DNA of 64,000 bases from Struthio camelus (Eukaryota; Chordata; Aves; Struthioniformes; Struthionidae): contig NC_090953.1 in NCBI RefSeq assembly GCF_040807025.1, positions 26,148,997-26,212,996 of the forward strand, in the 5' to 3' direction. Positions 1 through 64,000 of this stretch are shown here, piece by piece. The notes under the pieces were generated by a model. That model was given only the letters and a program-made list of their open reading frames with translations, ran no database searches and was not told the origin of the DNA. Each line of letters begins with the position of its first letter. Positions within the stretch are counted from its first letter, which is position 1. The translations under genes and the position numbers were made by a program.

Positions 1-632
1 ATGTGACATAGAAGGCCAAGGCTGGACCTGCTCCGCTCCTCATGAACAAGGAAGGCTTGGCCGCAGACATGGAAAGCAACGGCAGGAATAAAGCCACGTT
101 GCCCAGGCATGCCACGATGGTCTTGGGAAAGGCAAAGCTTGACTTGTGTTGGGACTGGCAAGGGACACCAAGGGCAAAAAGGAGAGCGTTTACTGCTGCA
201 ACACTCTTGTTTGGGCAAAACAGGGTTTGTTTACCGCTGAGTGCAGCAAGGCCTTTGGCATGGTCCCTCATAGCATCCTTGGAGCTAGTCTGGTGAGTTG
301 TGGAGAGGAGACCTGGCCGCTGACTTGTGCGGCAAATGGGCTGGACTGTTGGGCTCAAAGGCTTGTGCTCAGCAGTACAAAGGCCAACTGGTGGCTGCTT
401 ACTAGTGGTGTCCCTGGGGGAGCGCTTTGGGTGCCAACAGGCTTTAATGTCTTAAGGGGTGACCTGGACAGCGGGACGGAGGGTACTTGCAGCACATTTG
501 TACAAGAGGCCAGACTGGAGCAAGGCAGCCGAGAGACCGGAGGGCAGGGCTGGTATTAGGAGAACCTCAAAAGGCAGGAGAAAGGGGCCAACAGGAACCG
601 CCTGCAGTTCCACGCAGGCAAAGGCAAGTCAC
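1..632 (+). repeat. Old, decayed CR1 LINE remnant
   Basis: Scattered pieces resemble CR1 ORF2. There is an endonuclease-end piece like LDLLLTNKE, a reverse-transcriptase piece like SKAFGMVSHSIL (compare SKAFDTVSH) and, near 580-610, a piece like NRLQFHAGKGK (compare NLLKFSKGK). The order is right but large internal parts are missing and the frames are broken. The same remnant type occurs at 31943-32434 and 44660-45151. It starts at or before the window edge. Confidence 0.7.
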
Positions 633-915
633 AAAATCACAGTATCACAGAACCGTTGAGGTTGGAAGGGACCTCTGGAGATCATCTAGTCCAACCCCCT
701 GCTCAAAGCAGGGCCAGACAGAGCAGCTTTCCCAGGACCATGTCCTGTCAGGTTTTGACTGCTTCCAAGAATGGAGACTGCACAGCCTCTGTGAACAGCC
801 CGTTCCACTGTTCAACCACGTTCACAACAAAACAGCTTTTCCTTCTGTTCAGATGGAATTCCCTATGTTTCAGTTTGTGCTCATTGCCTCTTGTCTTGTC
901 ACGGGGCACTACTGG
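630..915 (-). repeat. CR1 LINE 3' fragment, minus strand
   Basis: Reads as the reverse complement of a CR1 3' end. It has the terminal octamer-like repeats, then the conserved 3' UTR block (AGGTTGGAAGGGACCTCTGG at about 660-679), then the end of ORF2. It is more diverged than the CR1 that follows on the opposite strand, so it is probably an older insertion. Confidence 0.85.
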
Positions 916-935
916 AACCACTTGGTGGCACCACT

Positions 936-2411
936 TCTAGACCACTCTCCGTCATCTTGGAAAGGTCGTGGAGAACAGGAGAGGTGCCTGAGGACTGGAA
1001 GAAAGCCAATGTCACGCCAGTCTTCACAAAGGGCAAGAAGGAGGGGCCAGGGAACTACAGGCCTGTCAGCCTCACCTCGGTCCCTGGAAAGGGGATGGAA
1101 CAGCTCCTCCTGGAGGTCCTCACTAAGCATGTGGAGGACAAGAAGGTGATCAGGAGGAGTCAGCACGGGTTCACCAAAGGGAAATCATGCTTGACCAATG
1201 TGATAGCCTTCTCTGATGGCCTGACTGGCTGGGTAGATGAGGGGAGAGCAGTGGATGTTGTCTACCTGGACTTGAGCAAGGCTTTTGACACTGTCTCCCA
1301 TCGCAGCCTCACAGGGAAGCTCAGCAAGTGTGGGTTGGATGAGTGGACAGTGAGGTGGCTTGAGAACTGGCTGGATGGCAGAGCTCAGAGGGCTGTGGTC
1401 AGTGGCGCAGAGTCAAGTTGGAGGCCTGTGGCTAGTGGTGTCCCCCAGGGGTCAGTCCTGGGTCCAGTCTTGTTCAATGTATTCATCGATGACCTGGAGG
1501 AAGGGACAGAGTGCACCCGCAGCAAGTTTGCTGATGATCCAAAACTGGGAGGAGTGGCAGACACACCAGAAGGCTGTGCTGCCATTCCGAGGGACCTGGG
1601 CAGGCTGGAGAGGTGGGCGGAGCGGAACCTCCTGAAGTTCAGCAAAGGCAAGTGGAGGGTCCTGCACCTGGGGAGGAATAACCCCATGCAGCAGTACAGG
1701 CTGCGGGCTGACCTGCTGGAAAGCAGCTCTGCCGAGAAGGACCTGGGAGTGCTGGTGGACAACAAGTTAAACATGAGGCAGCAGTGTGCCCTTGTGGCCA
1801 AGAAGGCCAATGGGATCCTGGGCTGCATGAGGCAGAGTGTTGCCAGCAGGTGGAGGGAGGTGATCCTGCCCCTCTCCTCAGCCCTGGGGAGGCCTCACCT
1901 GGAGCACTGTGTCCAGTTCTGGGCTCCCCAGTACAAGAGAGACATGGCCCTACTGGAGAGAGTCCAGCGGGGGGCTACCAAGATGATGAGGGGACTGGAG
2001 CATCTCTCCTCTGAAGAAAGACTGCGAGAGCTGGGCCTGTTCAGCCTGGAGAAGAGAAGATTGAGAGGGGATCTCATCAACGTGTACAAGTATCTGCAGG
2101 GGGAGTGTCAAGAGGATGAGGCCAGCCTCTTCTCCGTGGTGCCCAGCAACAGGACAAGAGGCAACGGGCAGAAACTGAACCACAGGAAGTTCCATCTGAA
2201 CCTGAGAAAAAACTTCTTCACTGTGAGGGTGACAGAGCATTGGCACAGGTTGCCCAGAGAGGTGGTGGAGTCTCCTTCGCTGGAGATATTCAAAAGCTGT
2301 TGGGATTGAGTCCTGAGCAACGTGCTCTGGGTGATCCTGCTTGAGCAGGGAGGTTGGACTAGCTGATCTCTAGAGGTCCCTTCCAACCTCAACCATTCTG
2401 CGATTCTGTGA
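936..2411 (+). mobile_element. 5'-truncated young CR1 LINE with open reverse-transcriptase end
   Basis: Begins inside the ORF2 linker just before the reverse-transcriptase domain and runs to the CR1 3' terminus (ATTCTGCGATTCTGTG near 2394-2410). An open frame at 891-2309 contains motif A (YLDLSKAFD), motif B ([11 protein letters not shown]) and motif C (FADD). It is very close to the element at 5140-8460, with only scattered amino-acid differences, so both belong to one recent subfamily. The open frame ends at CWD, where the longer copy continues as [10 protein letters not shown], so this copy is changed at its 3' end. Typical CR1 5' truncation explains the missing endonuclease. Confidence 0.9.
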
Positions 2412-5139
2412 AAATTTAAGGGCAGAATAAACTATACCACATGACATTTTGCCTTTAGTCCATTCCCTCTTACAAATTATTTTCCCCCTTTACTTCTGAA
2501 TCTAAGGTAATACTTTGTGCTTGAATAAACTTGTGTTCTGTTGCAACATACATTACACTCCTGTCTGTGTTGACTTTATATATGCCCTAACTGCTTTGAC
2601 AAAAGGACTTTTACCTGATTGTCAGCACTGTTTAACAGTTGTCTGATTCATGCTGCTTTGAGGTTATTTAGGTATCCTCATGGGCAATAATGAGGACTCT
2701 TTTCTGCTTTGTTTTGTGTGTTATTCTTTTTCTTTTGAGTGTCGCTTTTTAGTACTGTTCTTAGCCTAATTAGCATGAAGATGCCCTGACACATCTTTCC
2801 AGGTGCCCAGAGATGCTCTTCTACCTAAAAATTCCCTCCCCTCATTGTTGTCTGGGTCAAGAATATCTTGGAGCCCATGACCAAAGGAGCTAGTCCAATA
2901 CGCTATTCCAATGTGGCTCCTCTTTGTATCTGCGGCATTTCAAACATTTCAATAATTTTTTAAGATTCTTAAAGAGTTCATAGGTAATAAAATGGGCTAT
3001 CTAACAATGTGGAAGCACTAGGAAGAGAAGAATCAGGGGATATCTTTTTGTTGTCTTCAGCTACTTACTGTGGGGGTGCAGAAAAGATGAAACCAGATGT
3101 TTCTTAGAGAAGCATTGTGTTAAGATATGCAAGGTGATAGGCACGAGTTGGAACATGTGAAATTCTAATTAGACACTAGGGAAATCTTTTTCTACCTGAC
3201 AGTAATCAAAACATTGGAAGAGTTTACAAAGAGAGTTTGTTTGAATATCCTTGGAGTTATTCAAAACTTCATTGGACAAGACCGTGAGCTATATATCAAA
3301 TGGTTCCTGCTTGAGTGAGGGATGCATCAGCTTCTATAGAGGTTTCTTCAAACCTATATTTTTCTGTGTGTTTATGAAACTGTGCTGAATGTGCTGGGTT
3401 TTCAAACCTGAGACTAATTTGGAGCTGATCTGCCTGGAACTTTATGCAGGATATGTAAGACTCCACCTTCTTAGAAATGATTCAAAATTTCCTGTGTGAT
3501 TTACACCACTACATCTGAACTACTCTAATTGTAACTGAATATGCTACTTCTGTAAATGGTTGTGGAAACTTTCCTATAGGAGACAAAATGAAGATTACGA
3601 AGCAAATTTGTGATGTTCCTTGACTAGAAAGGCCAGAAACTCCTCCTTACCTGTCGAATACAACACCCCCCCGCAACCCCAAACCCAAAACCCAGCAACA
3701 CCTAATAGATCAGAATGAATGGAACACAGACTTGGTTTGCTAAATTCTTATATTTTTAAAGAGATTTAAGAAATAATTTAGCCCAATGCTATTCAAGTGC
3801 AGCTGGGGTTGCAAGACTAACACCTTTATCACCTGTAGAAATTCCAGCCAAAATTATGTGCACTGAGATGGAGGTATTTGTGTTTTGTTTTTGTTTTTAT
3901 AATCTAGTCCCTGTGGGCTGCTTCATTTTTTGTCTTCTGTTTTTCAGGCAACTCACCTATGAATTCTATTTAGGGAATACTTGACTTCTTTGTTCTGCAG
4001 CTTGCCAGTGAATCACAGATCTCATCCCAGGAGACTGACCAAAGAAATAGGAAATTTACCTCCTCATGATGTTGTTGATATTTTGTACATTATTAACATC
4101 ATAAACAGCCTTTTTTTTTCCCCCTCTAGCTAGGTCATCAGAGATTTCCAGTAGAGTCTGAAAAAGCTTCCTCCTTGCATCTTAGCTGAATAGCTAAAAG
4201 TCCCTGAGAATTTACAGTCCTGCTTTTCATCACAGTCACAGTATTAATCTCTCAACTAGAAAAATGGCAGGTAGGTATGAAAGAAAATAGCAGGATAGAA
4301 ATTCTCAAGTCTTTTAACTCCACAAATTAAGTAGCTTTGTTCTCAGCTTTGCTTTCTGGCTATCTCAGTTACTCACTATCGGAGGACCCCACTACAATGA
4401 GAAAAATGATGATTGAAGGTGAGGTGACATTTGGGCAGAAAGACGATTTATTTTGTCATGTAATTGATACATTTGGAAAAATAGGCAAGCTTCAGCATGA
4501 AAAGACTTTTCTTTGCATTTGTATTTAAGAAACCGTCTTTCAAAAAAAAATGTTTGGGAGGGATACTTTCCTCTGACGTGCTGCTACTTTTCCAGATGTA
4601 TTAATCAGTTAATTGTAGACAAAATTAGTGAACATCTGTGAAACAGAAGGGAAGTATTGGAAAGGGAAGAACAAATGTGGTTGGAAGAAGGAGAAAATGA
4701 AAGTGAGTAGATCACCTGTGGCTCACTGGGAAAAACAAACAGAATCAGAGGGGACATACCTTAATGGAGTGATGTCTTTCCACCCATGGATTTCAATGAG
4801 GATCAATTGTGTTCTTAAAGGTGACAAGTAGTGTGTAATAAACGGAAGCATTTGTATTTAAAAGAAAATTATACCTCTAACCCTTCAAATGTAGGCAACA
4901 ATGATTGGTTGATGACTCCATAATATTATTAACTATAATGTTTCCAATAGAGCTTGTTCAAAGATTGGGTTAAAAGTATTTTCAGATATATATGATCAGT
5001 TTTTGATAGTGGGCACACATATGCCTAAATTACATTTTGGCTGCATGCTCAGTTTTTTATTAGGAAATTAGTTTTATTTTGTGTGTGTGTTTATTGTTTT
5101 TATAGTAAAAGAATAAACCAAAGAAGCATGAGAAAGTGA
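2412..5139. other. AT-rich intergenic DNA, no gene seen
   Basis: No coding, RNA or element signature is recognised. Only short low-complexity runs (C- and A-rich at about 3660-3700, T-rich at 3880-3900 and 4110-4125) stand out. Short open frames here have no recognisable motifs. Confidence 0.6.
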
Positions 5140-5158
5140 GTGACTGGGCCGGAAGTAA

Positions 5159-5452
5159 ATGACGATGACTTTGTCATCGGTTCCTCTGGTGGTGAAGGGT
5201 CTGGGAGCCCAGGTTGTTTTCTCCTCAATCTTGCCTGTGAGGGGAAAGGACAGGAGTAGGAGTAGACAAGTTTTCCAAGTTAACAGCTGGCTGCACCGCT
5301 GGTGTTGGCAACAGGGCTTTGGTTTCTATGACCATGGGACCCTGTTTGAAGATCAACAGCTGATGGGGAGCGATGGGATCCACCTTACCAAGCGGGGCAC
5401 GCGTGTCTTTGCCAGCAGATTGGCCAGCCTGGTACGGAGGGCTTTAAACTAG
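5159..5452 (+). CDS. CR1 ORF1 C-terminal part (esterase-like domain, truncated)
   Basis: 97 codons ending 5 bp before the ORF2 start. The last half carries a block around DGIHLTKRG, with the Asp-x-x-His pattern at the end of SGNH/GDSL-type esterase domains, which CR1 ORF1 proteins are known to carry. The first methionine here lies inside the truncated frame and is not the natural ORF1 start. The N-terminal part of ORF1 and the 5' UTR are missing, so this copy cannot make a normal ORF1 protein. The tight ORF1-stop to ORF2-start spacing suggests that ORF2 translation reinitiates after ORF1, which is an inference. Confidence 0.8.
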
Positions 5453-5457
5453 GCAAG

Positions 5458-8379
5458 ATGGGGGAAGGGGAGTGGTATAGTGGCAGGGGAGTCAGTAAAA
5501 CACTGCTCAAGTCAGGATGCCTCCAGCGGGTGCATACAACCAGGGGAGACAGCATGGGACATGGCTACGGAGGATCCTCTTGCACCTCTTCTGAGAAGCC
5601 TGCGTGCTTGACTGGCTCTCTGAAATGCCTGTATACCAATGCACGCGGCATGGGGAATCAGCAGGAAGAATTAGAGATCTGTGTGCGGTCGCAGGGCCAG
5701 GATCTCATTGCAGTGACAGAGACATGGTGGGATAGTTCACATGACTGGGATGCTGTCATGGATGGCTATGTGCTTTTTAGGAAAGACAGGCCAGGAAGGC
5801 GAGGTGGTGGAGTTGCTCTTTATGTGAGGGAGCAACCAGAATGTCTGGAGCTCTGCCTCGGGGTGGATGAAGAGCAAGTTGAGAGCCTATGGGTAAGGAT
5901 TAAAGGGCAGGGTAACATGGGTGACACTGTTGTGGGGGTCTACTACAGGCCACCTGACCAGGAGGAAGTCATCGATGAGGCCTTCTACAGACAGCTGGAA
6001 GTAGCCTCACGATCAGAGGCCCTGGTTCTCCCGGGAGACTTCAACCACCCTGACATCTGCTGGGAAGAGAGCACAGCTAGGCACAAACAGTCAAAGAGGT
6101 TCCTGCAAACCATTGATGATAATTTCTTGACTCAGGTGGTGGAGACGCCGACGAGGAGAGGTGCAATGCTAGACCTTGTGCTAATGAACAAAGAAGGTCT
6201 AGTTGGAGAGGTGAAGGTTGGGGGCAGCCTTGGCTGCAGTGACCATGAGATGGTGGAGTTGAGGATCCTACGAGGAGGGAGCAGGGCAATGAGTAGGATT
6301 GCAACCCTGGACTTGAGGAGAGCTGACTTTGGCCTCTTGAGGGACCTACTTAGGGGAATCTCATGGGACAGGGCCCTAGAAGGAAGAGGGGTCCAAGAAA
6401 CCTGGTTAATATTCAAGCGTCACCTCCTCCAGGCTCAAGAGCAGTGCATCCCTCTGAGTAGGAAGTCCAGCAAAGCGGGCAGGAGACCGGCATGGACGAG
6501 CAAGGAGCTCCAACAGAAGAAGGAAGTGTACAGAATGTGGCAAAGGGGACAGGCCACTTGGGAGGAATACAGGGACGTTGTCAGAGTATGCAGGGATGCG
6601 ACGAGGAGGGCTAAGGCCCAGTTGGAATTAAATCTGGCAAGGGATGTCAAGGACAACAAGAAGGCCTTCTTCAAATACATCAATAGCAAAAGGAAGACTA
6701 GGGACAAGGTGGGCCCGCTGCTGAATGGGGCGGGTGCCCTGGTGACAAAGGATACAGAGAAGGCAGAGCTGCTGAATGCCTTCTTTGCTGCAGTCTTTAC
6801 TGCTAAGGCCAGCCCTCAGGAATTCCAGACCCTGGGGACCGGAGAGAAAGTCTGGAGAAAGGAGATCTCTCCCTTGGTTGAGGAGGATCAGGTTAGAGAT
6901 CATTTGTCCAAACCTGACATCCACAAGTCCATGGGCCCCGACGGGATGCACCCACGAGTGCCGATGGAGCTGGTGGATGTTATTGCTAGGCCACTCTCCA
7001 CCATCTTGGAGAGGTCGTGGAGAACAGGAGAGGTGCCTGAGGACTGGAAGAAAGCCAATGTCACGCCAGTCTTCACAAAGGGCAAGAAGGAGGAGCCAGG
7101 GAACTACAGGCCTGTCAGCCTCACCTCGGTCCCTGGAAAGGGGATGGAACAGCTCCTCCTGGAGGTCCTCACTAAGCATGTGGAGGACAAGAAGGTGATC
7201 AGGAGAAGTCAGCACGGATTCACCAAAGGGAAATCATGCTTGACCAATGTGATAGCCTTCTCTGATGGCCTGACTGGCTGGGTAGATGAGGGGAGAGCAG
7301 TGGATGTTGTCTACCTGGACTTGAGCAAGGCTTTTGACACTGTCTCCCATCGCAGCCTCACAGGGAAGCTCAGCAAGTGTGGGTTGGATGAGTGGACAGT
7401 GAGGTGGCTTGAGAACTGGCTGGATGGCAGAGCTCAGAGGGTTGTGGTCAGTGGCGCAGAGTCTAGTTGGAGGCCTGTGGCTAGTGGTGTCCCCCAGGGG
7501 TCAGTCCTGGGTCCAGTCTTGTTCAATATATTCATCGATGACCTGGAGGAAGGGACAGAGTGCACCCTCAGCAAGTTTGCTGATGATCCAAAACTGGGGG
7601 GAGAGGCTAACACACCAGAAGACTGTGCTGCCATTCCGAGGGACCTGGGCAGGCTGGAGAGGTGGGCGGAGCGGAACCTCCTGAAGTTCAGCAAAGGCAA
7701 GTGGAGGGTCCTGCACCTGGGGAGGAATAACCCCATGCAGCAGTACAGGCTGGGGGTTGACCTGCTGGAAAGCAGCTCTGCCGAGAAGGACCTGGGAGTG
7801 CTGGTGGACAACAAGTTAAACATGAGGCAGCAGTGTGCCCTTGTGGCCAAGAAGGCCAATGGGATCCTGGGCTGCATGAGGCAGAGTGTTGCCAGCAGGT
7901 GGAGGGAGGTGATCCTGCCCCTCTCCTCAGCCCTGGGGAGGCCTCACCTGGAGCACTGTGTCCAGTTCTGGGCTCCCCAGTACAAGAGAGACATGGCCCT
8001 ACTGGAGAGAGTCCAGCGGGGGGCTACCAAGATGATTAGAGGGCTGGAGCACCTCTCCTCTGAAGAAAGACTGCGAGAGCTGGGCCTGTTCAGCCTGGAG
8101 AAGAGAAGATTGAGAGGGGATCTCATCAACGTGTACAAGTATCTGCAGGGGGAGTGTCAAGAGGATGAGGCCAGCCTCTTCTCCGTGGTGCCCAGCAACA
8201 GGACAAGAGGCAACGGGCAGAAACTGAACCACAGGAAGTTCCATCTGAACCTGAGAAAAAACTTCTTCACTGTGAGGGTGACAGAGCATTGGCACAGGTT
8301 GCCCAGAGAGGTAGTGGAGTCTCCTTCGCTGGAGATATTCAAAAGCCGGCTGGATGTGATCCTGGGCAATCTGCTCTAG
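5458..8379 (+). CDS. CR1 ORF2: endonuclease and reverse transcriptase
   Basis: A 973-aa protein that nicks target DNA and copies the element RNA at the nick. The apurinic-type endonuclease spans roughly residues 53-275, with Asn61 (TNARGMG), Glu88 (VTETWW), Asp194 and Asn196 (GDFNHPDI) and the SDH triad at 261-263. A basic linker follows. The reverse transcriptase spans about 495-760, with motif A Asp621 (YLDLSKAFD), motif B at about 677-686 ([10 protein letters not shown]) and motif C FADD at 707-710. The C-terminal region is CR1-typical and ends LDVILGNLL. All catalytic residues I can check are present and there is no stop or frameshift. The residue after FADD is Pro, where CR1 usually has Thr. 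The ATG at 5458 is used because it follows the ORF1 stop closely. Confidence 0.95.
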
Positions 8380-8460
8380 AGGACCCTGCTTGAGCAGGGA
8401 GGTTGGACTAGCTGATCTCCAGAGGTCCCTTCCAACCTAAACGATTCTGTGATTCTGTGA

Positions 8461-9499
8461 CTTAAAAAAACCCCACTTCTTTTCAATAAAAATATATATT
8501 ATAATGGGAGAAGCAATGAAGACTATGGAATGTGTGTATATATGTTTTAACTTCATTACAAGAAATGTTTTGGAAGTAACTTTTTTCATTAGCTATATTC
8601 ATTGATATTGATCCTCACTCTATCGTCTCTGCATTGAATGAACAGAGAAAAAGACTCATCTTGCAGAATTAGCAGTCTACAATGTAAGCCTGAAATATGT
8701 GTCCACTTGCCCTAGGAGAATAATCTCAGAACTTTTTATTCTTATTCCATATAAATAAACTTACCTGAAACAGAAAAAAGAATGAGAGCATGTGCTCTGT
8801 TTGAGACAATCTGCTAAAGAATACTCTTTTTTAAATCGCAGCAATGTACAAAAGAAATATTGATGACTGTGTACACCACGAAGCACCTTGCAGGGGCTAT
8901 CATTGCTAAAAAAATTGCATACTGTGCGAGTTTTAAGGTAAACAAAGTATCAGGAAGAGATGGTAGCTACTAGAAATGTAGAAGTTGAAATTGACTTAAT
9001 GAAATGCAGGCAGAATAGAGGAAAGAGAGCATCAAGAGTGACTCACGTGAGTTAAAGCATTGTAGATGAGACTGAAGGTTGTAGTGGGAAGTTGCAGATG
9101 GACAGAACTGAAATACGAGCGTGGCTGGAGTGGAAGAAAAAGCAGTGTTTCATATCTTTCACGTTCTGCTGTATGCATAGAAGAAAGACTTTGTTTTAAT
9201 ATTTTCATATTTCATTTTTTAATATTTTCATATTTCATATTAATATTTCTCATATTTTTACTCTTTGTTCTTGTTACAAAGAGGAAGTAAGAAAAGACTA
9301 CATTTAAGCTGCTTTTGTTCATGTGCATTTCTTGTGTTTCTATTCAGCTTTTATGTTTTATTTCATGCATTGTGTTTTGCACATGTTTACACATTCATCT
9401 ATATTAAAAGAGCACAGAAACAAATGAATATTTTAATACCTTTTTTCCTCGCAGCTGTGCAACCTTGACATTTTGCCTTTGCTTGTCCTTGTTCCAGTA
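8461..9499. other. AT-rich intergenic DNA upstream of olfactory receptor pseudogene
   Basis: Nothing coding is recognised. T-rich low-complexity sequence lies at about 9200-9280. A pyrimidine tract ending in CAG (about 9483-9497) sits just before the receptor ATG and could be the acceptor of a 5' UTR intron, as many olfactory receptor genes have. Confidence 0.5.
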
Positions 9500-10410
9500 A
9501 TGCTGAACCAGACAGAGGTGAGGGAATTCATCCTTTTGGGCCTCACGGATCTCCAGGGGTTGCAGCACTTTTTCTTCATCGCCTTCCTGTTGCTCTACCT
9601 GACCAGTCTTCTGGGAAACAGTGCCATTGTGACCACAGTGATATTTGAGTCCTGGCTCCACGCACCGATGTACTTCTTCCTGGGAAACCTCTCCTGCCTG
9701 GACATCTTCTACTCTACGGTTACTGTTCCCAAGACGCTCGCTGGCTTTCTCTTTGGGCATCAGCCCATCTCTTTTGGTGGGTGCTTGGCCCAGCTCCACT
9801 TCTTCCACTTCCTGGGCAGTACTGAAGCTGTGCTCCTGGCCATCAGGCCTATGACCGCTATATGGCCATTTGCAGCCCCTTGCGCTACGCCCTGGTCATG
9901 AGCTCACCCACATGTCTGTTGCTGGCTGTGGCCACCTGGGCGACTGGTTTTTTTCATGCCACAATGCACTCAGTCATGACTTCTCAGCTGAGTTTCTGTG
10001 GCCACAGCCACATCCAGCACTTCTTCTGTGACATCAAACCACTTTTGAATTTGGCTTGCAGTAGCACCAGCCTCAACTTGGTCTTCCTCAATGTTGACAC
10101 CACATCCATTGCTCTAGCCCCTTCCACTCTCATAGCCCTCTCTTACCTCTATGTTATCGTCTTCCTCTTCCTGAAATTTGAGTCCAAAGGAGGAAGATGG
10201 AAGGCTTTCTCCACCTGTGCTTCCCACTTCAGTGTCGTGGCCCTGCTGTACATACCAGTTTTCTTCAATTACACACCTCCCTTCTCAGGAAGCTCCTCCA
10301 AAAGGGAAACGCAGGTGTCTCTCATGCATAGTGTTGCCACCCCAGCTCTGAACCCTCTAATCTACACTCTTAGGAACCAGGAAGTGAAATCTGTCCTGAA
10401 AAAGAGTTAG
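9500..10410 (+). pseudogene. Olfactory receptor pseudogene, OR12D-like
   Basis: Seven-transmembrane odorant receptor remnant. It starts MLNQTEVREFILLGLTD and shows PMYFFLGNLSCLDI, STVTVPKTL, LHFFHFLGSTEAVLL, FCDIKPLLNLACS, KAFSTCASH and the C-terminal NPLIYTLRNQEVK. The FLGSTE and CDIKPLL blocks recall mammalian OR12D. One reading-frame shift lies at about 9845-9857, just before the AYDRYMAIC block, and fits a single missing base. The rest (9862-10410) is open in the next frame. Both halves are otherwise well kept, so inactivation looks recent. The gene is intronless, as the family requires, and about 303 codons long, which is normal. Subfamily assignment is from remembered motifs. Confidence 0.88.
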
Positions 10411-11354
10411 GGAGAAAACTTTTCCCTGGAGGAAAATGACTAAAATAAGGACAAAACTCAGAACGCGGTTACTCCACCTCTGATATCGTCAGGGAAAAAG
10501 GACAAGAGGACACTATGTTGCAAGAGACTGAAAAATTACTGGTTATCTCATGTAGTTTTAAGCATTTGGAAGTTAATTGCACAGATCTAAATTAGGAGAG
10601 ACTTTCAAGGGCTTGATGTTTCTTCTGTCATTTCAGATGTCTTACGGTATCCCATCTGGTCTCCAGCTGCCAATACAGCCATGTATGTCTCTTGCAGGTC
10701 CTGAGTCACAGCTGATAGCCCCATGCAGTTGTTCCGGATAATCTAAGGTATTAAATGATGACTTGATAGCTATGGTTAGGCAGCTGAATGATTCTCCTGT
10801 TAGGTGCTGTGGTTCTTAACACAGACATTCACCACCTTCAGTCTTTACCTGGACTGCAGTTTCACACTGAAATCAAAGGAAAGTGTAAAACACTCTCAGA
10901 GACTAGATGTGCTGGCACAAGCTTTTGGTTTACTGAGGACAGAGCAAAGGGGTACTTTGAATTGTCAGCATAATGATCTAGATGCAGAGAATGGGGAATA
11001 AACTCCTGGCTACAGGTATGATTTTTGAAGATGATACCTTGACCCAGTTGGCCAAAACCTCTTGCATTTGCAGTCAACAGTTTTTAAAAAGATTGCATCC
11101 AGCTTGACAGTTCAGATTCACCTAAGGTAGGTGTGAGTAGGTCAGATGAACTGCCTATTTCTCTCTATTGACTAAAAGGGAAGCCTACACTTCAGGCATC
11201 CAAAGCTTAATCAGAAGAATCCTATCCAAGGATAAGCTTTTTTGTTAACTTTTTTCAAAATTAAGCATTTAATTTTCAAACCTCTATCCCATTTTTTGCA
11301 TTTTTCTTCCTTGTCTATGCTTAATCTCCAAGGCTGAGCTCCGCACTTCTCTGC
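10411..11354. other. Intergenic DNA between two receptor pseudogenes
   Basis: No gene, RNA or mobile element is recognised. Short open frames overlap one another and lack motifs. Confidence 0.5.
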
Positions 11355-11830
11355 ATGGAGGAGAACTCCACCCAGTTCCGTGGGCTCCCCTTGCTAGGAT
11401 TCCCAGCTATCACGGAGCTACAGATACTGTGCTTCACAGTATGGCTGTTGTCCTATGTTTTAGCCATTTTTGAGAACATGGTCATAATTGCCCTGAGCAG
11501 GACAAACTGTGAGGTCCACAAGCCTCTGTATTTTTTCCTCAGTCACTGAAGTCTGGTACATCTCAGCCACTGTCCCCAAACTCTTAGCAAAATTTCACTG
11601 TTGAGCACAGGGGAATTTCCCCTGTGGGATGCACGACCCCATCCTCTGCTTCCTGTTTTTGTCTGGCCTCTGTCCTCAGACATCATGGCCACATCAATAC
11701 TTCTGTGTTGTGATACCCTTTAACCATCAATTCATGCCTACCTGCCAGGTGGACTTCTGGTCCCTGTGAAATGCTCCCCTGAAAATTATTTTCGGTCCAT
11801 GTTCTTCTCAAGGCACTGACGCCTATGGAA
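11355..11830 (+). pseudogene. Decayed olfactory receptor pseudogene, OR6-like
   Basis: The first 64 codons read as a receptor N-terminus (MEENSTQFRGLPLLGFP, an N-glycosylation site at NST, then a first hydrophobic helix and HKPLYFFLSH). After a frame change, EVWYISATVPKLLAKF follows, typical of OR6-type receptors at the end of helix 2 and loop 1. Beyond about 11600 only faint receptor-like pieces remain, with stops. It sits 0.9 kb downstream of another receptor pseudogene on the same strand, suggesting the eroded edge of a receptor cluster. Confidence 0.7.
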
Positions 11831-13130
11831 GTTGGAGGGACATTCTTGTTTCCCAGTCTACTGGAAAATTGTGTTGTTCCATTCTTGCAAAGGCTTAATG
11901 GCATCACTGACTACAAGGAAGGGTCTGAGAGTAAAGCAGAGAGTGTATTAGATAGCAAGACAAAGCTGTCTTGACACAGAAACTCCTCGTGGTTTCCAGT
12001 CTAATATCAGAAAACCGCTTCCACCAGCAAAACAGTAGCCCTGATCTGAAGTCCATGGATGGTAACAAGAAATTTCTCAGTATTTTGGCTGATCTTGTAC
12101 CACTGCCAAAGAGTCTGATTACCTTCCAAATTAAGCCTGAGAGAGCTAAGTAGCTTCATGTGAAAATGTAAATTTTGAGTACATTGGAAATACTATCTTG
12201 GAATGTAATCCAGCGCATTAACAAAACTATTATTAACTTATTAACTGTTTACAAAATGATTACAAATTTTTCTTGGGCAGCACAGCTATCAGTCAGTTAC
12301 TGTGAACCTTACTCACGTGAGCAGTGTCATTCTCAGGACTACTGAGACAATGTCCTGAGACATTCTCAGGACTACTAACATTTAAGAGCTCGTCATAGCA
12401 ATGGAACAGCCCATTTTGTGCAATCCCGCCAAGGGCACCTCATGATAAAGACCTCACAAACAAATGAGGCCTCAGAAACAAAGCCTCCTACCCTCATGGC
12501 CTCCCAGCATGGCTCAGCCTGCCCTGTAACAGCTCCTAGTTCATTCCCAGGTGCTTCACTGGTGAGCGAAGTAGAGCCAGGCTCGGTAAGGGCTTTTTCA
12601 TGTATGCCCCAGACTCAGGACCCACTAAGCTTGGCTTGGAGGATTATTTCTTAATTATACAGCCACAGCCTAGCTTTCCGTGCAGCCTAGAGAGGGTCAG
12701 AGGAGCAAGGCCTCACTTCCACACCTCTCCACGCTCCCTCCCCATTGTCCTTTACAGTTTGAGCTATAGGAGTAATTTTTGGTGGAAGCATTGGAACTGG
12801 TCCTCAGAAGAGACCATTATACACAGCAGGCAGTGTACCCATTTGTGAAGCAACACAGAAAGATAGGATCCCTTGAGCAAGAGGACTTGTCTCTGGAGAA
12901 AGGACTTTTGTCAGGCCCTTCCAGGAGGCCAGCAAGGGCAACCTTGTTATAAAATTATCTTTTCTCTTTTATTCGTTTGTGGGCACCGGTAAGGAGCAGC
13001 AGGAGTCAGCTTTCTTAGTTGCTAAGTTTTTCTTGCTAGCAATAAGGTGCCTCTTGGCCAGGAGCACAAGAAGGACCCAGAGCAGTTTTTTGCTCCAACT
13101 TTTAAGCAAAGGTAAGTTGTTACATATTCA
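11831..13130. other. Intergenic DNA left of the visible palindrome match
   Basis: No gene is recognised. There is a short direct duplication (CATTCTCAGGACTACT at about 12329 and again at about 12361). Whether this stretch also belongs to the palindrome arm cannot be told, because its partner would lie right of base 64000. Confidence 0.5.
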
Positions 13131-14690
13131 ATACTTTAGTTTACATAAGCAGTCAGATCTATCTACGATTCCTAGTTTTACCGATCCCTTTGCCATGTCA
13201 CAGTACAAGATAGTTCCCTGCCAGTCTTAAATGGTATATCTTATAATTATTCGTTAGCTGATTTTGCATCTCTTCTGGTGTTACCTTTGAACAACTTTTG
13301 TACTGCTGGCTGGAATAAACTGGTCTCTTTGCATTTCTTCAACTTTGTACAAAAAAACAGGGCTAAGGCAAGGTCAGATAAGATGTTCCACTTGCAGGGT
13401 GCACAGCCTTGCATGTTCTGCCCGCAAAAACTAGAGTATAATGGAAAGTGCCTTAACGCTTGCCTCCTGGTTGTGGAGGGTGGGCTCACATTGCAGCTAA
13501 GTAGCTACAACAGAGAGGACTGTCAATGCATTTCAGCTACAAAAGGCTGTCTGAGATGGCCGGAACAAGGCTTCAAAGGGGCAGGAAGATTTGCACAGAC
13601 CTAAGCTGAAAACCTGCACACACCACCACCCCGCCCCGGCCCCAGAAGTGGGCTTGCATAGTAGGAGCTTTCCTGAACTTCTCTGTCTGGAGGCCCGCCA
13701 TTTCACCAAGATCATCCTGCACCCACACTGCCAAAACGTTGCCTGTGCAGATCCAAGAGTCACACCCTAATTCTTGCAGAACAGCTCCAGGAGCATCAGC
13801 AGCATCCTGGCGCTCTTCTTTACTAAATCAAGAAGCCAGCACTGCAGGTATCAGCAGGCAGTACATGTGTAATGCTGCTTGTTGAAGCATGAAGCAAGTA
13901 ATTCTCCTTCTAGATGGCCACAGGATGGGAAAATGGAGTGCAGGTGGTTGATCTGCCCTTGGCAATTCAAGGAGAAATGCCTGTTAGGACTGTTCAACTG
14001 GTGGCTCTGCAGGATCTTAAGGAGGGGAAGACATAGGAAAAAAGTAACTAACAGAACTCAAACTAACAGAATATTGCCTCAAACTAACAGAATATTGAAG
14101 GAAAAAAAACAAAGCAAAGAAAAAGAAGCTTTTGTTGGAAAGCATATTAGCCAAAAGCAGAGTCTAGATGAGGCAGCAGCAACTCCACCTGGAAGGTATG
14201 AGGTAAGAGGAACCAAAGAGTCAGTGCAACTAGTATCACAAATGTTCTTAGTGAGGAGCAGCACAAGAGGCAAGCAAATGTATGTTGTACTGGACTGTCT
14301 CAAATTCCTAGACATCCACAGGGCTGAATACAAATGGAAAAGCACGTCCAAAGGAACAGCATTTACAGCTTCACAAGAGAGGAGGGAAGAAACCTGGAAT
14401 ACTGCTGATGGCAGACCTGGCACTGTGATGCAAAGTCATTGGGAAAGGGCTTTCCTGGAGACACAGCCAAGTATTAACACCCATAGCCAAAGGCAGTGAT
14501 GGCCTTGTCTGTAATGCTGCATCTAAAGGGATTTGATATTAGGGAACCCACACCCCTAGGGTGTCCCAGTCTGCTATTCCAAAGAGAGTTTGGATTAACA
14601 GCCTTCTGTAGCAGAGGCATAGAAACTCTGTGCTCATATTAAGGTTTCTGAAGTTCACTCATTAGTGTGATAGAAGAAACCAAACTAGGG
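13131..14690. other. Left arm, 3' flank of the three-exon gene
   Basis: Downstream of the gene's polyadenylation signal on the minus strand. No conserved coding pattern. Open frames such as 13879-14499 lack recognisable domains and are probably chance frames. The same sequence occurs at 62441-64000. Confidence 0.5.
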
Positions 14691-14696
14691 TTTATT
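14691..14696 (-). promoter_or_regulatory. Polyadenylation signal of the left-arm gene copy
   Basis: AATAAA on the minus strand (TTTATT on the plus strand), about 170 bp after the last stop codon. Confidence 0.6.
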
Positions 14697-14866
14697 GTCG
14701 TGTAACCTGATGCAAAAAGCTCTGGCTTAAACTTCAAATGCTGTCTCTGTCTTCCTCAAGCCTCCCCAGCACATTGCCTCCAAAGCAGGGAGGCGTGAAA
14801 GGCTGGTCTTGGTTTAAGGAGGGTTTCTAGCATGGCCTTCAAAGATCTTGATGTGGACACAGATGT

Positions 14867-16399
14867 CTAGTACGTGGACCTATGAATCTTTCCTGGGCTG
14901 GTAAGAGCATCTTGCTCACAGCCACGGAGGATAGATGAGAGGAGATGATGTGAAATTTCCTCTTCCATTTGTGCTGCTTTCTCTGAATAGATGGCCATCC
15001 CAGGGATGCTGATAGGAAGAAATCTGGTCCTTGGACGATTCTTCTTCAGTTTTCGGACCGGCATTTTCATTCTTTCTGGCCTTACAGCATCCTGATTGAG
15101 AAAGCTCTCGTTTCTGTATGTCGGTCCGAGCTTTTCTGCTACATGGCTTCCAGGGTTCAGCCCTGAACTGAGTTCAGTCAGAGGCTGGTGGCACTGATCT
15201 AAGATGGAATCAATTATCCCTCTCACCACTCTATCTTCCTCTTCTGAACTGTCCTCTGAGAGCACTGCCTTTTGATTCTTTTTTTTTTCAACCTTTTTCT
15301 TAATGAAGGAGTCCAGCTGCTGTTGCATGTGAGAAGTATTTTCAACGGGAAGTTTTACTATTTTATCTTTGGTGATTTTGTCATTAGAAGCTGGAGAAAA
15401 TGCCCTGTCATAAACTGGTAATTCAGCTTGCCTAAATCTGGTTTCTCCCAGTTTGGCAGCTTGCCTTGCTTCTCTGTCAATAAGCTTCTGGATCCTGGCT
15501 GAAAGTCCTGGCTCTGATTTGTCTGACATGCTGGATACCAAACACTTGCCAAAGTTATCAAAAACAATTGCTACAATCGCTCTAGCAACCAGTTGAATTT
15601 CTTCCTGGGGCGTTGGATGCAGAGCTGCAGAAGGTGCTATTCTTTCAGTGCTGCCAAACAATCTTCCACTAAACTCCAGGGGAGCCTCCCTTAAGATGTA
15701 AACAGACTGACCCAGCTCTTTCACCCTCTCGTACACCTCCCAGACCACACTCTCAGCTGCCTCAACAGTATCCTGTGCTTCTGGGGTTGTCTGCTCCTCA
15801 AATACATTTTTTAAAATGCTGTAGCTAGGATAGTCTCGCTTTCCACCCAAGTCAACACCACTGTTAATCCACCTGGGAAGCTTGGCATCTTTCCTTCCTA
15901 ATGGAGATTCAGAACAAGTTTGGCTCAAAAGCAACTTCTTTGGCAGCTCTGTGTTAGGTCCCATGCTTGTAATGGCCCTGTGAAAGCTGCAAAGATCCCG
16001 AGGCACCTTTCTTTTTCTCCATGCCTCCAATTCCAGAGACATTCAGGTCCTTCTGGGCAGTGATGGGAAAGATGGTTTTTGAGGCTGTAGAGGAGCTGTC
16101 TTCTCCCCTGCTATGGGGTTGAAACAACTTGGTGAGACGGTGGGCTTTATGCTTGTTCCTGGGACAACCTTCCGTGTGCTGCTGGAGGGCAGACTTTCCA
16201 ACAAACCATGTAGCTCCTCACTGCATAGGCTGCGGCTGCCAGAGTTGCCTGAAGAGAACTGGGGATCCTCCAAAACAGCATGACATTTCTCTTTACTTCT
16301 GGCTTCCCCATCTGACACAGCTGTATATAAGATTCCAGTCACTTCTGCCACAGCTTTTGTCAGTATAGCGTTAGTATTCAGTACTTCATCTAAAGCCAT
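14867..16399 (-). CDS. Last exon of the three-exon gene, left arm, with in-frame TGA
   Basis: Begins directly after an acceptor (TTCTGTTATAG) with ATG GCT and runs 118 codons (MALDEVLNTNAILTKAV) to a TGA at 16043-16045, then 391 more codons in the same frame to TAG. The long frame after the TGA suggests a fairly young nonsense change, or read-through. The protein is hydrophilic, with a Lys-rich, Ser/Glu-rich segment (KKKVEKKKNQ, SEDSSEEEDR). It has recurring amphipathic stretches such as AVAEVTGILY, VARAIVAIVFDNF, VVRGIIDSIL and HHLLSSILRG. This repeating pattern is what suggests an FSIP2-like identity, with low certainty. There is no signal peptide or membrane segment. Confidence 0.55.
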
Positions 16400-18424
16400 C
16401 TATAACAGAAACAGTTATTAACTGATGGGTGAATGCTTTCCTTTACTTAGATTTGTTTTCCTTTTCCCCACATTAAACTGCTCACTAGATGTCTTTCAAG
16501 CAGTCAAGCTTGAAAACAATGTGATCTCAACCCAGGAAGCAGCTGATTTCAAACAAAGACTGGCTATAGCTTAACGACCTGTCTGCATTTTGCAACCGCA
16601 AAAAAATGTTACTAGGGAGACATCACCTGGGCTGCACATGTCAATGGTGTTTCTAAAAATCAGTAAGATGAGATTTTCTAAATATAAGAGAACTGCACTG
16701 AATCTGAGGTCATGCTTTTGGATCTCAGTGTGGTAGACAACGGGTCAGGCCCCCATTTCCACTCTCCACTGCGAAGGGAGCCCTTGGACTGGCTTATGCA
16801 GAGATGTGCATGGTAAACCCCCACACTTAGTAAAATAAAGCCCCGGAGAAGGTGGTGTGCTGTGCACTGGCATGGCTGGGGCCAAGACAAGCTGAAGCTC
16901 TTTCCTGCAGACTGGTCTCGCTGGGAGGTGGAACCTGGTATCCTGTGGGTCAGGAAGGCCAGAGGATTCCAGGCCTGGGAAGTTTCCTGGGGAGATCCAC
17001 AAAGAGTACGGACTTCCTGGCCCTCCAGGGAAGGAAATCTTCACCCAGAACCCATGCGGAACCCATCCCACTGCTCCCCAGGAGCCAAGCGGTGCCTCTT
17101 GTCTTTGGAGAGGGAAGCCTGCACAAAGGCAGTTCTGGGTTCTGAAAGGGAGCTGGTCTTCTCGTGCCCTGCAGGTCTCCCTGGTGGTGGCATTAGATCA
17201 ACTGCCACTTCACAAAACACCTTGGCCAGGGATCACCACACAAATCCCATCAGCACAGCTGTCCCAGGGCTTGCCAGTACCCCCTTATGGTAGAGTGTCA
17301 GCTAGAAGAGAAATCTGAACACACACTGGTATTTGTGCCTCAGGATGTCTTCCAAAGGGCTACGAACAACAATTACGATTTCCAGATCTATCTGGTCTCT
17401 CATGAGAGCCCTGATACGCTGCTCACAGCAAGGCTGAGATCTCCCAGGCTGCTGGCTGCTGCCATGGGAATTATTCTTAAGAACTCAGAAGGTGGAGCTA
17501 ACTCCCTCTGATCTGGCAGGAGGCCCAAGCAAGTGTCCGCGGTAGCTCTAGAGCACTCAGCTCGCTGCAGCGTGCATAAGCAGCGTACTCAGCCAAGTGC
17601 TGGCAGCATCAGGTTGAGGGATGTTGCTGGTTTGGCTACTCACCAGAGGAAAAATCAGCAACGTGGAACATGGGGACATTTTGTGCAGCTAACTGATTTG
17701 TGCTAAGCGGGTCAGCCTGGAGCAGAAGTGGCCACCGAGAGCACCCAGGCACACCTTTGCCTCAGAACCTGCCTATGCCTTCTGTGAGAGAGACTGACTA
17801 CGGAAAACACCCACTTGTGGTCTCTGACAACCATCCTTGAAAGAGCGCACATCACAAACCAGCAAGGCAACATCTCCTCAGTGACCGAGCACCACTTACA
17901 AGCTGAGTGAAACTGCCGCTGGCATCCACCCAGCTCTGGTTTACTGGTCTCCCGGCAAGATCTCTCTGCGCAGTGTTTCATAAGCGGAAGTGGCTGCCTA
18001 GCCAGGGATGGAAAGCCACTGTGGAGCAGCACAGGGGAGAGAAGTGGAAAGGGGAGAGGATGAGAGTAAGGCAACAGGAAAAGCCACTCTCCAGAGAACT
18101 GCTGTTCCTGCTGACCGCCCTGCCTTTAGTTATGCTCAAGGGACGTTACCAGGCATTCCTGTTTTCCTGTAGCGTGCATCATACATTACTGCCTATCCCA
18201 GCAGTGAATTTGCCTCCCAGACACAGAGTGCAACACAAGCATGAAATACTGTAACCACCAGCACAGCGACGACATAATTTCCCATGCATATGTGTCTCCA
18301 CCGTGTCAATGAGGTACACTGGCCGCCAGGTGACTACTCCAAAAGGAAAGACAGACCTAACACCAGCGACATTTGACTATTCCACTGATGCAATTTTGGT
18401 GGAGCTGGAAAATGAGAAAGATAC
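16400..18424 (-). other. Intron between middle and last exon, left arm
   Basis: Lies between donor CAG|GTATCT and acceptor TTCTGTTATAG on the minus strand. Several short open frames occur (for example 17287-17511 on the plus strand), but none has recognised motifs. No mobile element is recognised. Confidence 0.5.
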
Positions 18425-18913
18425 CTGGGAAACCAGAGGCTTTTCTTCAACCATCTCTGGCTCCTTCCCTTTCGTTTTAAGCTTATGCCATGGAGGTGGC
18501 TCACATTTTGGTCTGGGTGGCAGTTTATCCAGTGGTGGTCTAGGCTTGGTTTTCAGTAGTGGAAGTGGCACAGATAGAGGCCTGGTCTGACTTTCCGCCC
18601 CAGGTGGCTTTGGCTCAGCCTCTCTGCGTCTCTGGGGTTTGTCAGGGAGGTGGCATCCATCTTCCATTGCTTCATCCAACACTTGGAAAACAACTTGACT
18701 GGCAAAATCTTGGAGGGCTGAGACTAATGCCTCTTCTTTGAGGCAATCAGGAGTGCCAGAGGGAGAGTGGCCAGGACAGTGGCAAGGCACATCAGGTGAG
18801 GTTGTTTTCTTCACGACACCTGTGATTCTTTTATCAAGTTCTTTGCTAGTGCCTGGTGGAGATGTCAGCATTGTCTTGAGAGGTGGGAAATCAGCTGACT
18901 TTTCAGAAACACT
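18425..18913 (-). CDS. Middle exon of the three-exon gene, left arm
   Basis: 163 codons, phase 0 at both ends, bounded by an acceptor (TTTCTCTTGCAG) and a donor (CAG|GTATCT). It encodes SVSEKSADFPPLKTMLTS at the start and KPLVSQ at the end. It contains a helical stretch EEALVSALQDFASQVVFQVL and then a long Pro- and Lys-rich segment (KTKPRPPLDKLPPRPK), likely disordered. No stop or frameshift. Splicing joins it to the last exon as VSQ then MALDEV. Confidence 0.6.
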
Positions 18914-20181
18914 CTGCAAGAGAAACAAGGAGGGTGAAGGTCTTACCAGAATAAACAAGAGCATGCATCAAAGGAAAATGACCTTTTAAGCCTGCAAACC
19001 ACAGAGGTGAAAGGAGGGAAGGCCCAATCTGTAATCCAAGCCTTGGTGAGCATTCAACGAGAGGTCAATTGGAAACTCTGTCTTTAAATCAGACAAGTTC
19101 AAATACTGACCCCAAGGTGGATTCAGACAGCCCTATGTTGTGGCCCAGACACCATCAAACGCTGCTCAGCATGTGCTTTCCCAGCACTCGCAGAGAGCTG
19201 GGCAGTGTGGGAACACAGCTGAGCTCATGACATAGGTGCCCTTGTGCCTCTCCAGGTGAGAGGGCAGGACCATGAGCATCAGACCAAGATTGCGGCTTTT
19301 GTTCATCTGCACATGCAGGGTTGCCAAAAATTGTAGTCCGATTTTCTCAGGAGATTTGCTTAAAGCCCTACCTTCCAGAAATGAGCGATTATAGATTGTG
19401 AGAGCTTCTGCTTTGGGATGCTTTTGTCTTCATAGCTGCAGGAAAACCACTTTGTTGGGGTGATCCACATCCACTCTGAAAGGCTCAGAACATAGCAGAA
19501 CTTACAAAACATAGCTCCGTGTCTATGTCTGTGTCAGTCTCTCTGTCTATGACTAGCTCTGTTCCCGGTTTAAAAACTTGCAGTTATTTAATGACTGGCT
19601 TCTGGGGAGTCTGTTTTGATAACTAACCAGGTGAGTCTAATCTAGAGCAAAACACCATTCACTTTCTCTGTTTCCAGGTGACAGTGCCGTACTTTTGAGC
19701 CATTTATAGCATTGAGACTGGTGGCGTTTTGAGCTTGCACTCACAGTGCACAGGCACTAAGCATGTGCTCAGGTTGTTGTGGGAGAAGGGCTTCTCTTCT
19801 GAAACAAAGGCTCTGTGAGATCCCTCAAAGTCTAGCTGTAGACCAAAGAGTCGGTATGGTATGATACTGTAAATCGCCTCCTGCCCATGCTGGGGCTCAG
19901 ATTTCAAGTGATGAAAGCCAAGAAGAGAAAGACTCCACCCTCTTCCTGTCCAGCTCCCTCATGCCCCAAACACATAGTGCTGGGTTCAGAGGAGGGGCTG
20001 ACAAGGAGCTGATTGTGTATACAGGTACGTGTGAGTCCACAGTGAAGAGGCTAAGGACATCTTGCTGTGTGTATCGCTATGCAACACAATACAGTTAGTT
20101 TCCAATGAAATCGGAGTGTGTCCGTGGTGGCTTTCCTCTTTGGGAGAGGTCTTAGTGCCAGGAGATTTAGACGAGACATAC
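18914..20181 (-). other. Intron between first and middle exon, left arm
   Basis: Lies between donor AAG|GTATGT and acceptor TTTCTCTTGCAG on the minus strand. No other feature is recognised. Confidence 0.5.
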
Positions 20182-20717
20182 CTTTGGGTGGAAAACCCTC
20201 ACCACTTCTTCCATCCACTCCCTCTCCTCCCTGCGTGCAATCTGGGCTGAAAATTTCTCCAACATGCTCCACTCAGGGCCCTGCCCAGCTTTGCTTGTGA
20301 CTTGTTTTTTCCTTTCTCTTCCTGAGCTGGGCAGGGCAGGGTAGTGGCTGGAGCAGAAATGACCCCGCTCTGTCCAACAGGAACACCTTTGAGACTCACT
20401 GACTGAGCCTGAGTTGAGCTCGTCATATACCACCATGACATCCCTTATTTGCTGGGCAGCTTCTTCCATTGCAGGCTGGAGGCTCTCACATCCATGTCGG
20501 CAAGGAAGTCCACAAAGTTGGCGAATTCCTCGGCAGCCGGGTGGGAGGGGGGAAAGGGGGCATGCTGCTCCTCCTTGGCGTTTGCTGTGGTGTTCCTCTC
20601 AAATATGCTCCAGGAGGAAACAGCTCTATGACACCATGACTCCTTTGGGATCTGCCATCCATGATGGGCCGGCAGTGTAAACTGGGTGCTCCAGTTAGTG
20701 GGCTTTTGGGATGACAT
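20182..20717 (-). CDS. First recognised exon of the three-exon gene, left arm, frameshifted
   Basis: Starts at ATG (MSSQKPTNWSTQFTLP), six bases after a pyrimidine tract ending TGTGCAG that could be an acceptor, with an in-frame TGA just upstream, so this ATG may be the true start. The frame is open to about LADMD, and then the sensible reading moves to another frame (ESLQPAMEEAAQQIRDVM) and stays open to a donor after HPK (AAG|GTATGT). The shift lies at about 20485-20490. The second part is acidic and helical (RREEREWMEEVV). The family is not recognised. Confidence 0.45.
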
Positions 20718-22639
20718 GTCTCACTGCACAGGAGCAAAGCAAAGCAGAGCATGTCATTCAGGAGGGGACTGGAAGGGCTGGAAAACCCATCACTCGGAGC
20801 CCCTGCAAAGTCGGTCACTTCTTGCAGCCCTCAGGGTAGACAAGCATTACGACTCCATTGTAAAGCCACTGCAGGAAATAAGCATGCTCTGGCTGGGGAA
20901 TAGACTACATATTGTAACCACTAAAACAAGGACACTTCACACTCCCCTCTTGCCTTTCACTTGCAGCTATCTACCTTTCAGATGTATTAATGTGCTGCAC
21001 CACACAGGACAGAAGAGCTGCTTGGACCCCCCTTGTAAGACAGGGGAAATATGATCGGCCACAGGTTGCAGGGTGAGGCACAGCCCTCTTCATGCTTTAT
21101 TTGCAAGAGTGTCCTTTCCCCTTCCTGAATTCTGTGAATAGACTGACAGAAGCTACACAAGATATAGAGAGTCTTGGACTCCCTCAGCTAACTGGGAGCC
21201 CAAGCCCTGCATCAGTGCACATTTGTGTGGGAGAGGCAGTGCAAAAAGCAGGGTAGAGTGCGCATGGAGGTGGAGGAGTGCTGAGTGCCTGTGAAAGGCT
21301 GAGGTATTTGGTAGGTGCCTCTCAGGATAAGGTGGGTGGGGGAGACTGGAAGAGATGCTGAGGACCCAAAACCGTGGGTCTCTGGGCTCAGGAGGATTAT
21401 CTGTACTTGACAAGTTTGGCCCACACGTGCCGAGGCAGAGGTGTGGTGTGGGAGAGAGTGTGTGGAAGCAGAGGGCCTGGGTTTGGGGAGCCACACAGTG
21501 GGCTATATTTATCTGGGTGCCTGCAAGTGGGGAACAACAATGAGAGATCATCTCTGTGGGGTGACGATAGAGGGGCCACAGTCTTCAATGCTGGGATTAG
21601 AAATACAAGTCAGAAAGCTGTTTTAGCTTCAGGGCATTTTCCTTGAGCAGCACTGCAGTTCCTCTGAGCCTGAGGCAGGAGGACACAGGGGTTTGGCAGG
21701 GACCTCACTGAGGCCAGGATTTATAACTGACATTCAACCCACCCCCTCCACCAGCCTAGAGACGCTGCTGGGCAAAGGCAAGAGGTGAAGCCACGCGATA
21801 GATATGCACTAGGTGTATCTTTAGCAAGGATTGTGGTACTTCAAGCAGGAAAACCATCGCTGCAACAAGATGGAGCCTCAAGGAATGTGTCCCAGGGACA
21901 GCATGAACATAATGTGACCCTCCGCGCGTACTGCAAATGAGAAAACGCCCTCCAACCTCAAAGAGCTACAGGACATTTGCTATGATGAGACTTCCCCTTT
22001 CCAACCATCAGTCCTACTTACAGCTACCTCGCAAGGGCTGCTGTCAGCAGGTAACACAGACTTGTTTCCCATGATTTCTTTCTGAACCAGGGACTGGATC
22101 ATGCAGTCTCTTTCAATCATAAGTCAGACAGGGTTTTCTCCGAACACACCTTGCAGTCATAAAAGGGAAGCCTGACTTGAAAGCCAGGGGAAGCCAGACG
22201 ACTGAGCACGTCCAAAGCTAACCGTTTCCTCGAAGGGTTCCTACTACCGTGACATCAGAGACTGTGATGTCATAAACAGCTAACCAGGTGAGCACATCAG
22301 GCTGGGCAGCACTGGCACCACCCCCTTGAAGGCCAATGGGCACCACCAGGCTCGTCTTTGCTCTAGCAGATGGGGGTGACCTGAGGAAATGGTCCAAAGC
22401 AGTTTCCCAAAAGAGCACAGAAACCTGCTTTGCTGTCCCACCCAAAGCTGGAGTTTGTCATTTCTGTTGCGTTTCATGAAATCTGGGCACCTGCAGCCCA
22501 GCCATCAGCTCTCCGGGGGGGGTTCCTTTGCTTTCTTCTAGTCAGGTTCTTTAGCATCGAAGCTTTTAATCGCAGCTAGTGGACATATGACTGTGGGTGC
22601 AGTCACAGGAGAGTGATCAGTTCGCAAACGGCTCATCTC
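20718..22639. other. 5' flank of the left-arm gene copy
   Basis: No further exon can be supported. It holds the CRE-like inverted repeat at 22250-22272. The open frames have no domain signatures. Confidence 0.4.
22250..22272. promoter_or_regulatory. Inverted pair of CRE-like sites, left arm
   Basis: TGACATCA and TGATGTCA form a perfect 8-bp inverted repeat around a 7-bp spacer. Each half differs by one base from the cAMP-response element TGACGTCA. It lies 1.5 kb upstream of the first recognised exon. A regulatory role is inference. Confidence 0.35.
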
Positions 22640-23540
22640 CACAAACATGAAAGAACTCAAGAGAAACAATGGCAGGTGGGGGAGCCCCCAAAACCTAGTG
22701 AGCAAAATGGTCACCCTGCCCCAGCTCCTCTCTGAACCGCAGTTCAGGTGTGAAACCCGTGAGTTACAGGAGCGGCTCTTCTGGGTGCCTCTTGGACTCA
22801 TAGGCAGGAGGGAGAAGAGATTTTCTGAGATTGTTCAAAACTTGTTATGGGATGTTTGGGGGCAGGAATCAAAGGCAGGGAGAGGGAGGGGCCTAGGTGA
22901 TATGGGGAGGATCAGGCATGGGAAAATAGAGGGATAAGAGGTTTAAAATGGGCTGGAGGTGTGGAGACTGGGGCTGGTCAGTAGGCTTGGCCAGCCATGC
23001 CATGGCACCTGATCACTGCAGTCTGACCTCTCTTCTCATTAAACTCCATTTCTAACGTGTGTGTATGAAAGTCTACGTGGTGAGACAAGGGGTCCGGGGC
23101 CTGCATGTTTGTGGTGCCAGCAAGGGGAGCGAGTGAGGGTACACACGTGTGGTTGTGAGGGGATATGAGACCAGGCTAGCGGCCAAATAGCTGAAGTGGT
23201 TTGGAAACCAGGTGTGTGTGTGTTGGGTGTGTGTGTGTGTGTGCGCGTGCGTGCGTGCACACCTCTGTGCAGGAGGCAGCTAGGGACAAGAGCATCCGGG
23301 GCCATCTCTGGGGAGACTGAGTGTCTAAAGCCCACCTACTGTGGGATCCTCACTGAGTGCGTAGGTGAGTGAGAAGCGGAGGGAGCAGGGAGGGGGCGTG
23401 TTTGTGTGTGTGCGTACCAGAAGCAAGAGAGGGGCTGTGGGCCTCAGGGGGCTCACAAGCCCAGGTTAGCAGCAACTGGGGAGAGCAAGGGTCTGGGACA
23501 AGCTACTAGGAGACTCGCTGTCTAAGCCCAGGAACTGAAG
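22640..23540. repeat. Diverged duplicate of the inner-arm and spacer unit, left arm
   Basis: The block with AAAATAGAGGGAT, then GGTGCCAGCA and GAGTGAGGGT, is paralogous to 36700-37305 in the same orientation. Clear divergence shows this duplication is older than the palindrome. It ends in GT-rich sequence with a TG-repeat run at about 23213-23262. Confidence 0.6.
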
Positions 23541-23619
23541 GGATCCACATTGTATAAATGAATGTATTTCCCGCTAATGGACCTTTCCCCTGATAAGCCA
23601 AAGAAGGAAAGAGAGGGGG

Positions 23620-23905
23620 GCTGTTAGTGCTATTTGTGCCTGTGTGCGTGTTGAGTGTGTATGTCCAGGCAGGTCCATGTGCCTGGCTGTGTGCGCACAC
23701 ATGCACACACTGTGTGCACGCTGACTATGGACCATACGTGTTTGTTGGCCCAGCTGTGTGTATGTGCATGTGCACGCTGCATGTGCGTGTCTGTGCGGGA
23801 CTCTGGGCTCAGCCATGTGTCCATGCATGCACACACTGTGCATGCATGCCACACTGCGTGTGGGCATCTGTGTCCCGGTCACGTGTCCATGTATGCACAC
23901 TCTGT
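23620..23905. repeat. GT/CA-rich array with ATGCATGC blocks, left arm
   Basis: Irregular alternating purine-pyrimidine DNA (TGTGTGCATG, ATGCATGCACAC and similar) for nearly 300 bp. The sequence type favours Z-DNA. It creates several long but meaningless open frames rich in His, Thr, Cys and Val. Confidence 0.6.
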
Positions 23906-25284
23906 CCATCCGTGAGTGCCCCTATGGGCACAGCGCACCACCCACTGCTGTGGGACCCAGGCGCTGCGGCAGCAGCCACCCCTGCTGGCCAGGGCCGGGT
24001 GCCTCCCGGACCCTCGAGTCTGCCAAAGTCCCTCACCAAAGTGCCATCAGCTCTGCAGCAGGTGGCCTCTGGCTCCCGGATTCCCTTGCAAAGGCTGTAC
24101 CACACGCAGTGCTCCTAACCAGAGGCGTCCCCCCAGCATCATTTGCAGCATAGGAAAGTCCAGTAGCAGCTTTCCACATGGGCTGCAATCTGGGGGAGCC
24201 CAAAGATCAGCTGGGCTGCAACCTGCCTTCATTCACCGGCACACCTTGCTTGTGAGGAAGCAGCCAAAGAGGTCTGCGGGCTCCACACATACTGCTGCCC
24301 CGCCTGTGGAAGCATTTCCTTTCTCCGCTCTGGCGGCGGCAGTGGCAGAATCCCTTCTACTCTCTGCTACCGCAGCCATCCCCTCTACCCCTGCACAGGA
24401 GCATGAGGTCTCTTGAGGTTCTCCTCAAGCCTACACTTCGTCCATAACACAAGCATTCACTTTTGCCCTCTCATTCCTACGATGGAAGGACAGTTGTTCC
24501 AGTCTACCATCACTCCAAGCTAGGCTGCCCAGTCAGTCTGCAAGGCAGCTTACATGCGGCCATGCAACCGTGGGATTCTCGCGTGTGCATTTGACTTCTG
24601 CATGTCCTTCAAAATAGGAGAAAGCTCGATAAGAGTGCAGTTTAACCTTGCACTTTCTTAGGAAAAGAGCAAAAAACAAAAGAGAGAATAACTCTGCATT
24701 GCATTTTGTGTCATTCATGACAACTCCTTGACTTCAATCCCAAAAACAATAGCCATGAGGAAAACTAACTTCGTAACAGCCGTCATTGCAGCTGCTGAAT
24801 GTATCCGTTCAGGGAGCTGCACCCAAACCTGCCCATGACCATGCTTACAGGTAGACTCACTGCAATGGAGAGAGGGGAGGTATTCCCTCCTCAGTTTCTG
24901 GCCCAGGGGGGTAACAGGGTCCCAGTTTCGGGACAGAGGGGAATGCTTTTCTGTGCAGAGCAGGCACCTAACAGAGGTCGGAGGAGAAAGAAGCACACCA
25001 CAAGTCTCCAGCTATGCTGCACCACATCTTTAATGAGAAGGAAGGAAAAAAAGCAGTGAAGCAGTACAGAGACCAAGAAACACATGTGCAGGGTTCAGTG
25101 AGACACAGAGAATTGCCCGTTTCCCCAGGACAAGTGCCATGCAAAGCACTTGCCTTTTCCCACTCCAAATCTACACTGTGGCAATCATTTCCCACCAACA
25201 GCAATTCCTAACCCTGATACTCTCCCCTCGGCATGGAGGCTCTGTAGGGCAGCATTCTGACACTGTCTCGCATAACATCCTCAT
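23906..25284. other. Left arm, no gene seen
   Basis: GC-rich to about 24400, then mixed composition. Open frames overlap on both strands without motifs. The mirror is at 51847-53225. Confidence 0.4.
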
Positions 25285-26071
25285 TGACAAGCTGATGAAG
25301 TGCTAGTAGATTAGCAGACAGCAAGCCGGACTGAAAACTGGCTGAGTTGCCAGTCTCGGATGGTTTTGATCAGTGGCATGAAGTCCAGCTGGAAGCCAGT
25401 CACTAGTAGGGTACCCTGGGGGTGGATACTGGGTCCAGGGGCGTTCAGCCTGCTGACTGCTCTCTTGCCAACGCAAACCAGGCAGGATGCAGCTGGCCTT
25501 CCTCGCAGCAAGAGCACACTGTTGACTCACATTTGGCTTCTTGTTTGCAGATGGTGCGAAACTGGGATTTGGGGTAGCAACGGCATTGCAGTGCTTAAAC
25601 CCTCCCCCCCCCTTTTTTTTTTGCCCTTGCCAAGCCCAGCTTTGTCTCTCCTAACACCACTGCAGCATGCCCTGGCAATGTGGCTCTGTTCCTGCTCTCT
25701 TGCCTATCCCTGTTTTCACCTCCTGCATCCTTCCTGTCTGCTTTGGAGCTCCCTCACGAGTTCCCCTTTTAGGCAAGCCTATCACCTAGAACGCCTGCTC
25801 TTTTCCCTGAGTTTCAGGGTAGAATGTGCTCGTGCTTGGGGGAGGTGGTCCTGAAAGAGCCCGGGTCCCTGGCCTGGCAGAGCTGTTTCCCACGAGGCCC
25901 CAGCCACCCATTCCCTGAATATGCTGTCAGTCAGCGCTCCTGCAGCCCAGGCTCTGTACTCTCTTACTTGCCTTCCTCTCCCCCGCCTCCACAACTGAAC
26001 AATTTCATGGTCACTCCAGCCAAGGCTGCCACTGATTATTTTGTCCCTGGCCAAGTCTTCCCGGTTCATGA
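25285..26071. repeat. Rearranged old CR1 remnant, left arm
   Basis: The minus strand carries an endonuclease-end piece (SDHEIVQLW). The plus strand carries reverse-transcriptase-like pieces (SGMKSSWKPVTSRVPWG, compare [17 protein letters not shown]). Parts lie on both strands, so this is a scrambled, old copy. A C9-T10 homopolymer at 25604-25622 is one base longer than in the other arm. Confidence 0.6.
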
Positions 26072-26140
26072 GTGTTCACTAACTAATCAGTATATACTAA
26101 TTCAGTATATAATAGCAGGACTTGTGTCTTTCGCAATAAC

Positions 26141-26458
26141 TACCACACACAGAGGTATAAGATGATTATAAGCAGCATACATAACAGTGTTGATGCTAGC
26201 AATATCACTACCAGGGGAAGCACAAGGTTAAAAATTCCCATTGCTGATAGTGACCATTCAAAAGAGTTTCTCACTAATGATGTTCTTCATCTTTCTTTTG
26301 TACTGATTTAGTGTATAATTGGACTGGAACTGCTGTTGAGGTGTAACAGGAGCTGAGTAATTAAAGTTGCATCCCAGGATTTCAGTAAAGTTACAGATAC
26401 AAATATTTGAGTGGTTGCTTGCATCTACAGTAATATTATTTACAATTATAAAAATCAC
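26141..26458 (-). other. Sequon-rich, membrane-protein-like fragment, left arm
   Basis: The minus strand encodes a 66-residue frame with five N-glycosylation sequons (NIT, NHS, NFT, NYS, NYT), followed closely by a strongly hydrophobic stretch of about 28 residues with a short tail. This looks like the end of a surface glycoprotein. It may be a fossil viral envelope piece, although the family is not recognised. It is broken. Confidence 0.35.
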
Positions 26459-26931
26459 AAAGGGTTCTCATACAAACACATCAGTGTTTTGCAATCAAGT
26501 TAAATTGCAGATTAATGTTTCAGAAAAAAAAAATGAGAGAAGCAAACATTTTATCATTATGCAACAAATCACAAGTCACTTGAAAAGGCACTAAGTTGTT
26601 CCTGGGTTGTTAAGAAAGCCTTACTACACTTATTTGGTTTTGAGAATCAAGAACTGAGATGCAACTGTGCTTTTGCAGCCAGGCACTAATTAGTTAAGCG
26701 CAAAGTGTAAGAATTACTCTTCCCCCCCCCCGCCCCAATCCCTTACTAATAGTGCATTATGACAAACGAGAAGTTATGTTATCATTTTTAGTTATTCAAG
26801 GCAGAACACTGAATGAGATAAGCCAACCTTAACTAGGATAATCATTCTGTTAAGCAAACATTAAGATGTGCTGCTATTTTTGAAGCTTTTCTGCACCTCT
26901 TGAAAAAGCAGGTATCTCCCTAAGAGACAGC

Positions 26932-26969
26932 ATCTCTAAGATGTACACAAATCTCTAAGATGTACACAA
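26932..26969. repeat. Tandem 19-bp duplication beside CR1 5' end, left arm
   Basis: Two exact copies of ATCTCTAAGATGTACACAA end one base before the truncated CR1 begins. The mirror is at 50163-50200. Confidence 0.8.
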
Positions 26970-26970
26970 A

Positions 26971-28248
26971 AGGACAAGAAGGTGATCAGGAGGAGTCAGC
27001 ATGGATTCACCAAAGGGAAATCATGCTTGACCAATCTGATAGCCTTCTATGACGGAATGACTGGCTGGGTAGATGAGGGGAGAGCAGTGGATGTTGTCTA
27101 CCTGGACTTGAGCAAGGCTTTTGACACTGTCTCCCATCGCAGCCTCACAGGGAAGCTCAGCAAGTGTGGGTTGGATGAGTGGACAGTGAGGTGGCTTGAG
27201 AACTGGCTGGATGGCAGAGCTCAGAGGGTTGTGGTCAGTGGCGCAGAGTCTAGTTGGAGGCCTGTGGCTAGTGGTGTCCCCCAGGGGTCAGTCCTGGGTC
27301 CAGTCTTGTTCAATATATTCATCGATGACCTGGAGGAAGGGACAGAGTGCACCCTCAGCAAGTTTGCTGATGATCCAAAACTGGGAGGAGTGGCAGACAC
27401 ACCAGAAGGCTGTGCTGCCATTCCGAGGGACCTGGGCAGGCTGGAGAGGTGGGCGGAGCGGAACCTCCTGAAGTTCAGCAAAGGCAAGTGGAGGGTCCTG
27501 CACCTGGGGAGGAATAACCCCATGCAGCAGTACAGGCTGGGGGTTGACCTGCTGGAAAGTAGCTCTGCCGAGAAGGACCTGGGTGTCGTGGTGGACAACA
27601 AGTTAAACATGAGGCAGCAGTGTGCCCTTGTGGCCAAGAAGGCCAATGGGATCCTGGGCTGCATGAGGCAGAGTGTTGCCAGCAGGTGGAGGGAGGTGAT
27701 CCTGCCCCTCTCCTCAGCCCTGGGGAGGCCTCACCTGGAGCACTGTGTCCAGTTCTGGGCTCCCCAGTACAAGAGAGACATGGCCCTACTGGAGAGAGTC
27801 CAGCGGGGGGCTACCAAGATGATTAGAGGGCTGGAGCACCTCTCCTCTGAAGAAAGACTGCGAGAGCTGGGCCTGTTCAGCCTGGAGAAGAGAAGATTGA
27901 GAGGGGATCTCATCAACGTGTACAAGTATCTGCAGGGGGAGTGTCAAGAGGATGAGGCCAGCCTCTTCTCCGTGGTGCCCAGCAACAGGACAAGAGGCAA
28001 CGGGCAGAAACTGAACCACAGGAAGTTCCATCTGAACCTGAGAAAAAACTTCTTCGCTGTGAGGGTGACAGAGCATTGGCACAGGTTGCCCAGAGAGGTA
28101 GTGGAGTCTCCTTCGCTGGAGATATTCAAAAGCCGGCTGGATGTGATCCTGGGCAATCTGCTCTAGAGGACCCTGCTTGAGCAGGGAGGTTGGACTAGAT
28201 GATCTCCAGAGGTCCCTTCCAACCTAAACGATTCTGTGTGATTCTGTA
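26971..28248 (+). mobile_element. 5'-truncated young CR1 LINE, left arm
   Basis: Starts inside the reverse-transcriptase domain and ends at the octamer repeats. The open frame at 26982-28166 (394 codons) has motif [10 protein letters not shown], motif [12 protein letters not shown] and motif C FADD, and ends LDVILGNLL without interruption. It is nearly the same as the reverse-transcriptase end of 5140-8460, including the Pro after FADD. It faces the minus-strand CR1 at 28966-29764, so their 3' ends point at each other. Confidence 0.93.
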
Positions 28249-28965
28249 TTCATCTATGACAGAAGAGAGGAGAAACAAAGTGAAGCAAGCAAAGGAGTGG
28301 GGAAAAAGGAAAAACAATAAGAGGCTAATCTCTTAGCAGCAGGTTTAGCACGGAACTTGCAAATCAGAGGAAGGGGTAGAGGAAGAGGCAGAGGAAGGAT
28401 AGGACAATGCCAAAGGCAAGGACAAGAAGGAGACATGAGAAGATGGGGAGAACGTGAGGGACCGGAATGTTATTACTGTGGACGTATGCAGAGAAAACGT
28501 CCCCTTCAGCCAAGAAGGTCCCCAGGAGTAAGGAACCCCCAGGGGACCGGATCAGCTTGGGAGGGTTGGACAATATTCACAATGACTAGAGATGGGGGAA
28601 TCTAAAAACTCTGAGGAGACAGAAATTTTTAGAATGTGGGGTGTGCAGTTAAATGGACAGGGTCGCTTGTTGGGTAAAGTGGAAGGACAGGAGATCAAAT
28701 TTATCTCAAAGGGAGTCATTTTTTCAATTTTAGAGCATTAATAATGTCAACTCTTAATTGTTTGCAGTTTGAAATGTAGAGGCCTACAGTTTAAGTTGGT
28801 AGAAATTTATGATCCTTTTAATTTAAGAAAAATTGGAGTGGTGGATATTTATGATCGTCTATGTACTTTTAGTTTTGTGTTACATTTATCCTGTATCTTC
28901 TCGTAATTCTCTTTTGTTGTTGTAATTCTATGACTGAATTATCCTTGTCAACTTACTTTTAGATT
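28249..28965 (+). mobile_element. Retroviral fossil piece, gag nucleocapsid region, left arm
   Basis: Fossil fragment of a gamma-like endogenous retrovirus. It has an Arg/Gly-rich stretch and a nucleocapsid-like zinc-knuckle start (CYYCG), probably followed by the beginning of protease. It is broken and partial. It lies on the strand opposite to the gag piece at 29765-31287 and sits between two CR1 LINEs whose 3' ends point inward. Confidence 0.55.
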
Positions 28966-29764
28966 TCACAGAATCACAGAATCGTTTAGGTTGGAAGGGA
29001 CCTCTGGAGATCATCTAGTCCAACCTCCCTGCTCAAGCAGGGTCCTCTAGAGCAGATTGCCCAGGATCACATCCAGCCGGCTTTTGAATATCTCCAGCGA
29101 AGGAGACTCCACCACCTCTCTGGGCAACCTGTGCCAATGCTCTGTCACCCTCACAGTGAAGAAGTTTTTTCTCAGGTTCAGATGGAACTTCCTGTGGTTC
29201 AGTTTCTGCCCGTTGCCTCTTGTCCTGTTGCTGGGCACCACGGAGAAGAGGCTGGCCTCATCCTCTTGACACTCCCCCTGCAGATACTTGTACACGTTGA
29301 TGAGATCCCCTCTCAATCTTCTCTTCTCCAGGCTGAACAGGCCCAGCTCTCGCAGTCTTTCTTCAGAGGAGAGGTGCTCCAGCCCTCTAATCATCTTGGT
29401 AGCCCCCCGCTGGACTCTCTCCAGTAGGGCCATGTCTCTCTTGTACTGGGGAGCCCAGAACTGGACACAGTGCTCCAGGTGAGGCCTCCCCAGGGCTGAG
29501 GAGAGGGGCAGGATCACCTCCCTCCACCTGCTGGCAACACTCTGCCTCATGCAGCCCAGGATCCCATTGGCCTTCTTGGCCACAAGGGCACACTGCTGCC
29601 TCATGCTTAACTTGTTGTCCACCACGACACCCAGGTCCTTCTCGGCAGAGCTACTTTCCAGCAGGTCAGCCCGCAGCCTGTACTGGTGCATGGGATTATT
29701 CCTGCCTAGGTGCAGGACCTTGCACTTGCCTTTGTTGAATTTCATGAGGTTCCTCTCCGCCCAT
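28966..29764 (-). mobile_element. 5'-truncated CR1 LINE, minus strand, left arm
   Basis: Reverse complement of a CR1 3' end, starting at the octamers and reaching back into the C-terminal part of ORF2 ([17 protein letters not shown]). It is inserted in the retroviral fossil in the same orientation as that fossil's gag. It is slightly different from the plus-strand CR1 at 26971-28248, so they are two separate insertions. Confidence 0.92.
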
Positions 29765-31287
29765 ACTGCCACACTTAAAATCCTTTGTAAAGTTTCTCCT
29801 TGCCACCCTGGCATGTGTTCCTTAAAATATTTCTGGATATCCAGAGCTGCCTGATTGACAGTTACACTAATCACTAGTGAATCATTAAAATTCTGTAAAG
29901 TCATTCTCCCATATTTCAACAAGGCTTGCTGTAGTCATCCCCAGAAATCACTGGGGCGTTCGTCCAATCTCTGTCTACATTCCCGCACTTTAGTCCAATT
30001 CACTCCTAATTTGCTACACGCTCTAATAGCTTCTACCAAGCTCCAGAGTCCTGTCTGGCAAGCAGCTCTCTGTCCCCTGCATTATTGTAATCCCAATTTG
30101 GATCATTCGCTGGCTAACGATTTCTATTTCCCCCAGCCTGTTGTGCTAATTTTGCATCTTTATTAGTTATTTTATCTCACTCGTTTGGTCAGAACAACTC
30201 TCTCAAGAACATTTGGGTATCCCCCCCAGTTTGGATTATACTCAGTGCTTATATATTAGCAAACAGCTGAGCGCACCTTTCCACATCCTCCCTCAACCTG
30301 GGCATTTTGCTTCCCCACAATGCTAAATCACTCGGACTCCAGGGTTGGTTAGTAAATACACGCAGCAGTACCGCGGGAGGGGGGTTAGCTCCCCCTGCTG
30401 CACTTGGTTGTAACGCTGCCAGATTAGGTAAAACGTTACAAACCACAGGATAGAGTCCTGCCGCGGGAGGAGGGGAAGCTGGAGAAAGAGAAGGAGAGAG
30501 ACAGACAGACAGATTTTCAGGAGGCGACACCAGAGGAGTGTCAAGTGGAGCAGTAGCTCCTGGGGTGTTATTTGGGACACCTATATCTGCTGCAGCAACA
30601 ATAGTCTTACACAGGGTGCCCTTTTTCCTCTTTGGATGTCACCGGTCCCACACCCAGTTATCCCACACATACCAATAATCCATTTGGTGAGGCTTTTTAT
30701 CTTCCAATATAAGTAATTTCTTAAAGTCAAAGGATCCTTCTTTTGGTTATTAGTTTTAAGATGGCCAATAATTCTGACACAAAGTGATAGCTAGCTTTTT
30801 TGATAATTTTACTGTACCATCTTTTTTCTTTTCCTCTCCCCTTTCTTTTTTTTTTTTTTCCCCCTTTTCCTTTTCCAATTTTCTAAAACCTCAGTCAAGG
30901 ACATCCCCTTTTTTATGCCAGGTACATTTCCCATAATCCATCAGTTATGTGTGCCTTACACTGATCAGGCTGCACACCCTTAAACCTTGCATGCGCCCAA
31001 TGCTGATCAGGCTGCGCACCCTTAAAACTGCCGCGCGGCTGCAACAAGGGAGGGACTTGAATCACCTTGACATCCTGGGGGGGCGGGAGGGGGGGAGGCT
31101 CAAACCCACCCTAACATCGGGACTCAAACCTGTCCTACTGAGTCTGCTCAAGGAAATTTGACACTCACCTTTCGGCGCCTCCCGCTCTAAAGGTTCCCAG
31201 GTGAACTCACCCACTGCCGGCAGTTGGACATTTGGAGATGGGAGGGTCCAACAGTGGTTGCCTAGGGTCCTATCTGAGGTGTCAAAC
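29765..31287 (-). mobile_element. Retroviral fossil: leader and gag (gamma-like), left arm
   Basis: Fossil of a class I (gamma-like) endogenous retrovirus. Capsid-like blocks are visible on the minus strand (PWSPSDLALW, ERCAQLF, and [13 protein letters not shown]). Pol and env are not seen in order and only one LTR is found. The copy is broken and incomplete, with several interruptions. It is older than the CR1 inserted in it. Confidence 0.75.
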
Positions 31288-31942
31288 TGTTGTGGAAACA
31301 GTTCAACCCTAGGTTTCCGAGGAGCAGAGTCTCATGCGCATATAACAGCAAAATTAATTATTTATTTAAATGACAGTACAGCATAGTAACAGCTCAAGCT
31401 GGCTGCCTCCATAAAGGGACCCCAAACAAAGAAATTCTGGGGTAATTATGCCCTTTACAGTTTTATTTTCCCACCTGCCAGTGAAGGTCTCCTCCAATCT
31501 TTCTTACTGAGTCAGTGGTCTCTCGCCTTGACTGGTGTCTCTCGCCTTGACTGGTGTCTCTCGCCTTCTGACTGGTCCTGGCCTACATCCCAGGCTGATT
31601 ACCACATCCTTGTTTCTCACAGTCCCTTATCTTCTCGTCAACCACAACCCAGGTGTATCCCATCTTGTCTCCTGCATTCTACTTTGTATCCTCATTAGCT
31701 AGTTCTGTATCTTTGTTAACTAGTTTTAATTGGTTTTGCAGTTACATCATTGGCAATGTCACATTGTTAGCAATGTTTCTGGAGTTCATTGACAGTTCAG
31801 CCTTGAGGCCTGCAGGCTTCATCTACTTTAGGCACTTATGCTAAGCAAGAGTCAGACTTATGCTAAGCTGAAGCTAAATCATCTATAATTTCCTTCTCCA
31901 ACAGTCCTGAAGCTCAACCAGTTGCTATTTCCCTCTCTAACA
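31288..31942 (-). mobile_element. LTR of the gamma-like retroviral fossil, left arm
   Basis: A 655-bp terminal repeat on the minus strand, running TGTTAGAGAGGG to TTTCCACAACA, with TG and CA ends. It contains a 19-bp minisatellite and an AATAAA-like signal. It is inserted in an old CR1 remnant whose sequence ends at the LTR edge. Only one LTR is seen, so it cannot be dated from LTR divergence. Confidence 0.7.
31526..31563. repeat. 19-bp minisatellite in the LTR, 2 copies
   Basis: Unit CCTTGACTGGTGTCTCTCG. There are two units here against four in the right arm at 45531-45606. The difference (38 bp) accounts exactly for the change in paired-coordinate sum from 77132 to 77094. Confidence 0.9.
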
Positions 31943-32434
31943 GCTACAAATGTGCTGAAAGTACCCTCTGTCCCACTGTCCAGGTCACCCATTAAGACGT
32001 TAAAGCCCACTGGCACTCAGAGTCATCCCTCAGGGATGCCGCTGGTAAGCAGACACCAGTTGGCCTTTGTACTGCTGAGCACAAGCCTTTGAGCCCAACA
32101 GTCCAGCCCGTTTTCCACCTATGTTAGTGCCCAGGTCTCCTCTCCATTACTCACCAAACTTTCTTTAAGGATGCTATGAGAGACCATGCCAAAGGCCTTG
32201 CTGCAGTCAAGGTAAGCAAGGGTAGCAATAGCCTTCCAGTGCTTAAAAGCTCTTCCTCTTGCCCCTGAGGTCCTTTGCCAGTCCCCACACAAGCCAAGCT
32301 TTGTCTTTCCTAAGACCATTGTGACACGCCCAAGCAACGTGGCTTTACTCCTGCCGCTGATTAGTAAGTCTCCGGCCAAGTCTTCCTTGTTCGTGAGGAG
32401 CAGGTCCAGCCTCAACCTTCTTTGGCACATCAGG
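31943..32434 (-). repeat. Old CR1 LINE remnant, left arm
   Basis: The minus strand reads like CR1 ORF2 with large gaps (RLDLLLTNKEDLAGD, then LDCSKAFGMVSHSIL). It matches the remnant at 1-632 and was the insertion site of the LTR. Confidence 0.7.
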
Positions 32435-32769
32435 GGGATGTGATAATACCCCTGGCTTCCTCAGCTGGTCAGAGCAAGAAACTGGATAAACAGGGTCCAC
32501 GCCCCAGGCGGGGACTCTGGTTGGACATATGGTCTGGGCTGCGAATTGAGAGTCCTGTGGGTGTGCGTGTGTATGTGGATCAAGAGAGGAGAGGGTGTCT
32601 CTGTGTCCGTGGTGGAACTCCAGTCCTGACCAGCTCGAGAGGAAGAAAAGGATTGAGCCATTTGTGGTGGTGACGCCAGTGTGAGTGCCATTGCTGTTTC
32701 TACGGGTGCTTGTAAAAGCACTGCTCTCTGTCTGCATTCATACATGTGGCCAGGTCATGTGTGCGTATT

Positions 32770-32800
<31 letters not shown>

Positions 32801-33320
32801 CACGCATGTACATTGTGCCCATTGTGAAACTGTGCTCAGCCTTGCCCCTGGCTGGACCTACAGATGGGAGTGGCAGCCAAGAGATTGGGGAGGAGAGGAG
32901 AAATCGCCCGGGTCTTGCAGTCCACCGGATTTGTCTTTCCTGAACAAGCACCAGCCTTCACCTCCTCCCCACCTGCAGAGCGGTGAAGGGCCCCACTCGC
33001 CATCAGGAAGCTGTGGATGTAGCTCCCTGAAGGGAAGGGAGAAACAGCTTTGTGCCCAGGACACCCACACTCTTGTGGGGGGACCTCTCTGTGGTCCACT
33101 GCCTTGGTGATCCACAGCAGTCTCTGCCCCTCGGGGGCACTTTTGGAGGCCTGGATGCTAAGAAAGCAAAGGAGAAGGTGGGAGAAGATGCTGAGAAAGC
33201 AAAGGAGAACGCAGGAGGAGCGGCACAGCCACCAACCAGCCCTGGAGCGCAGCACTGCGGGGAGTGCTGGTGCACGTGCCCAAAGTGAGAGGCCCCACCT
33301 CTCAGGGAGCGGGGTTGGGC
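32435..33320. other. Left arm, no gene seen
   Basis: GC-rich DNA. A 33-bp near-repeat at about 33157-33213 gives a lysine-rich frame (AKKAKEKVGEDAEKAKEN) that is not supported as a gene. Confidence 0.4.
32773..32800. repeat. (TG)14 microsatellite, left arm
   Basis: Uninterrupted TG dinucleotide run. The mirror run is at 44294-44321 with the same length. Confidence 0.9.
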
Positions 33321-33324
33321 AAAA
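33321..33324 (-). terminator. Pol III terminator of left tRNA-iMet
   Basis: TTTT on the minus strand, six bases after the tRNA 3' end. Confidence 0.75.
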
Positions 33325-33330
33325 GGACTG

Positions 33331-33402
33331 TAGCAGAGGATGGTTTCGATCCATCGACCTCTGGGTTATGGGCCCAGCACGCTTCCGCTGCGCCGCTCTG
33401 CT
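33331..33402 (-). tRNA. Initiator tRNA-Met (CAU), left arm, with C at position 8
   Basis: 72-nt initiator tRNA without CCA. Acceptor AGCAGAG pairs with CTCTGCT (A1-U72), the anticodon stem ends in three G-C pairs (CTGGG/CCCAG) around CAU, and the T-loop begins with A (ATCGAAA). All three are hallmarks of eukaryotic initiator tRNA. It equals the standard vertebrate sequence except at base 8 (plus-strand position 33395), where U is replaced by C. U8 is nearly invariant and pairs with A14, and it is also the first base of the internal A box. The right-arm copy keeps U8. This copy may therefore be weakened. Confidence is high for identity, lower for function. Confidence 0.95.
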
Positions 33403-34242
33403 CCCCCCCAGCAGCTTTGTGGGGAGATGGCAGGGCCCTCCCTGCCACTCCCAGGCACTGACCGTGCCAGCTCTTGGGCTCGGGGGGTTGCCATTCCTCC
33501 TGCCTGGGCCTGGTCCCACAGAGGAAAAAAGTCTCCCCCGGGAAGCCCCAAGGCCGTGGGCCCGGGCTGAAGCCACCTTGGTTTGCCCTTATGACACCAT
33601 CTCCTGCCTGGCACAGACCCAGGGGAAAGCGGGGAGTTTGTGTTTGCCCAACTGAGCTGCCTCTGCAGGGGAGGACAGAAACTCCAGAGCCGGGGGCAGC
33701 CTGCCTGCCTGCATTGTGCTGGGAGCGCTTGCTTCCCAACGAGTGGATGAGTGTCTGATGCTCTCCTAGCCAGGAAAAGGCTCCCCTCCACCTGGAGTCA
33801 CGTGCCTCTCCTGCACACAGTGCTTTCCTTGTGCAGGCTTGGTGAGCCCTGGGAGCCCCCGGTGGCTTTCTGCCCTGGAGAGGCAGGTTCCACCTCTGCT
33901 GGTGACCTGCTGCTGACACACTTCCTCAGAGCCACTGCCCAGGCCAAGCTTGAAGAGCTGCGCTAGAGTGACCCCTGAGCCCAATGGATGCTCTCTTGCT
34001 GCCATCCCATGGACATTTTTAGGCACCTCCATTTCTGTCTGCGGCAGAGGAAGGAGGAAGCCCCAAACCAAGTCAACCCTGTTGGCCCTTTGCTGCCCTA
34101 CATGACTGTGTTGTGGCAGGGCACCCTGCCAAGGGGGAATGCCCCATCACCTGGAAGGACTCAGGGACTGGCTCTGTCTCTTGCAAACTGCCCTGTGCTC
34201 ACCAAACACAGGAGCTGCGGTGCTTTATTGCAAACCAGTGCT

Positions 34243-34303
34243 GGAGGAAGGGAAGGGGAAGGGAGGGGAGGTGAGGGGAGGCGAGGCGAGGGGAGGCGAG
34301 GAA
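34243..34303. repeat. Polypurine GGGA/GGCGA tract, left arm
   Basis: About 60 bases of almost pure purine on the plus strand with many GGG and GGGG runs (GAAGGGAGGGGAGG). Such a tract can form G-quadruplex or triplex structures. It lies about 840 bp from the initiator tRNA gene. Confidence 0.7.
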
Positions 34304-34513
34304 TTAAGTGATGTTAGGAACTGGTGCAGGCTAGAGCAACGATTCCCAGGCACTTTCCTGGCAGTGCCCTCTTTCCCAGGGTCCTGGACTTTTCTGCCTT
34401 GACAAAGCTCTGCCTCAGATGTGCCTTCCAGGCCCGCCAGCCTTGGAGGAGTGTCAGGGCTCCTTGGCCTTGCTGGTGAGCTGACTGGCAGCTGTATTCA
34501 GTGCGGTGTCTCC

Positions 34514-34632
34514 GCAGCTGTGTTCAACATGGTGTCCAGGCACTCTGGCCTGGGGCCCAGAGGTGCACCCCCTCCCCTCGGAGCCCCTGGTCTTCCTGGG
34601 TGGGAAGGAAACCCAGGCCTCCTGCATGTGAT
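34514..34632 (+). repeat. 120-bp direct repeat, copy 1, left arm
   Basis: GCAGCTGTGTTCAACA to the ACCCAGGCCTCC region, repeated 1,010 bp further on with a handful of changes. Confidence 0.85.
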
Positions 34633-35523
34633 GGTGCAGGAACCAGAAGATCGCAGAGGTAGGCACTGCTTCCTCTCAGGCTTGTGCAAGGGGAGGGAAA
34701 AATATCACTGTGGATGCCCATTCCTGCATAGCGGAGGTGAGCAACTGTCTGGGAGAAAACAGGCTTACCTGTAAGGCAGTGGGGGAACCTGTGAGGGTGT
34801 GACCACCTTGAGAGCAGTGGTGCAGAGGGCACAGCGAGCTTAAACCTCGCCTGAAAAATGGGCTTGTTTCCCTCCCTCCCCACTTACAGCTTACGCCAGG
34901 CAGCTTTGGGTGCCACTGTTATTGCAGGTGGAGGAAACAAACGCTGCACGGTCCCGTGCAGTGGAGAGACCCGTGAAGGTGCTCTAACTCCATTTCAGTC
35001 AGTGAGAGGCAAAATTAAGTCGTCCATGTCACTCTTAAGCCCTTGTTGCTCTGATGTGTTGATCCATCTAAATATTGCACGGTGAACCCATGGTTTTCAC
35101 AAGCTGAGACTGAGAGTAGGCTTGATATTCTTAGGTTATGTGATCAAAGCTCACCCCCCCACACACACAAAGGAGTGCAGGGAGTCATTGGCTGGTTGGG
35201 GAATAGTACCTTGCCCCAGCTACTCCCAGGCCTATCACAGGAAAGCAATCAGCCCATCAGTGGCTCGTTTCCACAAGCACAGAAGAGTGCCGAGGCACAA
35301 CGGCAGGTGAGGGAACCCAGACAGCCTGCCTACTGAGAGAAGGGACACCCTGTCTGGGCTCCTCCCCGGGCTTTCCCAGGACAGCATCAACCCCATTGGC
35401 CAGGTGTGAAACCCATCACGATGAGTCAACAGGAGTGGATCTCTGGGACACCTTTTGCCCAGAGGGGAGGTTCTGTCTGGAGGTACAGGACACATTCTGG
35501 GATGCAGGGGAAGAGCTGTCCCC

Positions 35524-35643
35524 ACAGCTGTGTTCAACACGGTGTCCAGGCACTCTGGCCTGGGGCCCAGAGGTGTGCCCCCTCCCCTCGGAGCCCCTGG
35601 TCTTCCTGGGTAGGAAGGAAACCCAGGCCTCCTTGCATGTGGT
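35524..35643 (+). repeat. 120-bp direct repeat, copy 2, left arm
   Basis: Second copy of 34514-34632 in the same orientation, indicating an older local tandem duplication inside the arm. Confidence 0.85.
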
Positions 35644-35670
35644 GGTCCCAGTGATCGAGGAGGGCTGGAG

Positions 35671-36130
35671 AGGAGGTACCACCTGATGCCCAGCCCTGGG
35701 GAGGAAGCAGAGCTGCGGAAGTCCTGGAGCTCCAGCTGCCTCCCCAGGGTGAGGAGCCGTTTCTCCCTACTTTCCTCCGAGGGCTGGTGGCTCTAAGCAG
35801 TAGGGCTGGGACCTGCACTGCATGCAGGGTTTGAGAGGCCTTGAGTGGTGTAACCCCAGAGCTATGGCTGCAGTCCCCAGCGCCTGGTCATCAGCGTGGC
35901 ATCTGGGATATGCTGACACCGGAGGGTGGTTTGGCTCTCCCTCTGGTATCTCCATGGCTGGAGGGGAGGAAGGGAAGGGAGCTGTGTGGAGGCATCTAGC
36001 GATGGTGGAGTGCAAATGTGTCAGGTCCTGAAGAAGGAAGAGAAAGCAGAGAGCCCAAGAGCAGGAGCTGAAGGGGAAAGATCGCAAGGAACCCACGGCC
36101 CCCCTGGTGTTGAGGGTTTTGAGAAGATGA
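35671..36130 (+). repeat. Segment duplicated in the palindrome spacer
   Basis: Aligns by eye along its length with 38461-38945 (for example GATGCCCAGCCCTGGGGAGG, and GTGCAAATGTGTCAGGTC near the end), with substitutions and small gaps. It is diverged, so it predates the near-identical arms. Confidence 0.75.
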
Positions 36131-36240
36131 GGAAGAGCCTGGAGAGACTGGGAGGGGACAATGTGTGTGCAGGGGCTGGAAAGAGGAGGCGGAGCCAGTC
36201 TGTGAACTGGGACGAGCAGGAGGAAGGCATAGGCCTGCAT

Positions 36241-36312
36241 GCGTTGGTGGTATAGTGGTGAGCATAGCTGCCTTCCAAGCAGTTGACCCGGGTTCGATTC
36301 CCGGCCAACGCA
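36241..36312 (+). tRNA. tRNA-Gly (UCC), left arm
   Basis: 72-nt tRNA. Acceptor GCGTTGG pairs with CCAACGC, followed by discriminator A. The anticodon stem CTGCC/AGCAG region surrounds UCC, and the T-arm is GGGTTCGATTCCC. Internal A and B boxes are intact and TTTT follows at 36320. The sequence matches the vertebrate tRNA-Gly(UCC) as I remember it. Three identical copies are in the window, one in each arm and one in the spacer. Confidence 0.97.
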
Positions 36313-36319
36313 CGTGCTC

Positions 36320-36323
36320 TTTT
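36320..36323 (+). terminator. Pol III terminator of left tRNA-Gly
   Basis: TTTT starting eight bases after the tRNA end. Confidence 0.75.
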
Positions 36324-36671
36324 CTTCTCCCAGGCGCCTGCAGAGGCATTTCCGTCTCTCCCATATGTAGTTCCTGCTAAAAGCAGCCCAGCTTTCCCCA
36401 ACAAGTTCGTGTTCCCTAGGGAAGCCACTCCCCTTAGCTTGGTAGGCAGCTGGGCTCCTCACTGTGCTCTCAGGCACCATACCTGTGCCCTGCTCTTCCC
36501 AGCACACACATCAGTCCTGCCTCCACACAACCTCCGTAAACCCTCGACACCCCCCACCCCAAGCATCTCTCCCTGCTCTGGATTCTAAGGGTGGAAATAC
36601 CCCAGTCCTGCTAGGGGTTCCTGCATGCATAAACCCACCCTCGGACTCTTCATCCATGGGGCTCCATGGTT

Positions 36672-36711
36672 CACGGAATCATAGAAGTGTTGAGGTTGGA
36701 AGGGACCTCTG
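36672..36711 (-). repeat. Short CR1 3' end fragment, left arm
   Basis: About 40 bp of the CR1 3' UTR block in reverse orientation (TTGAGGTTGGAAGGGACCTC). Confidence 0.75.
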
Positions 36712-37305
36712 CATTTGGGGATTACATAAGACATAATGTGGGATTTTCAGGGGAGGAACCAAAGGCAAAGGAAGGGAAGGATCTAGATGATTTGAGGAGG
36801 AATAAATGTGGGAAAATAGAGGGATATGCGGACAAAGAGGGGCTGGTTGAGCGTGAATGGGGCTGCTCAGTACACTTCTCTGGCCATGTCTTGCCTCTGA
36901 GCAGTGCAGTATGTCCTAGCTTCTTCTTAAATTCCTTTCTAACTGTTTTTCTGAGTGAGGGACTCCATTCTGCATGCCTTTGTGTGTGTGGAGGTCTAAG
37001 TGCCATGAACTGCAGTCAGACCACGGCGCACAGGGGCCTCTGTGTGTGTGTGGTGCCAGGAGCTGGAGAGAGCAGAATGAGTGAACTTAAGTGACAGCAA
37101 TGGGGCGGGGCAGGGCAGGGGGGCTGGTAGACCCCTGTGGCTGGAAGACCCCTGTGTCTGCGTTGCCAGCAACTGGAGCAAGTGAGGGTCTGATTGCCAG
37201 AAACTGGAACGGGAATGTGGGTCAGAGGGCGCCTGTGCCTGGGGTATGAGCAGCTGGAGCGAGCGAGGGTGTGCAAGTGAGTGTGCGATTGCTAGCAGAC
37301 ATCAA
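36712..37305. repeat. Inner-arm unit, diverged duplicate of 22640-23540
   Basis: The GGAAAATAGAGGGATA block and later GGTGCCAG...CTGGAG...GAGTGAGGGT repeats match 22840-23150. It ends at the palindrome junction. It carries several spaced copies of a CCAGNANCTGGAGCGAG-like motif (about 37055, 37165, 37195 and 37250). Confidence 0.6.
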
Positions 37306-37322
37306 TGGTAACCATGGTAACC
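37305..37322. repeat. Tandem ATGGTAACC at the left spacer junction
   Basis: Two exact 9-bp copies begin where arm identity stops. Confidence 0.85.
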
Positions 37323-37510
37323 TCCACCCTCAGCAGCTCTGCCGCTTCTGTCCCTTCCATGTGCTTTTGCCAAGGCAGGCATTGCTGAAGGAGGAGGGGG
37401 CCTGTCTCTCCTGGGCTCTGTGGGGTGCCTCACCCTGCCTGTGCATGCAGCTCTGCCTGGGCTCTTTTCTGGCAGGAGGTGGAAGGGCCTCTGCAGGCAC
37501 CTGGGAGAAG

Positions 37511-37514
37511 AAAA
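37511..37514 (-). terminator. Pol III terminator of spacer tRNA-Gly
   Basis: TTTT on the minus strand, starting eight bases after the tRNA end. Confidence 0.75.
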
Positions 37515-37521
37515 GAGCGCG

Positions 37522-37593
37522 TGCGTTGGCCGGGAATCGAACCCGGGTCAACTGCTTGGAAGGCAGCTATGCTCACCACTATACCACCAACGC
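37522..37593 (-). tRNA. tRNA-Gly (UCC), palindrome spacer
   Basis: The same 72 bases as the two arm copies, on the minus strand, with intact acceptor, anticodon UCC, A box, B box and a T4 terminator. Unlike them it is single-copy with respect to the palindrome. It forms an inverted pair with the left-arm copy and a direct pair with the right-arm copy, so recombination among the three could invert or delete the spacer. Confidence 0.97.
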
Positions 37594-38091
37594 ATGCAGG
37601 CCTATGCCTGCCTCCTGCTCGTCCCAGGCACTCTCTGACCCTCGCTGAGCTTTCAAGACTATCCCGGGAGTCTGAGAGGGGAGAAAGATGCAGCAGAAGG
37701 AAAAAGAATAGGAAGCAGCATTGCCCTGCCCCTGCCTCTTCTCCTGATGCTGCAAAAACTTGCAGAAGTTTCCACATAGGACGCCTCCCTTCCCATCACA
37801 GAAGCACGTGCATCTCAGCTCTGGCCCCGTGGGAAAAACATGCCCCTGAGAAGAAAATCCATCCGTCCCCAGAGGAGAGCATGTCTGTCAGGAAAGGTGT
37901 GAGCCTGTGTGGCTGGGAAAGGAGAGAGGGGGTTTGCACGCGCCCTGGCGACTCTGGGGGGAAGCTGAGGATGACTAGAGGGATGGAGGGTTCACCGGGC
38001 ACGCTGTTCAGCTGGAGGGACTGTGGCTGTGAGGCTTTGTCCAGGGCTGGAGCCTGGTCGCTCCAGGCAGCCCAAAAGGGGACAGGTGCCC

Positions 38092-38173
38092 CATAGTTGG
38101 CAGGATTCGAACCTGCGCAGGGAAACCCCCATGCGTTTCACGTCCATCGCCTTCCCCACTCGGCCACAGCTTC
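38092..38173 (-). pseudogene. Degenerate tRNA-Ser (UGA-like)
   Basis: 82 nt on the minus strand with tRNA-Ser layout: D-arm TGGCCGAGTGG (A box), a long variable arm, and T-arm GGTTCGAATCC (B box). The acceptor ends (GAAGCTG and CAACTAT) contain mismatches. The anticodon stem has two mismatches, and position 33 is G instead of U. The loop would read UGA. Pol III boxes are kept and TTTT follows on the minus strand at 38074-38077, so it might be transcribed, but charging as tRNA-Ser is doubtful. Confidence 0.8.
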
Positions 38174-38460
38174 CTGCCCCAAACCTCTCAGCAGCAGTGA
38201 TCACGTGCCCTGTGCAATGTCGTCCGGCCTGCTGCGAGTTCCAGGGCCAGGCTGCACTAGGGGGATGGGGGGGGGGGGAGTTCTCCTTTGCACTCTTTGG
38301 ACACACCACAGCTGGGCACGCACAGACCCACAGACGAGCGCATTCAGACGTGGGCAGCAGGCAGGAACATGAGGGCTGCAATACACCCCAACAGAGGCAC
38401 CACACCTGGGACTCCAGGGGAAGTGTCTCACTTACCTCCCAGTGCCTGCTGTGGAGTGAG

Positions 38461-38945
38461 GCGGACTGGACAGAAGGTGCCACCAGATGCCCAGCCCTGG
38501 GGAGGAAGCAGAGCTGGGGAAATCCTGGAGCTTCACCTGCCTCCCCAAAGTGCAGCGTCTTTTCTCCCTGTCTGCCTGTGAGGGCTGGGGGCTCTAAGCC
38601 CTGGGCTTGGGACCTGCACTGTGAAGGAGAAGTGCCTGCATGCAGGGTTTGAGAAGCCCTGAGAGGCGTAACCCCAGGGCTGCAGCAGCAGCCCCCAGCA
38701 CCTGGTTATCAGGGTGACACCTGGGATATGCTGACACCAGGGCATCGTTTGACTCTCCCTCTGGTATCTCTGTGGCTGGAGGGGAGGAAGAGAAGGGAGC
38801 CCCGTGAGGCATCCCGTGATGGTGGAGTGCAAATGTGTCAGGTCTTTAAGACGGGAGGGAAAGCAGAGAGAACAAGAGTAGGAGCTGAAGAGGAAAGACT
38901 GCAAGGAACCCAAGGACCTCGGTCCTGAAGTTTTGAGATGGTGGA
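38461..38945 (+). repeat. Spacer copy of 35671-36130
   Basis: Diverged direct repeat of left-arm sequence. See that entry for shared blocks. Confidence 0.75.
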
Positions 38946-39239
38946 AAGAGGAAACACACAAACAGCGCTGTCTGCTGGTGTGGCGGTTTGTGTGGATGGT
39001 GACCAAAACTCAAGTCAAGAGACTGATTTTGCCTGAAATCCAATCTACTGCTCCAGGGGTGGGTAGGAGGCATTTCTGTCACTTCCTTGGGCCTGGTGCA
39101 GTGTTAGGGGCAGCCACCAGGCTGTCAGGGGGCAGCAAAGGCAGGGCTGCGCCACAAGGGAGGACGAGCTGGGAGCCGCAGGTGAGCACAGCACAGGCAG
39201 TGGCAGGGCCCTTGGCAGCTGGTCCCAGCCCCTGCTAGC
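38946..39239. other. Spacer, unassigned
   Basis: No feature is recognised. Confidence 0.5.
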
Positions 39240-39567
39240 ACACAGCGTTGACATGGGAAGAGGTCTGTTAGTGGGACGTATATATACATCTATGTAATGT
39301 GGATTCCTCCAGCAGGGAGGCTTAAACACTCAGTCCGCCCAGTAGCTTGCCCCTGGATTCCTGGCATCCCCAACTGCTGGCACATGGACATACGAGGCCC
39401 CAGAGCCCGCAGCCCCGCTCCAGTTGCTAGTACAGGCACCCTCACACTCACACTCATCCTTACACACACACACAGAGCTCTCAGTCGACCCCACGGTCCC
39501 TCTCGCAGTTGGCTGGGACTCCCCCGGTCCCTCTGGTACCCAGCTCCCCTGGGGTCTCAACCTTAGA

Positions 39568-39606
<39 letters not shown>

Positions 39607-40382
39607 AGACAGACATACACTGAAGTGAGTCTCCCAGTCGACCCTCCCTGGATCCCACGGTCCCTCTGGCAGTCAGCCAGGACTCCCCTCACATGCCCAG
39701 TAGCCAGCTCCCCTGTGCTCTCACCCTTGGAGACACACACACATACCTGGCTCCCAGGTCACTTCACCTACTTGCCAGCTAGTCTGGCTTGATGTCTGCT
39801 AGCAATTGCACACTCACTTGCACACCCTCGCTCGCTCCAGCTGCTCATACCCCAGGCACAGGCGCCCTCTGACCCACATTCCCGTTCCAGTTTCTGGCAA
39901 TCAGACCCTCACTTGCTCCAGTTGCTGGCAACGCAGACACAGGGGTCTTCCAGCCACAGGGGTCTACCAGCCCCCCTGCCCTGCCCCGCCCCATTGCTGT
40001 CACTTAAGTTCACTCATTCTGCTCTCTCCAGCTCCTGGCACCACACACACACAGAGGCCCCTGTGCGCCGTGGTCTGACTGCAGTTCATGGCACTTAGAC
40101 CTCCACACACACAAAGGCATGCAGAATGGAGTCCCTCACTCAGAAAAACAGTTAGAAAGGAATTTAAGAAGAAGCTAGGACATACTGCACTGCTCAGAGG
40201 CAAGACATGGCCAGAGAAGTGTACTGAGCAGCCCCATTCACGCTCAACCAGCCCCTCTTTGTCCGCATATCCCTCTATTTTCCCACATTTATTCCTCCTC
40301 AAATCATCTAGATCCTTCCCTTCCTTTGCCTTTGGTTCCTCCCCTGAAAATCCCACATTATGTCTTATGTAATCCCCAAATG
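39240..40382. repeat. Unit paralogous to 53520-54480, crossing the right spacer junction
   Basis: Shared blocks in the same order include TGTTAGTGGGA (compare CATTAGCGGGA), ATGTGGATTCC, ACACTCAGTC, CACCCTCGCTCG (compare TACCCTCACTCG) and CCCTCTATTTTCCCA. The alignment passes base 39789 without a break, so the right junction is ordinary continuous sequence. Confidence 0.65.
39569..39602. repeat. (AC)17 microsatellite in spacer
   Basis: Uninterrupted AC run. Confidence 0.9.
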
Positions 40383-40422
40383 CAGAGGTCCCTTCCAACC
40401 TCAACACTTCTATGATTCCGTG
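40383..40422 (+). repeat. Short CR1 3' end fragment, right arm
   Basis: Mirror of 36672-36711. Confidence 0.75.
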
Positions 40423-40770
40423 AACCATGGAGCCCCATGGATGAAGAGTCCGAGGGTGGGTTTATGCATGCAGGAACCCCTAGCAGGACTGGGGTATTTC
40501 CACCCTTAGAATCCAGAGCAGGGAGAGATGCTTGGGGTGGGGGGTGTCGAGGGTTTACGGAGGTTGTGTGGAGGCAGGACTGATGTGTGTGCTGGGAAGA
40601 GCAGGGCACAGGTATGGTGCCTGAGAGCACAGTGAGGAGCCCAGCTGCCTACCAAGCTAAGGGGAGTGGCTTCCCTAGGGAACACGAACTTGTTGGGGAA
40701 AGCTGGGCTGCTTTTAGCAGGAACTACATATGGGAGAGACGGAAATGCCTCTGCAGGCGCCTGGGAGAAG

Positions 40771-40774
40771 AAAA
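40771..40774 (-). terminator. Pol III terminator of right tRNA-Gly
   Basis: TTTT on the minus strand after the tRNA. Confidence 0.75.
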
Positions 40775-40781
40775 GAGCACG

Positions 40782-40853
40782 TGCGTTGGCCGGGAATCGA
40801 ACCCGGGTCAACTGCTTGGAAGGCAGCTATGCTCACCACTATACCACCAACGC
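40782..40853 (-). tRNA. tRNA-Gly (UCC), right arm
   Basis: Mirror copy of the left-arm gene with the same 72 bases. Acceptor, anticodon UCC and both Pol III boxes are intact. Confidence 0.97.
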
Positions 40854-43691
40854 ATGCAGGCCTATGCCTTCCTCCTGCTCGTCCCAGTTCACAGACTGGC
40901 TCCGCCTCCTCTTTCCAGCCCCTGCACACACATTGTCCCCTCCCAGTCTCTCCAGGCTCTTCCTCATCTTCTCAAAACCCTCAACACCAGGGGGGCCGTG
41001 GGTTCCTTGCGATCTTTCCCCTTCAGCTCCTGCTCTTGGGCTCTCTGCTTTCTCTTCCTTCTTCAGGACCTGACACATTTGCACTCCACCATCGCTAGAT
41101 GCCTCCACACAGCTCCCTTCCCTTCCTCCCCTCCAGCCATGGAGATACCAGAGGGAGAGCCAAACCACCCTCCGGTGTCAGCATATCCCAGATGCCACGC
41201 TGATGACCAGGCGCTGGGGACTGCAGCCATAGCTCTGGGGTTACACCACTCAAGGCCTCTCAAACCCTGCATGCAGTGCAGGTCCCAGCCCTACTGCTTA
41301 GAGCCACCAGCCCTCGGAGGAAAGTAGGGAGAAACGGCTCCTCACCCTGGGGAGGCAGCTGGAGCTCCAGGACTTCCGCAGCTCTGCTTCCTCCCCAGGG
41401 CTGGGCATCAGGTGGTACCTCCTCTCCAGCCCTCCTCGATCACTGGGACCACCACATGCAAGGAGGCCTGGGTTTCCTTCCTACCCAGGAAGACCAGGGG
41501 CTCCGAGGGGAGGGGGCACACCTCTGGGCCCCAGGCCAGAGTGCCTGGACACCGTGTTGAACACAGCTGTGGGGACAGCTCTTCCCCTGCATCCCAGAAT
41601 GTGTCCTGTACCTCCAGACAGAACCTCCCCTCTGGGCAAAAGGTGTCCCAGAGATCCACTCCTGTTGACTCATCGTGATGGGTTTCACACCTGGCCAATG
41701 GGGTTGATGCTGTCCTGGGAAAGCCCGGGGAGGAGCCCAGACAGGGTGTCCCTTCTCTCAGTAGGCAGGCTGTCTGGGTTCCCTCACCTGCCGTTGTGCC
41801 TCGGCACTCTTCTGTGCTTGTGGAAACGAGCCACTGATGGGCTGATTGCTTTCCTGTGATAGGCCTGGGAGTAGCTGGGGCAAGGTACTATTCCCCAACC
41901 AGCCAATGACTCCCTGCACTCCTTTGTGTGTGTGGGGGGGTGAGCTTTGATCACATAACCTAAGAATATCAAGCCTACTCTCAGTCTCAGCTTGTGAAAA
42001 CCATGGGTTCACCGTGCAATATTTAGATGGATCAACACATCAGAGCAACAAGGGCTTAAGAGTGACATGGACGACTTAATTTTGCCTCTCACTGACTGAA
42101 ATGGAGTTAGAGCACCTTCACGGGTCTCTCCACTGCACGGGACCGTGCAGCGTTTGTTTCCTCCACCTGCAATAACAGTGGCACCCAAAGCTGCCTGGCG
42201 TAAGCTGTAAGTGGGGAGGGAGGGAAACAAGCCCATTTTTCAGGCGAGGTTTAAGCTCGCTGTGCCCTCTGCACCACTGCTCTCAAGGTGGTCACACCCT
42301 CACAGGTTCCCCCACTGCCTTACAGGTAAGCCTGTTTTCTCCCAGACAGTTGCTCACCTCCGCTATGCAGGAATGGGCATCCACAGTGATATTTTTCCCT
42401 CCCCTTGCACAAGCCTGAGAGGAAGCAGTGCCTACCTCTGCGATCTTCTGGTTCCTGCACCATCACATGCAGGAGGCCTGGGTTTCCTTCCCACCCAGGA
42501 AGACCAGGGGCTCCGAGGGGAGGGGGTGCACCTCTGGGCCCCAGGCCAGAGTGCCTGGACACCATGTTGAACACAGCTGCGGAGACACCGCACTGAATAC
42601 AGCTGCCAGTCAGCTCACCAGCAAGGCCAAGGAGCCCTGACACTCCTCCAAGGCTGGCGGGCCTGGAAGGCACATCTGAGGCAGAGCTTTGTCAAGGCAG
42701 AAAAGTCCAGGACCCTGGGAAAGAGGGCACTGCCAGGAAAGTGCCTGGGAATCGTTGCTCTAGCCTGCACCAGTTCCTAACATCACTTAATTCCTCGCCT
42801 CCCCTCGCCTCGCCTCCCCTCACCTCCCCTCCCTTCCCCTTCCCTTCCTCCAGCACTGGTTTGCAATAAAGCACCGCAGCTCCTGTGTTTGGTGAGCACA
42901 GGGCAGTTTGCAAGAGACAGAGCCAGTCCCTGAGTCCTTCCAGGTGATGGGGCATTCCCCCTTGGCAGGGTGCCCTGCCACAACACAGTCATGTAGGGCA
43001 GCAAAGGGCCAACAGGGTTGACTTGGTTTGGGGCTTCCTCCTTCCTCTGCCGCAGACAGAAATGGAGGTGCCTAAAAATGTCCATGGGATGGCAGCAAGA
43101 GAGCATCCATTGGGCTCAGGGGTCACTCTAGCGCAGCTCTTCAAGCTTGGCCTGGGCAGTGGCTCTGAGGAAGTGTGTCAGCAGCAGGTCACCAGCAGAG
43201 GTGGAACCTGCCTCTCCAGGGCAGAAAGCCACCGGGGGCTCCCAGGGCTCACCAAGCCTGCACAAGGAAAGCACTGTGTGCAGGAGAGGCACGTGACTCC
43301 AGGTGGAGGGGAGCCTTTTCCTGGCTAGGAGAGCATCAGACACTCATCCACTCGTTGGGAAGCAAGCGCTCCCAGCACAATGCAGGCAGGCAGGCTGCCC
43401 CCGGCTCTGGAGTTTCTGTCCTCCCCTGCAGAGGCAGCTCAGTTGGGCAAACACAAACTCCCCGCTTTCCCCTGGGTCTGTGCCAGGCAGGAGATGGTGT
43501 CATAAGGGCAAACCAAGGTGGCTTCAGCCCGGGCCCACGGCCTTGGGGCTTCCCGGGGGAGACTTTTTTCCTCTGTGGGACCAGGCCCAGGCAGGAGGAA
43601 TGGCAACCCCCCGAGCCCAAGAGCTGGCACGGTCAGTGCCTGGGAGTGGCAGGGAGGGCCCTGCCATCTCCCCACAAAGCTGCTGGGGGGG
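40854..43691. other. GC-rich tRNA-cluster spacer, right arm
   Basis: Mirror of 33403-36240. It contains the mirrored 120-bp direct repeats (about 41451-41570 and 42462-42580) and the polypyrimidine tract. No protein gene is supported. Confidence 0.5.
42791..42851. repeat. Polypyrimidine tract, right arm
   Basis: Mirror of the purine tract at 34243-34303. The G-rich strand is the minus strand here. Confidence 0.7.
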
Positions 43692-43763
43692 AGCAGAGTG
43701 GCGCAGCGGAAGCGTGCTGGGCCCATAACCCAGAGGTCGATGGATCGAAACCATCCTCTGCTA
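43692..43763 (+). tRNA. Initiator tRNA-Met (CAU), right arm, canonical
   Basis: 72 nt with the initiator hallmarks: A1-U72, three G-C pairs next to the CAU loop, and A at the start of the T-loop (ATCGAAA). It keeps U at position 8 (base 43699) and matches the standard vertebrate initiator sequence as I remember it. The left-arm copy differs from it at that one base. A T4 terminator follows. Confidence 0.98.
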
Positions 43764-43769
43764 CAGTCC

Positions 43770-43773
43770 TTTT
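43770..43773 (+). terminator. Pol III terminator of right tRNA-iMet
   Basis: TTTT starting seven bases after the tRNA. Confidence 0.75.
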
Positions 43774-44293
43774 GCCCAACCCCGCTCCCTGAGAGGTGGG
43801 GCCTCTCACTTTGGGCACGTGCACCAGCACTCCCCGCAGTGCTGCGCTCCAGGGCTGGTTGGTGGCTGTGCCGCTCCTCCTGCGTTCTCCTTTGCTTTCT
43901 CAGCATCTTCTCCCACCTTCTCCTTTGCTTTCTTAGCATCCAGGCCTCCAAAAGTGCCCCCGAGGGGCAGAGACTGCTGTGGATCACCAAGGCAGTGGAC
44001 CACAGAGAGGTCCCCCCACAAGAGTGTGGGTGTCCTGGGCACAAAGCTGTTTCTCCCTTCCCTTCAGGGAGCTACATCCACAGCTTCCTGATGGCGAGTG
44101 GGGCCCTTCACCGCTCTGCAGGTGGGGAGGAGGTGAAGGCTGGTGCTTGTTCAGGAAAGACAAATCCGGTGGACTGCAAGACCCGGGCGATTTCTCCTCT
44201 CCTCCCCAATCTCTTGGCTGCCACTCCCATCTGTAGGTCCAGCCAGGGGCAAGGCTGAGCACAGTTTCACAATGGGCACAATGTACATGCGTG

Positions 44294-44324
<31 letters not shown>

Positions 44325-44659
44325 AATACGCACACATGACCTGGCCACATGTATGAATGCAGACAGAGAGCAGTGCTTTTACAAGCACCCGTAGAAACAG
44401 CAATGGCACTCACACTGGCGTCACCACCACAAATGGCTCAATCCTTTTCTTCCTCTCGAGCTGGTCAGGACTGGAGTTCCACCACGGACACAGAGACACC
44501 CTCTCCTCTCTTGATCCACATACACACGCACACCCACAGGACTCTCAATTCGCAGCCCAGACCATATGTCCAACCAGAGTCCCCGCCTGGGGCGTGGACC
44601 CTGTTTATCCAGTTTCTTGCTCTGACCAGCTGAGGAAGCCAGGGGTATTATCACATCCC
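43774..44659. other. Right arm, no gene seen
   Basis: Mirror of 32435-33320, including the (AC)14 tract at 44294-44321. Confidence 0.4.
44294..44321. repeat. (AC)14 microsatellite, right arm
   Basis: Mirror of the (TG)14 at 32773-32800, with the same length despite the mutability of such tracts. Confidence 0.9.
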
Positions 44660-45151
44660 CCTGATGTGCCAAAGAAGGTTGAGGCTGGACCTGCTCCTCA
44701 CGAACAAGGAAGACTTGGCCGGAGACTTACTAATCAGCGGCAGGAGTAAAGCCACGTTGCTTGGGCGTGTCACAATGGTCTTAGGAAAGACAAAGCTTGG
44801 CTTGTGTGGGGACTGGCAAAGGACCTCAGGGGCAAGAGGAAGAGCTTTTAAGCACTGGAAGGCTATTGCTACCCTTGCTTACCTTGACTGCAGCAAGGCC
44901 TTTGGCATGGTCTCTCATAGCATCCTTAAAGAAAGTTTGGTGAGTAATGGAGAGGAGACCTGGGCACTAACATAGGTGGAAAACGGGCTGGACTGTTGGG
45001 CTCAAAGGCTTGTGCTCAGCAGTACAAAGGCCAACTGGTGTCTGCTTACCAGCGGCATCCCTGAGGGATGACTCTGAGTGCCAGTGGGCTTTAACGTCTT
45101 AATGGGTGACCTGGACAGTGGGACAGAGGGTACTTTCAGCACATTTGTAGC
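44660..45151 (+). repeat. Old CR1 LINE remnant, right arm
   Basis: Mirror of 31943-32434. Compare 1-632. Confidence 0.7.
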
Positions 45152-45844
45152 TGTTAGAGAGGGAAATAGCAACTGGTTGAGCTTCAGGACTGTTGGAGAA
45201 GGAAATTATAGATGATTTAGCTTCAGCTTAGCATAAGTCTGACTCTTGCTTAGCATAAGTGCCTAAAGTAGATGAAGCCTGCAGGCCTCAAGGCTGAACT
45301 GTCAATGAACTCCAGAAACATTGCTAACAATGTGACATTGCCAATGATGTAACTGCAAAACCAATTAAAACTAGTTAACAAAGATACAGAACTAGCTAAT
45401 GAGGATACAAAGTAGAATGCAGGAGACAAGATGGGATACACCTGGGTTGTGGTTGACGAGAAGATAAGGGACTGTGAGAAACAAGGATGTGGTAATCAGC
45501 CTGGGATGTAGGCCAGGACCAGTCAGAAGGCGAGAGACACCAGTCAAGGCGAGAGACACCAGTCAAGGCGAGAGACACCAGTCAAGGCGAGAGACACCAG
45601 TCAAGGCGAGAGACCACTGACTCAGTAAGAAAGATTGGAGGAGACCTTCACTGGCAGGTGGGAAAATAAAACTGTAAAGGGCATAATTACCCCAGAATTT
45701 CTTTGTTTGGGGTCCCTTTATGGAGGCAGCCAGCTTGAGCTGTTACTATGCTGTACTGTCATTTAAATAAATAATTAATTTTGCTGTTATATGCGCATGA
45801 GACTCTGCTCCTCGGAAACCTAGGGTTGAACTGTTTCCACAACA
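45152..45844 (+). mobile_element. LTR of the gamma-like retroviral fossil, right arm
   Basis: A 693-bp LTR with TG and CA ends. It equals the left-arm LTR apart from two extra 19-bp minisatellite units. Confidence 0.7.
45531..45606. repeat. 19-bp minisatellite in the LTR, 4 copies
   Basis: Unit CGAGAGACACCAGTCAAGG repeated four times, against two copies in the left arm. Confidence 0.9.
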
Positions 45845-47367
45845 GTTTGACACCTCAGATAGGACCCTAGGCAACCACTGTTGGACCCTCCCATCTCCAA
45901 ATGTCCAACTGCCGGCAGTGGGTGAGTTCACCTGGGAACCTTTAGAGCGGGAGGCGCCGAAAGGTGAGTGTCAAATTTCCTTGAGCAGACTCAGTAGGAC
46001 AGGTTTGAGTCCCGATGTTAGGGTGGGTTTGAGCCTCCCCCCCTCCCGCCCCCCCAGGATGTCAAGGTGATTCAAGTCCCTCCCTTGTTGCAGCCGCGCG
46101 GCAGTTTTAAGGGTGCGCAGCCTGATCAGCATTGGGCGCATGCAAGGTTTAAGGGTGTGCAGCCTGATCAGTGTAAGGCACACATAACTGATGGATTATG
46201 GGAAATGTACCTGGCATAAAAAAGGGGATGTCCTTGACTGAGGTTTTAGAAAATTGGAAAAGGAAAAGGGGGAAAAAAAAAAAAAAGAAAGGGGAGAGGA
46301 AAAGAAAAAAGATGGTACAGTAAAATTATCAAAAAAGCTAGCTATCACTTTGTGTCAGAATTATTGGCCATCTTAAAACTAATAACCAAAAGAAGGATCC
46401 TTTGACTTTAAGAAATTACTTATATTGGAAGATAAAAAGCCTCACCAAATGGATTATTGGTATGTGTGGGATAACTGGGTGTGGGACCGGTGACATCCAA
46501 AGAGGAAAAAGGGCACCCTGTGTAAGACTATTGTTGCTGCAGCAGATATAGGTGTCCCAAATAACACCCCAGGAGCTACTGCTCCACTTGACACTCCTCT
46601 GGTGTCGCCTCCTGAAAATCTGTCTGTCTGTCTCTCTCCTTCTCTTTCTCCAGCTTCCCCTCCTCCCGCGGCAGGACTCTATCCTGTGGTTTGTAACGTT
46701 TTACCTAATCTGGCAGCGTTACAACCAAGTGCAGCAGGGGGAGCTAACCCCCCTCCCGCGGTACTGCTGCGTGTATTTACTAACCAACCCTGGAGTCCGA
46801 GTGATTTAGCATTGTGGGGAAGCAAAATGCCCAGGTTGAGGGAGGATGTGGAAAGGTGCGCTCAGCTGTTTGCTAATATATAAGCACTGAGTATAATCCA
46901 AACTGGGGGGGATACCCAAATGTTCTTGAGAGAGTTGTTCTGACCAAACGAGTGAGATAAAATAACTAATAAAGATGCAAAATTAGCACAACAGGCTGGG
47001 GGAAATAGAAATCGTTAGCCAGCGAATGATCCAAATTGGGATTACAATAATGCAGGGGACAGAGAGCTGCTTGCCAGACAGGACTCTGGAGCTTGGTAGA
47101 AGCTATTAGAGCGTGTAGCAAATTAGGAGTGAATTGGACTAAAGTGCGGGAATGTAGACAGAGATTGGACGAACGCCCCAGTGATTTCTGGGGATGACTA
47201 CAGCAAGCCTTGTTGAAATATGGGAGAATGACTTTACAGAATTTTAATGATTCACTAGTGATTAGTGTAACTGTCAATCAGGCAGCTCTGGATATCCAGA
47301 AATATTTTAAGGAACACATGCCAGGGTGGCAAGGAGAAACTTTACAAAGGATTTTAAGTGTGGCAGT
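45845..47367 (+). mobile_element. Retroviral fossil: leader and gag (gamma-like), right arm
   Basis: Mirror of 29765-31287. Capsid-like blocks are visible, no pol or env is seen in order, and it is broken with several interruptions. A CR1 LINE is inserted at its downstream end. Confidence 0.75.
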
Positions 47368-48166
47368 ATGGGCGGAGAGGAACCTCATGAAATTCAACAA
47401 AGGCAAGTGCAAGGTCCTGCACCTAGGCAGGAATAATCCCATGCACCAGTACAGGCTGCGGGCTGACCTGCTGGAAAGTAGCTCTGCCGAGAAGGACCTG
47501 GGTGTCGTGGTGGACAACAAGTTAAGCATGAGGCAGCAGTGTGCCCTTGTGGCCAAGAAGGCCAATGGGATCCTGGGCTGCATGAGGCAGAGTGTTGCCA
47601 GCAGGTGGAGGGAGGTGATCCTGCCCCTCTCCTCAGCCCTGGGGAGGCCTCACCTGGAGCACTGTGTCCAGTTCTGGGCTCCCCAGTACAAGAGAGACAT
47701 GGCCCTACTGGAGAGAGTCCAGCGGGGGGCTACCAAGATGATTAGAGGGCTGGAGCACCTCTCCTCTGAAGAAAGACTGCGAGAGCTGGGCCTGTTCAGC
47801 CTGGAGAAGAGAAGATTGAGAGGGGATCTCATCAACGTGTACAAGTATCTGCAGGGGGAGTGTCAAGAGGATGAGGCCAGCCTCTTCTCCGTGGTGCCCA
47901 GCAACAGGACAAGAGGCAACGGGCAGAAACTGAACCACAGGAAGTTCCATCTGAACCTGAGAAAAAACTTCTTCACTGTGAGGGTGACAGAGCATTGGCA
48001 CAGGTTGCCCAGAGAGGTGGTGGAGTCTCCTTCGCTGGAGATATTCAAAAGCCGGCTGGATGTGATCCTGGGCAATCTGCTCTAGAGGACCCTGCTTGAG
48101 CAGGGAGGTTGGACTAGATGATCTCCAGAGGTCCCTTCCAACCTAAACGATTCTGTGATTCTGTGA
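47368..48166 (+). mobile_element. 5'-truncated CR1 LINE, right arm
   Basis: Mirror of 28966-29764. It ends in ATTCTGTGATTCTGTG octamers. Confidence 0.92.
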
Positions 48167-48883
48167 AATCTAAAAGTAAGTTGACAAGGATAATTCAGTC
48201 ATAGAATTACAACAACAAAAGAGAATTACGAGAAGATACAGGATAAATGTAACACAAAACTAAAAGTACATAGACGATCATAAATATCCACCACTCCAAT
48301 TTTTCTTAAATTAAAAGGATCATAAATTTCTACCAACTTAAACTGTAGGCCTCTACATTTCAAACTGCAAACAATTAAGAGTTGACATTATTAATGCTCT
48401 AAAATTGAAAAAATGACTCCCTTTGAGATAAATTTGATCTCCTGTCCTTCCACTTTACCCAACAAGCGACCCTGTCCATTTAACTGCACACCCCACATTC
48501 TAAAAATTTCTGTCTCCTCAGAGTTTTTAGATTCCCCCATCTCTAGTCATTGTGAATATTGTCCAACCCTCCCAAGCTGATCCGGTCCCCTGGGGGTTCC
48601 TTACTCCTGGGGACCTTCTTGGCTGAAGGGGACGTTTTCTCTGCATACGTCCACAGTAATAACATTCCGGTCCCTCACGTTCTCCCCATCTTCTCATGTC
48701 TCCTTCTTGTCCTTGCCTTTGGCATTGTCCTATCCTTCCTCTGCCTCTTCCTCTACCCCTTCCTCTGATTTGCAAGTTCCGTGCTAAACCTGCTGCTAAG
48801 AGATTAGCCTCTTATTGTTTTTCCTTTTTCCCCACTCCTTTGCTTGCTTCACTTTGTTTCTCCTCTCTTCTGTCATAGATGAA
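48167..48883 (-). mobile_element. Retroviral fossil piece, gag nucleocapsid region, right arm
   Basis: Mirror of 28249-28965: a nucleocapsid-like zinc-knuckle piece on the strand opposite to the gag piece. Broken and partial. Confidence 0.55.
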
Positions 48884-50161
48884 TACAGAATCACACAGAA
48901 TCGTTTAGGTTGGAAGGGACCTCTGGAGATCATCTAGTCCAACCTCCCTGCTCAAGCAGGGTCCTCTAGAGCAGATTGCCCAGGATCACATCCAGCCGGC
49001 TTTTGAATATCTCCAGCGAAGGAGACTCCACTACCTCTCTGGGCAACCTGTGCCAATGCTCTGTCACCCTCACAGCGAAGAAGTTTTTTCTCAGGTTCAG
49101 ATGGAACTTCCTGTGGTTCAGTTTCTGCCCGTTGCCTCTTGTCCTGTTGCTGGGCACCACGGAGAAGAGGCTGGCCTCATCCTCTTGACACTCCCCCTGC
49201 AGATACTTGTACACGTTGATGAGATCCCCTCTCAATCTTCTCTTCTCCAGGCTGAACAGGCCCAGCTCTCGCAGTCTTTCTTCAGAGGAGAGGTGCTCCA
49301 GCCCTCTAATCATCTTGGTAGCCCCCCGCTGGACTCTCTCCAGTAGGGCCATGTCTCTCTTGTACTGGGGAGCCCAGAACTGGACACAGTGCTCCAGGTG
49401 AGGCCTCCCCAGGGCTGAGGAGAGGGGCAGGATCACCTCCCTCCACCTGCTGGCAACACTCTGCCTCATGCAGCCCAGGATCCCATTGGCCTTCTTGGCC
49501 ACAAGGGCACACTGCTGCCTCATGTTTAACTTGTTGTCCACCACGACACCCAGGTCCTTCTCGGCAGAGCTACTTTCCAGCAGGTCAACCCCCAGCCTGT
49601 ACTGCTGCATGGGGTTATTCCTCCCCAGGTGCAGGACCCTCCACTTGCCTTTGCTGAACTTCAGGAGGTTCCGCTCCGCCCACCTCTCCAGCCTGCCCAG
49701 GTCCCTCGGAATGGCAGCACAGCCTTCTGGTGTGTCTGCCACTCCTCCCAGTTTTGGATCATCAGCAAACTTGCTGAGGGTGCACTCTGTCCCTTCCTCC
49801 AGGTCATCGATGAATATATTGAACAAGACTGGACCCAGGACTGACCCCTGGGGGACACCACTAGCCACAGGCCTCCAACTAGACTCTGCGCCACTGACCA
49901 CAACCCTCTGAGCTCTGCCATCCAGCCAGTTCTCAAGCCACCTCACTGTCCACTCATCCAACCCACACTTGCTGAGCTTCCCTGTGAGGCTGCGATGGGA
50001 GACAGTGTCAAAAGCCTTGCTCAAGTCCAGGTAGACAACATCCACTGCTCTCCCCTCATCTACCCAGCCAGTCATTCCGTCATAGAAGGCTATCAGATTG
50101 GTCAAGCATGATTTCCCTTTGGTGAATCCATGCTGACTCCTCCTGATCACCTTCTTGTCCT
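48884..50161 (-). mobile_element. 5'-truncated young CR1 LINE, minus strand, right arm
   Basis: Mirror of 26971-28248, with the uninterrupted 394-codon reverse-transcriptase frame at 48966-50150. Confidence 0.93.
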
Positions 50162-50162
50162 T

Positions 50163-50200
50163 TTGTGTACATCTTAGAGATTTGTGTACATCTTAGAGAT
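50163..50200. repeat. Tandem 19-bp duplication beside CR1 5' end, right arm
   Basis: Mirror of 26932-26969. Confidence 0.8.
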
Positions 50201-50673
50201 GCTGTCTCTTAGGGAGATACCTGCTTTTTCAAGAGGTGCAGAAAAGCTTCAAAAATAGCAGCACATCTTAATGTTTGCTTAACAGAATGATTATCCTAGT
50301 TAAGGTTGGCTTATCTCATTCAGTGTTCTGCCTTGAATAACTAAAAATGATAACATAACTTCTCGTTTGTCATAATGCACTATTAGTAAGGGATTGGGGC
50401 GGGGGGGGGGAAGAGTAATTCTTACACTTTGCGCTTAACTAATTAGTGCCTGGCTGCAAAAGCACAGTTGCATCTCAGTTCTTGATTCTCAAAACCAAAT
50501 AAGTGTAGTAAGGCTTTCTTAACAACCCAGGAACAACTTAGTGCCTTTTCAAGTGACTTGTGATTTGTTGCATAATGATAAAATGTTTGCTTCTCTCATT
50601 TTTTTTTTCTGAAACATTAATCTGCAATTTAACTTGATTGCAAAACACTGATGTGTTTGTATGAGAACCCTTT
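50201..50673. other. AT-rich stretch, nothing recognised
   Basis: Mirror of 26459-26931. Contains a G10 run at about 50400-50411 and a T-run at about 50600. Confidence 0.4.
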
Positions 50674-50991
50674 GTGATTTTTATAATTGTAAATAATATT
50701 ACTGTAGATGCAAGCAACCACTCAAATATTTGTATCTGTAACTTTACTGAAATCCTGGGATGCAACTTTAATTACTCAGCTCCTGTTACACCTCAACAGC
50801 AGTTCCAGTCCAATTATACACTAAATCAGTACAAAAGAAAGATGAAGAACATCATTAGTGAGAAACTCTTTTGAATGGTCACTATCAGCAATGGGAATTT
50901 TTAACCTTGTGCTTCCCCTGGTAGTGATATTGCTAGCATCAACACTGTTATGTATGCTGCTTATAATCATCTTATACCTCTGTGTGTGGTA
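50674..50991 (+). other. Sequon-rich, membrane-protein-like fragment, right arm
   Basis: Mirror of 26141-26458. Five N-glycosylation sequons within 66 residues, then a hydrophobic stretch of about 28 residues (NLVLPLVVILLASTLL and on) with a very short tail. Possibly a fossil envelope end. It is broken and the family is unknown. Confidence 0.35.
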
Positions 50992-51059
50992 GTTATTGCG
51001 AAAGACACAAGTCCTGCTATTATATACTGAATTAGTATATACTGATTAGTTAGTGAACA

Positions 51060-51846
51060 CTCATGAACCGGGAAGACTTGGCCAGGGACAAAATAATCAG
51101 TGGCAGCCTTGGCTGGAGTGACCATGAAATTGTTCAGTTGTGGAGGCGGGGGAGAGGAAGGCAAGTAAGAGAGTACAGAGCCTGGGCTGCAGGAGCGCTG
51201 ACTGACAGCATATTCAGGGAATGGGTGGCTGGGGCCTCGTGGGAAACAGCTCTGCCAGGCCAGGGACCCGGGCTCTTTCAGGACCACCTCCCCCAAGCAC
51301 GAGCACATTCTACCCTGAAACTCAGGGAAAAGAGCAGGCGTTCTAGGTGATAGGCTTGCCTAAAAGGGGAACTCGTGAGGGAGCTCCAAAGCAGACAGGA
51401 AGGATGCAGGAGGTGAAAACAGGGATAGGCAAGAGAGCAGGAACAGAGCCACATTGCCAGGGCATGCTGCAGTGGTGTTAGGAGAGACAAAGCTGGGCTT
51501 GGCAAGGGCAAAAAAAAAAGGGGGGGGAGGGTTTAAGCACTGCAATGCCGTTGCTACCCCAAATCCCAGTTTCGCACCATCTGCAAACAAGAAGCCAAAT
51601 GTGAGTCAACAGTGTGCTCTTGCTGCGAGGAAGGCCAGCTGCATCCTGCCTGGTTTGCGTTGGCAAGAGAGCAGTCAGCAGGCTGAACGCCCCTGGACCC
51701 AGTATCCACCCCCAGGGTACCCTACTAGTGACTGGCTTCCAGCTGGACTTCATGCCACTGATCAAAACCATCCGAGACTGGCAACTCAGCCAGTTTTCAG
51801 TCCGGCTTGCTGTCTGCTAATCTACTAGCACTTCATCAGCTTGTCA
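51060..51846. repeat. Rearranged old CR1 remnant, right arm
   Basis: Mirror of 25285-26071. The A10-G8 run at 51510-51527 is one base shorter than its partner. Confidence 0.6.
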
Positions 51847-53225
51847 ATGAGGATGTTATGCGAGACAGTGTCAGAATGCTGCCCTACAGAGCCTCCATGC
51901 CGAGGGGAGAGTATCAGGGTTAGGAATTGCTGTTGGTGGGAAATGATTGCCACAGTGTAGATTTGGAGTGGGAAAAGGCAAGTGCTTTGCATGGCACTTG
52001 TCCTGGGGAAACGGGCAATTCTCTGTGTCTCACTGAACCCTGCACATGTGTTTCTTGGTCTCTGTACTGCTTCACTGCTTTTTTTCCTTCCTTCTCATTA
52101 AAGATGTGGTGCAGCATAGCTGGAGACTTGTGGTGTGCTTCTTTCTCCTCCGACCTCTGTTAGGTGCCTGCTCTGCACAGAAAAGCATTCCCCTCTGTCC
52201 CGAAACTGGGACCCTGTTACCCCCCTGGGCCAGAAACTGAGGAGGGAATACCTCCCCTCTCTCCATTGCAGTGAGTCTACCTGTAAGCATGGTCATGGGC
52301 AGGTTTGGGTGCAGCTCCCTGAACGGATACATTCAGCAGCTGCAATGACGGCTGTTACGAAGTTAGTTTTCCTCATGGCTATTGTTTTTGGGATTGAAGT
52401 CAAGGAGTTGTCATGAATGACACAAAATGCAATGCAGAGTTATTCTCTCTTTTGTTTTTTGCTCTTTTCCTAAGAAAGTGCAAGGTTAAACTGCACTCTT
52501 ATCGAGCTTTCTCCTATTTTGAAGGACATGCAGAAGTCAAATGCACACGCGAGAATCCCACGGTTGCATGGCCGCATGTAAGCTGCCTTGCAGACTGACT
52601 GGGCAGCCTAGCTTGGAGTGATGGTAGACTGGAACAACTGTCCTTCCATCGTAGGAATGAGAGGGCAAAAGTGAATGCTTGTGTTATGGACGAAGTGTAG
52701 GCTTGAGGAGAACCTCAAGAGACCTCATGCTCCTGTGCAGGGGTAGAGGGGATGGCTGCGGTAGCAGAGAGTAGAAGGGATTCTGCCACTGCCGCCGCCA
52801 GAGCGGAGAAAGGAAATGCTTCCACAGGCGGGGCAGCAGTATGTGTGGAGCCCGCAGACCTCTTTGGCTGCTTCCTCACAAGCAAGGTGTGCCGGTGAAT
52901 GAAGGCAGGTTGCAGCCCAGCTGATCTTTGGGCTCCCCCAGATTGCAGCCCATGTGGAAAGCTGCTACTGGACTTTCCTATGCTGCAAATGATGCTGGGG
53001 GGACGCCTCTGGTTAGGAGCACTGCGTGTGGTACAGCCTTTGCAAGGGAATCCGGGAGCCAGAGGCCACCTGCTGCAGAGCTGATGGCACTTTGGTGAGG
53101 GACTTTGGCAGACTCGAGGGTCCGGGAGGCACCCGGCCCTGGCCAGCAGGGGTGGCTGCTGCCGCAGCGCCTGGGTCCCACAGCAGTGGGTGGTGCGCTG
53201 TGCCCATAGGGGCACTCACGGATGG
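51847..53225. other. Right arm, no gene seen
   Basis: Mirror of 23906-25284. Overlapping frames without motifs. Confidence 0.4.
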
Positions 53226-53511
53226 ACAGAGTGTGCATACATGGACACGTGACCGGGACACAGATGCCCACACGCAGTGTGGCATGCATGCACAGTGTGT
53301 GCATGCATGGACACATGGCTGAGCCCAGAGTCCCGCACAGACACGCACATGCAGCGTGCACATGCACATACACACAGCTGGGCCAACAAACACGTATGGT
53401 CCATAGTCAGCGTGCACACAGTGTGTGCATGTGTGCGCACACAGCCAGGCACATGGACCTGCCTGGACATACACACTCAACACGCACACAGGCACAAATA
53501 GCACTAACAGC
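53226..53511. repeat. CA/GT-rich array with ATGCATGC blocks, right arm
   Basis: Mirror of 23620-23905. Confidence 0.6.
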
Positions 53512-53519
53512 CCCCCTCT

Positions 53520-54480
53520 CTTTCCTTCTTTGGCTTATCAGGGGAAAGGTCCATTAGCGGGAAATACATTCATTTATACAATGTGGATCCCTTCAGTTCC
53601 TGGGCTTAGACAGCGAGTCTCCTAGTAGCTTGTCCCAGACCCTTGCTCTCCCCAGTTGCTGCTAACCTGGGCTTGTGAGCCCCCTGAGGCCCACAGCCCC
53701 TCTCTTGCTTCTGGTACGCACACACACAAACACGCCCCCTCCCTGCTCCCTCCGCTTCTCACTCACCTACGCACTCAGTGAGGATCCCACAGTAGGTGGG
53801 CTTTAGACACTCAGTCTCCCCAGAGATGGCCCCGGATGCTCTTGTCCCTAGCTGCCTCCTGCACAGAGGTGTGCACGCACGCACGCGCACACACACACAC
53901 ACACCCAACACACACACACCTGGTTTCCAAACCACTTCAGCTATTTGGCCGCTAGCCTGGTCTCATATCCCCTCACAACCACACGTGTGTACCCTCACTC
54001 GCTCCCCTTGCTGGCACCACAAACATGCAGGCCCCGGACCCCTTGTCTCACCACGTAGACTTTCATACACACACGTTAGAAATGGAGTTTAATGAGAAGA
54101 GAGGTCAGACTGCAGTGATCAGGTGCCATGGCATGGCTGGCCAAGCCTACTGACCAGCCCCAGTCTCCACACCTCCAGCCCATTTTAAACCTCTTATCCC
54201 TCTATTTTCCCATGCCTGATCCTCCCCATATCACCTAGGCCCCTCCCTCTCCCTGCCTTTGATTCCTGCCCCCAAACATCCCATAACAAGTTTTGGACAA
54301 TCTCAGAAAATCTCTTCTCCCTCCTGCCTATGAGTCCAAGAGGCACCCAGAAGAGCCGCTCCTGTAACTCACGGGTTTCACACCTGAACTGCGGTTCAGA
54401 GAGGAGCTGGGGCAGGGTGACCATTTTGCTCACTAGGTTTTGGGGGCTCCCCCACCTGCCATTGTTTCTCTTGAGTTCTT
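53520..54480. repeat. Unit paralogous to 39240-40382, right arm
   Basis: Shares ordered blocks with the spacer and inner arm in the same orientation. An older, diverged duplication. Confidence 0.6.
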
Positions 54481-54858
54481 TCATGTTTGTGGAGATGAGC
54501 CGTTTGCGAACTGATCACTCTCCTGTGACTGCACCCACAGTCATATGTCCACTAGCTGCGATTAAAAGCTTCGATGCTAAAGAACCTGACTAGAAGAAAG
54601 CAAAGGAACCCCCCCCGGAGAGCTGATGGCTGGGCTGCAGGTGCCCAGATTTCATGAAACGCAACAGAAATGACAAACTCCAGCTTTGGGTGGGACAGCA
54701 AAGCAGGTTTCTGTGCTCTTTTGGGAAACTGCTTTGGACCATTTCCTCAGGTCACCCCCATCTGCTAGAGCAAAGACGAGCCTGGTGGTGCCCATTGGCC
54801 TTCAAGGGGGTGGTGCCAGTGCTGCCCAGCCTGATGTGCTCACCTGGTTAGCTGTTTA

Positions 54859-54881
54859 TGACATCACAGTCTCTGATGTCA
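54859..54881. promoter_or_regulatory. Inverted pair of CRE-like sites, right arm
   Basis: TGACATCA, a 7-bp spacer, then TGATGTCA. It lies 1.5 kb upstream of the first recognised exon of the right-arm gene. Mirror of 22250-22272. Confidence 0.35.
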
Positions 54882-56413
54882 CGGTAGTAGGAACCCTTCG
54901 AGGAAACGGTTAGCTTTGGACGTGCTCAGTCGTCTGGCTTCCCCTGGCTTTCAAGTCAGGCTTCCCTTTTATGACTGCAAGGTGTGTTCGGAGAAAACCC
55001 TGTCTGACTTATGATTGAAAGAGACTGCATGATCCAGTCCCTGGTTCAGAAAGAAATCATGGGAAACAAGTCTGTGTTACCTGCTGACAGCAGCCCTTGC
55101 GAGGTAGCTGTAAGTAGGACTGATGGTTGGAAAGGGGAAGTCTCATCGTAGCAAATGTCCTGTAGCTCTTTGAGGTTGGAGGGCGTTTTCTCATTTGCAG
55201 TACGCGCGGAGGGTCACATTATGTTCATGCTGTCCCTGGGACACATTCCTTGAGGCTCCATCTTGTTGCAGCGATGGTTTTCCTGCTTGAAGTACCACAA
55301 TCCTTGCTAAAGATACACCTAGTGCATATCTATCGCGTGGCTTCACCTCTTGCCTTTGCCCAGCAGCGTCTCTAGGCTGGTGGAGGGGGTGGGTTGAATG
55401 TCAGTTATAAATCCTGGCCTCAGTGAGGTCCCTGCCAAACCCCTGTGTCCTCCTGCCTCAGGCTCAGAGGAACTGCAGTGCTGCTCAAGGAAAATGCCCT
55501 GAAGCTAAAACAGCTTTCTGACTTGTATTTCTAATCCCAGCATTGAAGACTGTGGCCCCTCTATCGTCACCCCACAGAGATGATCTCTCATTGTTGTTCC
55601 CCACTTGCAGGCACCCAGATAAATATAGCCCACTGTGTGGCTCCCCAAACCCAGGCCCTCTGCTTCCACACACTCTCTCCCACACCACACCTCTGCCTCG
55701 GCACGTGTGGGCCAAACTTGTCAAGTACAGATAATCCTCCTGAGCCCAGAGACCCACGGTTTTGGGTCCTCAGCATCTCTTCCAGTCTCCCCCACCCACC
55801 TTATCCTGAGAGGCACCTACCAAATACCTCAGCCTTTCACAGGCACTCAGCACTCCTCCACCTCCATGCGCACTCTACCCTGCTTTTTGCACTGCCTCTC
55901 CCACACAAATGTGCACTGATGCAGGGCTTGGGCTCCCAGTTAGCTGAGGGAGTCCAAGACTCTCTATATCTTGTGTAGCTTCTGTCAGTCTATTCACAGA
56001 ATTCAGGAAGGGGAAAGGACACTCTTGCAAATAAAGCATGAAGAGGGCTGTGCCTCACCCTGCAACCTGTGGCCGATCATATTTCCCCTGTCTTACAAGG
56101 GGGGTCCAAGCAGCTCTTCTGTCCTGTGTGGTGCAGCACATTAATACATCTGAAAGGTAGATAGCTGCAAGTGAAAGGCAAGAGGGGAGTGTGAAGTGTC
56201 CTTGTTTTAGTGGTTACAATATGTAGTCTATTCCCCAGCCAGAGCATGCTTATTTCCTGCAGTGGCTTTACAATGGAGTCGTAATGCTTGTCTACCCTGA
56301 GGGCTGCAAGAAGTGACCGACTTTGCAGGGGCTCCGAGTGATGGGTTTTCCAGCCCTTCCAGTCCCCTCCTGAATGACATGCTCTGCTTTGCTTTGCTCC
56401 TGTGCAGTGAGAC
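54882..56413. other. 5' flank of the right-arm gene copy
   Basis: No exon can be supported here. Mirror of 20718-22249. Confidence 0.4.
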
Positions 56414-56949
56414 ATGTCATCCCAAAAGCCCACTAACTGGAGCACCCAGTTTACACTGCCGGCCCATCATGGATGGCAGATCCCAAAGGAGTCATGGTGT
56501 CATAGAGCTGTTTCCTCCTGGAGCATATTTGAGAGGAACACCACAGCAAACGCCAAGGAGGAGCAGCATGCCCCCTTTCCCCCCTCCCACCCGGCTGCCG
56601 AGGAATTCGCCAACTTTGTGGACTTCCTTGCCGACATGGATGTGAGAGCCTCCAGCCTGCAATGGAAGAAGCTGCCCAGCAAATAAGGGATGTCATGGTG
56701 GTATATGACGAGCTCAACTCAGGCTCAGTCAGTGAGTCTCAAAGGTGTTCCTGTTGGACAGAGCGGGGTCATTTCTGCTCCAGCCACTACCCTGCCCTGC
56801 CCAGCTCAGGAAGAGAAAGGAAAAAACAAGTCACAAGCAAAGCTGGGCAGGGCCCTGAGTGGAGCATGTTGGAGAAATTTTCAGCCCAGATTGCACGCAG
56901 GGAGGAGAGGGAGTGGATGGAAGAAGTGGTGAGGGTTTTCCACCCAAAG
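56414..56949 (+). CDS. First recognised exon of the three-exon gene, right arm, frameshifted
   Basis: Mirror of 20182-20717. The ATG is at 56414 and the frame change lies between about 56641 and 56646. The donor after HPK is AAG|GTATGT at 56949/56950. The frame from 56641 on is open to the donor and acidic near its end (RREEREWMEE). Confidence 0.45.
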
Positions 56950-58217
56950 GTATGTCTCGTCTAAATCTCCTGGCACTAAGACCTCTCCCAAAGAGGAAAG
57001 CCACCACGGACACACTCCGATTTCATTGGAAACTAACTGTATTGTGTTGCATAGCGATACACACAGCAAGATGTCCTTAGCCTCTTCACTGTGGACTCAC
57101 ACGTACCTGTATACACAATCAGCTCCTTGTCAGCCCCTCCTCTGAACCCAGCACTATGTGTTTGGGGCATGAGGGAGCTGGACAGGAAGAGGGTGGAGTC
57201 TTTCTCTTCTTGGCTTTCATCACTTGAAATCTGAGCCCCAGCATGGGCAGGAGGCGATTTACAGTATCATACCATACCGACTCTTTGGTCTACAGCTAGA
57301 CTTTGAGGGATCTCACAGAGCCTTTGTTTCAGAAGAGAAGCCCTTCTCCCACAACAACCTGAGCACATGCTTAGTGCCTGTGCACTGTGAGTGCAAGCTC
57401 AAAACGCCACCAGTCTCAATGCTATAAATGGCTCAAAAGTACGGCACTGTCACCTGGAAACAGAGAAAGTGAATGGTGTTTTGCTCTAGATTAGACTCAC
57501 CTGGTTAGTTATCAAAACAGACTCCCCAGAAGCCAGTCATTAAATAACTGCAAGTTTTTAAACCGGGAACAGAGCTAGTCATAGACAGAGAGACTGACAC
57601 AGACATAGACACGGAGCTATGTTTTGTAAGTTCTGCTATGTTCTGAGCCTTTCAGAGTGGATGTGGATCACCCCAACAAAGTGGTTTTCCTGCAGCTATG
57701 AAGACAAAAGCATCCCAAAGCAGAAGCTCTCACAATCTATAATCGCTCATTTCTGGAAGGTAGGGCTTTAAGCAAATCTCCTGAGAAAATCGGACTACAA
57801 TTTTTGGCAACCCTGCATGTGCAGATGAACAAAAGCCGCAATCTTGGTCTGATGCTCATGGTCCTGCCCTCTCACCTGGAGAGGCACAAGGGCACCTATG
57901 TCATGAGCTCAGCTGTGTTCCCACACTGCCCAGCTCTCTGCGAGTGCTGGGAAAGCACATGCTGAGCAGCGTTTGATGGTGTCTGGGCCACAACATAGGG
58001 CTGTCTGAATCCACCTTGGGGTCAGTATTTGAACTTGTCTGATTTAAAGACAGAGTTTCCAATTGACCTCTCGTTGAATGCTCACCAAGGCTTGGATTAC
58101 AGATTGGGCCTTCCCTCCTTTCACCTCTGTGGTTTGCAGGCTTAAAAGGTCATTTTCCTTTGATGCATGCTCTTGTTTATTCTGGTAAGACCTTCACCCT
58201 CCTTGTTTCTCTTGCAG
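56950..58217 (+). other. Intron 1, right arm
   Basis: Bounded by GTATGT and TTTCTCTTGCAG. Nothing else is recognised. Confidence 0.5.
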
Positions 58218-58706
58218 AGTGTTTCTGAAAAGTCAGCTGATTTCCCACCTCTCAAGACAATGCTGACATCTCCACCAGGCACTAGCAAAGAACTTGATAA
58301 AAGAATCACAGGTGTCGTGAAGAAAACAACCTCACCTGATGTGCCTTGCCACTGTCCTGGCCACTCTCCCTCTGGCACTCCTGATTGCCTCAAAGAAGAG
58401 GCATTAGTCTCAGCCCTCCAAGATTTTGCCAGTCAAGTTGTTTTCCAAGTGTTGGATGAAGCAATGGAAGATGGATGCCACCTCCCTGACAAACCCCAGA
58501 GACGCAGAGAGGCTGAGCCAAAGCCACCTGGGGCGGAAAGTCAGACCAGGCCTCTATCTGTGCCACTTCCACTACTGAAAACCAAGCCTAGACCACCACT
58601 GGATAAACTGCCACCCAGACCAAAATGTGAGCCACCTCCATGGCATAAGCTTAAAACGAAAGGGAAGGAGCCAGAGATGGTTGAAGAAAAGCCTCTGGTT
58701 TCCCAG
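58218..58706 (+). CDS. Middle exon of the three-exon gene, right arm
   Basis: 163 codons, phase 0 at both ends, identical to the left-arm exon by translation. A helical segment (ALVSALQDFASQVVFQVL) precedes a Pro/Lys-rich, probably disordered tail. The acceptor TTTCTCTTGCAG is at 58217 and the donor GTATCT at 58707. Confidence 0.6.
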
Positions 58707-60731
58707 GTATCTTTCTCATTTTCCAGCTCCACCAAAATTGCATCAGTGGAATAGTCAAATGTCGCTGGTGTTAGGTCTGTCTTTCCTTTTGGAGTAGTCA
58801 CCTGGCGGCCAGTGTACCTCATTGACACGGTGGAGACACATATGCATGGGAAATTATGTCGTCGCTGTGCTGGTGGTTACAGTATTTCATGCTTGTGTTG
58901 CACTCTGTGTCTGGGAGGCAAATTCACTGCTGGGATAGGCAGTAATGTATGATGCACGCTACAGGAAAACAGGAATGCCTGGTAACGTCCCTTGAGCATA
59001 ACTAAAGGCAGGGCGGTCAGCAGGAACAGCAGTTCTCTGGAGAGTGGCTTTTCCTGTTGCCTTACTCTCATCCTCTCCCCTTTCCACTTCTCTCCCCTGT
59101 GCTGCTCCACAGTGGCTTTCCATCCCTGGCTAGGCAGCCACTTCCGCTTATGAAACACTGCGCAGAGAGATCTTGCCGGGAGACCAGTAAACCAGAGCTG
59201 GGTGGATGCCAGCGGCAGTTTCACTCAGCTTGTAAGTGGTGCTCGGTCACTGAGGAGATGTTGCCTTGCTGGTTTGTGATGTGCGCTCTTTCAAGGATGG
59301 TTGTCAGAGACCACAAGTGGGTGTTTTCCGTAGTCAGTCTCTCTCACAGAAGGCATAGGCAGGTTCTGAGGCAAAGGTGTGCCTGGGTGCTCTCGGTGGC
59401 CACTTCTGCTCCAGGCTGACCCGCTTAGCACAAATCAGTTAGCTGCACAAAATGTCCCCATGTTCCACGTTGCTGATTTTTCCTCTGGTGAGTAGCCAAA
59501 CCAGCAACATCCCTCAACCTGATGCTGCCAGCACTTGGCTGAGTACGCTGCTTATGCACGCTGCAGCGAGCTGAGTGCTCTAGAGCTACCGCGGACACTT
59601 GCTTGGGCCTCCTGCCAGATCAGAGGGAGTTAGCTCCACCTTCTGAGTTCTTAAGAATAATTCCCATGGCAGCAGCCAGCAGCCTGGGAGATCTCAGCCT
59701 TGCTGTGAGCAGCGTATCAGGGCTCTCATGAGAGACCAGATAGATCTGGAAATCGTAATTGTTGTTCGTAGCCCTTTGGAAGACATCCTGAGGCACAAAT
59801 ACCAGTGTGTGTTCAGATTTCTCTTCTAGCTGACACTCTACCATAAGGGGGTACTGGCAAGCCCTGGGACAGCTGTGCTGATGGGATTTGTGTGGTGATC
59901 CCTGGCCAAGGTGTTTTGTGAAGTGGCAGTTGATCTAATGCCACCACCAGGGAGACCTGCAGGGCACGAGAAGACCAGCTCCCTTTCAGAACCCAGAACT
60001 GCCTTTGTGCAGGCTTCCCTCTCCAAAGACAAGAGGCACCGCTTGGCTCCTGGGGAGCAGTGGGATGGGTTCCGCATGGGTTCTGGGTGAAGATTTCCTT
60101 CCCTGGAGGGCCAGGAAGTCCGTACTCTTTGTGGATCTCCCCAGGAAACTTCCCAGGCCTGGAATCCTCTGGCCTTCCTGACCCACAGGATACCAGGTTC
60201 CACCTCCCAGCGAGACCAGTCTGCAGGAAAGAGCTTCAGCTTGTCTTGGCCCCAGCCATGCCAGTGCACAGCACACCACCTTCTCCGGGGCTTTATTTTA
60301 CTAAGTGTGGGGGTTTACCATGCACATCTCTGCATAAGCCAGTCCAAGGGCTCCCTTCGCAGTGGAGAGTGGAAATGGGGGCCTGACCCGTTGTCTACCA
60401 CACTGAGATCCAAAAGCATGACCTCAGATTCAGTGCAGTTCTCTTATATTTAGAAAATCTCATCTTACTGATTTTTAGAAACACCATTGACATGTGCAGC
60501 CCAGGTGATGTCTCCCTAGTAACATTTTTTTGCGGTTGCAAAATGCAGACAGGTCGTTAAGCTATAGCCAGTCTTTGTTTGAAATCAGCTGCTTCCTGGG
60601 TTGAGATCACATTGTTTTCAAGCTTGACTGCTTGAAAGACATCTAGTGAGCAGTTTAATGTGGGGAAAAGGAAAACAAATCTAAGTAAAGGAAAGCATTC
60701 ACCCATCAGTTAATAACTGTTTCTGTTATAG
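58707..60731 (+). other. Intron 2, right arm
   Basis: Bounded by GTATCT and TTCTGTTATAG. Nothing else is recognised. Confidence 0.5.
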
Positions 60732-62264
60732 ATGGCTTTAGATGAAGTACTGAATACTAACGCTATACTGACAAAAGCTGTGGCAGAAGTGACTGGAATC
60801 TTATATACAGCTGTGTCAGATGGGGAAGCCAGAAGTAAAGAGAAATGTCATGCTGTTTTGGAGGATCCCCAGTTCTCTTCAGGCAACTCTGGCAGCCGCA
60901 GCCTATGCAGTGAGGAGCTACATGGTTTGTTGGAAAGTCTGCCCTCCAGCAGCACACGGAAGGTTGTCCCAGGAACAAGCATAAAGCCCACCGTCTCACC
61001 AAGTTGTTTCAACCCCATAGCAGGGGAGAAGACAGCTCCTCTACAGCCTCAAAAACCATCTTTCCCATCACTGCCCAGAAGGACCTGAATGTCTCTGGAA
61101 TTGGAGGCATGGAGAAAAAGAAAGGTGCCTCGGGATCTTTGCAGCTTTCACAGGGCCATTACAAGCATGGGACCTAACACAGAGCTGCCAAAGAAGTTGC
61201 TTTTGAGCCAAACTTGTTCTGAATCTCCATTAGGAAGGAAAGATGCCAAGCTTCCCAGGTGGATTAACAGTGGTGTTGACTTGGGTGGAAAGCGAGACTA
61301 TCCTAGCTACAGCATTTTAAAAAATGTATTTGAGGAGCAGACAACCCCAGAAGCACAGGATACTGTTGAGGCAGCTGAGAGTGTGGTCTGGGAGGTGTAC
61401 GAGAGGGTGAAAGAGCTGGGTCAGTCTGTTTACATCTTAAGGGAGGCTCCCCTGGAGTTTAGTGGAAGATTGTTTGGCAGCACTGAAAGAATAGCACCTT
61501 CTGCAGCTCTGCATCCAACGCCCCAGGAAGAAATTCAACTGGTTGCTAGAGCGATTGTAGCAATTGTTTTTGATAACTTTGGCAAGTGTTTGGTATCCAG
61601 CATGTCAGACAAATCAGAGCCAGGACTTTCAGCCAGGATCCAGAAGCTTATTGACAGAGAAGCAAGGCAAGCTGCCAAACTGGGAGAAACCAGATTTAGG
61701 CAAGCTGAATTACCAGTTTATGACAGGGCATTTTCTCCAGCTTCTAATGACAAAATCACCAAAGATAAAATAGTAAAACTTCCCGTTGAAAATACTTCTC
61801 ACATGCAACAGCAGCTGGACTCCTTCATTAAGAAAAAGGTTGAAAAAAAAAAGAATCAAAAGGCAGTGCTCTCAGAGGACAGTTCAGAAGAGGAAGATAG
61901 AGTGGTGAGAGGGATAATTGATTCCATCTTAGATCAGTGCCACCAGCCTCTGACTGAACTCAGTTCAGGGCTGAACCCTGGAAGCCATGTAGCAGAAAAG
62001 CTCGGACCGACATACAGAAACGAGAGCTTTCTCAATCAGGATGCTGTAAGGCCAGAAAGAATGAAAATGCCGGTCCGAAAACTGAAGAAGAATCGTCCAA
62101 GGACCAGATTTCTTCCTATCAGCATCCCTGGGATGGCCATCTATTCAGAGAAAGCAGCACAAATGGAAGAGGAAATTTCACATCATCTCCTCTCATCTAT
62201 CCTCCGTGGCTGTGAGCAAGATGCTCTTACCAGCCCAGGAAAGATTCATAGGTCCACGTACTAG
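60732..62264 (+). CDS. Last exon of the three-exon gene, right arm, with in-frame TGA
   Basis: Mirror of 14867-16399. 118 codons run to TGA at 61086-61088, then 391 codons follow in the same frame to TAG at 62262-62264. The codon after the TGA is ATG, so a predictor may call two genes here. The open frame and the common acceptor argue for one exon. Confidence 0.55.
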
Positions 62265-62434
62265 ACATCTGTGTCCACATCAAGATCTTTGAAGGCCATG
62301 CTAGAAACCCTCCTTAAACCAAGACCAGCCTTTCACGCCTCCCTGCTTTGGAGGCAATGTGCTGGGGAGGCTTGAGGAAGACAGAGACAGCATTTGAAGT
62401 TTAAGCCAGAGCTTTTTGCATCAGGTTACACGAC

Positions 62435-62440
62435 AATAAA
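62435..62440 (+). promoter_or_regulatory. Polyadenylation signal of the right-arm gene copy
   Basis: AATAAA about 170 bp after the last stop codon. Confidence 0.6.
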
Positions 62441-64000
62441 CCCTAGTTTGGTTTCTTCTATCACACTAATGAGTGAACTTCAGAAACCTTAATATGAGCA
62501 CAGAGTTTCTATGCCTCTGCTACAGAAGGCTGTTAATCCAAACTCTCTTTGGAATAGCAGACTGGGACACCCTAGGGGTGTGGGTTCCCTAATATCAAAT
62601 CCCTTTAGATGCAGCATTACAGACAAGGCCATCACTGCCTTTGGCTATGGGTGTTAATACTTGGCTGTGTCTCCAGGAAAGCCCTTTCCCAATGACTTTG
62701 CATCACAGTGCCAGGTCTGCCATCAGCAGTATTCCAGGTTTCTTCCCTCCTCTCTTGTGAAGCTGTAAATGCTGTTCCTTTGGACGTGCTTTTCCATTTG
62801 TATTCAGCCCTGTGGATGTCTAGGAATTTGAGACAGTCCAGTACAACATACATTTGCTTGCCTCTTGTGCTGCTCCTCACTAAGAACATTTGTGATACTA
62901 GTTGCACTGACTCTTTGGTTCCTCTTACCTCATACCTTCCAGGTGGAGTTGCTGCTGCCTCATCTAGACTCTGCTTTTGGCTAATATGCTTTCCAACAAA
63001 AGCTTCTTTTTCTTTGCTTTGTTTTTTTTCCTTCAATATTCTGTTAGTTTGAGGCAATATTCTGTTAGTTTGAGTTCTGTTAGTTACTTTTTTCCTATGT
63101 CTTCCCCTCCTTAAGATCCTGCAGAGCCACCAGTTGAACAGTCCTAACAGGCATTTCTCCTTGAATTGCCAAGGGCAGATCAACCACCTGCACTCCATTT
63201 TCCCATCCTGTGGCCATCTAGAAGGAGAATTACTTGCTTCATGCTTCAACAAGCAGCATTACACATGTACTGCCTGCTGATACCTGCAGTGCTGGCTTCT
63301 TGATTTAGTAAAGAAGAGCGCCAGGATGCTGCTGATGCTCCTGGAGCTGTTCTGCAAGAATTAGGGTGTGACTCTTGGATCTGCACAGGCAACGTTTTGG
63401 CAGTGTGGGTGCAGGATGATCTTGGTGAAATGGCGGGCCTCCAGACAGAGAAGTTCAGGAAAGCTCCTACTATGCAAGCCCACTTCTGGGGCCGGGGCGG
63501 GGTGGTGGTGTGTGCAGGTTTTCAGCTTAGGTCTGTGCAAATCTTCCTGCCCCTTTGAAGCCTTGTTCCGGCCATCTCAGACAGCCTTTTGTAGCTGAAA
63601 TGCATTGACAGTCCTCTCTGTTGTAGCTACTTAGCTGCAATGTGAGCCCACCCTCCACAACCAGGAGGCAAGCGTTAAGGCACTTTCCATTATACTCTAG
63701 TTTTTGCGGGCAGAACATGCAAGGCTGTGCACCCTGCAAGTGGAACATCTTATCTGACCTTGCCTTAGCCCTGTTTTTTTGTACAAAGTTGAAGAAATGC
63801 AAAGAGACCAGTTTATTCCAGCCAGCAGTACAAAAGTTGTTCAAAGGTAACACCAGAAGAGATGCAAAATCAGCTAACGAATAATTATAAGATATACCAT
63901 TTAAGACTGGCAGGGAACTATCTTGTACTGTGACATGGCAAAGGGATCGGTAAAACTAGGAATCGTAGATAGATCTGACTGCTTATGTAAACTAAAGTAT
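62441..64000. other. Right arm, 3' flank of the three-exon gene, to window end
   Basis: Mirror of 13131-14690. No gene is supported. Identity to the left arm continues to the last base. Confidence 0.5.

Follow-up and report, generated by a model that had tools for sequence, protein, structure and literature searches.

Large, nearly identical palindromes are usually treated as features of sex chromosomes, and gene conversion is said to shield the genes in them from decay. A locus of the ostrich, Struthio camelus, raises the question of whether such a structure needs either of these: a window of 64,000 nucleotides (the whole stretch analysed, on contig NC_090953.1, hereafter C12) lies inside a gene-bearing palindrome with almost identical arms. 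The reading that we favor, with moderate confidence, is that a segment of C12, most likely an autosome, was recently duplicated in inverted orientation, next to the inner margin of arrays that run toward the contig end.

Extent and outer boundaries

When the window was aligned with itself by blastn, one long inverted pair was obtained (13131-37305 against 64000-39789), in which 24,213 aligned columns contained 4 mismatches and 39 gap columns in 2 openings; this match is far beyond chance. The giant, near-perfect inverted repeat with arms longer than 24 kb described in a first-pass annotation was thereby recovered, and extended C12 DNA confirmed it, while the limits given for it, 13131 and 64000, turned out to be artefacts of the window cut-off. 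The annotation had also placed the outer ends outside the window, and indeed, aligning C12 DNA fetched from both sides located them there: the first 10,027 bases of the left arm lie to the left of the window, and the right arm extends 23,157 bases past its end. The palindrome thus spans about 97 kb, roughly twice the extent first noted, with the entire window inside it (Table 1). In structure it is of the ampliconic type, namely a large inverted repeat with arms more than 99.9% identical and a small spacer.

Table 1. Features of the palindrome, in window positions (C12 positions where marked)
Feature	Position	Strand	Remarks
Left arm	1..37305	+	Full arm C12:26138970-26186301, 47,332 bp; blastn self-alignment, full-arm MAFFT alignment
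Right arm, inverted copy	39789..64000	-	Full arm C12:26188785-26236153, 47,369 bp
Spacer	37306..39788	.	Single-copy, 2,483 bp; contains a tRNA-Gly gene
Novel junction, left arm/spacer	37305..37306	.	Of 13 related records fetched, none has it contiguous
Old junction, spacer/right arm	39788..39789	.	Of 13 related records fetched, 9 have it contiguous (8 distinct C12 places)
19-bp tandem repeat, left arm	31518..31567	.	2.6 copies
19-bp tandem repeat, right arm	45527..45614	.	4.6 copies
Open exon of 391 codons, from a protein-coding gene, left arm	14867..16042	-	Open frame; dN/dS
391-codon exon, right arm	61089..62264	+	Identical to left-arm copy
Second open frame, 196 codons, left arm	18377..18967	-	Weak DUF4702 match
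196-codon frame, right arm	58164..58754	+	
tRNA-Met (cat), left arm	33330..33402	-	Two programs; 1 base unlike right-arm copy
tRNA-Met (cat), right arm	43692..43764	+	Two programs
tRNA-Gly (tcc), left arm	36241..36313	+	Two programs
tRNA-Gly (tcc), spacer	37521..37593	-	Two programs
tRNA-Gly (tcc), right arm	40781..40853	-	Two programs
LINE, 1009-codon open frame (endonuclease and reverse transcriptase)	5350..8379	+	Open frame, Pfam
Truncated copy of this LINE, left arm	26971..28247	+	Mirror at 48885-50161
Broken olfactory-receptor gene, two overlapping frames, left arm	9437..10410	+	Open frames, Pfam

The DNA next to the left outer edge looks single-copy and holds a broken olfactory-receptor gene; no second copy of this flank was among the matches listed in a genome search. 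At the right outer edge, the far end of the inverted copy is joined to other sequence, a 6.86-kb tandem array, and more arrays follow from C12:26.236 Mb toward the contig end. Because the two outer flanks differ, a simple mirrored misjoin is disfavored.

Inner junctions, arm differences and origin

The two inner junctions have different histories among the related records (Table 1), and the combination of an old junction with a new one is the signature of an inverted duplication; the spacer itself was not duplicated by the event. Beside the left-arm/spacer junction lies an 8-base direct repeat (period 9), which is absent from two relatives. In the C12 sequence covered, which skips 26.36-26.51 Mb, relatives of the spacer recur at 26.5-26.9 Mb, reaching 26.913 Mb, and all the matches listed for a 1.5-kb spacer probe (at least 54, with 40 of 135 candidates scored) were on C12 and none on a spare contig. 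The size of the spacer also counts for an inverted duplication, since human inverted duplications have spacers of 766-70,466 bp with a median of 3,428 bp in the excerpted account of PMC3907307.

Over the full arms, apart from 74 bases per arm that read N in the fetched DNA, the MAFFT alignment gave 18 mismatches (an arm-to-arm divergence of 0.038%), one 1-bp indel and one 38-bp (2 x 19) length difference, the last of which arises because the copy number of a 19-bp tandem repeat differs. These differences bear on the possibility that the palindrome is an assembly artefact, i.e., a false inverted duplication made by a chimeric join or by merging two haplotypes. Such an error would fit arms this alike, located among repeats close to the contig end, and C12 indeed stops within repeats with no run of telomere repeats; nonetheless, 47-kb arms with substitutions and a repeat-length difference around a spacer that is present, the 8-base repeat beside the left-arm/spacer junction, two unlike outer flanks and the lack of spacer-probe matches on any spare contig make an artefact improbable.

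With an avian substitution rate of around 2e-9 per site and year, the arm divergence suggests an age of roughly 0.1 My for the palindrome if there was no gene conversion. The alternative is an older autosomal palindrome, the arms of which are kept alike by arm-to-arm conversion as on the mammalian Y and X. Several observations are compatible with it: the divergence is of the same order as the ~0.02% between the arms of the human Y palindrome P6 (in the portion of PMC3723533 considered), the 18 units of the adjacent array are highly homogenised, differing by 1-19 mismatches per 6.85 kb, and five mismatches cluster within 22 bp (7249-7270) inside the LINE at 5350..8379. This cluster is explained by a short ectopic exchange with another LINE copy, so that conversion-like exchange does occur here. 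Against this, the 14 mismatch events along the arms are not patchy, showing no departure from a uniform distribution (KS p 0.11; longest gap P 0.18), and at the two of 18 arm differences that were tested for polarity, one of them on a single relative, the right arm has the base of the relatives; both look like private changes of the left arm. No observation demands exchange between the arms. We therefore consider maintenance by conversion, which the first-pass annotation had mentioned for avian W palindromes, to be unlikely and in any case not needed, because a young duplication accounts for the identity of the arms.

We infer a single event, its mechanism and its youth from these features. 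One event would have copied about 49.9 kb (arm and spacer) in inverted orientation next to the original; copying or joining may have reversed at the inner end of the arm and re-entered 2.48 kb further on, and the copy would then have run back across the spacer and the arm until it stopped against the 6.86-kb tandem array. The spacer would correspond to the 2.48-kb offset between the two turning points. Candidate mechanisms are an inverted template switch, a fold-back and an unequal sister fusion; the template switch accounts for both junction signals, whereas a simple fold-back requires a later flip of the spacer. The locus resembles the human non-recurrent fold-back inverted duplications, as presented in the excerpts of PMC3907307, in its inverted copies, its few-kb spacer unduplicated by the event and the joining of the end of the inverted copy to other sequence. 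Those human cases are, however, large rearrangements in patients, typically accompanied by terminal deletions, while here a 47-kb arm is found in a reference assembly; they also differ in that the old inner junction here is on the side of the inverted copy, as in a template switch, or else the spacer has flipped since.

Which arm is the original is answered differently by the junctions: the left outer one would favor the left arm, and the old inner one is that of the right arm. The case for the left arm is an olfactory-receptor frame that seems to cross the left outer junction, a continuity that is suggestive; its alignment support was weak (a fraction of 0.049 of random controls). Neither Pfam nor the PDB gave a noteworthy match to the piece spanning this junction, and a genome search with the junction recovered nothing but the locus and the arm part, with no other copy for comparison.

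Chromosomal setting

Sex linkage, also suggested for this DNA, was not borne out by the marker families examined, namely DM-domain and FGF10-like sequences. The five DM-domain (DMRT-type) matches were found on C41 (three within 101 kb) and C8 (two), and FGF10-like exons were found on C40 and C41 with equal scores; C12 has none of these markers and carries an MZT2 exon and an FGF gene other than FGF10. C12 is hence most likely an autosome, a neo-sex chromosome being a less likely option, and, at 26,918,268 bp, is not a dot chromosome. A W or Z ampliconic palindrome would be consistent with a general resemblance to the palindromes of duck chrW, of which 38 with sizes of 15.2-345.5 kb are given in the relevant portion of PMC7787181, but is very improbable here. 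Indeed, large arms, very high identity and surrounding arrays and repeats are shared with human Y P6 and duck W, as are genes in the arms, which the human sex-chromosome palindromes often have, while the placement on a contig devoid of the tested sex-chromosome markers is not (as far as the excerpts of PMC3723533 and PMC7787181 go). No paper on bird autosomal palindromes of this kind was noticed among the literature matches listed. A gene-bearing palindrome on an apparent autosome, with datable arms and a polarisable inner junction, would mean that one rearrangement suffices and that protection by conversion is not needed.

As to the identity of C12, homology to chicken chromosome 12 or 9 was considered but not supported, as none of 62 Wnt matches was on C12; those that look WNT5A/7A-like, for which we also assume the chicken gene locations, sit on C14. 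In the same comparison, all 20 collagen IV matches were on C1, C9 and C11.

Genes of the arms and their family

The arms had been said to carry a gene and tRNA genes, and both are present: a protein-coding exon and mirrored tRNA genes found by two programs. The 391-codon exon has a dN/dS of 0.49 (bootstrap 0.36-0.69) relative to one relative on C16, and its family is present in 32 tandem copies on C16 and at 5 places on C18; the arm gene thus belongs to an amplified gene family, which is probably autosomal. Identification of the gene with FSIP2, or with any other named testis gene, was rejected, with only sub-threshold matches in Pfam and nothing convincing in the PDB, and no match was found among 6,188 candidates of a protein collection. 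Within the window, the duplication would likely have doubled a single coding gene along with two tRNA genes, and the palindrome may well seed further amplification through unequal recombination.

In the excerpts of PMC9974502, testis-expressed amplicons of chicken dot chromosomes, at pericentromeric heterochromatin boundaries, are gene-bearing units amplified on autosomes beside array-rich DNA, a description that the palindrome may share; C12 differs in being 26.9 Mb long. Another difference is that a palindrome doubles the arm gene on C12, with tandem copies of its relatives on C16.

Because the palindrome is linked to this family, which is amplified on two or more contigs besides C12, the causes of amplification become testable. 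We tentatively raise the rather doubtful possibility that this family amplifies repeatedly on autosomes of this bird (C12, C16 and C18) and that the palindrome is a newborn amplicon, with dosage selection or germ-line conflict as the driver. Copy-number races are thought typical of sex chromosomes, and this would be their autosomal counterpart.

The 196-codon frame matched Pfam PF15774 (DUF4702) at an E-value of 2.6e-5 and 23.8 bits, below the cut-off of 27 bits. When one strand of 13131-22130 was scanned in three frames, nothing beyond this match came up again, and the DUF4702 matches found genome-wide were just the two arm copies. The LINE with the 1009-codon open frame is presumably of the CR1 type.

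Extent and chromosomal setting of the palindrome

Aligned to itself, the window (C12:26148997-26212996) yielded a single long inverted pair in which 13131-37305 matches 64000-39789. Its 24,213 columns contain 4 mismatches and 39 columns of gaps; the palindrome proposed in the first-pass annotation is borne out and is genuine within the assembly. The outer limits drawn there, 13131 and 64000, were an effect of the window edge; once neighbouring contig DNA was added, the arms reached 47 kb and, as that annotation had expected, ended outside the window, on either side of a spacer of 2,483 bp (estimated there as 2.5 kb). Over their full length the arms differ by 18 mismatches, one 1-bp indel, and one 38-bp length difference, i.e., the copy number of a 19-bp tandem repeat.

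The left flank holds a broken olfactory-receptor gene and, about 24 kb from the palindrome, an exon of MZT2, identified by a match to Pfam MOZART2 (E 2.3e-13) and by PDB matches to MZT2 chains. At the right arm's final bases starts a tandem array with a period of 6,853-6,864 bp, of which the fetched stretch contains 18 complete units with 1-19 mismatches between units; its GC content is 0.61 versus 0.49 in the arms, and its CpG observed/expected ratio is 0.52 versus 0.24, i.e., less depleted. The array is macrosatellite-like, and a portion of its unit is about 71% similar to LINE copies. The contig (C12) ends at 26,918,268 within repeats, with no telomere-repeat run there.

A sex-chromosome setting, which the first-pass annotation had raised, was not supported by the marker genes tested. 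Among the five DM-domain matches in the genome (1,451,902,618 bases in 262 contigs), three lie within 101 kb on C41 as a DMRT-type cluster, confined to that contig, and two on C8. Two exons among the 29 FGF matches score equally on C40 and C41, and we interpret them as FGF10 carried by each sex chromosome; C12 has no FGF10-like exon or DMRT-type cluster and carries an FGF gene of its own at 12.89 Mb. Judging from bird synteny, we take C41 to be Z and C40 to be probably W. In ratites, Z and W have a large, little-differentiated common part, and C40 and C41 look like such a pair, or else C40 could be an alternative haplotype. None of the 62 Wnt and 20 collagen IV matches genome-wide fell on C12. 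Since the marker genes tested sit on other contigs, C12 is most probably autosomal, a neo-sex chromosome being the less likely reading.

Positions of the palindrome arms, related sequences, and other features (bare coordinates are window positions)
Feature	Position	Extent or number	Basis or remark
Left arm	C12:26138970-26186301	47,332 bp	alignment with neighbouring contig DNA added
Right arm	C12:26188785-26236153	47,369 bp	alignment with neighbouring contig DNA added
Spacer relatives, full length	C12:26.517-26.669 Mb	spaced 19.8-25.0 kb	among matches listed
Spacer relatives, partial	reaching C12:26.913 Mb	mostly spaced 14-17 kb	among matches listed
6.86-kb array	C12:26236148-26360000		L016-L028
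Arm-gene relatives	C16:8.445-8.843 Mb	at least 32 tandem places, spacing about 12.8 kb	counted by rows of query 667-1471
Arm-gene relatives	C18:1.93, 2.20, 2.63 Mb	at least 5 places, 3 spaced 5.57 kb	gene-block probe (window 15000-19000)
Second-frame relative	C16:2064161-2064757	72%, single among matches listed	distant from C16 array
LINE copies	937-2411, 6986-8460, 26971-28247, 28968-29763	95-98% identical	one in a 1009-codon open frame
LINE mismatch cluster	7249-7270	22 bp	mirror C12:26218857-26218878
FGF10-like exons	C40:52.6 Mb, C41:72.1 Mb

Polarity of the inner junctions and proposed origin

The inner junctions can be polarised because the spacer has relatives elsewhere. A 1.5-kb spacer probe (40 of 135 candidates scored, so that counts are lower bounds) gave at least 54 matches, all on C12 among those listed: namely, itself and at least 8 places over its full length, and at least 15 matches to its first 530 bases. 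All 23 of these relatives, among the matches listed, are inverted with respect to the window's spacer, while at least 28 weaker matches (78-81%) have the orientation opposite to those 23, and two at 80% lie within the arms. One unit sampled from the full-length kind and one from the partial kind have spacer and inner-arm sequence in common.

The spacer-right arm junction (the old one) was contiguous in nine of 13 fetched records (L002-L008, L031, and L030, the last being the same place as L002; hence eight distinct places), and the left arm-spacer junction (the novel one) in none of the 13. At the contig end, as in a 15.5-kb unit, the spacer portion breaks off short of the old junction. The novel junction has an 8-base direct repeat with a period of 9, absent in two relatives (L032 and L033). 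Furthermore, two of the 18 arm mismatches were polarised against relatives, and the right-arm base was found in all nine informative records (eight places) for the first and in the single informative record for the second. An olfactory-receptor frame whose start is in frame apparently crosses the left outer junction and is interrupted at the right one, a weak indication of its continuity across the former.

The palindrome is most likely young and autosomal, and derived from an inverted duplication where an amplicon region begins or ends. The flank and left arm would have stayed in place, and next to them would lie a copy of arm and spacer in inverted orientation, with the array beyond. The observed order would follow directly from either of two events, an inverted template switch and an unequal sister fusion; a fold-back would give it given a later spacer flip via arm-to-arm exchange, a rare event on record for the human Y palindrome P6 (PMC3723533). 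Palindromes of this kind are already known; this one is of interest for its probable place on an autosome, the polarity of its junctions, and its tie to an amplified gene family.

Genes carried by the arms

In each arm, an open exon of 391 codons (the arm gene) is accompanied by a second open frame, of 196 codons, which matches DUF4702 weakly; the two arms account for both DUF4702 matches in the genome (E 0.028, below the cut-off). A 4-kb gene-block probe (40 of 161 candidates scored; at least 165 matches) matched both arms at 100% and, elsewhere, relatives at 66-80% among the matches listed; on these matches, the arm-gene family is amplified on contigs besides C12. The single listed relative of the second frame is perhaps a piece of a parent gene. 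A fetched C16 copy of the arm gene (L037; 1,301 bases) is open over 433 codons, and its comparison with the arm gene gave a dN/dS of 0.49 (NG86; 249 aligned codons, no stop), with a bootstrap range of 0.36-0.69 and none of 500 replicates at 1 or more. Along its long open frame, this copy shows purifying constraint, and given the ratio and the absence of stops, the family is most likely protein-coding. Five tRNA genes were found in the window: one Met and one Gly per arm, where the first reading had also placed tRNA genes, and one Gly in the spacer.

Arm divergence and age

The arms diverge by 0.038% (18 differences over about 47.3 kb). If avian substitutions accumulate at close to 2e-9 per site and year, the palindrome would be about 0.1 million years old, and so young that it could be still polymorphic. 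When a cluster is counted as one event, the 14 mismatch events along the arms show no departure from a uniform distribution (KS p 0.11), and the longest mismatch-free gap has a P of 0.18; the data are explicable without arm-to-arm gene conversion, which they neither need nor exclude.

A 22-bp stretch within a LINE holds five of the 18 mismatches, and the variant borne there by the right arm is that of another LINE copy in the arms. This cluster would be explained by a short ectopic exchange between LINE copies after the duplication, in either direction. The near-identical LINE copies in the window, which we take to be of the CR1 type, suggest recent LINE activity in the genome. LINEs of this type and the contigs on which the sex-chromosome markers sit both point to a bird. 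One of the window's four arm differences lies inside the tRNA-Met gene (33395, mirror 43699), whose Rfam score is 51.8 bits for the left-arm copy versus 58.0 bits for the right-arm copy.
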